A DNA stretch of 32,752 nt from Paludibacter sp. GTDB taxonomy: Bacteria; Bacteroidota; Bacteroidia; Bacteroidales; Paludibacteraceae. Shown here one piece after another: positions 1 through 32,752 of the stretch (positions within the stretch are counted from its first letter, which is position 1; each line of letters begins with the position of its first letter). The notes under the pieces were generated by a model. The model worked only from the letters and a program-made list of their open reading frames with translations, made no database searches and was not told the DNA's origin. The stretch is from positions 1 through 32,752 of the forward strand of contig JARLGX010000022.1 of NCBI GenBank assembly GCA_031292575.1. The letters run 5' to 3'. The position numbers and the translations under genes are program-made.

Positions 1-42
1 CAAAATCTATGGTTCGATATACATTGCTGTTATCAGGCGTGT

Positions 43-144
43 GTTGCTATTCCCTTTGCTAATTCTTCCCTATTTGCTTGCAAATATCTCAAATTTCTCT
101 CAATCTGAAATATCATGCAAACATACGAGGCGTGTGTTATGGGT
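43..144 (-). other. attC-like site at the 3' end of cassette C (left boundary unclear)
   Basis: Reading the minus strand, the box ACCCATAAC (144-136) is followed by ACACGCCTCG and an imperfect palindrome around 60-120. The box is complementary to the start of the same cassette (GTTATGGGT, 901-893). The far end does not show a clean partner box. A further copy of the GGCGTGTGTTG motif at 36-46 suggests that another cassette end begins here and continues out of the window. Boundaries are approximate. Confidence 0.5.
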
Positions 145-192
145 TTGTAGCTTAGTGCTTTCCTGTCGTGTTTCTTTTCAGTTATTTAAATG

Positions 193-402
193 CTAAAAGT
201 CTATTCGTTTCATTTTCCAGTCTGTCAGCGCAAAAGCTGTCAAAGCACGAAAATGTTCGTCAATCACAAAGCCAAGTCGAGCTTTTTCGTTCTTTTCTCG
301 GTTGTCTGACTGCGTAAAACTCTAAAATCTTATATTTTGTTTCTCTTTCTTCCAGTCGAAATCTGACAAAACTAATAGACAAAAGGAAGCCTGATTCATC
401 AT
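193..402 (-). pseudogene. possible small gene with one in-frame amber stop (cassette C)
   Basis: Starting at ATG 402-400, the minus strand reads 70 codons in one frame to a TAG at 195-193, interrupted only by a TAG at 324-322. The first part is 26 residues (MMNQASFCLLVLSDFDWKKE and on) and the second 42 residues, ending TDWKMKRIDF. The second part has a plausible protein composition and the other two frames are more broken. It lies just after the stop of the four-helix membrane protein gene, before the attC-like site. It could be a decayed second gene of the cassette or chance; I do not recognise a family. Confidence 0.25.
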
Positions 403-422
403 GTGTGTCTTGTCAAAATAAA

Positions 423-776
423 TCAATTTGTTTTATCTTGCTTAATAGTTTTTAGTGAGCTAATTAACAATGATATTGCTAAAATTAAATTAATTATCGC
501 TATTCCTATTATAGCTACAAAAGACAAGGTATGTGATTGGTCGAGAAATACATACAAAAATAAAGTTGCAACTGCAAACACTAATGAATACAAAGTGAGT
601 ACCAGAGAAAATAGGACATCATAGTTCTTATTCTCTAAGAATAGTTTGAGAACACATAGTATAAATAAAATAACAGACCCGATTTGTGGCACTTTAGAAT
701 CATTAAACATGAAGATTAAAACAACTTGAATTAACCAGTACGTTATTGTCGTATAAAGTAATATTCCCTTTTTCAT
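423..776 (-). CDS. small integral membrane protein, unknown function (cassette C)
   Basis: This encodes 117 residues with four predicted membrane helices at about 4-23, 32-46, 53-76 and 84-108, joined by short loops, and a lysine-rich C-terminus (LKTIKQDKTN). No signal peptide cleavage site, cysteine motif or catalytic motif is visible and I do not recognise a named family. It is the only intact gene between two attC-like sites, so it reads as the main gene of one cassette, oriented like its neighbours. About 115 bp of AT-rich DNA lie between its start and the preceding site, enough for its own promoter. Membrane proteins of this size are common cassette cargo, but no function can be assigned. 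Confidence 0.75.
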   Translation of the reverse strand: MKKGILLYTTITYWLIQVVLIFMFNDSKVPQIGSVILFILCVLKLFLENKNYDVLFSLVLTLYSLVFAVATLFLYVFLDQSHTLSFVAIIGIAIINLILAISLLISSLKTIKQDKTN

Positions 777-893
777 GTTATTCTTAAGATTTTATTTCTT
801 TTCGTTACAGATTTGTCTGTTTATGTCACAGCACTTAATGTTTATGAAATATATTGTTCATAAATTTAGCAAAGTCTTTTTTTTCTGCTATTA

Positions 894-1029
894 CCCATAA
901 CAACCGAGGCTATGCGCACCTGCGGTTTGCGGGAGTATTCACTTTCGCCCAAGCGAAAAAGTGAATGCGGGAGCAAATACTGCTAAGTGCATGTCAGCCA
1001 GCAGGTGAGCATAGGCGTGTGTTATGGGC
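894..1029 (-). other. attC-like recombination site (between cassettes B and C)
   Basis: On the minus strand the R''-type box GCCCATAAC (1029-1021) begins 3 bp after the stop codon of the DUF3828 gene; the other end is GTTATGGG (901-894). Inner arms pair: CTATGCGCACCTGC at 910-923 against the complement of GCAGGTGAGCATAG at 1001-1014, 13 of 14 positions. A second hairpin (TTCACTTTCGC with GCGAAAAAGTGAA) sits in the centre. The outer box pairs with the start of its own cassette at 1708-1700, as expected for an integrated integron cassette. Confidence 0.65.
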
Positions 1030-1032
1030 TAG

Positions 1033-1680
1033 TTATTTGTTTTGTTTTAATGTTATCTCAGTCATCATCCATTTCCCATTTTCATTTTCGATTTTAATAA
1101 TTGGATAAAAGTAGTCGTAACGAGTTCTTTTATTTTCAAAGTCGTTGTAAAGCCTTAAAGTCGTGTACCAAACGTTGTCTTTCTTTTCCATTTTAAAGAT
1201 TTCAACACCACTATAGGATTCTTGACTTTTAATCCAATACATATATGAACAATCTGGACAATAATCTTCGTATTCATAAGCATCTGAATTCTGGTATTCT
1301 ATCCAGTCTACAGTTTCCATGTGTTTAATACAATCTTTAGCTCGTGCAACTTCATTGTCCATGAACTTTTGCGATATCGTTTTAAGTTGTTTGAGTTGAT
1401 TAAAGTATGGTTCAAAGTCTACTTTGCATTTCCCGTTTTCGCCTTTTACGAAAATGTAGTCAAATGGAATAGTGTCAGTCGTAGAACTAGCCCGTTTTAA
1501 ATACCAGTCATAAAATGAGGTGGAAACTTTTTTGATTATTTCTTTTTCTTGCTCGTCATTATTTTGTGCTAACGAATCCGTATTGATTTTTGTCAAGTCT
1601 GTTTGTTCTTGTTTTTTTGGTTTGTCAATGCAAGAATAACAGAAAATACCAATGAATAATAATAGCTTTAACTTTCTCAT
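1033..1680 (-). CDS. DUF3828-like lipoprotein (cassette B)
   Basis: The 215-residue product starts with a lipoprotein signal (MRKLKLLLFIGIFCYSC, lipidated Cys 17) followed by a charged linker rich in Lys, Gln, Asp and Asn. From about residue 48 the segment VSTSFYDWYLKR, later YEDYCPDCSY (two cysteines) and the C-terminal NGKWMMTEITL resemble the DUF3828 fold (a small NTF2/cystatin-like module known in secreted and lipoproteins of Gram-negatives). It is probably exported and anchored in the outer membrane facing the periplasm. It lies alone between two attC-like sites: its stop is 3 bp from one and its start about 20 bp from the other, leaving almost no room for a private promoter. Expression may depend on transcription from outside the cassette. 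No ligand or enzyme function can be read. Confidence 0.75.
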   Translation of the reverse strand: MRKLKLLLFIGIFCYSCIDKPKKQEQTDLTKINTDSLAQNNDEQEKEIIKKVSTSFYDWYLKRASSTTDTIPFDYIFVKGENGKCKVDFEPYFNQLKQLKTISQKFMDNEVARAKDCIKHMETVDWIEYQNSDAYEYEDYCPDCSYMYWIKSQESYSGVEIFKMEKKDNVWYTTLRLYNDFENKRTRYDYFYPIIKIENENGKWMMTEITLKQNK

Positions 1681-1699
1681 ATTTTTCTTTTTTATAACT

Positions 1700-1834
1700 G
1701 CCCATAACGACCGAGGCTATGGGCATTGGCGGTTTGCGGGAGCATTCGCTGTCGAAATGCGAAAAACTGAATGCGGGCGTAAAACCTAGCATTGCTCCTC
1801 ACCCGCCATTACGCATAGACGTGTGTTAGCAGGC
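1700..1834 (-). other. attC-like recombination site (between cassettes A and B)
   Basis: On the minus strand it runs from box GCCTGCTAAC (1834-1825) to box GTTATGGGC (1708-1700). The two boxes do not match each other. Each matches a box at the other end of its own cassette: GCCTGCTAAC pairs with GTTAGCAGGC at 2809-2800, and GTTATGGGC pairs with GCCCATAAC at 1029-1021. The inner arms CTATGGGCATTGGCGG and CCGCCATTACGCATAG pair at 13 of 16 positions with unpaired bases, as in attC hairpins. Confidence 0.65.
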
Positions 1835-1841
1835 GTTTTTT

Positions 1842-2282
1842 TTAATCTGTTGTCAACCAATTGTCAACCCAGATTTTTTTTCTTTGTTCAATCCAATGCC
1901 ATATTTTATTTGACCAGAAACTACTAATAGTCAAAGTGATTTCGTAATTAATGTCTCTATTTATTATTGTCCATTCGCCAGCTTGATTAAGTTGGTTTGT
2001 GTCAAAGTAAATTTTGTTTGTTAAGTCAAAAGTTGCAAAATGTATAAAACCATCATCAATAGTCCAAGACGAAAGTTCAATTAATTTAAAGTCTGGGGTT
2101 GAAGTTTTTATTCCATTTGCAACACTATAAAACTCTTTTATTCTTTGAGGTATAGTAATTCGCAGCTTGTTTTCAACAGCTATAAAGTCAGCGTATTGCA
2201 ATGTTTGTCCAAGTTCAAAGACAAATCCGTTTTGTGTCTTTCTTGTTTTTTCAAGTCTATTTAAAAAGGTATCAATGTGCAT
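1842..2282 (-). CDS. SMI1/KNR4 (SUKH)-family protein, possible immunity protein (cassette A)
   Basis: The product has 146 residues, is cytoplasmic and has no signal peptide. Residues 35-57 (VENKLRITIPQRIKEFYSVANGI) match the typical SUKH start, in which a small structure inspects 'IP..lk.fy...NG'. IHFATFDLTNKIYFDT (about 80-95) fits the later 'fa.d..gn.y..d' strand, and a Trp-rich end (SFWSNKIWHWIEQRKKIWVDNW) follows. SUKH proteins often act as immunity proteins against contact-dependent toxins, or as partners of bacterial polymorphic toxins; no toxin gene is seen here. It follows the 163-residue gene by 6 bp, so the two are co-transcribed, and its stop lies 7 bp before the attC-like site. 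A general SUKH scaffold without immunity role is possible. Confidence 0.7.
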   Translation of the reverse strand: MHIDTFLNRLEKTRKTQNGFVFELGQTLQYADFIAVENKLRITIPQRIKEFYSVANGIKTSTPDFKLIELSSWTIDDGFIHFATFDLTNKIYFDTNQLNQAGEWTIINRDINYEITLTISSFWSNKIWHWIEQRKKIWVDNWLTTD

Positions 2283-2288
2283 TTTCTT

Positions 2289-2780
2289 TTATTTGTCGAT
2301 TACCATTCGTTTGTCAAACGAAATTCCCTCTCTTTTTTCGATTTCTATTCTTTGTTTGTCAAGTAAAGTTGGGGTTTGTCTTACGAATTGTTTGTAACCA
2401 ACTGACTTAAATGTTATTTCTCCTTGATTTGTTTCTATTGTCCAATCATACTCAATGTCACGAAGTATATAATCTACATTTTTGGGTTTCTGTGGATTGT
2501 CTCGTTGTATGTCTGAGATTTCAATTTCAAAAGGTTCAGATACTTCAATGTCGAGTTTAAGTTCGTAAACATTTTCAAAAACCAGAGTGCATGGCGAAAC
2601 CCAAAAGTTGAAATAGTTTCTTTCTCTTGTCGGATTAATCCATTGGAAAATATAGTCGATATCAAAAATCAATTCGTTCTTTTCTCCTAAAGTCAATGCA
2701 TATATGAAACTGTCATGCCAGTTCATATTATCAAAGTCAACGTCTGTTAAAAGTGACTTGTCAAGCTTATATGTCTCCAT
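2289..2780 (-). CDS. conserved hypothetical cytoplasmic protein, WHDS-motif family (cassette A)
   Basis: The 163-residue soluble protein has a conserved-looking N-terminal part with MNWHDSFIYAL (about 19-29) and ELIFDIDYIFQW (36-47), a central beta-rich segment, and a late motif RDNPQKPKNVDYILRDIEYDW that reads like a family signature. From memory, similar small proteins occur in Bacteroidota beside SUKH/Imm-type genes, but I cannot name a domain. It is the first gene of a two-gene cassette with the SUKH gene (6-bp gap). Its ATG lies 20 bp after the cassette boundary. The pairing with a SUKH protein suggests an immunity or toxin-neutralising role as inference only. No catalytic residues are evident. 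Confidence 0.7.
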   Translation of the reverse strand: METYKLDKSLLTDVDFDNMNWHDSFIYALTLGEKNELIFDIDYIFQWINPTRERNYFNFWVSPCTLVFENVYELKLDIEVSEPFEIEISDIQRDNPQKPKNVDYILRDIEYDWTIETNQGEITFKSVGYKQFVRQTPTLLDKQRIEIEKREGISFDKRMVIDK

Positions 2781-2799
2781 TCTTTTTCATTTTTAAAAT

Positions 2800-2905
2800 G
2801 CCTGCTAACACCGATATATATGTGCAATTGCACATATATCCTCTTTATCTGTTATAAACTATTGCACATATACACTATAGGAAATATGTGCAGTAGTTAT
2901 TTGTT
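2800..2905 (-). other. degenerate attC- or attI-like boundary with 24-bp perfect palindrome
   Basis: The boundary box GCCTGCTAAC (2800-2809) followed by ACCGA matches the start of the other attC-like sites. A perfect 24-bp palindrome centred on GCAATTGC occupies 2816-2839. Its half ATTGCACATATA recurs at 2871-2882, and ATATGTGCA at 2884-2892, so several alternative hairpins can form. No clean partner box is found on the right, so this may be a decayed attC, or the array's proximal end. Confidence 0.4.
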
Positions 2906-3288
2906 TTTTTCGCCCTCCAAAAGTACAAACTCTTTTTAACACCGCCAACAATATTTATGTTTATTTTTAAATAAATCAAAGAAACCTTTATGTATGCGGG
3001 TTTCGGTTAAAATACGGAAGTCTGAAAGTCTGCTTAGGGAGCTTGGAAAGTAGGAGAGAAACTGTCTGAATCAGAACCAACGGTCACTGACTATCGGGAA
3101 GTAATTAACAGAATTTTAAAATTATCGGAATAAGAATATACTTCCTACTTTCTCTTATTCTGTACATTTTTTAATTTTGAAAATTAAGATTAAGACAATT
3201 TCCCCACTGAGCTAACTTACCAACCCGTACCGATAAGCCCTCAGCGTGTAAAGTTGCACCAACATAGTACTTTTTTAAAACGTGAGAG
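2906..3288. other. non-coding stretch without recognised gene
   Basis: No credible ORF is seen here. The one visible structure is an inverted pair, GAAAGTAGGA near 3047 and TCCTACTTTC near 3143, about 95 bp apart. The segment separates the cassette array from the 21-bp repeat tract. It holds no tyrosine recombinase gene, so the array has no integrase on this side. Confidence 0.5.
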
Positions 3289-3522
3289 CATAACGATAAC
3301 TTAGAATTGTATAAGGATGAAATGAAATTGTATAACGATAACTTAGAATTGTATAAGGATAAAATAGAATTGTATAAGGATAGGTTAGAATTGTATAAGG
3401 ATAAGTTAGAAATGTATAAGGATAAGTTAGAAATGTATAACGATAACTTAGAATTGTATAACGATAACTTAGAAATGTATAAGGATAAAATGAAATTGTA
3501 TAAGGATAAGTTAGAATTGTGA
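3289..3522 (+). repeat. tandem repeat, 11 x 21 bp (tract 1), encoding a heptad peptide
   Basis: Eleven 21-bp units of the type TATAAGGATAAGTTAGAATTG run without a gap from 3289 to 3519 and end in TGA (3520-3522). Read on the plus strand each unit is seven residues, (L/M)YKDKLE or (L/M)YNDNLE, a coiled-coil-like heptad. The frame has no ATG before the repeats: an upstream TGA precedes unit 1 and the first possible starts are TTG 3307 or ATG 3322 inside the array. Variation is mostly at the NDN/KDK codons, which change together. I cannot decide whether it is translated. It resembles tract 2 at 22756 in unit length but not in sequence. Confidence 0.85.
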
Positions 3523-3768
3523 AACCCCTGGTGCATTTGATAGATCTTTTCAATAAAAATATGAAAGATATTGAATTGCACACAGTTTGTCAACGAGTTA
3601 CCTCGTTCGATGAACCGAAAAACAAGTGAAGTTGGCGTTAGAAACTGTCCTGTTTGAGCGACAAAGGAGCGAGTTTGGACGGTTTCAGTGAGCGTAAGTC
3701 TTTCGAGTGAAGAGGGTTTATTCAGTTTATTGAATAGACCTGTGATAGCTGGGCAGTAGTTTACACGG
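3523..3768. other. non-coding stretch with two hairpins
   Basis: No gene is seen. AACGAG-TTAC-CTCGTT near 3591-3606 forms a small hairpin. GAAACTGTCC near 3641 and GGACGGTTTC near 3677 form a 10-bp inverted pair around a loop containing GAGCG twice. The segment leads into the P1 promoter. Confidence 0.4.
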
Positions 3769-3829
3769 AATTATGTAACTTTTTCAAGAAATTATGTAAC
3801 ACATCGGAAAATTGAATGCTGTAACTTTG
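3769..3829 (+). promoter_or_regulatory. P1: direct-repeat operator plus -7 element upstream of the WG-rich protein gene
   Basis: AATTATGTAAC occurs at 3769-3779 and again, identically, at 3790-3800 (21 bp apart). The -7 element TAACTTTG lies at 3822-3829, 21 bp after the second copy, and is a full match to the Bacteroidota TAnnTTTG consensus. Six further promoters in the window have the same layout. This copy has perfect half-sites. Confidence 0.8.
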
Positions 3830-3899
3830 AACCATAAAAATAAATTCAATCTACACCTGAATTATACACAGTTATATAATGTCCTATAAATACATTTCC

Positions 3900-5354
3900 A
3901 TGAAATCAAACTTTAGTATCTTCGCTCTGATTCTTGTATTGACTACGTCGTGCGTAATATTACCCCGGCAAGCGGAAGCTCAACAAACAAATGTCAGTTT
4001 TCAGGTTTTCTACGATCAGTTAAGCCCTTACGGTCAGTGGATTAATTATGCCGATTATGGTTACGTATGGCTTCCCGACTCAGGATCGGACTTTGTACCA
4101 TATTCTACCGATGGTCATTGGGTGCTGACAGATTATGGCTGGACCTGGGCATCGGATTATATTTGGGGTTGGGCTACATTTCATTACGGACGTTGGGGTT
4201 TCGATAATTCAGTTGGCTGGTATTGGGTACCCGATAATGTATGGGGTCCTGCCTGGGTAAACTGGCGGCAGTCCGATGGTTATTATGGTTGGGAACCTAT
4301 GGAACCGGGTGTAAGTCTTAATGAAGGTTTCAACAATGCTTTTGGTGGAAGCAACGATCATTGGTTGTTTGTGAGAAACATGGATTTTGAAAGAACAGAT
4401 ATAAACCAATATTACCTGAATCATTCCGACCGTGATAGAATTGGAAGAAATTCAATTGTAATTAATAGAACTTACAATGATTACGACCGGCATGCAACCT
4501 ATGTTTCGGGTCCAACCAGGGAATCTGTGCAGAGAGCCACCGGAAGAACTATCAAACCACTTACTATTCAGGAAAACAATAAACCAGGACAAGAAATAAA
4601 TAACGGACAATTACGAATTTATCGACCTCAGGTTGATAAGAATAACAGCGGAGAGAGAAATGCTCCACGAACTGTAACAAACATGCAAGATATAAAACGG
4701 ATTCCTGCCAATAATGCCCCTAATCATAATCAGATTGATAACCGGGGTAGCAGACCCGCATCACAACCTGCAAACAGCACATATCCTCAAAATAATAATG
4801 CCCGGCCTATTCAACAGCAGAATATAAATCTACAGAATAATAACGCCCAACCCGTTCAACAAAACAGGACGATTAAACAACCAGCCGGTGGTCGTAGAAT
4901 TCAAACCGTTGAGCCACCCAAAGCAACACCGACTAATGTAAACAGACCTGTAGGGCAACCAACTGGTGTAAATCAGCAGAATAATAATGTTCAACCTGGT
5001 CAACAAAATAGAACAGTCAATCAGCCAAATTCGGATCGTAGAATTCAAACCATTGAACCTGCCAAAGCAGCACCAACTGATGTAAACCGACCTGTACAGC
5101 AACCAAATGTTACAACTCCGAATAATTATAATGTTCGGATACAACAACAAAATGTAAACCGACAAAACACAGATAGACAACAACCGGGAAATACTCCTCC
5201 TGCAAATATCCAAAATAACCCGCAACCAGTGCAAAATCAACGTGTAAACCAAAGTCGGAATAATAGACCGGTTATTCAACAGAAGTTGGTCAAGCAACAA
5301 GTAAAAAAAGAACAGGATAAACTTCCTGATAATACTGATCAGGGACGAAAATAG
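3900..5354 (+). CDS. secreted WG-rich DUF6600-like protein with Asn/Gln/Pro-rich tail
   Basis: I chose ATG 3900 (484 residues) over ATG 3879 because it gives a clean signal sequence, MKSNFSIFALILVLTTSC, with a lipobox-like Cys 18 (AEAQ offers an alternative cleavage site). Residues about 30-140 are extremely rich in aromatic and glycine pairs (YGQW, GYVW, GHWV, GWTW, GRWGF, GWYWVPD, WGPAWV, YGWEPM), the pattern of DUF6600 WxxGxW-type envelope proteins. The C-terminal half is disordered: repeated blocks of NNNAQPVQQ, RRIQT(V/I)EP and NVNRPVQQP, ending in a lysine-rich stretch. It probably acts at the cell surface or periplasm, but its function is unknown. It is first in a run of five closely spaced genes and is driven by P1. 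Confidence 0.85.
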   Translation: MKSNFSIFALILVLTTSCVILPRQAEAQQTNVSFQVFYDQLSPYGQWINYADYGYVWLPDSGSDFVPYSTDGHWVLTDYGWTWASDYIWGWATFHYGRWGFDNSVGWYWVPDNVWGPAWVNWRQSDGYYGWEPMEPGVSLNEGFNNAFGGSNDHWLFVRNMDFERTDINQYYLNHSDRDRIGRNSIVINRTYNDYDRHATYVSGPTRESVQRATGRTIKPLTIQENNKPGQEINNGQLRIYRPQVDKNNSGERNAPRTVTNMQDIKRIPANNAPNHNQIDNRGSRPASQPANSTYPQNNNARPIQQQNINLQNNNAQPVQQNRTIKQPAGGRRIQTVEPPKATPTNVNRPVGQPTGVNQQNNNVQPGQQNRTVNQPNSDRRIQTIEPAKAAPTDVNRPVQQPNVTTPNNYNVRIQQQNVNRQNTDRQQPGNTPPANIQNNPQPVQNQRVNQSRNNRPVIQQKLVKQQVKKEQDKLPDNTDQGRK

Positions 5355-5399
5355 GATAAATTAAAATTTAATTGAATAAACCGGCAATAAGCAAGAGAA

Positions 5400-5777
5400 A
5401 TGATAAAAATTAAACAATTAGCTATTTTCATGGATGATGCAAATGCTTTATTGATGGAACTTTACAATCATATGATTGTCTCCAGGAATATAGTATTTAA
5501 ATCGCAGGTAAATGAAGAATATATTGAGCAGCACTATGCTTTATCTCCGTATGACTCTGATATAAAACAGTATCAGTCAGCTTATTTTGATGAAATTGCA
5601 GATATAATTAAAAACTACAAGCAAGTAGTGCTTTTTGGTCCAACCGATACAAAAGAAGAGCTTTATAAACTTTTAGAAACCGACCACCATTTCAAGGATA
5701 GAAAGATAGAGTTTATCAAAACCGATAAGATGACAGATTTTCAGATACATGACTTTGTGTTGAATTATTATAAGTAA
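5400..5777 (+). CDS. small eRF1-domain-like protein (baeRF-related), unknown function
   Basis: The 125-residue cytoplasmic protein shows the pattern of the C-terminal eRF1/pelota-like domain in bacterial release-factor-like and 'host attachment' proteins: VVLFGPTDTKEELYKLL (about 76-92), then KIEFIKTDKMTDFQIHDFV (102-120), comparable to the family's 'GPgeaK.el...' and 'aDkMTdgQi...V' motifs. The N-terminal part (MIKIKQLAIFMDDANALLMEL) would supply a first beta strand and helix. No catalytic GGQ is present. It lies 45 bp after the WG-rich gene and 22 bp before marC, so it is likely in that transcript. A ribosome-related stress role is inferred from the fold alone. Confidence 0.65.
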   Translation: MIKIKQLAIFMDDANALLMELYNHMIVSRNIVFKSQVNEEYIEQHYALSPYDSDIKQYQSAYFDEIADIIKNYKQVVLFGPTDTKEELYKLLETDHHFKDRKIEFIKTDKMTDFQIHDFVLNYYK

Positions 5778-5799
5778 ATAAAATGGTAATATAGAAAAT

Positions 5800-6405
5800 A
5801 TGTGGGAATATTCATTTACTGTTTTTATGGCATTTTTTGCCATAATGAATCCCATTGCTAACATCCCTATTTTTGTAAAACTAACTGAAGGACAAGACGA
5901 AAAGAAGAAAAAAGAAATTGCGAAAACATCAAATATTGTTGCTTTTCTAATCATTTTGTCTTTTATTCTGATTGGTCAGTATATTTTTCAGATTTTCGGA
6001 CTGACTATTCCAGCTTTTAAAGTATTTGGAGGTATTCTGATCTTTTTTATCGGGTTTGAAATGCTTCAATCGAAGAAAACAACTGTTCCCATCAAAGGAA
6101 ATTCAAGTTTTGATGATGGAATTGCTATATCGCCCTTAGCCATTCCTATTTTAGCAGGTCCCGGAACCATTGTTACAGCCATGAATTTCGTGGTAAAAGC
6201 AAGTATTCTTTATTTGGGAATAACGATATTTATTTTTGGCTTGATAGTACTAATGACTTACTATGCGTTTATTTATAGTGGGTATATTGTTAGGTTTGTT
6301 GGCGATAAGAATTTTGTCATTGTTGGCAAAATTATGGGATTAATTATTGGAGTGTTAGGCGCCAATATGTTGATAGAAGGAATTAAACTGGCATTTAATA
6401 TATAA
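5800..6405 (+). CDS. MarC/YchE (NAAT)-family integral membrane protein
   Basis: The 201-residue protein has six predicted helices. The first carries the hallmark AFFAIMNPIANIPIF (about 10-24), and the second half has the related SPLAIPILAGPGTIVTAM (about 111-128), the internally repeated NP/GP signature of MarC proteins. The charged loop EGQDEKKKKEIAKTS after helix 1 is also typical. Length equals the family norm (about 200). MarC members are inner-membrane proteins, some shown to move neutral amino acids; substrate is not readable. It sits between the eRF1-like gene (22 bp) and the P-type ATPase (11 bp), so it should be co-transcribed. Confidence 0.9.
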   Translation: MWEYSFTVFMAFFAIMNPIANIPIFVKLTEGQDEKKKKEIAKTSNIVAFLIILSFILIGQYIFQIFGLTIPAFKVFGGILIFFIGFEMLQSKKTTVPIKGNSSFDDGIAISPLAIPILAGPGTIVTAMNFVVKASILYLGITIFIFGLIVLMTYYAFIYSGYIVRFVGDKNFVIVGKIMGLIIGVLGANMLIEGIKLAFNI

Positions 6406-6416
6406 AACACAAAGCT

Positions 6417-8939
6417 ATGGAACAAAATATTCAATCTTTTTGGAGTATTTCTACTACAGAACTGCTCAACAAACTTCAGGCAAAAGTAAATGGTCTGACT
6501 TCCAACGAAGCCAAACAAAGGCTTAAAGATTATGGTGCCAATAGTTTGAAACCACAAAAAAATTCAAACGCATTTACACTCTTTATTTCACAATTCAAAA
6601 GTCCAATTATCCTTATTTTATTGGCAGCTACTGTATTGTCTATTTTTTTACATAACCTGGTGGATGCTTCCATCATTCTTGCTATTGTTATAATAAGTGG
6701 ATTGCTCGGTTTCTGGCAGGAATTCAGTGCCTCCAATGCCGTAGCAAAGTTATTGGCAATTGTTCAGATTAAAACTACCGTACTGCGCAACGGTAAACAA
6801 CTTGAAATTCATATTGAGGATGTAGTACCCGGCGATATTGTAATTCTCAATGCCGGTGACATTGTACCCGGCGATTGCCAATTGCTCGAAGGAAAAGATG
6901 TGTTTGTGGATGAAGCCATGCTTACGGGCGAAACTTTCCCTGTTGAAAAATCTGTTGCGGTTTTATCGGTCGATACTGCATTAGCGCAACGAACAAACAC
7001 GCTGTTTATGGGTACACATATTGTAAGTGGGAATGCAAAAGCGTTAGTTATAAATACTGCCAAAAATACTGAATTTGGAAAAGTATCTGAACGGCTGAAA
7101 CTAAAACCGCTTGAAACTGAATTTGAAAGAGGAATCCGCAGGTTTGGTTATTTTCTGGGTGAAGTAACGCTTGTATTAGTGGTTCTTATTTTTGCCATCA
7201 ACGTGTATTTACATCGACCTGTGTTGGATGCTTTTCTTTTTTCACTGGCATTGGCTGTTGGGTTAACTCCGCAGTTATTACCGGCTATTATTAGCATTAA
7301 CCTGTCACACGGAGCCAAGAAAATGGCTGAAAAGAAAGTAATCGTGAAACGACTAGCTTCGATTGAAAACTTTGGCAGTATGAATATTATCTGTTCCGAT
7401 AAAACAGGCACACTTACCGAAGGAATTGTTGTGGTACAAGCTGCCGTTGATGTGAATGGCGACAACAATGATAAAGTATTCCTGTACGCTTATCAAAATG
7501 CATTTTACCAAACCGGCTTCACTAATCCAATTGACCAATCCATTGTAAAATACCGTAAAGTTGATTTGAAAGAGTATAAGAAGCATGACGAAATTCCATA
7601 TGATTTTATCAGGAAAAGACTGAGTATATCAGTTCAACAGGGCGATGAATATGTACTTGTTACCAAAGGTGCACTTACCAATATTCTTGAAGTATGTTCC
7701 ACCGTTGAAACCAAGGATGGAGCCGTTGTTGCGATTAAATCATTGCAGAATCAAATACAGAGAAAATTTGAAGAATTTAGTAATCAGGGATTTCGTACAT
7801 TGGGAATTGCCTATAAAAAATTACCGACCGGTGCACCAATTACAAAAGACGATGAGAAAGATATGACATTTGCCGGATTTCTGACCCTTTTTGATCCTCC
7901 CAAAGCAAACATTGCTGAAACAATTGCCGGCTTGAAGAAACTGGGTATTTCTCTCAAAATTATTACCGGTGACAATCATCTTGTAGCTACAAGCATCAGC
8001 AAAAAAATGGGACTGGATGATAATAAAATTATTACAGGGCCGGAACTTCATAAAATGAGCGATGCAGCATTGCTCCGGCAAATAACTTCAATTAATGTTT
8101 TTGCCGAAATAGAACCTAATCAGAAAGAACGGATTATTATAGCCATGAAAAAAGCCGGAAATGTAGTGGGTTACATGGGCGATGGCATAAATGATGCTTC
8201 GGCACTTCATGCTGCCGATGTAGGGATTTCTGTTGATACAGGTGCCGACGTAGCCAAAGATGCTGCCGATATTGTATTGCTCGAAAAAGATTTAAGTGTA
8301 CTGGTGGAAGGAGTTCGCGAAGGCAGAACTACATTTGCCAATACCCTGAAGTATGTTTTTATGGCTACCAGTGCCAATTTCGGAAATATGTTTAGCATGG
8401 CTGGCATTTCACTTTTTATTCCATTTCTTCCGCTGTTGCCAAAACAGATATTACTTACCAACCTATTGACTGATTTTCCCGAAATGACCATAGCTACTGA
8501 TAATGTGGATGATGAAATGGTGGATCATCCCCGGCGTTGGGACATAAAGGCTATCCGCAAGTTTATGATTACGTTTGGGCTGGTGAGTTCTGTGTTCGAT
8601 TACCTTACTTTTGGTTTGCTTTTACTTCTGCTACATGCCAACGAAAGCCAGTTTCGCACAGGCTGGTTTATGGAATCGGTTATCTCAGCCTCCATGATAG
8701 TATTGGTTATTCGAAGCAGGAAACCTTTTTTCAAAAGTAAACCCGGCAAGTATTTATTAATTGCCACCTTGTCGATAGCAGTTATAACCATTATTCTGCC
8801 ATTTACATCCCTTGGAACTGTTTTTGGATTCAGTCCACTCAGTTTCACTACGTATTTATTGTTAATGCTGATTGTGCTTTTGTATATTTTTGCTGCTGAA
8901 ATTACCAAAACAATTTTTTATAAAATAGTTAAGTTCTAA
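6417..8939 (+). CDS. mgtA: magnesium-type P-type ATPase (MgtA/MgtB-like, P3B)
   Basis: The 840-residue P-type ATPase has all core motifs: actuator loop LTGE (169-172), phosphorylation site CSDKTGTLT with Asp 328, and the hinge GDGINDASALHAAD (about 587-600). Helix 4 reads VGLTPQLLP followed by KKVIVKRLASIENFGSMNIICSDKTG, close to MgtA's GLTPEMLP segment and unlike Ca2+ or heavy-metal pumps. It has no N-terminal metal-binding domain. The late segment NLLTDFPEMTIATDNVDDEMVDHPRRW corresponds to the MgtA NLL-D-DNVD region. It likely imports Mg2+ across the inner membrane. The gene is 11 bp after marC. No Mg2+-sensing leader is visible, so expression probably comes from P1. Other cation specificity cannot be excluded. 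Confidence 0.85.
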   Translation: MEQNIQSFWSISTTELLNKLQAKVNGLTSNEAKQRLKDYGANSLKPQKNSNAFTLFISQFKSPIILILLAATVLSIFLHNLVDASIILAIVIISGLLGFWQEFSASNAVAKLLAIVQIKTTVLRNGKQLEIHIEDVVPGDIVILNAGDIVPGDCQLLEGKDVFVDEAMLTGETFPVEKSVAVLSVDTALAQRTNTLFMGTHIVSGNAKALVINTAKNTEFGKVSERLKLKPLETEFERGIRRFGYFLGEVTLVLVVLIFAINVYLHRPVLDAFLFSLALAVGLTPQLLPAIISINLSHGAKKMAEKKVIVKRLASIENFGSMNIICSDKTGTLTEGIVVVQAAVDVNGDNNDKVFLYAYQNAFYQTGFTNPIDQSIVKYRKVDLKEYKKHDEIPYDFIRKRLSISVQQGDEYVLVTKGALTNILEVCSTVETKDGAVVAIKSLQNQIQRKFEEFSNQGFRTLGIAYKKLPTGAPITKDDEKDMTFAGFLTLFDPPKANIAETIAGLKKLGISLKIITGDNHLVATSISKKMGLDDNKIITGPELHKMSDAALLRQITSINVFAEIEPNQKERIIIAMKKAGNVVGYMGDGINDASALHAADVGISVDTGADVAKDAADIVLLEKDLSVLVEGVREGRTTFANTLKYVFMATSANFGNMFSMAGISLFIPFLPLLPKQILLTNLLTDFPEMTIATDNVDDEMVDHPRRWDIKAIRKFMITFGLVSSVFDYLTFGLLLLLLHANESQFRTGWFMESVISASMIVLVIRSRKPFFKSKPGKYLLIATLSIAVITIILPFTSLGTVFGFSPLSFTTYLLLMLIVLLYIFAAEITKTIFYKIVKF

Positions 8940-8969
8940 ATTAAATCAATAATGTAATAATATATTCAA

Positions 8970-9179
8970 ATGAAAATAATAGGTATCGTAATAATGATTT
9001 TGGGATTAGGGTTCACCATCTATACATCCATCAGTTATTTTAGCAGGGAGCAAATTCTAAAAGTAGGAACAATAGAATTAACCCACAGTCAACCACAATC
9101 TCTTAGTTGGTCGCCATTTATAGGCATGGCCATAATGGTTCTAGGCGCGTATCTGATTTTACAGGCCAGAAAGAAATAA
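8970..9179 (+). CDS. small two-helix membrane protein
   Basis: The product is 69 residues with a helix at about 3-24 (IGIVIMILGLGFTIYTSISYF), a polar middle containing EILKVGTIELTHSQPQSLSWSP, and a second helix at 51-66, ending in ARKK. Proteins of this exact plan recur in Bacteroidota, but no function is known to me. It follows the ATPase by 30 bp and is probably the last gene of the P1 transcript before the phosphofructokinase, which has a candidate promoter of its own. Confidence 0.75.
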   Translation: MKIIGIVIMILGLGFTIYTSISYFSREQILKVGTIELTHSQPQSLSWSPFIGMAIMVLGAYLILQARKK

Positions 9180-9219
9180 CAAATACTGCATTTTAGCAAT
9201 GAGACTTGTTTAAAAACTG

Positions 9220-9227
9220 TATATTTG
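9220..9227 (+). promoter_or_regulatory. candidate -7 element for the phosphofructokinase gene
   Basis: TATATTTG is a full TAnnTTTG match, 22 bp before ATG 9250. No repeat operator of the P1 type is present and no convincing -33 element is seen, so confidence is low. Confidence 0.35.
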
Positions 9228-9249
9228 TTCGACATAATAATTGCATTTC

Positions 9250-10587
9250 ATGACTCACGAAGATTTTGAAGTTAAAGGATTAGGAAGAGCGACTATAAAA
9301 TCACCGTTAAAACCAACGTTCCATCCGGATGGTTTATCATTCAGGTTTATTGAGAACGATCGGATTTTGTTAGATTCATCATTGGATCATTTTAAACACT
9401 GCCTGAGAAACGGAGAAACACCAATTTCCTTCGAAAAAGCAGGGCCACATAAGCATCTTTATTTCGACCCGGCTCGTACCAAAGTAGCCATTGTTACTTG
9501 TGGCGGATTATGTCCGGGAATAAATAATGTAATTCGGAGTGTGGTAAATCAACTTTATTACCGCTACAAAGTCAATAAAGTTATTGGTGTTCAATATGGA
9601 TTCGAAGGTTTCATTCCCAAATACAATCATCCAATCATTGAACTAACTCCTGAAAGCGTTGATGCAATTCACCTTTTTGGCGGGACTATTCTTGGCTCTT
9701 CACGGGGCAATCAGCCTGTGGATGAAATTGTGGACAGGCTCCGTGAGTTAGAAGTGGACATCCTGTTTTGTATTGGCGGCGATGGAACCTTGCATGGTGC
9801 ACATGCTATTTACGAAGAGGTAGACCGGCGTGGTCTGAATATTTCTGTTGGCACAATTCCCAAAACCATTGATAATGATATTGATCTTATTGACAAATCA
9901 TTTGGATTTGAAACGGCGTTTAGCATTGCCAACAAAATTATTCGCGATGCCCACAACGAAGCAAAAGGGGTTTACAATGGCATTGCAATTTTAAAATTAA
10001 TGGGTCGCAATTCGGGGTTTATAGCTGCTTACGCTGCCCTTTCCATTCAGGAAGCAAATTTTGTACTTATCCCCGAAATGGATTTTGATTTAGAGGGTCC
10101 GAACGGGTTTTTACAAGCATTGCGCAAACGTATTGAAAACCGTCATCATGCACTTATTGTGGTGGCCGAAGGAGCCGGAAAGCAATTTTTTGAAGGTCAG
10201 ACATTTGATATTGATGCATCCGGAAATATTAAAAATAAAGACATAGGGATCTATTTGAAAGAGAAGATAAGCGAGGATTTTCAATCAAGAAATATTTCGG
10301 TTACCATCAAATATATCGATCCGAGTTATATTATCCGTAGTGCTCCGGCCAATGCCAACGATAGCAAATTCTGTGGATTACTTGCTCAAAATGCCGTTCA
10401 TGCAGCTATGGCGGGTAGAACTGATTATGTGGTAGGGCATTGGAATCATTTATTTACACTCTTGCCAATTCCATGTGCCATTTCAATACCAAAAAGAATA
10501 GATATGAATGATGAATTGTGGTGGAATGTGCTGGAAACCACCGGGCAGCCTGTATCTATGAAAAATACTGGTAATCTTTTATCATAA
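9250..10587 (+). CDS. pfkA: ATP-dependent 6-phosphofructokinase
   Basis: ATG 9250 (445 residues) is preferred to the in-frame TTG 9241. The glycolytic enzyme converts fructose 6-phosphate to fructose 1,6-bisphosphate. Motifs in order: nucleotide loop TCGGLCPGINNVIRS, GGDGTLHGA (about 176-184), substrate/catalytic loop PKTIDNDIDLID (about 207-218), and KLMGRNSGFIAAYAAL. The GGDGT glycine is the residue that marks ATP users, whereas PKTIDND carries the lysine usual in PPi-type enzymes. This combination is known from the long plant-like/spirochaete-like PFK clade, whose 440-residue size also fits. ATP use is therefore the better call, but biochemically unproven. It stands about 70 bp after the small membrane protein gene. 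Confidence 0.88.
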   Translation: MTHEDFEVKGLGRATIKSPLKPTFHPDGLSFRFIENDRILLDSSLDHFKHCLRNGETPISFEKAGPHKHLYFDPARTKVAIVTCGGLCPGINNVIRSVVNQLYYRYKVNKVIGVQYGFEGFIPKYNHPIIELTPESVDAIHLFGGTILGSSRGNQPVDEIVDRLRELEVDILFCIGGDGTLHGAHAIYEEVDRRGLNISVGTIPKTIDNDIDLIDKSFGFETAFSIANKIIRDAHNEAKGVYNGIAILKLMGRNSGFIAAYAALSIQEANFVLIPEMDFDLEGPNGFLQALRKRIENRHHALIVVAEGAGKQFFEGQTFDIDASGNIKNKDIGIYLKEKISEDFQSRNISVTIKYIDPSYIIRSAPANANDSKFCGLLAQNAVHAAMAGRTDYVVGHWNHLFTLLPIPCAISIPKRIDMNDELWWNVLETTGQPVSMKNTGNLLS

Positions 10588-10690
10588 AACTGATTGTTAA
10601 GTGGTATGCAAAGTATTGGTGTCATGAACCATTAATAAAAAAACTCAGTACTAAAATGAGATTACATGGGGTTTACTGGTTTATTTATCA

Positions 10691-10698
10691 TACATTTG
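10691..10698 (+). promoter_or_regulatory. candidate -7 element for the CheB-CheR-PAS gene
   Basis: TACATTTG matches TAnnTTTG, 65 bp before GTG 10763. The operator seen at P1-P7 is absent, so this gene appears to be outside that regulon. Confidence 0.35.
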
Positions 10699-10762
10699 TT
10701 TATTCTTAAAAATGATCTTTCGAACTGCATAATTTATTTCAAAAAAATAAAAATATCTTCAC

Positions 10763-13699
10763 GTGAAACCTCCAAAACCTGAATTGATAGCTGCTTCGAA
10801 TGTGAAATCTGCCGATTCAAATACCGGAAAGTTTCCAATCGTATGTATTGGTGCTTCGGCGGGTGGTTTAGATGCTTTCGAACAGTTTCTGACCAATGTG
10901 CCTGAAAACAGCGGAATGGCGTATATTATTATTCAGCATCTTGATCCTACACAGCAAGGTATGTTGCCTGAACTCCTTCAACGAATTAGCAAAATGCTTG
11001 TTTCTCAGGCAAAAAATGAGATGAAGGTGAAACCAAATAATGTATATGTGATTCCACCCAATAAGAGCATGTCAATTCTAAAGGGTGTTCTCTATTTATC
11101 CGATCCCGTTGAAACAAGAGGACTTCGGTTGCCAATCGATTTTTTCTTACATTCACTGGCCGAAGATCAAAACGAGTATGGTGTGGCTGTTATACTTTCG
11201 GGTATGGGTTCTGATGGTAGTGCGGGAGTTCGTGCCTTAAAAGAAAAAAATGGAATTGTAGTGGTTCAGGAACCCTCAGATGCAAAATACGACAGCATGC
11301 CTCGCAATGCTATGGATGCGACATTGGTTGACATTCAGGCTCCGGCTAATGAATTGCCCGTAAAAATACTCGAATACTTAAAACAAACACATGTAGTGGC
11401 ATCGGATACAGACATTGAAATAAAAGACCAAAGTGCGTTAGATAAAATTATTATTATTTTGCGTACACAAACTGGAAACGATTTTTCATTGTACAAAAAA
11501 AATACAATTTATCGTCGCATTGAACGTCGCATGGATGTTCATAAAATAGATAAAATAGCTTCTTATGTGGGTTTTCTGCATGAGAACCCCAAGGAAGTGG
11601 ATATCCTGTTTAAAGAATTACTGATTGGTGTAACCAATTTCTTTCGCGATACGGAAGTGTGGAAAATGCTGGGAGAAACCATTCTTCCTGATATTATAAA
11701 AAGCAAACCTGAAGGCACTGTATTACGAGCCTGGGTTGCCGGTTGTTCTACCGGCGAAGAAGCTTATTCGCTTGCCATTGTGTTTAAAGAAGCACTTGAA
11801 AAAAATAATCCGCACGGAGGTATTTCCATTCAGATATTTGCCACCGACCTGGATAATGAAGCGATAGAGACAGCCCGCAAAGGACTTTTTTCCGATAAGA
11901 TAACGAGTGATGTATCCCCTAAACGACTAGATCGTTTTTTCCATGCCACTGAAGATGGCTATCGGGTAAATAACGAAATTCGTGAAATGGTAGTGTTTGC
12001 AAAACACAATATTATTCTGCATCCTCCTTTTACTAAACTGGATATTCTTACTTGCCGCAATTTGCTCATTTATATGGATGCCGAGTTGCAAAAAAAACTG
12101 TTAGGCTTATTTTACTATAGCATTAATCCCAAAGGATATATGGTGCTTGGGAGCGCTGAAACACTTGGAAGCCAAAGTCATTTCTTTGATACGTTAGATA
12201 ATAAATTGAAAATTTACCAACGAACAGTTACCAGTCAAGCGCCTGAATTGTTTGATTTTCCATCTTCGTTTTCGCGAACTAAACCAACCAACATTGAACC
12301 CCTGATTCCGGTTAAGGCCACTTCGAATATTCAAACGTTGGCAGATCAACTGTTGTTACAGTATTTTTCGCCACCGGGAGTGTTGGTCAACGATAAAGGC
12401 GATATTATTTACATTAGTGGACGTACAGGGAAATACCTGGAACCTGCAGTAGGCAAAGCCAACATGAACATTTTTGCCATGTTGCGCGATGGATTGCAGA
12501 ATGAGTTTCCGTCTGCATTTCGTCAGGTAATTTTAAAGAAAGAACCTATAATCCTGAACAATATTAAAATAGGAACAAATGGTGGAACACACTATATAAA
12601 TGTTACTATTCAGTGGATAGAAAAACCCGAAGCCTTGAGTGGTATGGTGATGATTATCTTCAGGGACATTCCCAAAACTACAGACACTCATGAGTTGGGG
12701 AAAAGGGATGAAAAATCTTTTAATACTATCAAACAAGTCGAGTTGGAAAAAGAACTGCAACATGTTCGTGAACAGATGCAAAGCACGCTGGAAGAAATGC
12801 AAACTTCGCAGGAAGAGCTGAAATCGACCAACGAGGAATTGCAATCAACCAACGAGGAACTGCAATCAACCAACGAAGAGCTGACCACTTCGAAAGAAGA
12901 AATGCAAAGTTTGAATGAAGAACTACAAACGGTGAATGCGGAATTGTTATCAAAAGTAGATGATTTCTCGCGGGTAAATAACGATATGAAAAACCTGCTG
13001 AATAGTACCGATATTGCTACCTTGTTTCTGGACAAAGACCTGAACATCCGTCGGTATACCAATCAGGCGACTAAAATTTTCAAACTGATAAAAAGTGATA
13101 TAGGTCGTCCTTTTACCGATCAGGTTTCCGATTTGGTATATCCCGAATTGGCTAACGATGCACTTGAAGTATTACGCACACTGGTATTTATTCAAAAGCA
13201 AATTACTACTTCCGATGGGCGCTGGTTCTCCACGCGCATCATGCCTTATCGCACTTTCGATGATCGGATTGATGGACTGGTGATTACTTTTTTCAATATC
13301 TCCGATCACAAACAACTGGAAGTGGAACTGAATGAAACACGGCAAATACATAGTTTGCTTTTAAACAGATCGGCCGATGTTATCATTAAATTATCAACTG
13401 ACTGGATGATCTTGGAATACAATTCAGAAGCTGAAAAATTCTTTGGCAAGAAACGGAAAGAGGTATTGAATCAAAACTATTTTCAGTTACTTGTTCCTGA
13501 GTCCAATCAAAAGAAGGATGAAAAAGAACTGACTAAACTATTGAAAAACGAAGAGGATACCACCTATACGATGCTGATGCTTGCAGCCAACAATCAACAG
13601 ATAAAAGTAGAATGGTCGGCAAATATATTAATTAATAGTTTGAATATCCCGACTGGTATGATTATTATCGCAAAAAAAACACAACTAAATTATGAATAA
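10763..13699 (+). CDS. CheB-CheR-PAS fusion protein (methylesterase/methyltransferase sensor)
   Basis: GTG start, 978 residues. Residues 25-195 form a CheB methylesterase domain with the catalytic triad Ser32 (GASAGG), His59 (QHLDP) and Asp151 (GMGSDGSAG), but without a receiver domain. Residues about 220-485 form a CheR methyltransferase (NFFRD 292-296, SAM motif GCSTGEEAYS 327-336, HPPFTKLDILTCRNLLIY). A PAS-like segment (about 525-630) follows, then a long coiled coil built from repeats of STNEELQ (about 650-735), and two PAS regions to the end. No histidine kinase domain and no chemoreceptor gene are present nearby, so it probably signals by protein methylation or through a partner kinase. 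It overlaps the next PAS gene by 8 bp. Confidence 0.9.
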   Translation: MKPPKPELIAASNVKSADSNTGKFPIVCIGASAGGLDAFEQFLTNVPENSGMAYIIIQHLDPTQQGMLPELLQRISKMLVSQAKNEMKVKPNNVYVIPPNKSMSILKGVLYLSDPVETRGLRLPIDFFLHSLAEDQNEYGVAVILSGMGSDGSAGVRALKEKNGIVVVQEPSDAKYDSMPRNAMDATLVDIQAPANELPVKILEYLKQTHVVASDTDIEIKDQSALDKIIIILRTQTGNDFSLYKKNTIYRRIERRMDVHKIDKIASYVGFLHENPKEVDILFKELLIGVTNFFRDTEVWKMLGETILPDIIKSKPEGTVLRAWVAGCSTGEEAYSLAIVFKEALEKNNPHGGISIQIFATDLDNEAIETARKGLFSDKITSDVSPKRLDRFFHATEDGYRVNNEIREMVVFAKHNIILHPPFTKLDILTCRNLLIYMDAELQKKLLGLFYYSINPKGYMVLGSAETLGSQSHFFDTLDNKLKIYQRTVTSQAPELFDFPSSFSRTKPTNIEPLIPVKATSNIQTLADQLLLQYFSPPGVLVNDKGDIIYISGRTGKYLEPAVGKANMNIFAMLRDGLQNEFPSAFRQVILKKEPIILNNIKIGTNGGTHYINVTIQWIEKPEALSGMVMIIFRDIPKTTDTHELGKRDEKSFNTIKQVELEKELQHVREQMQSTLEEMQTSQEELKSTNEELQSTNEELQSTNEELTTSKEEMQSLNEELQTVNAELLSKVDDFSRVNNDMKNLLNSTDIATLFLDKDLNIRRYTNQATKIFKLIKSDIGRPFTDQVSDLVYPELANDALEVLRTLVFIQKQITTSDGRWFSTRIMPYRTFDDRIDGLVITFFNISDHKQLEVELNETRQIHSLLLNRSADVIIKLSTDWMILEYNSEAEKFFGKKRKEVLNQNYFQLLVPESNQKKDEKELTKLLKNEEDTTYTMLMLAANNQQIKVEWSANILINSLNIPTGMIIIAKKTQLNYE

Positions 13700-14240
13700 G
13701 CCAGAATATTATACTGACGCACAGTTACTTCGGATTAAAGCTGAAGAAAAACTAAAGAATAAACTAAAGAGTAAGAGTACTGATGATACAGAGCATGATG
13801 CTCAAAAACTACTGCACGAGTTGCAGGTACACCAGATAGAACTGGAAATGCAGAATGAAGAACTGCGTGAAGCCACTGAAGCGGCTCAGGTGGCATTGAA
13901 AAAATATACTATGCTGTATGATTTAGCTCCTATGGGATATTTTACACTAAATCATGATGGTGCCATTCTTGAACTGAATTTTACCGGTGCCGAAATGTTG
14001 GGAGACAGACGTTTTAGTTTGGTAGGTAGTAACTTTAAGTTATATGTAGCCGATGAATCAAAGCCGATTTTCAATGAGTTCTTCAGCAGAGTTTTCGACG
14101 AGAACTCGAAGGAGTCGTGCGAAGTAAAGCTTGGGTATGATAAGATGCCATTGGGGTATTTCTATATGGAAGCAGTGTTTATTGGTGATGAAAATAAGTG
14201 TCTTTTGTCGCTGATCAATATTTCAAATCTTAAGGTGTAA
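13692..14240 (+). CDS. PAS-domain protein without output domain
   Basis: The 182-residue protein has a charged helical N-terminus including HELQVHQIELEMQNEELREA (about 39-58, coiled coil), then one PAS domain (about 75-178; YDLAPMGYFTLNHDGAILELN, LVGSNFKLYVADES). It stops right after the PAS fold at SLINISNLKV, where related Bacteroidota proteins usually run into a histidine kinase. It overlaps the CheB-CheR-PAS gene by 8 bp, so the two are translationally coupled and may form one sensory complex by coiled-coil contact. No frameshift leading to a kinase is seen: the next gene is on the other strand 33 bp away. Confidence 0.8.
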   Translation: MNKPEYYTDAQLLRIKAEEKLKNKLKSKSTDDTEHDAQKLLHELQVHQIELEMQNEELREATEAAQVALKKYTMLYDLAPMGYFTLNHDGAILELNFTGAEMLGDRRFSLVGSNFKLYVADESKPIFNEFFSRVFDENSKESCEVKLGYDKMPLGYFYMEAVFIGDENKCLLSLINISNLKV

Positions 14241-14273
14241 AAGATTACAGATTAACTGCCTCAATACTCTATT

Positions 14274-14993
14274 TTATTTGTTCTTTTCTGCCGCTTTTTT
14301 TGCATCTTCTTTCTTTTGAGCTGCTTTCTTAGCTTTTCTGTCAAAATATCCTTTGAATAAGAAATTATGTTTTGCAGCGGTCATGTTTTCATCCAAACTT
14401 TTCGATCCTTTTTTGAGATTCACAATGGTTTTATTCAGATTTTCGGCAAGTGTTTGATCCTGAATTAACCGGCCAAGGGTACCTTTGCCACTGTTTATCT
14501 TTGTCATAATTTCAGCCAGTTGTTGTGTAATTACTTCGGCATTACCGGCAGTAACTTGCAAGCTTTTCATGATGGCGTCAGTTTCTACAGGTTCGCTCGA
14601 CTCCAATCGCTGATTTTCTTTGGCTAAAACATCTGAACTGCTTTGCGAAATAACAATAAGTTTGGCGCCAATAATTCCCTCAGAACCAATGCTTACTCTG
14701 CTATCCGATTTAATAAAACGCCAAACATCTTTTTTAATGAGCATATCAATTCGCACAGTCGAATCGTTTATGATAACGATATTATCAACCGTTCCGACTG
14801 TTATGCCTGAAAAACGCACATTGTTTCCAATTTGCAATCCGGCTACGTTGTGAAAAGTGGAAGTAAGTTTAAAAACCGGATCAAATAAATTCTTTTGTTT
14901 TCCGATTATAAATACTGCCAGAACAAATAGTGTCAAACCTCCGGCCACAAAGAGCCCCAAGCGAATTTTAAATTTTTGTGTATGCGTTTCCAT
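14274..14993 (-). CDS. MlaD-like MCE-domain substrate-binding protein
   Basis: The 239-residue protein has one N-terminal membrane anchor (about 11-31, LFVAGGLTLFVLAVFIIG) and an MCE domain (about 38-120) with the family's signature GLQIGNNVRFSGITVGTVDNI and the ISIGSEGIIGAK loop (read here as VSIGSEGIIGAKLIVI). The rest is helical (LQVTAGNAEVITQQLAEIMTKINSGKGTLGRLIQDQ, the repeated MlaD-type helix) and ends in a lysine/alanine-rich tail. It would sit in the periplasm on the inner membrane and pass phospholipid to or from the MlaE-MlaF complex. It follows MlaF on the minus strand, but 211 bp of repeats lie between. Confidence 0.88.
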   Translation of the reverse strand: METHTQKFKIRLGLFVAGGLTLFVLAVFIIGKQKNLFDPVFKLTSTFHNVAGLQIGNNVRFSGITVGTVDNIVIINDSTVRIDMLIKKDVWRFIKSDSRVSIGSEGIIGAKLIVISQSSSDVLAKENQRLESSEPVETDAIMKSLQVTAGNAEVITQQLAEIMTKINSGKGTLGRLIQDQTLAENLNKTIVNLKKGSKSLDENMTAAKHNFLFKGYFDRKAKKAAQKKEDAKKAAEKNK

Positions 14994-14999
14994 GATTTA

Positions 15000-15148
15000 G
15001 TTGATTGGTTGATTAGTTGATTGGGTGAATAGTTGAATGGTTGATTAGGTAATTGGTTGAATAGTTGATTAGTTGAATAGTTGATTAGTTGATTGGGTCA
15101 TTGGTTGATTGGGTGAATAGTTGATTGGGTGAATGGTTAATTAAGTAA
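15000..15148. repeat. degenerate tandem repeat of 8 bp between mlaF and mlaD
   Basis: About 18 consecutive octamers of the type GTTGATTG, GTTGATTA, GTTGAATA and GGTGAATA fill the spacer inside the mla operon. No ORF or promoter is evident. The period is mostly exactly 8 bp, as expected of slipped-strand expansion. Confidence 0.8.
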
Positions 15149-15204
15149 TGATAATGAATTTCCATAAAACAAAATAACAGATGAACCAATCAACGAATAA
15201 ACTT

Positions 15205-15987
15205 TTACTTGAAAAATGCCATGATTAATTCATCGGTAGATTTTTCGAATTTATTTAATGAGCCTTTTTCGTATACCTGTCCATCTTGTAACATAATAAG
15301 TCGGTCGGCCGTTGTACGGGCACATTCAATATCATGTGTAATGATGATGGAAGATGTTTTATATTTTTTCTGAACGTCGTTAATCAGTAAACTTATTTCT
15401 TCAGATGTTACCGGATCGAGCCCTGTGGTTGGTTCATCATACAAAATAATTAAAGGATCAACAACAATGGTTCGTGCCAGACTGATTCGTTTTCGCATAC
15501 CACCTGATAGTTGCGAGGGCATTTTGTCCAATGCATCGGCTAAACCTACATTTTCAAGCACATCTTTAATTTTTTCATCAATTTCTTTTTGGTTTACATG
15601 CTCTTTCATTCTCCGTAATGGAAATTCCAGGTTCTCTTTCACCGTCATCGAATCATATAAAGCTCCGCTTTGAAACAGAAAACCTATTTTCTGGCGCACT
15701 TCTCCCAATTCTTTCACGGTTAATTTAGTGATATCTTGATTGAATACTTGTATCGTTCCGCTGTCCGATTTTAATAGCCCGACAATACATTTGATTAATA
15801 CCGATTTGCCGCTGCCAGATTTACCCAGCACTACTAAGTTTTCGCCATTAAAAAGCTTAAACGAAAGATTGTTTAAAACTTCCTGACCTCCGAATGATTT
15901 ACACAAGCCGGTAATTTCAATAACAGCTTCTTTGGTGTCTGTTTTGACCGGTTCTTTTACCAGTTCTTCACTTTGATTCGTTTTCAT
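15205..15987 (-). CDS. MlaF-like ABC transporter ATP-binding protein
   Basis: I start the gene at ATG 15987 (260 residues), 2 bp after the mlaE stop. A longer in-frame reading to 16122 would run through mlaE and is rejected. The ATPase has Walker A GKSGSGKS, Q-loop FLFQSGALYDSMTV, signature LSGGM(R)KR, Walker B PLIILYDEPTTG and switch histidine IITHD. The 'SGALYDSMTV' Q-loop is typical of the MCE-transport (Mla/Ttg2) ATPases. It energises phospholipid movement by MlaE at the inner membrane. The first 20 residues are a charged tail (KTNQSEELVKEPVKTDTKEA). Likely translationally coupled to mlaE. Confidence 0.9.
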   Translation of the reverse strand: MKTNQSEELVKEPVKTDTKEAVIEITGLCKSFGGQEVLNNLSFKLFNGENLVVLGKSGSGKSVLIKCIVGLLKSDSGTIQVFNQDITKLTVKELGEVRQKIGFLFQSGALYDSMTVKENLEFPLRRMKEHVNQKEIDEKIKDVLENVGLADALDKMPSQLSGGMRKRISLARTIVVDPLIILYDEPTTGLDPVTSEEISLLINDVQKKYKTSSIIITHDIECARTTADRLIMLQDGQVYEKGSLNKFEKSTDELIMAFFK

Positions 15988-15989
15988 AT

Positions 15990-16826
15990 TTAAAGCATAT
16001 CTGTTATTTGCACCGCAATCATATCTACAACCAACACTAACAACGATGCAAGTACTACAGCCGAATTGGCTGCTTTTCCCACACTCTCGGTTCCGCGTCC
16101 GGCATTGTATCCTTTGTAACATCCAACTAATCCGATTACTGCCCCGAAGAAAAACGATTTAATCACTGCAGGCAATAAATCAACGAAACCGATATGACTG
16201 AATGCTTGTGAAAAAAACAATACAAGTGACACTTCTCCTTTAATATTTGCCCCGAACCAACTTCCAACAATGCCAAGTCCATCGGCATACAGGATTAAAA
16301 GCGGAATCATAAACGTGGCTGCCAATACTCTGGTCACAACCAGAAACCGCATTGGATGTGTTGAAGATACTTCCATAGCTTCAATTTGCTCGGTTACTTT
16401 CATACTTCCCAGTTCAGCTCCCATTCCCGAAGCTATTTTACCGGCACAAATGAGTGCTGTTATTACCGGTCCCATTTCACGAATAAGCGAAACAGCTACC
16501 ATTCCGGGAAGCATAGTTACAGCACCAAAACTGACAAGAGCCGGACGCGATTGAATAGTAAGTACAAACCCCATGATAAAACCTGTAACCGATACCAGCG
16601 GCAACGATTTATACCCAATAGCAAAACATTGATGAAAAAACTCCCGTACTTCAAACTTGCGCGAAAAGGTTTCTTTTATAAAAAGACGAATAAACAAAAG
16701 AACATCGGCAAAATCAGTTATGATATTGTTTGCCATGGTTGTTTTTGCAATTGTATTTTCGCTTAGCTTCAGGGTGTGATGCAGCGCTAATTGTTTTGCT
16801 TTTGAAACGGGTATATTTATTTTCAT
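15990..16826 (-). CDS. MlaE-like ABC transporter permease
   Basis: The 278-residue inner-membrane permease shows the MlaE signature LIREMGPVITALICAGKIASGMGAELGSMKVTEQIEAMEV (about 116-155), containing the conserved coupling segment, and later GLVGCYKGYNAGRGTESVGKAANSAVV near the end. Five or six helices follow a cytoplasmic amphipathic start. It is the first gene of the mla-like operon, transcribed from P2, which points away from the DUF3494 lipoprotein gene. The N-terminus (about 30 residues, KTTMANN) is longer than usual, and an internal ATG at residue 31 is a possible alternative start. It probably works in outer-membrane lipid asymmetry or phospholipid trafficking. Confidence 0.9.
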   Translation of the reverse strand: MKINIPVSKAKQLALHHTLKLSENTIAKTTMANNIITDFADVLLFIRLFIKETFSRKFEVREFFHQCFAIGYKSLPLVSVTGFIMGFVLTIQSRPALVSFGAVTMLPGMVAVSLIREMGPVITALICAGKIASGMGAELGSMKVTEQIEAMEVSSTHPMRFLVVTRVLAATFMIPLLILYADGLGIVGSWFGANIKGEVSLVLFFSQAFSHIGFVDLLPAVIKSFFFGAVIGLVGCYKGYNAGRGTESVGKAANSAVVLASLLVLVVDMIAVQITDML

Positions 16827-16902
16827 CTTGGACCTCGTGTAATTAATAGGTTGCTGGATTTTAAAAGGATAACTATCAAGTCCTGATAAAATGGAGATAC
16901 TG

Positions 16903-16963
16903 CAAAATTAAAGGGTTGTATACATGCATGTGTTACAAAACTTTAGAAATAAGTTGTATGATT
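16903..16963 (-). promoter_or_regulatory. P2: direct-repeat operator plus -7 element for the mla operon
   Basis: On the minus strand the half-sites are AATCATACAAC (16963-16953) and AGTTTTGTAAC (16942-16932), 21 bp apart, followed after 21 bp by TAATTTTG (16910-16903), a full -7 match. It is preceded by GTGTGA as in P4-P7. It is divergent from P3 across a short gap. Confidence 0.75.
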
Positions 16964-16997
16964 CACACATTTCGAAATTCTACGTTGTTTACCTATG

Positions 16998-17058
16998 AAT
17001 ATTGTAACTCTTATTCTTAATTGTGTAAAGCCTGCCACAATTAAAAGCGTCAACTTTG
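16998..17058 (+). promoter_or_regulatory. P3: direct-repeat operator plus -7 element for DUF3494 lipoprotein 1
   Basis: Half-sites AATATTGTAAC (16998-17008) and AATTGTGTAAA (17019-17029), 21 bp apart, then 21 bp to CAACTTTG (17051-17058; one mismatch to TAnnTTTG). The conserved inverted repeat GTGAAAATTCATTCAC lies at 17063-17078, 4 bp after the -7 element. Confidence 0.75.
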
Positions 17059-17094
17059 CAACGTGAAAATTCATTCACAAGATAAATCAAAAGT

Positions 17095-17841
17095 ATGAAA
17101 ACTAAAAAACTAGTATCAGCCCTTGCAATAGTATCGGTTGTATTATTAAGCGGGTGTACTAACACGAATGCTCCAACAGTGAATGTTGATAATCCGAATG
17201 GCATTCCGCTTCAAACTACAGTGATGCCAACGGTTGCACTGGGCGGTGCAGCAAACTTTGCCGTGCTTGCCGGTTCGGCTATTACCAGCACAGGTGCAAC
17301 ATCCATTACAGGCGATATGGGATTAAGTCCCGGAACTTCCATTGGTGGATTTCCTCCCGGAATGATGACAGGAATGCAACTCATCAATACGAATGTGGCA
17401 ACTCAGGGTAAACTTGATTTGACTACTGCTTATAACGATGCTGCCGGACGAACCAGTACCGACATTGTAACCTTATCGGGAAATATAGGTGGGCTTACAC
17501 TTACCCCCGGACTTTACAAAAGTACTTCCTCATTGGCTATATCATCGGGTGATCTAACCATTGATGCCAAAGGAAATTCTAATGCCATCTTTATTATTCA
17601 GGTAGCTTCATCATTAACCGCTACTTCGAACCGCAAAGTATTTTTGAAAGGAGGTGCTTCGGCTTCTAATATTTTTTGGCAGGTGGGTAGTTCAGCCACT
17701 TTTGGAACTACGTCTGTTTTTAAAGGAACGATTATGGCCATGCAGTCCATTACGTTCAATACAGGAGCAACACTCGACGGTAGAGCACTTGCAAGAACAG
17801 GCGGGATTATTTTGGCAGGGAATACGATAGTAGCACAATAA
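17095..17841 (+). CDS. DUF3494 (ice-binding-protein-like) lipoprotein 1
   Basis: The 248-residue protein has a lipoprotein signal MKTKKLVSALAIVSVVLLSGC (Cys 21), then an Asn/Thr-rich linker and one DUF3494 domain (about 46-248): LGGAANFAVLAGSAITSTGATSITGDMGLSPG, later FIIQVASSLTATSN and the end IFWQVGSSATFGTTSVFKGTIMAMQSITFNTGATLDGRALARTGG. This is the irregular beta-helix family that includes ice-binding and adhesive proteins. It probably sits on the outer membrane. Ice binding is not implied for this copy, since many DUF3494 proteins occur in mesophiles. It shares leader, C21 and promoter layout with the 25611 gene, suggesting duplication or common regulation. A strong hairpin follows the gene. 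Confidence 0.9.
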   Translation: MKTKKLVSALAIVSVVLLSGCTNTNAPTVNVDNPNGIPLQTTVMPTVALGGAANFAVLAGSAITSTGATSITGDMGLSPGTSIGGFPPGMMTGMQLINTNVATQGKLDLTTAYNDAAGRTSTDIVTLSGNIGGLTLTPGLYKSTSSLAISSGDLTIDAKGNSNAIFIIQVASSLTATSNRKVFLKGGASASNIFWQVGSSATFGTTSVFKGTIMAMQSITFNTGATLDGRALARTGGIILAGNTIVAQ

Positions 17842-17884
17842 ACAGTAAACAGTTAGCAGCCAGCTAAAAACAGTCAGCAATGAA

Positions 17885-17939
17885 CAGTTAACAGTCAGCA
17901 GTAAACAACTGTTGGTTGTTTACTGTTGACAGCTAACTG
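17885..17939 (+). terminator. strong hairpin after DUF3494 lipoprotein 1
   Basis: A 25-bp arm (17885-17909) pairs with 17915-17939 at 22 of 25 positions around the loop TGTTG; the innermost 11 bp, CAGTAAACAAC, are perfect. There is no T-tract directly after it, so it may be a terminator or a recombination hotspot. It arises within CAGTAAACAGTTAGCAG-type short repeats (17841-17900) and lies immediately before P4. Confidence 0.55.
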
Positions 17940-17948
17940 AAATGTGTG

Positions 17949-18008
17949 AATTATGTAACTTATTTTCAAAGTTTTGTAATGATTCTGTAGTAAAGTAGCG
18001 TACCTTTA
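17949..18008 (+). promoter_or_regulatory. P4: direct-repeat operator plus -7 element for the araC-type regulator
   Basis: Half-sites AATTATGTAAC (17949-17959, perfect) and AGTTTTGTAAT (17970-17980), 21 bp apart, then 20 bp to TACCTTTA (18001-18008; one mismatch). GTGTGA precedes it. Its position directly upstream of the regulator gene suggests autoregulation. Confidence 0.75.
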
Positions 18009-18035
18009 CCCACGCATATTTTAAACCAAACTATT

Positions 18036-18596
18036 TTGAAGTTATATATTAAATATATGGTAAGCACCCGCTGTAAAATGGCGGTGAAAGAAGAACTGAA
18101 AAAACTTGGTCTCCATTTCATTGTCGTGGAACTGGGCGAGGTGGAGGTTATGGAAAATCTTTCGGGGGAGCAACGTGAAGAACTGAAAGCCGGATTGCTC
18201 GATGCAGGTCTCGAATTGATGGACGATAAACGGGCGGTGTTGATTGAAAAAATTAAAAACGCTATTATTGAAATGGTACATTATGCCGATGAGCCAATCA
18301 AAGTAAATTTTTCAGATTATCTGAGCGAAAAGCTCAATCACGATTATACCTATCTGGCTAATTTATTCTCCGAAGTGCAGGGAACTACCATTGAGCATTT
18401 CATTATCAATCATAAAATTGAACGGATAAAAGAATTGATTATTTACGATGAACTAAACATTACGGAAATTGCCTGGAAGATGAACTACAGCAGTGTGGCT
18501 CATCTTTCCAATCAATTTAAAAAAGTAACAGGACTTTCGCCCTCGCACTTTAAACAGATGAAAGTTAAACGAAGAAATCAGATTGAAGATATTTAG
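18036..18596 (+). CDS. AraC-family transcriptional regulator with HMA-like N-terminus
   Basis: TTG start, 186 residues: homologues I recall begin MKLYIKYMVS, so TTG 18036 is preferred over the ATG at 18057, which would lose the first strand. Residues 1-62 (MKLYIKYMVSTRCKMAVKEELKKLGL) resemble a small ferredoxin-like metal-binding (HMA) fold, with a single Cys 13 where CxxC is expected. Residues 92-175 form the AraC DNA-binding domain: first helix-turn-helix about 103-125, second 141-165 (LNITEIAWKMNYSSVAHLSNQFKKVTG), ending GLSPSHFK. It lacks a cupin ligand domain. It is 32 bp upstream of the hybrid kinase gene and driven by P4, and is my candidate activator of P1-P7. Confidence 0.9.
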   Translation: MKLYIKYMVSTRCKMAVKEELKKLGLHFIVVELGEVEVMENLSGEQREELKAGLLDAGLELMDDKRAVLIEKIKNAIIEMVHYADEPIKVNFSDYLSEKLNHDYTYLANLFSEVQGTTIEHFIINHKIERIKELIIYDELNITEIAWKMNYSSVAHLSNQFKKVTGLSPSHFKQMKVKRRNQIEDI

Positions 18597-18622
18597 ATCC
18601 CTAAATCCCCTAAAAGGGACTT
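18597..18622. repeat. CCCTAAAtCCCCTAAAAGGG-type hairpin between araC and the kinase gene
   Basis: CCCC/AAA/AGGG arms make a short hairpin in the 32-bp spacer. Similar elements (CCCCTAAAGGGG at 22611, CCCCCAAATGGGGG at 32698) occur elsewhere in the window, so this is probably an interspersed palindrome rather than a gene-specific signal. Confidence 0.4.
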
Positions 18623-18628
18623 AAAAAT

Positions 18629-21600
18629 ATGGAAAGAACTAAAACACATGAATCTCAATATGCCAGCAACCTGATAGAAGCCAGCCTTGATCCGTTAATT
18701 ACTATAGACATCCATGGTAAAATTACTGATGTGAACCAGGCAAAAGTAAATATTACAGGCATAGAACGGGAGAAACTGATAGACACTAATTTCTTTGACT
18801 ATTTCACCGAACCCGAAAAAGCCAAGGATGTATATCGGCAAGTATTTGCTAACGGGTCTGTGAAAGATTTTCCACTAACGTTTTGCAGTCAGAGCAATAA
18901 GTTGACCGATGTGCTTTTCAACGGTTCGGTTTATAAAGATTTAAATGGAAATGTAATTGGTGCTGTATTGGTAGCAAGAGATATTGAAGAACAAAAATGG
19001 GCCGTTGAATTGCGAAATGCCAACAAAGAACTGGCTTTTCAGAACGAGGAAAAAGAGAAACGCGCTGCCGAACTGATTATTGCCAACAAAGAACTGGTAT
19101 TCCAAAATAATGAGAAAGAAAAGCGGGCCAACGAATTGAGTATAGCCAACAAGGAACTTGCTTTTCAGAATAACGAAAAAGAAAAACGTGCTGCAGAACT
19201 GATTATTGCTAATAAAGAATTGGTTTTTCAAAATAATGAAAAAGAGAAACGCGCCGCAGAATTAATTCTTGCCAACAAAGAACTTATATTTCAAAACAAA
19301 GAGAAAGAAAAACGTGCAGCAGAATTAAAAATTGCCGACAAAGAACTGGTTTATCAAACGGGAGAGAAAAAGAAACGTGCGGCCGAGTTAAAGATAGCAG
19401 ATAAAGAGCTGGTATTTCAAACAGAAGAAAAAGAAAAGCGCGCTGCCGAATTAAAAATAGCCGATGAAGAACTGGTATTTCAAAATGCCGAAAAAGAAAG
19501 ACGCGAAACCGCCACCAAAGAACTTGAAGCTTTCAGTTATTCGTTGAAATTAGCTTCGCAATACTCGCTGAGCCTTATCGAAGCCAGCCTGGACCCATTA
19601 GTTACTATCAATATCGATGGTAAAATTACCGATATGAATGAGGCCACAGCCAACATTACCGGACTGACGCGCGAAGAATTAACAGGTACCGATTTCTTCG
19701 ATTATTTTACGAAACCGCAAATGGCACGCGAAGTGTATCAGGAAGTTTTTGCCAACGGGTCGGTTGCCGATTCGCCACTTACTCTTCGCCACAAAAACGG
19801 AAAACTGACTGATGTTCTTTTCAATGGGTCGGTTTATAAAGATGGACGAGGCAATGTGCTGGGTGTGGTAATTGTAGCCCGCGATGTTACCGCTCAAAAA
19901 TTGGCATCGGAATATGCCCGGAGTCTTATTGAAGCCAGTCTCGACCCTTTATTTACCATTAACCTACAAGGAAAAATTACCGATTTAAATAATGCTTCGG
20001 TAAAAATAACAGGTCTTACCCGCGAGGAATTAATAGGAAGTGATTTCTTTGAATATTTCACTGAGCCGGAGAAGGCTAAAGAGGTTTATCAGGATGTTTA
20101 TGCCAATGGGTACGTAACAGATTTCCCTTTGACAATACGTGATGGAAAGCTTACCGATGTGTTGTTTAACGGTTCGGTATATAAAGATGATCGTGGAAAT
20201 GTGCAGGGAGTGGTAGTAGTTGCCCGCGATATTACCGATCAAAAGAAAATAGAAACACAATTAAACGAAGCCATAGTATTTGCTGAAATGGCCACTGAAA
20301 TTGCCGAAATTGCCAAAAGAAAAGCAGAAACTTCCACCCTGATAGCCGAAACAGCCGTAAAAGCTAAACAGCAGTTCCTGTCGAATATGAGTCACGAGAT
20401 TCGTACACCAATGAATGCCATTATCGGGTTTACAAAGGTGTTACTCAAATCGGAACTCTCACCTAAACAAAAAGAATACCTGTCAGCCATCAAAATGAGT
20501 GGCGATGCTTTGATTGTACTTATTAACGACATACTCGATTTGGCTAAAGTAGATGCAGGCAAAATGGTTTTTGAAAAAATTCCGTTTAAAATGGAACTTT
20601 CAATTTCGGCTATGCTTCATTTGTTTGAAACTAAAATACTGGAAAAGAACCTGAAACTGGTAATCGATTACGATAAAACTATTCCCGAAGTATTGGTAGG
20701 CGACCCGGTTCGTCTCCATCAGATTATTTTAAACCTGATGAGCAATGCTGTGAAGTTTACAACAAAAGGGAAAATATACGTGAGTGTTCGCTTGCTATCC
20801 GGAAATGATGACAGTGCCAGTGTTCAATTCTCCATAAAAGATACTGGAATTGGGATTGTGGATGAAAAAATTGAAAGAATATTTGAAAACTTCCAACAAG
20901 CTTCGAGTGGTACTTCCCGCTTGTATGGTGGAACCGGACTAGGACTTGCCATTGTAAAACAGTTGGTGGAATCGCAGGGTGGAACCATACAGGTGACGAG
21001 CAAAGTAAATGTGGGATCTACTTTTAGTTTTATACTCAACTTTTTGAAAACCGATGTTCAGGCCGAAGAAGAAATTATTGATGAAGTATTTAACGAAGAA
21101 ATTAAAAATCTGAAAGTACTGGTAGTAGAAGATATACCGCTTAATCAGCTATTGATGAAAACGCTGCTGGACGATTTTGGATTCGAACGTGATATTGCCG
21201 ACAACGGGAAAATAGCTATAGCGAAAATGGAAACAAAAGCCTACGATATTATTCTAATGGACTTGCAAATGCCCGAAATGAATGGGTTTGAAGCGACCGA
21301 TTATATCCGCAACACGATGCATTCCGACATTCCCATTATTGCCCTCACGGCCGATGTTACTACGGTTGATTTAGCTAAATGCAAGTATGTGGGCATGAAC
21401 GATTATATAGCCAAGCCCGTTGATGAGCGAGTGCTTTATTCTAAAATAATCGGACTGGTTAAGAAATCGGCCACTGTTGAAAATACCGAAAAAGAGGTGG
21501 AAGTAGTTAGTGATATAAAAATAATTAGATGCACCGATTTGGGTTATCTGAATATCAGAACCAAGTCGAACCCGGCATTGATGTTGGAGATGATTTCGCT

Positions 21601-21883
21601 GTATCTGGAGCAAACACCCCCACTCATTAGTGCGATGAAAAAGTGCCTCGAAGAAAAAAACTGGGAAGGCTTACACTCTGCTGTACATAAAATGATACCT
21701 TCGTTTGCTATCGTGGGCATTAATGTCGATTTCGAGAATATGGCCCGTAAAATACAGGATTATGCCGGAACAATGCAACAATCGGAAATTATAGAAGATA
21801 TGGTTTTACAGCTCGGAAATGTTTGTAGCCAAGCTTGCAAAGAATTGGAAGAAGAATATAATTTGATAAAAAATAAAAACTGA
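18629..21883 (+). CDS. PAS hybrid histidine kinase with receiver and Hpt domains
   Basis: The 1084-residue soluble kinase has no membrane segment. Three closely related PAS domains (about 10-120, 312-423, 430-538) each contain SLDPL.TI...GKITD.N and TEPEKAK.VY. Between the first two, a coiled coil (about 128-295) consists of eight tandem 21-residue units (KEL.FQN.EKEKRAAEL). Then come HisKA (SNMSHEIRTPMN, phospho-His 589), the ATPase (N-box around 706, DTGIGI, GGTGLGL), a receiver (about 828-945, Asp 878 in MDLQMPEMNG) and an Hpt domain (His 1020 in HSAVHKMIPS). A full phosphorelay is thus present in one chain. The stop overlaps the start of the next gene, a receiver-only protein, which is the obvious partner. 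It follows the araC gene from P4. Confidence 0.92.
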   Translation: MERTKTHESQYASNLIEASLDPLITIDIHGKITDVNQAKVNITGIEREKLIDTNFFDYFTEPEKAKDVYRQVFANGSVKDFPLTFCSQSNKLTDVLFNGSVYKDLNGNVIGAVLVARDIEEQKWAVELRNANKELAFQNEEKEKRAAELIIANKELVFQNNEKEKRANELSIANKELAFQNNEKEKRAAELIIANKELVFQNNEKEKRAAELILANKELIFQNKEKEKRAAELKIADKELVYQTGEKKKRAAELKIADKELVFQTEEKEKRAAELKIADEELVFQNAEKERRETATKELEAFSYSLKLASQYSLSLIEASLDPLVTINIDGKITDMNEATANITGLTREELTGTDFFDYFTKPQMAREVYQEVFANGSVADSPLTLRHKNGKLTDVLFNGSVYKDGRGNVLGVVIVARDVTAQKLASEYARSLIEASLDPLFTINLQGKITDLNNASVKITGLTREELIGSDFFEYFTEPEKAKEVYQDVYANGYVTDFPLTIRDGKLTDVLFNGSVYKDDRGNVQGVVVVARDITDQKKIETQLNEAIVFAEMATEIAEIAKRKAETSTLIAETAVKAKQQFLSNMSHEIRTPMNAIIGFTKVLLKSELSPKQKEYLSAIKMSGDALIVLINDILDLAKVDAGKMVFEKIPFKMELSISAMLHLFETKILEKNLKLVIDYDKTIPEVLVGDPVRLHQIILNLMSNAVKFTTKGKIYVSVRLLSGNDDSASVQFSIKDTGIGIVDEKIERIFENFQQASSGTSRLYGGTGLGLAIVKQLVESQGGTIQVTSKVNVGSTFSFILNFLKTDVQAEEEIIDEVFNEEIKNLKVLVVEDIPLNQLLMKTLLDDFGFERDIADNGKIAIAKMETKAYDIILMDLQMPEMNGFEATDYIRNTMHSDIPIIALTADVTTVDLAKCKYVGMNDYIAKPVDERVLYSKIIGLVKKSATVENTEKEVEVVSDIKIIRCTDLGYLNIRTKSNPALMLEMISLYLEQTPPLISAMKKCLEEKNWEGLHSAVHKMIPSFAIVGINVDFENMARKIQDYAGTMQQSEIIEDMVLQLGNVCSQACKELEEEYNLIKNKN

Positions 21884-22314
21884 TGAAAAACGAAAAAATA
21901 AAACTTTTTTTAGTGGATGATGATGTCTTTTTCCTAAAATCATTGGAGATTGATTTTCTTCAACGGGCTGATTTTAGCATTGAAACCTATGCTACCGGTG
22001 AACTGTGTCTGGAAAACTTATCGCACAATCCGGATATAATTGTGCTCGATTATTACCTGGACAGTATTGATAAAACGGCTATGAATGGAATTAAAACTTT
22101 GGATAAAATCAAGGCTATTAATCCCGACATTCCGGTGGTGATGTTATCGTCGCAGGATAAAATAGAAGTAGCCATTGAATGTATGCATCACAGCGCATTC
22201 GACTACGTGGTGAAAAGCGAAACAGCTTTTATGCGTCTGCAAAAAATCATTACTACCATTTTCAACTATAAAAAATTGGAAAAAGAATTGAGTTGGTATA
22301 TGGATAGAATGTAA
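21883..22314 (+). CDS. stand-alone response regulator receiver
   Basis: The 143-residue protein is a single receiver domain: acidic pair DDD (12-14), phospho-acceptor Asp 56 (IIVLDYYLD), Thr/Ser switch at VVMLSSQDK, and Lys in FDYVVKSE. There is no DNA-binding domain, so its output is protein-protein contact or phosphotransfer. It overlaps the kinase stop by 1 base (ATGA), indicating translational coupling. It could collect phosphate from the kinase's Hpt domain and pass it on. The DYYLDS.DKTAMNG loop is longer than in typical CheY-type proteins. It is last in the araC-kinase-receiver run. Confidence 0.9.
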   Translation: MKNEKIKLFLVDDDVFFLKSLEIDFLQRADFSIETYATGELCLENLSHNPDIIVLDYYLDSIDKTAMNGIKTLDKIKAINPDIPVVMLSSQDKIEVAIECMHHSAFDYVVKSETAFMRLQKIITTIFNYKKLEKELSWYMDRM

Positions 22315-22315
22315 T

Positions 22316-22400
22316 ATCAGTTATCAGTTATCAGTTAACAGTCAACAGTTATCAATTATCAATTATCAATTATTAGTCAATAGTTATCAGTTCCTTATAA
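22316..22400. repeat. simple repeat of CAGTTAT/CAATTAT units
   Basis: Seven- to eight-base units such as CAGTTAT, CAGTTAA and CAATTAT are tandemly repeated right after the receiver gene stop. The pattern resembles the CAGTAAACAGTTAG repeats at 17841 and the octamer tract at 15000 in kind, but not in sequence. No gene is seen. Confidence 0.7.
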
Positions 22401-22423
22401 CCAACATGCATTTAATAGTTTAG

Positions 22424-22457
22424 AGCGTTGTCTACTTAATTGTGGGCAACGCTTTTT
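22424..22457 (+). terminator. rho-independent terminator after the receiver gene
   Basis: AGCGTTG (22424-22430) pairs with CAACGCT (22447-22453), followed by TTTTT. The same core, GAGCGTTGTC/GGGCAACGCT, recurs at 25438. Confidence 0.7.
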
Positions 22458-22500
22458 GATTTACTCCATTAAAGAAGATGATTTTGAATAGTTGTTTTTA

Positions 22501-22734
22501 GCGTAACTTAACGTGATTTCGATATAAAGATTAGTCCGTTAGGACTTCAATTTCAATAAAAAGCCGATTCCATTTTGAATAATTTCCCTTTAGGGAATCA
22601 ATATATTTATCCCCTAAAGGGGAATTTAATCTCTGGAATACATATTCTATTGATATAAATTCCCTACGGGAATAGTTATAGATGAATTTCAATTAGTTAT
22701 GTAAATCCTTATGCCAAACTCACGTTAACTTATG
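22501..22734. repeat. hairpin-rich element with terminal inverted repeats (MITE-like)
   Basis: The ends 22502-22519 and 22717-22734 are inverted repeats with 15 of 18 matching positions around TTAACGTGA/TCACGTTAA. Inside lie short palindromes: AGTCCGTTAGGACT, TTCCCTTTAGGGAA, CCCCTAAAGGGG and TTCCCTACGGGAA. There is no ORF. The arrangement looks like a miniature element or a structured RNA. No target-site duplication was confirmed. Confidence 0.5.
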
Positions 22735-22755
22735 TCCATTGAAGCATTGTTGATT

Positions 22756-23070
22756 GAATTGGAACAAAACCAATTGGAATTAGAACAAAACCAATTGGAA
22801 TTAGAATAAAACCAATTGGAATTAGAACAAAACCAATTGGAATTGGAACAAAACCAATTGGAATTGAAACAAAACCAACTGGAATTGAAACAAAACCAAT
22901 TGGAATTGGAACAAAACCAATTGGAATTGGAACAAAACCAATTGGAATTGAAACAAAACCAATTGGAATTAGAACAAAACCAATTGGAATTAGAACAAAA
23001 CCAACTGGAATTGGCACAAAACCAACTGGAATTGAAACAAAACCAACTGGAATTGAAACAAAAGCAACTG
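22756..23070 (+). repeat. tandem repeat, 15 x 21 bp (tract 2)
   Basis: Fifteen 21-bp units of the type GAATTGGAACAAAACCAATTG run from 22756 to 23070 without indels. Differences are at single bases (GGAAC/GAAAC/TAGAAC, CAATTG/CAACTG), with later units favouring CAACTG. One unit carries TAA. Every unit has an AAAA run and AATT sequences near one helical turn from each other, so intrinsic curvature is possible. P5 starts 19 bp after the last unit. Confidence 0.9.
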
Positions 23071-23088
23071 GAATTAATTGGATGTGTG

Positions 23089-23149
23089 AATGTTGTAAGT
23101 CTTACTCTGAATTATGTAAGATGTGGCCTATCCTCGTCATCTATCTTTG
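23089..23149 (+). promoter_or_regulatory. P5: direct-repeat operator plus -7 element for the OmpA-family gene
   Basis: Half-sites AATGTTGTAAG (23089-23099) and AATTATGTAAG (23110-23120), 21 bp apart, then 21 bp to TATCTTTG (23142-23149), a perfect -7 match. GTGTGA precedes it. The 5' untranslated region to ATG 23256 would be about 100 nt. Confidence 0.8.
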
Positions 23150-23255
23150 TCATTAAGTAAAAACACCTATTTGAGGTATTTAAATTGATTAATCCGAAAT
23201 TTTTGAACATAAATATAGAATCAAAAAGAAATCAATTAATTTAAAAGACAAAACA

Positions 23256-24686
23256 ATGAAGAAAAAACTTTTTCTAAGCTTAATGCTTATGACTGTTGCT
23301 GTTGGTTACACCACTGCTCAAGAAGTAATTGCAACCGTTCCTGCACAAGCAGTGGTTAGCACTAACACAGGAACCGGTCAAGAAGTAGTAACTCTGGTAC
23401 CGGCACAAGTAGCAGTTATTAAAACTCCAACTGCCTGCGAATTTACTCCCGTATCGCACTGGTCATTCGGAATTAAAGGCGGTACCAATTATTTTCGTGT
23501 AGCTCCCGGAGTTAGCTCGCGAAGTGATGAATTTCATTTAATCGTTGGCGGAAATCTGGAATACAGCATTAATCCGCTTGTTGGACTTGGCGTAGAATAC
23601 ATGTACAATCCGTATGGTCACCCCTATCAACTAAATGCTACCCAAACGGGCACATTAGAAGGGTACACACACGATGCTGATATATATGCTTCGGTAAATC
23701 TGATGAATTTATTAGTCCCAAATAGAATTGCCTTTTGGAGTAAAATGGATATATACGGCGATGCCGGCGTAGGTGTTGGTTTCTATCAGTTTAAATTATC
23801 CGATGCTAGTGGCAACGTAATTGTTGATTCACGCAATGGGGGTGATGGTGTGCCGGAAACGCCAATGGCCAAATTGGGCTTAAACCTCGAATATAACATA
23901 AGTAAATCGCTGGCTTTTGGCGGAGAAGTTCAATATCGTTATTACGACCGAGCAAACTTAGGAGGTTATAGTATGACAAAGGGAAATAGTGATGCGTTGA
24001 CAGCTACTATTGGGTTGAAATTCAAATTTGGAGCAAATGGTAACAAACAACATGCACGTAACATTAGCATGTGTGAGTATTATCCTAAACCAGCTCCTGT
24101 TATCATCGAAAAAATTATAAAAGATAATACCATTGAAACTATCAATAGACTGAATGCCCTTGAAACAGAAAATGATTCTATCAACAGACGGAATCAACGG
24201 TTATCTGATGAGATGAAAGTTCTGTCGTATCGCAATAATAAACCGGCAACTACTGTAATTGTACAAAACAATGATGCGTTAAGTGACAAAATCCAAAAGT
24301 TGGAAAACGACTTGAAAGCATTGTCGGCAAAAAACAAAGGAGTTGTAAATGCCAGTTTTGATAACATTGAATTCGAACTTGGTTCAGATAAATTGACCAG
24401 TAATTCATTTTCAACATTGGATAGAATTGCAGATGTTTTGGTACGGAATCCGGGATGGGCAAAATTGAACGTAGCCGGACATACCGATTCCAGCGGTTCA
24501 GCCAAATTCAATCTGAAACTTTCGAGAAGAAGAGCTAATTCAGTAAAAAATTATCTCTTAGATAAAAATGTTCCTTCAGCAAGTATCTCTGTATCGGGTT
24601 ATGGCGAAGACAGGCCTATCGCATCAAATAATACAAGCGAAGGTCGTCAAAAAAATCGTCGTGTCGAATTTCAAATTTCGAAATAG
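23256..24686 (+). CDS. OmpA-family outer-membrane protein (barrel plus peptidoglycan-binding domain)
   Basis: The 476-residue protein has a signal peptide (MKKKLFLSLMLMTVAVGYTTAQ) and an Ala/Val-rich segment with a repeated QEVIATVPAQ/QEVVTLVPAQ motif (about 21-52). A beta-barrel region follows (about 65-265; WSFGIKGGTNYFRV, YSINPLVGLGVEYMY, aromatic strand ends), then a coiled coil (about 285-355, ETINRLNALETENDSINRRN) and a C-terminal OmpA domain (about 365-476). The domain has VNASFDNIEFELGSDKL, the VAGHTDSSGSAKFNLKLSRRRANSVKNYL motif and GYGEDRPIASN. It probably links outer membrane and peptidoglycan. It is transcribed from P5 and followed by a nested inverted-repeat region. Confidence 0.92.
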   Translation: MKKKLFLSLMLMTVAVGYTTAQEVIATVPAQAVVSTNTGTGQEVVTLVPAQVAVIKTPTACEFTPVSHWSFGIKGGTNYFRVAPGVSSRSDEFHLIVGGNLEYSINPLVGLGVEYMYNPYGHPYQLNATQTGTLEGYTHDADIYASVNLMNLLVPNRIAFWSKMDIYGDAGVGVGFYQFKLSDASGNVIVDSRNGGDGVPETPMAKLGLNLEYNISKSLAFGGEVQYRYYDRANLGGYSMTKGNSDALTATIGLKFKFGANGNKQHARNISMCEYYPKPAPVIIEKIIKDNTIETINRLNALETENDSINRRNQRLSDEMKVLSYRNNKPATTVIVQNNDALSDKIQKLENDLKALSAKNKGVVNASFDNIEFELGSDKLTSNSFSTLDRIADVLVRNPGWAKLNVAGHTDSSGSAKFNLKLSRRRANSVKNYLLDKNVPSASISVSGYGEDRPIASNNTSEGRQKNRRVEFQISK

Positions 24687-24711
24687 AATACCCTGTTTTT
24701 ATTGATATTTT

Positions 24712-24877
24712 CGAAGTCGTTTTTGACTTTTTCAAAAGTGTTTTTTATTCCGGTCATGCGAGTTTCAACTCACGGTATATTCTATGTATAATGTGAGGCG
24801 GAACTTGCAAGACACAATTCAAAACAGTAATAAATGCTTGAAAAATGGCAGTATCGTAAAAAGTCAAGGCGACTTCG
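24712..24877. other. nested inverted-repeat region (possible structured RNA)
   Basis: The outer arms CGAAGTCGTTTTTGACTTTTT (24712-24732) and its near-complement at 24858-24877 pair except for the middle bases. An inner pair 24758-24773 and 24793-24808 can also fold. The 3' arm is followed by TTTTT, so read on the plus strand it could terminate the OmpA transcript. No ORF is present. Confidence 0.45.
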
Positions 24878-24929
24878 TTTTTAAAATTTCATTGTTCAAT
24901 TATTAATTAAACTTCTAAACTTATTTATT

Positions 24930-25115
24930 ATGTCACTCTTATCAGTTTTACTCGTAATTATCATTGTAGGTGTTCTTTTATGGGCAGTCAATAATTATAT
25001 TCCCATGGATCACAAAATTAAAAACATTTTGAATATTGTGGTTGTAATTGTTGTAATCGTATGGCTTCTCAAGACATTTGGGCTTTTTGATTATCTAATG
25101 AATATTCATGTTTAG
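24930..25115 (+). CDS. Thivi_2564-type small membrane protein
   Basis: The 61-residue protein consists of two hydrophobic helices (LLSVLLVIIIVGVLLWAVN and ILNIVVVIVVIVWLLKTFGLF) joined by YIPMDHKIKN. This is the shape and length of the small membrane proteins annotated as Thivi_2564 family. The short linker with IP and the conserved W-A-N motif recur in the next gene. The role is unknown; such genes are often stress-induced in Bacteroidota. The upstream 40 bp are AT-only and contain no strong ribosome site. Confidence 0.75.
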   Translation: MSLLSVLLVIIIVGVLLWAVNNYIPMDHKIKNILNIVVVIVVIVWLLKTFGLFDYLMNIHV

Positions 25116-25170
25116 AAAAAATCCGAGCCTATCAGGTTAATATTTAATTTAAACTCTAACATTAATTATC

Positions 25171-25323
25171 ATGTCACAATCAACCATCTTTTTTGCAATT
25201 TGTTTTGTTGCCATTCTTTTGTGGGCTATCAACACACTTATTCCCAGATCCAGTATAATCAGAACAATCTTAAATGTAGTGGTTATGATTGCAGCTGTTG
25301 TATCAATTTTTGTAGCATTCTGA
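25171..25323 (+). CDS. Thivi_2564-like small membrane protein, tandem paralogue
   Basis: ATG 25171 to TGA 25323 gives 50 residues: two helices (IFFAICFVAILLWAIN and IIRTILNVVVMIAAVVSIFVAF) and the linker TLIPRSS. It aligns with the preceding protein around LLWA(V/I)N..IP and ILN(I/V)VV, and the upstream AT-rich leaders are similar, so the two are tandem duplicates. The gene is shorter than most gene-finding limits and easily missed. It lies 55 bp after the first copy and would be co-transcribed, ending at the 25438 hairpin. Confidence 0.75.
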   Translation: MSQSTIFFAICFVAILLWAINTLIPRSSIIRTILNVVVMIAAVVSIFVAF

Positions 25324-25437
25324 TCTTTTAGTACAATTTATTTTCAGGTAAAAAAATATCAGATAAAGTGCGACAGGGGATTTGTTATCACATCGTATTG
25401 AGATTTTATCTAATGATTAAGCTCAGAAATCAGCATT

Positions 25438-25471
25438 GAGCGTTGTCCTTAAATTAAAAAGGGCAACGCTC
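25438..25471 (+). terminator. terminator-like hairpin
   Basis: GAGCGTTGTCCTT (25438-25450) pairs with AAAGGGCAACGCTC (25458-25471) with one G-U pair; the tract after it is only moderately T-rich (TTCTGTAT). The core is shared with the 22424 terminator although the upstream genes are unrelated. Confidence 0.6.
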
Positions 25472-25513
25472 TTCTGTATATAGCAATCCTTCGAGGTTAA
25501 CTGATAAAGTGTG

Positions 25514-25574
25514 AATAATACAACTCTTTTGAAAAATTATGTAACACACCTGCCTTTTAAATGTCTCACCTTTG
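25514..25574 (+). promoter_or_regulatory. P6: direct-repeat operator plus -7 element for the Big/InlB/DUF3494 lipoprotein gene
   Basis: Half-sites AATAATACAAC (25514-25524) and AATTATGTAAC (25535-25545), 21 bp apart, then 21 bp to CACCTTTG (25567-25574; one mismatch). GTGTGA precedes it. The inverted repeat GTGAAAATTCTTTCAC lies at 25579-25594, 4 bp after the -7 element, as at P3 and P7. Confidence 0.8.
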
Positions 25575-25610
25575 CTACGTGAAAATTCTTTCACAATTAA
25601 ACTCAAATAT

Positions 25611-27494
25611 ATGAAAATTAGAAAGCTACTTTCAACCCTTGCAATCGTATCGGTTGTTCTGTTTGTCGGATGCAAGAATGATGATTATGTCAGTGTTAAT
25701 GTAGGGCCATGTCCTTTGGTAATATCTGTCACTCCAGTGAACGGCGCCACGCTGGTTGGTCGTAGTTTAGGAAGTTCGATAATTGCAAGCAATCAGGCTG
25801 CACGGACAACCCTGGTTACAGCAACCTTTAACAAGAAGATGGATCCAAAGACTATTAACGAATCTTCTTTTATGGTAAAAGTAACCGGAGGATCGGCAAT
25901 AGTGGGAACTGTTACTTACACCGACTCGACAGCAACATTTACCGCACCGGCTAAATTTGCTGACAACACTACTTTTGAAGCCAGAGTTACTACAGCTGCA
26001 AAAGACAAAATGGGAAATGCCTTGCAAGCCGATTATGTATGGACTTTTAGTACAGGTGCAACTATATTGCCTGTAGTCATTGCTACCGATCCGTTGAATT
26101 TAGCCACCGGTGTTGCTCTTAACAAAGTAATCACTGCTACCTTTAGCATGCCAATGGATCCAACAACCATTACCGCTACTACCTTTACGTTGATGAATGG
26201 TACTTCTCCGGTTTCAGGTACAGTTTCTACTGTCGGGGCTGTTGCAACCTTTACGCCTGGCGTAGCACTTAGTCCCGCCACAGTTTATACTGCCAAAATG
26301 AGTATGGCTGCAATGAATTTAGATGGTTCTACAATAGCAAAAGATACAACATGGAAATTTACAACGCTTAGTGTTTATTCAATAAATATTACATCGGTCA
26401 ATGGAGTTGTTGTGAAAAATCCTAATGCATTAACTTACAACAGTGGTACCAATGTTCAACTTACTGCAACTGCAAATGTGGGATATACATTTTCATCATG
26501 GAGTGGAGATGCAACAGGTACAACAAATCCACTAACAGTTAATGTAAATGCAAATAAAAACATTACAGCAAATTTCACATCCAATGCCAGTAATTTTACA
26601 TTAAATGTCACAGCAGTAGGCGGTTCAGTTTCAAGAAATCCGAATCAGCTAACTTATCCGAATGGTACTAATGTAGTTCTTACTCCAACTGCAAATGCAG
26701 GTTATACATTTACTTCGTGGAGTGGTGATGTAACAAGCACAGTAAGTCCATTGACGGTAAATATGAATTCAAATAAGAATATCACTGCAAACTTTACAGC
26801 TGCCACCGGTACTGGACCAGGTAATATTAATCTTGGAGGAGCAGCTATTTATACCATTTTATCAAAAAGCGGAATTTCAACTATTGGTGTTACTTCCATT
26901 ACCGGTAATATCGGTGTGAGCCCTGCAACAGCAACAGCAATAACCGGATTTGGATTAATTATGGATCCAAGCAATGTATTTTCAAAATCAAGTCCTTCGA
27001 CACTGGTTTCGGGAAATGTTTATGCTGCTGATTATGCAGTACCTACCCCGGCCAATATATCGACCGCGGTGATTGATATGCAAACTGCATTTACGACTGC
27101 TAATGGTTTGACAACATCAGTAATTACAGAATTAGGTGCTGGCGACATTACGGGAATGACTTTAGTTCCGGGACTTTATAAATGGAGCACAGGCCTTTTG
27201 ATCTCAGCTTCGGGTGTAACGCTTACCGGAGGTCCTAATGACACTTGGGTTTTCCAAATTGGTCAGGGAATGACCGTTGCTAACGGAGCTATTATTCATT
27301 TAGCAGGTGGTGCACAGGCCAAAAACATTTACTGGATAACTGCTTCGGATGCTGTGATTGGATCGACCGTCAACTTTAGCGGAAACATTTTGAGTTATAC
27401 TAAGATTACGGTCAATACAGGTTCAACAGTTACCGGAAGGTTGCTTGGACAGACCGCAGTGACATTGAATGCAGCAACAGTTGTATTACCTTAA
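25611..27494 (+). CDS. secreted lipoprotein: Ig-like (Big_5) x2, InlB-type repeats x2, DUF3494
   Basis: ATG 25611 is chosen (627 residues); an earlier TTG at 25572 overlaps the P6 -7 element and is discarded. The signal MKIRKLLSTLAIVSVVLFVGC ends at Cys 21. Domains: two SbsA/Big_5 Ig-like domains (about 35-146 and 153-253; ATFNKKMDPKTINESSFMV, ATFSMPMDPTTITATTFTL), two InlB-B-type repeats (about 254-325 and 328-398; GTNVQLTATANVGYTFSSWSGDATG, NANKNITANF), and a C-terminal DUF3494 domain (about 404-627). It is a modular surface protein, likely adhesive, with the DUF3494 tip held away from the membrane. The leader and Cys position match the smaller lipoprotein at 17095. The OmpA gene downstream, 57 bp away, is probably co-transcribed. 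Confidence 0.9.
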   Translation: MKIRKLLSTLAIVSVVLFVGCKNDDYVSVNVGPCPLVISVTPVNGATLVGRSLGSSIIASNQAARTTLVTATFNKKMDPKTINESSFMVKVTGGSAIVGTVTYTDSTATFTAPAKFADNTTFEARVTTAAKDKMGNALQADYVWTFSTGATILPVVIATDPLNLATGVALNKVITATFSMPMDPTTITATTFTLMNGTSPVSGTVSTVGAVATFTPGVALSPATVYTAKMSMAAMNLDGSTIAKDTTWKFTTLSVYSINITSVNGVVVKNPNALTYNSGTNVQLTATANVGYTFSSWSGDATGTTNPLTVNVNANKNITANFTSNASNFTLNVTAVGGSVSRNPNQLTYPNGTNVVLTPTANAGYTFTSWSGDVTSTVSPLTVNMNSNKNITANFTAATGTGPGNINLGGAAIYTILSKSGISTIGVTSITGNIGVSPATATAITGFGLIMDPSNVFSKSSPSTLVSGNVYAADYAVPTPANISTAVIDMQTAFTTANGLTTSVITELGAGDITGMTLVPGLYKWSTGLLISASGVTLTGGPNDTWVFQIGQGMTVANGAIIHLAGGAQAKNIYWITASDAVIGSTVNFSGNILSYTKITVNTGSTVTGRLLGQTAVTLNAATVVLP

Positions 27495-27551
27495 TACTCA
27501 AAGTTTATCCATTTATTGTAAATGTATTAAAATGAAATAATTTAATAGAAT

Positions 27552-29597
27552 ATGAAAACTAAAAATAATATCAAAAAGGAATCGCGCTTGGCGCGGTTCC
27601 CTTATGCCCTGAGCATAAAAAGTCTTATTCTGTTTGCTGTAATTTTAGTTGGGATTCAAACACCCATTCAGGCACAGGATTCTATTCAGTACACAGCACC
27701 ATCGTGGTACTTTGGAGTGGCAGCAGGTGGAAATATTAATTTCTATCGTGGTTCTACACAACAATTAAATGCCCAACTAACTGTTCCAACTACGTTTCAC
27801 AATGGTACAGGTGTTGGTTTATACCTTGCTCCACTGATTGAATACCGTCCTTCAAATTCAAGATGGGGAATCATGTTTGAAGCTGGTTATGATAGTCGTA
27901 GAGGCTCATTCAACGGAGTAATAACTCCTTGTAACTGCCCGGAAGATTTAATTTCCGATCTTAGCTATCTAACCGTTGAGCCAAGTCTTCGATTTGCTCC
28001 CTTTAAATCTTCTTTTTATTTGTATGCAGGGCCAAGGTTGGCATTTAATATAAATAAAGCGTTTACTTATCAGGTAGGCATTAATCCGGCTTATCCCAAC
28101 CAGTTACCGAGTCCTGCAGTGAAAGGCGATTTTAGTAACATAAATAATACCCTTCTCTCAATGCAAGTTGGTGCAGGATATGATATTCATCTTACATCGG
28201 AATACAGCAAAACACAATTGGTGCTTTCACCGTTTGTTTCTTTTCAACCCTATTTTGGACAGGATCCACGTAGCATTGAAACATGGAATATAACCACGCT
28301 TCGGGTTGGAGCTGCATTGAAACTGGGTACAGGGCATAAAATTCAATCGCCTGTAAGGGCCGATGTATTTGTTCCTACAGTTGTTGCAGAACCTGAGGTG
28401 ACTTTTACAGTTAACTCCCCTGAAAATATCGTGACCGAACGCAGAGTGAGGGAAATATTCCCACTACGTAACTATGTATTCTTCGATTTAGGTTCTGATA
28501 AAATTCCGGGTCGTTATGTGAAACTTAACAAAGATCAGGTAAAAGATTTCAAAGAAGACAATTTGTCAATGTCAACTCCCGAAAACATGTCGGGTCGTTC
28601 AGAACGCCAATTGAAAGTATATTACAACATACTCAATATCCTTGGTGAAAGAATGTCTAAAGATCCTTCAACAAAAGTGGTATTAGTAGGTTCGTCGGAA
28701 CAAGGCAAAAAAGATGGACTTGCTATGGCAGAATCCGTTAAAACCTATTTGGTTACTGTTTTTGAAATAGATCCATCGAGAATTACGCTCGAAGGCAGGA
28801 TTGAACCAATTAATCCTTCTTTACAACCGGGCGGAACAAAAGATCTTGTTTTGCTTCGTGAAGGCGATAGGCGCGTTTCTATCGAAAGCAATTCACCTTC
28901 TTTGCTCATGGAGTTCAGGAGCGGAGCTGATTCACCTTTAAAACCGGTTACAATTAATGAAGATACGGAAGCACCGCTCGACAGTTATGTAACATTTGAC
29001 GTAAAAGGATCTGATAAAGCTTTCAATTCATGGTCGATGGAAATTACAGACCAGGCAGGAACTAAACAATACTTTGGACCTTACACACAAGAAAAAGTAA
29101 GCATTCCCGGTAAATCTATTTTAGGAACGAACCCTCAAGGTGATTATAAAGTAAAAATGATTGGGAATGGTAAGAATAGTAAAGTAATTGTCAAAGACAC
29201 TACCATACACATGGTTCTGTGGGTTGCAGCTGTCAATAGCGTAGGAACACGATTCAGCATAATTTACGAATTCAACAATTCAAAAGCAACTGTTCTGTAC
29301 CAAAAGTATCTGACAAATGTAGTAATTCCTAAAATTCCAATTGGTGCTACTGTGATTATTCAAGGTCATACCGATATTATTGGAGAAACGGATTATAACC
29401 AACGATTGTCATTGGCTCGTGCAAACGATGTGAAAACTATTTTAGAAAATGGGTTGACAAAGGTTGGACGTCATGATGTTACTTTCAATGTATCAGGTTA
29501 TGGTGCCGATCAAAAATTAGCTCCTTTCGATAATAAATATCCCGAAGAACGCTTCTATAACCGAACCGTGATAATTGATATTGTACCTAAACAGTAA
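27552..29597 (+). CDS. OmpA-family protein with barrel and two OmpA-like domains
   Basis: The 681-residue protein has an unusually long N-terminus before its hydrophobic signal segment (MKTKNNIKKESRLARFPYALSIKSLILFAVILVGIQTPIQAQ, cleavage near 42). A beta-barrel-like region (about 50-270) with alternating aromatics follows. An OmpA-like fold at about 350-445 (VVLVGSSEQGKKDGLAMAESVKTYL) lacks the classical D/R pair, whereas the C-terminal OmpA domain (about 560-681) has IIQGHTDIIGETDYNQRLSLARANDVKTIL and GYGADQKLAPFDNKYPEERFYNRTV. Between them is a beta-rich segment. It is likely an outer-membrane anchor to peptidoglycan. Two perfect or near-perfect hairpins lie within codons 9-22. Terminated by the hairpin at 29630. 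Confidence 0.88.
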   Translation: MKTKNNIKKESRLARFPYALSIKSLILFAVILVGIQTPIQAQDSIQYTAPSWYFGVAAGGNINFYRGSTQQLNAQLTVPTTFHNGTGVGLYLAPLIEYRPSNSRWGIMFEAGYDSRRGSFNGVITPCNCPEDLISDLSYLTVEPSLRFAPFKSSFYLYAGPRLAFNINKAFTYQVGINPAYPNQLPSPAVKGDFSNINNTLLSMQVGAGYDIHLTSEYSKTQLVLSPFVSFQPYFGQDPRSIETWNITTLRVGAALKLGTGHKIQSPVRADVFVPTVVAEPEVTFTVNSPENIVTERRVREIFPLRNYVFFDLGSDKIPGRYVKLNKDQVKDFKEDNLSMSTPENMSGRSERQLKVYYNILNILGERMSKDPSTKVVLVGSSEQGKKDGLAMAESVKTYLVTVFEIDPSRITLEGRIEPINPSLQPGGTKDLVLLREGDRRVSIESNSPSLLMEFRSGADSPLKPVTINEDTEAPLDSYVTFDVKGSDKAFNSWSMEITDQAGTKQYFGPYTQEKVSIPGKSILGTNPQGDYKVKMIGNGKNSKVIVKDTTIHMVLWVAAVNSVGTRFSIIYEFNNSKATVLYQKYLTNVVIPKIPIGATVIIQGHTDIIGETDYNQRLSLARANDVKTILENGLTKVGRHDVTFNVSGYGADQKLAPFDNKYPEERFYNRTVIIDIVPKQ

Positions 29598-29629
29598 TCT
29601 TTCTCTATTTGTTTTACGTTTTTCTGATA

Positions 29630-29662
29630 AGACAGTGCCAGGAGGGCACTGTCTTTATTTTT
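29630..29662 (+). terminator. rho-independent terminator after the OmpA-family gene
   Basis: GACAGTGCC pairs with GGCACTGTC around the loop AGGAG, followed by TTTATTTTT. Confidence 0.85.
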
Positions 29663-29712
29663 ACTATTTGCAAGCTTCTGTTTTATAACTTTTATCAATT
29701 AATCAATGTGTG

Positions 29713-29773
29713 AATTTTGCAAGTCTTTTTATAAATTATGTAAGACAAGACGGGTAAAAACTACCCACCTTTG
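29713..29773 (+). promoter_or_regulatory. P7: direct-repeat operator plus -7 element for the csbD gene
   Basis: Half-sites AATTTTGCAAG (29713-29723) and AATTATGTAAG (29734-29744), 21 bp apart, then 21 bp to CACCTTTG (29766-29773; one mismatch). GTGTGA precedes it. The inverted repeat GTGAAAATTCATTCAC lies at 29778-29793. Confidence 0.8.
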
Positions 29774-29810
29774 TGATGTGAAAATTCATTCACCATTAAT
29801 AAAAATAATC

Positions 29811-29996
29811 ATGAATAAAATAGAACTAAAAGGTAATTGGGATGAACAAAAAGGCAAATTAAAACAGAAATTTGCTGCTCTTACAGATAATGATTTTATT
29901 TTCACCGAGGGGAAAAAAGATGAAATGTTTGGACGAATTGAAATTAAACTCGGCAAAACAAAAGATGAGCTGTACAAGATTATATCATCGCTTTAA
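29811..29996 (+). CDS. CsbD-family stress protein
   Basis: The product starts at ATG 29811 (61 residues); a longer frame to 29706 overlaps P7 and is discarded. Residues [58 protein letters not shown] match the CsbD family: W and G at the 'GNW.e.KGK.K..f..LTddDl...eGk.del.G..q...G..k.e' positions. CsbD-type proteins are small, charged and soluble, and are induced by general stress; no biochemical activity is established. The gene is driven by P7 and lies 81 bp before the PorT-like gene. Confidence 0.9.
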
Positions 29997-30077
29997 TTAT
30001 CCAGGTTTTTAAACAATGTATCTCATCCAAAAAGGTTGAAACATATTTCGAAAATTATTTACTTAAAACTTAACCAA

Positions 30078-30719
30078 ATGAAAAATTTAATTTTCTCTAT
30101 CTCAATTTTAGTAATGTTCTTGGCATTTATCCCATGTGAGGCACAAGAAACCAAGCCACTGGAAATAGGTATAAAAGGGGGTATTAACCTTTCTAATCTT
30201 TATACAAATGATGCCTCAAAAACGGATATGATTCCCGGATTTAATGCAGGTCTTTTTGCTAAAATCCCTGTGACATCACTTCTGGCTTTTCAACCCGAAT
30301 TAAGTCTCAGCACCAAGGGCGCAACTTTAACCTATGATAATTTACTTGTAAATGGCACTGCCAACTTCAACTTAACCTATCTGGAACTTCCGTTATTAGG
30401 CGTTATCAATGTAACCAAACGGTTTAATATACAAGTTGGACCATACCTTGCTTATATGCTCGATGCAAAAGTGACAAATAAATCCAATGTCAGTTTGTTT
30501 AACTTTGAGCAAAATCTGAATGTGGATAAATTTAATCGATTCGATGCGGGTGTAGCATTTGGAGCAGGTATAGATATTGATGCTATCACAATGGGCGTTC
30601 GATATAATTTAGGATTAACTAAAGTAGGTAAAACCCAATCATTTCTGGGAACAGATTATACCGTTCCCAATTCAACCAATGGCGTAGTTAGTTTTTATCT
30701 GGCAGTTTCGCTTCTCTAA
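30078..30719 (+). CDS. PorT-like outer-membrane beta-barrel protein
   Basis: ATG 30078 is chosen over 30036 because it begins a clean signal peptide, MKNLIFSISILVMFLAFIPCEAQ; total 213 residues. The remainder is built of amphipathic strands with the PorT/OMP_b-brl_2 opening EIGIKGGINLSNLY, then FNAGLFAKIPV, FQPELSLSTKGA, LELPLLGVINV, IQVGPYLAYML and VRYNLGLTKVG. It would form an eight- to ten-strand barrel in the outer membrane. It probably shares the csbD transcript from P7. Function is not readable from sequence. Confidence 0.85.
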   Translation: MKNLIFSISILVMFLAFIPCEAQETKPLEIGIKGGINLSNLYTNDASKTDMIPGFNAGLFAKIPVTSLLAFQPELSLSTKGATLTYDNLLVNGTANFNLTYLELPLLGVINVTKRFNIQVGPYLAYMLDAKVTNKSNVSLFNFEQNLNVDKFNRFDAGVAFGAGIDIDAITMGVRYNLGLTKVGKTQSFLGTDYTVPNSTNGVVSFYLAVSLL

Positions 30720-30789
30720 TTGCATATTCTATTGAAATATAAATAGATGTTTTGAAACAGTATAGATACATTTAAATTATTATGATAAT

Positions 30790-30951
30790 ATGATAACGGT
30801 TAAAATTTTATATGTAAAAATAATTGGTATAATAACTTTAATAGCAATTATAGGAGGAATGTTTCTATTTCTTACAAAAAGTTTAGGTATACAATTCTCT
30901 AAATCTGCAAGAGTTTACTATGAACCTGATAAGACAGAACAAACAAATTAA
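30790..30951 (+). CDS. small single-helix membrane protein
   Basis: ATG 30790 (an ATG at 30782 meets TGA after two codons) to TAA 30951 gives 53 residues. The hydrophobic segment IIGIITLIAIIGGMFLFL (about 11-28) follows the start MITVKILYVK, and a polar C-terminus (SARVYYEPDKTEQTN) trails. It is too short for most gene finders. I do not recognise a family and coding status rests on composition and position: it lies 70 bp after the PorT-like gene on the same strand. Confidence 0.5.
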   Translation: MITVKILYVKIIGIITLIAIIGGMFLFLTKSLGIQFSKSARVYYEPDKTEQTN

Positions 30952-31070
30952 ATTATTAAATCAATAAATTGAGGATTATATCATACGTATTGATTAAAGC
31001 AATCATATCTAAAATACTAATCCTTATTTAATTACATTAGAAGATTTACATAAATGATATTTATATAAAG

Positions 31071-31097
31071 AAGGAGCTAAAATACTTACTCCTTTTG
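31071..31097. terminator. weak terminator-like hairpin
   Basis: AAGGAG (31071-31076) pairs with CTCCTT (31089-31094), ending in TTTT, within the otherwise empty 223-bp stretch between the small membrane protein and the lmo0937-type gene. Confidence 0.4.
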
Positions 31098-31174
31098 GCA
31101 TTCAAATTACAATAAATTACCAAAAACGAATCAGAACAAAGAAGTCATAAACAATCAATATTAATAAATTCAAA

Positions 31175-31321
31175 ATGAGCAATCTACTTTATACAATAGC
31201 AATAATACTTATCATCTTCTGGGCTATCGGATTCTTTGCATTCAGTTTAGGTGGAATGATTCACATTCTACTCGTTATTGCACTATTTGCTATTCTTTTT
31301 AGAATAATTAAAGGGAGATAA
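31175..31321 (+). CDS. lmo0937/DUF5670-family small membrane protein
   Basis: ATG 31175 to TAA 31321 gives 48 residues: MSNLLYTIAIILIIFWAIGFFAFSLGGMIHILLVIALFAILFRIIKGR. The pattern of two helices with the central GG.IHILLVIA and the basic end matches lmo0937-family membrane proteins (about 48-50 residues). Function is unknown, though members are frequently stress-related in Bacteroidota. It is shorter than typical gene-finder limits. It forms, with the two Thivi_2564-like genes and csbD, a cluster of stress-type small proteins. Confidence 0.85.
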   Translation: MSNLLYTIAIILIIFWAIGFFAFSLGGMIHILLVIALFAILFRIIKGR

Positions 31322-31447
31322 GTTCTACGATAAACATATTCCTTGTTAAAGTTTATCCTCTTTAAACTCCCATTTTTATTATTAATTTTATTTCGAACAC
31401 TTACTGTTTTAAAAATTGAAACTTAATTTTTTTGCTCCAAATTAGAT

Positions 31448-32245
31448 TTACCACTTCTTGTCATCTGGTAAAACGTTTTCTTTAATTTTATCTTCGTTGA
31501 GTAATTTATTTTCGTTTTTAAAATAGGTAGAATTGATAATAATGAACAATTTAGTAATTTCATCGATAATAGCCTGAATAAAGATACGTTCATCATGACT
31601 TATTTTTTCAATGGGCAAAACGCAAAATACTAAGATATTTAAATTCTTAGGATTAGAGATAATGGGGGTATGTGATTCTATAGATTGGCGTTCAATAATC
31701 ATTTTATTGCTTATATGTGGATATTTGCCTGCACATCTTTCCCTTGTTTCAAAATGTTCACCGATTGTTCTTTGTGTTGTACTATTTATTATTCTGATTA
31801 ATACCCAATTAGAATTTACAATTCCGAGTATTTTTTCTCCAAAAAAGCTAAAGGTTCTTTTTAAATCGGTCTTAGTTTGTGGATAACTGTCAATACTGTA
31901 AAATATTGATTTAATTTCCTGAATCTGAACATTTATCATTCCAATGTATTGATCGGAAATTTGAAGTCTGTCTTCCACTTTCTTTTTGTCGGTATTTATT
32001 TTCCTGATTTGTTCTTTATGCTTGAATACTTCGAGTTTGTATAAATTCAGTATTAAAACACTTACAATAAACAAAATACCAAGTAGGATTCCTTCCACTG
32101 TTTCTTCTTCGATGATCAATTTTTCCGATATACGCAGCGAACCCGTAATTAATTTCGGAGTGGTAATGATAAGTATAAAAAGAATTAAAAAGAGTGTCAG
32201 ATATAAAACTTGCAAAAACGAAGGGTGAAAACTTGTCTTTTTCAT
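31448..32245 (-). CDS. two-helix membrane protein with coiled coil and GAF-like soluble part
   Basis: The 265-residue product has two membrane helices (about 14-30 and 48-66), an acidic periplasmic loop (SEKLIIEEETVEG), a coiled coil (about 70-115, KHKEQIRKINTDKKKVEDRLQISDQYIGMINVQIQEIKSI), and a soluble C-terminal domain (about 116-250). The latter has a GAF-like alternation (LGIVNSNWVLIRIINSTTQRTIGEHF, NLNILVFCVLPIEKISHDERIFIQAIIDEITKLF), as in a truncated sensor. No kinase or cyclase output is present. It is the only minus-strand gene of the right-hand end, convergent with the lmo0937 gene. Possibly a membrane-bound partner of a sensor kinase; this is a guess. Confidence 0.6.
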   Translation of the reverse strand: MKKTSFHPSFLQVLYLTLFLILFILIITTPKLITGSLRISEKLIIEEETVEGILLGILFIVSVLILNLYKLEVFKHKEQIRKINTDKKKVEDRLQISDQYIGMINVQIQEIKSIFYSIDSYPQTKTDLKRTFSFFGEKILGIVNSNWVLIRIINSTTQRTIGEHFETRERCAGKYPHISNKMIIERQSIESHTPIISNPKNLNILVFCVLPIEKISHDERIFIQAIIDEITKLFIIINSTYFKNENKLLNEDKIKENVLPDDKKW

Positions 32246-32752
32246 GAGAAAATAATTGTTATATTAAAAGTTGTATTGAACTCTCGGGTCTGATTTTAAT
32301 AATAACAGGCTTATCAGTTATGATTCACCGCAAAAACACCTATAAATATCAAACACTCTATTTTTTATTTAGTGAATACCTGTAATCCGTAATAACCAAA
32401 TTGACTAATACCTCTTGTTTATATAATGCTAATAGAGTAATATAACCTTGATTTAGACGAGCAATGAAATACTTCGGTTATAGATTCAGCAAATTTTATT
32501 TATACAAAAAATCAGCCACGAAGTATCAACATTTCATAACGTTTCACAAAGTTTAAATATCTACTAATCTTTATGTTGAATAACATATAGTCTTTTATAT
32601 TCTTTACTAGGCATTATATAAGTTACAATCCTTATAATTTCGAATTCCAAGATAGTAGACGTTTTTTTTCTGAAATTTTTTCTGTTATGACCCCCAAACC
32701 CCCAAATGGGGGCTCAAGAGTGGTTCCAAGAAAAGAATATCATTAAAGAGAA
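32246..32752. other. non-coding stretch to window end
   Basis: No credible ORF is seen on either strand. Near the end, at about 32692-32716, CCCCCAAACCCCCAAATGGGGG contains a CCCCC/GGGGG hairpin like the elements at 18597 and 22611. The start of the next gene may lie beyond the window. Confidence 0.5.

Follow-up and report, generated by a model that had tools for sequence, protein, structure and literature searches.

What controls the seven promoters that share a spaced direct-repeat element on one contig of a Paludibacter genome? The contig (C4; 32,752 bases, analysed whole and called the window hereafter) belongs to an assembly of 3.46 Mb in 40 contigs. The original prediction had placed seven such elements at 3769, 16903, 16998, 17949, 23089, 25514 and 29713, and all seven can be read at these positions, 16903 being the −7 end of a minus-strand site. 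A1, T3, T6, A9 and A10 are invariant in 14 of 14 half-sites, as judged by eye. The predicted spacing to the −7 element holds as well: TTTG ends at 61 bp in six sites, and the site at 17949 has TTTA ending at 60. Exact matches to the core AATNNTRYAA-N11-ANTTNTGTAA in the window are the seven sites only, and GTG stands immediately 5′ of the first half-site in five of the seven.

With the two half-sites 21 bp apart and the −7 element included, the first operator spans 3766–3829 on the plus strand, 5′ of genes for a DUF6600 protein, MarC and a P-type cation ATPase, and the second spans 16903–16966 on the minus strand, 5′ of mlaE, an ABC ATPase gene and mlaD (both from sequence and Pfam matches). 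The other five are on the plus strand: 16995–17058, 5′ of a DUF3494 gene (17095–17841); 17946–18009, with the TTTA variant, 5′ of the AraC regulator's own gene; 23086–23149, 5′ of an OmpA-family gene (23256–24686); 25511–25574, 5′ of a Big_5/DUF3494 gene (ATG at 25611); and 29710–29773, 5′ of csbD (ATG at 29811). MarC, the P-type cation ATPase, MlaE, the ABC ATPase, MlaD, two DUF3494 proteins, AraC, OmpA and CsbD are all confirmed, but the "WG-rich" protein is not: we found no WG family in the first gene after 3769, whose Pfam match is DUF6600.

The window contains two unrelated 21-bp minisatellites, at 3290–3520 and 22756–23075. The first mimics spaced half-sites, and the second lies directly 5′ of the operator at 23086. 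When the core is allowed up to two mismatches, the window yields 16 matches against 0.66 expected from shuffles, a comparison that is inflated because nine of the 16 are the minisatellite at 3290–3520 and not operators; the seven exact matches stand. The 21-bp period common to both arrays would suit an explanation in which the seven sites are products of chance or of the expansion of minisatellites resembling the half-site. However, the seven operators lie outside the arrays and the same fixed geometry recurs in other genomes, so this explanation is already refuted and its probability is negligible. The minisatellites themselves were rejected as operators; they are repeat arrays instead.

The core has 15 exact matches in the genome, seven of them in the window. 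Seven of the eight outside the window have TTTG ending at the same distance, a feature absent from the search pattern. The eighth (C6:31988) has its TTTG shifted downstream by one base and falls within an ORF, and is therefore probably a chance match. Ten further matches have one mismatch: five are minisatellite, two have TTTG (C18:11038 and C35:153541) and three do not. A composite pattern, consisting of the core with GTG before and TTTG after it, was compared with its reversed form as a control. With up to two mismatches the genome has 17 composite sites, ten of them outside the window, and the control has none; with up to three mismatches the numbers are 23 and one. Composite sites are denser in the window (0.214 per kb) than in the rest of the genome (0.0029 per kb). 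The targets outside the window were named from their proteins. In four cases a second type of gene comes after the first: a beta-barrel type after a small secreted protein, membrane genes after a YtxH-type gene, a DnaJ-type gene after a small membrane protein, and a YihY-type gene after a UspA-type gene. The other targets are a YXWGXW-type secreted protein, a Dps-type gene, a further small secreted protein, a lipoprotein and, at the weakest site, a TlpA-type gene. One site, C18:450, is near a contig end. The list is mixed, so several of these targets, not all, are of stress type.

Contigs of other genomes were searched with the AraC-type protein encoded at 18036 (P0001), and the best 80 of 402 stretches were kept (L109–L188). 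Nearly all of these loci carry labels of Bacteroidota groups and one is labelled Ignavibacteria; many are close kin, from Flavobacterium or Paludibacter. A matrix built on 16 sites of the Paludibacter genome (the leading 38 columns, −7 columns excluded) found 238 operators at a score of at least 10 against one in reversed sequence, and 233 against none at a score of at least 14. The 80 loci were chosen for encoding P0001 homologs, so the operator density is that of a selected sample; the scans of 198 and 296 genomes described below were not so selected. TTTG starts at offset 60 in 158 of the 238 operators, at offset 59 in 15, and at any other offset between 38 and 99 in at most nine; T60 and T61 are each present in 232. 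TTTG at −33 is present in a single operator; its absence from the others stems in part from the matrix itself, since columns 29–34 overlap that place. Equal density inside genes, which would have counted against the original prediction, is not what the loci show: the operator midpoint falls inside an ORF of at least 100 aa in 14 of 238 cases, though such ORFs cover 83.5% of the DNA, and 224 lie outside. An ATG-started ORF of at least 45 aa follows within 350 bp past the −7 element in 225 of 238, the median distance to the start of the operator being 107 bp.

The fixed distance to the −7 element and the non-coding placement agree with the activator role proposed originally; activation itself we infer from position. 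The sign of regulation is not readable from position alone, and the sites might be repressor sites or boundary elements rather than activator sites. Against this, the fixed distance from the second half-site to the −7 element fits a class II activator, and AraC proteins with a downstream half-site so placed are mostly activators. We consider a repressor or boundary function very improbable. The largest clusters of genes downstream of the 238 operators are the regulator (59), DUF3494 (34), CsbD-like (13), OmpA-like (8) and MlaE-like (8) proteins, together with two clusters of small membrane proteins (8 and 5) and two of secreted proteins, one of these small (8) and one other (7); the names were given by eye and in part checked with Pfam on 115 representatives. 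Stress and envelope genes thus recur behind operators in other genomes, as the idea of a stress/envelope regulon had implied.

Just past the −7 element, inverted repeats lie at the predicted +1 of three window promoters, all on the plus strand: at 17063–17078, a candidate 5′-terminal mRNA hairpin; at 25579–25594, with one mismatch in the flanks of the arms; and at 29778–29793. Among the 238 operators of the 80 loci, such repeats start at offset 68, 5 nt past TTTG, in 24 cases, compared with 0–5 at other offsets. We had considered the GTGAA–TTCAC repeat as a second protein operator, but rejected this because its sequence and loop length vary while its position is fixed. A hairpin at the 5′ end of the mRNA fits better, since differing repeat sequences occupy one fixed position, and suggests that transcription starts there.

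Which protein binds the operators? The AraC protein at 18036 had been listed as one of the targets; the sequence comparisons below indicate that it is likely their regulator. P0001 is encoded at 18036–18596 on the plus strand and has 186 aa and a TTG start; its homologs begin MKLYIKYMVS. It contains the double helix-turn-helix domain of AraC proteins, and the operator, with two direct half-sites beside a promoter, is of the AraC/XylS type; we infer that P0001 is the candidate binder. An operator lies within 400 bp 5′ of the regulator gene in 58 of the 80 loci at a score of at least 10 and in 59 at a score of at least 8; the 21–22 homologs without an operator directly 5′ include some whose contigs end there. 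The operator precedes the regulator's own gene, and autoregulation would therefore be expected. At one locus (L157), three operator matches stand in 21-bp steps 5′ of the regulator.

One set of 198 genomes, sampled evenly across the order and including some fragmentary assemblies, was searched for both P0001 and the composite operator. There are 374 operators in 72 genomes, against seven matches to the reversed control, and operator number correlates with the P0001 homolog (Spearman 0.55, p = 2 × 10−17). Of the 41 genomes whose homolog reaches E ≤ 1e-67, 35 have two or more operators, compared with six of the 157 others; this cut was set after inspection of the table, and the Spearman value is independent of it. 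In within-family contrasts, the homolog-bearing genome has more operators in 18 of 20 cases, fewer in one and the same number in one. Six genomes (G004, G046, G070, G107, G117 and G150) have 2–13 sites and no homolog at E ≤ 1e-67, which counts against P0001 as the regulator; the highest of these, G107, has 13 operators, and G046 has seven. Conversely, the homolog is accompanied by no site in three genomes (G038, G073 and G085) and by a single site in a further three (G093, G129 and G192). In a phylum-wide scan of 296 genomes with at most one mismatch, 17 have sites, and control matches appear in no listed row. CsbD occurs in 29 of the 198 genomes, 25 of which are among the 41 with a homolog. 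An operator with a score of at least 6 lies 5′ of csbD in 18 of 29 loci outside the window (35 matches listed); the seven best CsbD matches have no operator. Several regulator paralogs coexist in some genomes, so that one operator set may serve several regulators. On G119:C23, G064:C15 and G147:C16, several paralogs are grouped within tens of kb of the contig, and operators are close by.

The regulator gene heads an operon. It is followed on the plus strand by a hybrid histidine kinase (18629–21883; Pfam) with three PAS stretches, HisKA, HATPase and receiver domains and a weak Hpt match (E = 0.057, under the cut-off), and by a stand-alone receiver protein, P0122 (21883–22314; Pfam). A kinase-type gene of one sequence cluster (single linkage at 30% identity, one representative read) is found in 80 of the 80 loci and a receiver gene in 64; by an H-box pattern, the kinase is directly 3′ of the regulator in 62. 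Within the kinase gene, a 63-bp tandem repeat at window positions 19018–19484 encodes a repeated FQNxEKEKRAAEL-type stretch between PAS domains.

The predicted structure of P0001 combines an HMA-like (copper-chaperone) fold with the AraC domain. The β-α-β-β-α-β order of the HMA fold is found in the prediction, but the ACT domain and AcuB score nearly as high, and the HMA matches have Foldseek E-values above 0.001. The HMA family PF00403 is not reported for P0001 itself; among the members of its family it matches six of 28 at E ≤ 10, with 3.2e-4 as the best value, and three of 72 at E ≤ 0.01. The CxxC metal site is absent: P0001 and 80 of 80 close homologs have SxxC, with serine in place of the first cysteine, whereas the second cysteine is kept in 80 of 80. 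In an alignment, MVSTRC in P0001 corresponds to MVCxRC in most of the distant relatives. No copper ATPase was flagged in the stretches examined for the 80 close homologs.

A further 53 regulator genes remain when the 80 close homologs are subtracted from the 133 found; some regulators are counted twice among the 133, since at least L209 is on the same contig as L123. Eight of the 53, all with CxxC, lie in stretches with a copper-type ATPase, recognised by a motif rule, and all eight ATPases pass TIGR01511. No kinase was flagged beside any of these eight. Five of the eight have an operator match with a score of at least 8 no more than 300 bp past the regulator; in the other three a match of score 4 to 18 precedes the ATPase, and the weakest of these three may have arisen by chance. 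The operators of the copper-linked relatives are a variant, mostly without the GTG prefix. For 20 of the 53 regulators, two of them on one and the same contig, the TGA stop codon is overlapped by the operator that belongs to the following gene, as at L217, L200, L193 and L189, so that operator and regulator gene appear closely tied.

These relatives also bear on whether another regulator with direct repeats of 21–22 bp, such as a LytTR response regulator, binds the operators, the AraC gene being a mere target. LytTR response regulators are a class known for this spacing, and a kinase and a receiver are at hand in the operon. But the stand-alone receiver shows no DNA-binding domain, no LytTR domain was reported among the 28 window ORFs scanned, the variant operator adjoins the AraC gene in five of eight copper-linked relatives with no kinase flagged, and operator number tracks the AraC homolog across the 198 genomes. 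A LytTR protein or the receiver as operator binder was therefore rejected, with the LytTR scan covering those 28 window ORFs; binding by some regulator of this kind is, in our estimate, improbable.

In a tree of 69 rows, the distribution of SxxC and CxxC needs three changes, against about 20 in shuffles; bootstrap support is not settled. Copper-flagged rows fall within the CxxC part, and rows with a kinase next to the regulator are mostly SxxC. Two CxxC regulators outside the stress clade (L213 and L214) also adjoin a kinase-like gene, so the kinase link is not confined to that clade. As the tree is unrooted, a direction from copper to stress is tentative. P0001 might still be a sensor of copper or of some different soft metal, using its one cysteine, which two protomers may share; the regulon would then be a metal/envelope response and not a general stress one. 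The HMA-like fold, the second cysteine of SxxC kept in 80 of 80 and the copper ATPases next to the relatives would fit. Against this, the first cysteine is serine in 80 of 80, a copper ATPase is flagged in none of the 80 stretches examined, and metal export is not among the commonest targets, which encode DUF3494, CsbD, OmpA, Mla and small membrane proteins. Metal sensing by P0001 seems to us unlikely, though less so than a LytTR binder.

We think it quite probable that the operators define a Bacteroidota stress/envelope regulon, run by the HMA-derived AraC activator P0001 at class II promoters. Two P0001 protomers would bind the two direct half-sites, the downstream one occupying the place of the −33 box, and RNA polymerase with the primary sigma factor could thereby use a promoter that has a −7 element only. 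Tandem protomers with the downstream one at a promoter lacking a −33 box are the arrangement of class II activation by AraC-type proteins. P0001 would activate its own operon of regulator, PAS hybrid kinase and receiver, as well as stress and envelope genes encoding DUF3494, CsbD, OmpA, Mla, small membrane, Dps-type and YtxH-type proteins. Judging from the operon, one may guess that the kinase/receiver pair acts on the HMA-like domain and so supplies a signal in place of metal.

More tentatively, and at somewhat less than an even chance, this could be a sigma-factor-free general stress response common to much of Bacteroidota: a copper sensor of the HMA-AraC type would have lost its metal site and come under a PAS hybrid-kinase phosphorelay encoded with it in a single autoregulated operon, and the 21-bp operator, with its fixed geometry at the promoter, would have moved along with it from copper-export genes to those of the envelope and of stress. 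In this scenario, the one cysteine that was kept may serve as a thiol switch or a shared-metal switch between two protomers. To our knowledge, Bacteroidota lack RpoS and SigB and have no textbook general-stress regulator. A literature search, with most subscription journals outside its coverage, found no description of the regulon, the operator or an HMA-AraC family. The analysis offers a candidate regulator for the general stress response of Bacteroidota and an operator defined precisely enough to be sought in any genome; it also predicts where transcription starts and suggests how such a regulator might have evolved from a copper sensor.

Among known systems, LytTR regulators such as AgrA also use direct repeats near 21-bp spacing 5′ of the promoter, but the candidate here is AraC-type and no LytTR domain was reported in the window ORFs scanned. 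The SigB and RpoS general stress regulons hold genes for CsbD, Dps, YtxH and small membrane proteins, and share these with the proposed P0001 regulon; SigB and RpoS have no match over the NCBIfam cut-off in the Paludibacter genome, and the P0001 regulon would depend on an activator and an ordinary −7 promoter. Residues 1–63 of P0001 are predicted to have the fold of HMA metallochaperones and copper-ATPase N-domains (GolB, Atx1, CopZ and PacS), whose CxxC is kept in the copper-linked relatives; the P0001 clade has SxxC, and the domain is fused to a DNA-binding domain. The closest parallel in layout is with AraC at araI1–araI2 and with SoxS, MarA and Rob, which are among the structure matches of P0001 and act by class II activation: these likewise have an AraC-type domain and direct half-sites about 21 bp apart, with the downstream site by the −35 box. 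P0001 differs from them in an N-terminus that is HMA-like rather than sugar-binding, in an operon with a hybrid kinase and a receiver, and in a −7 element of the Bacteroidota type.
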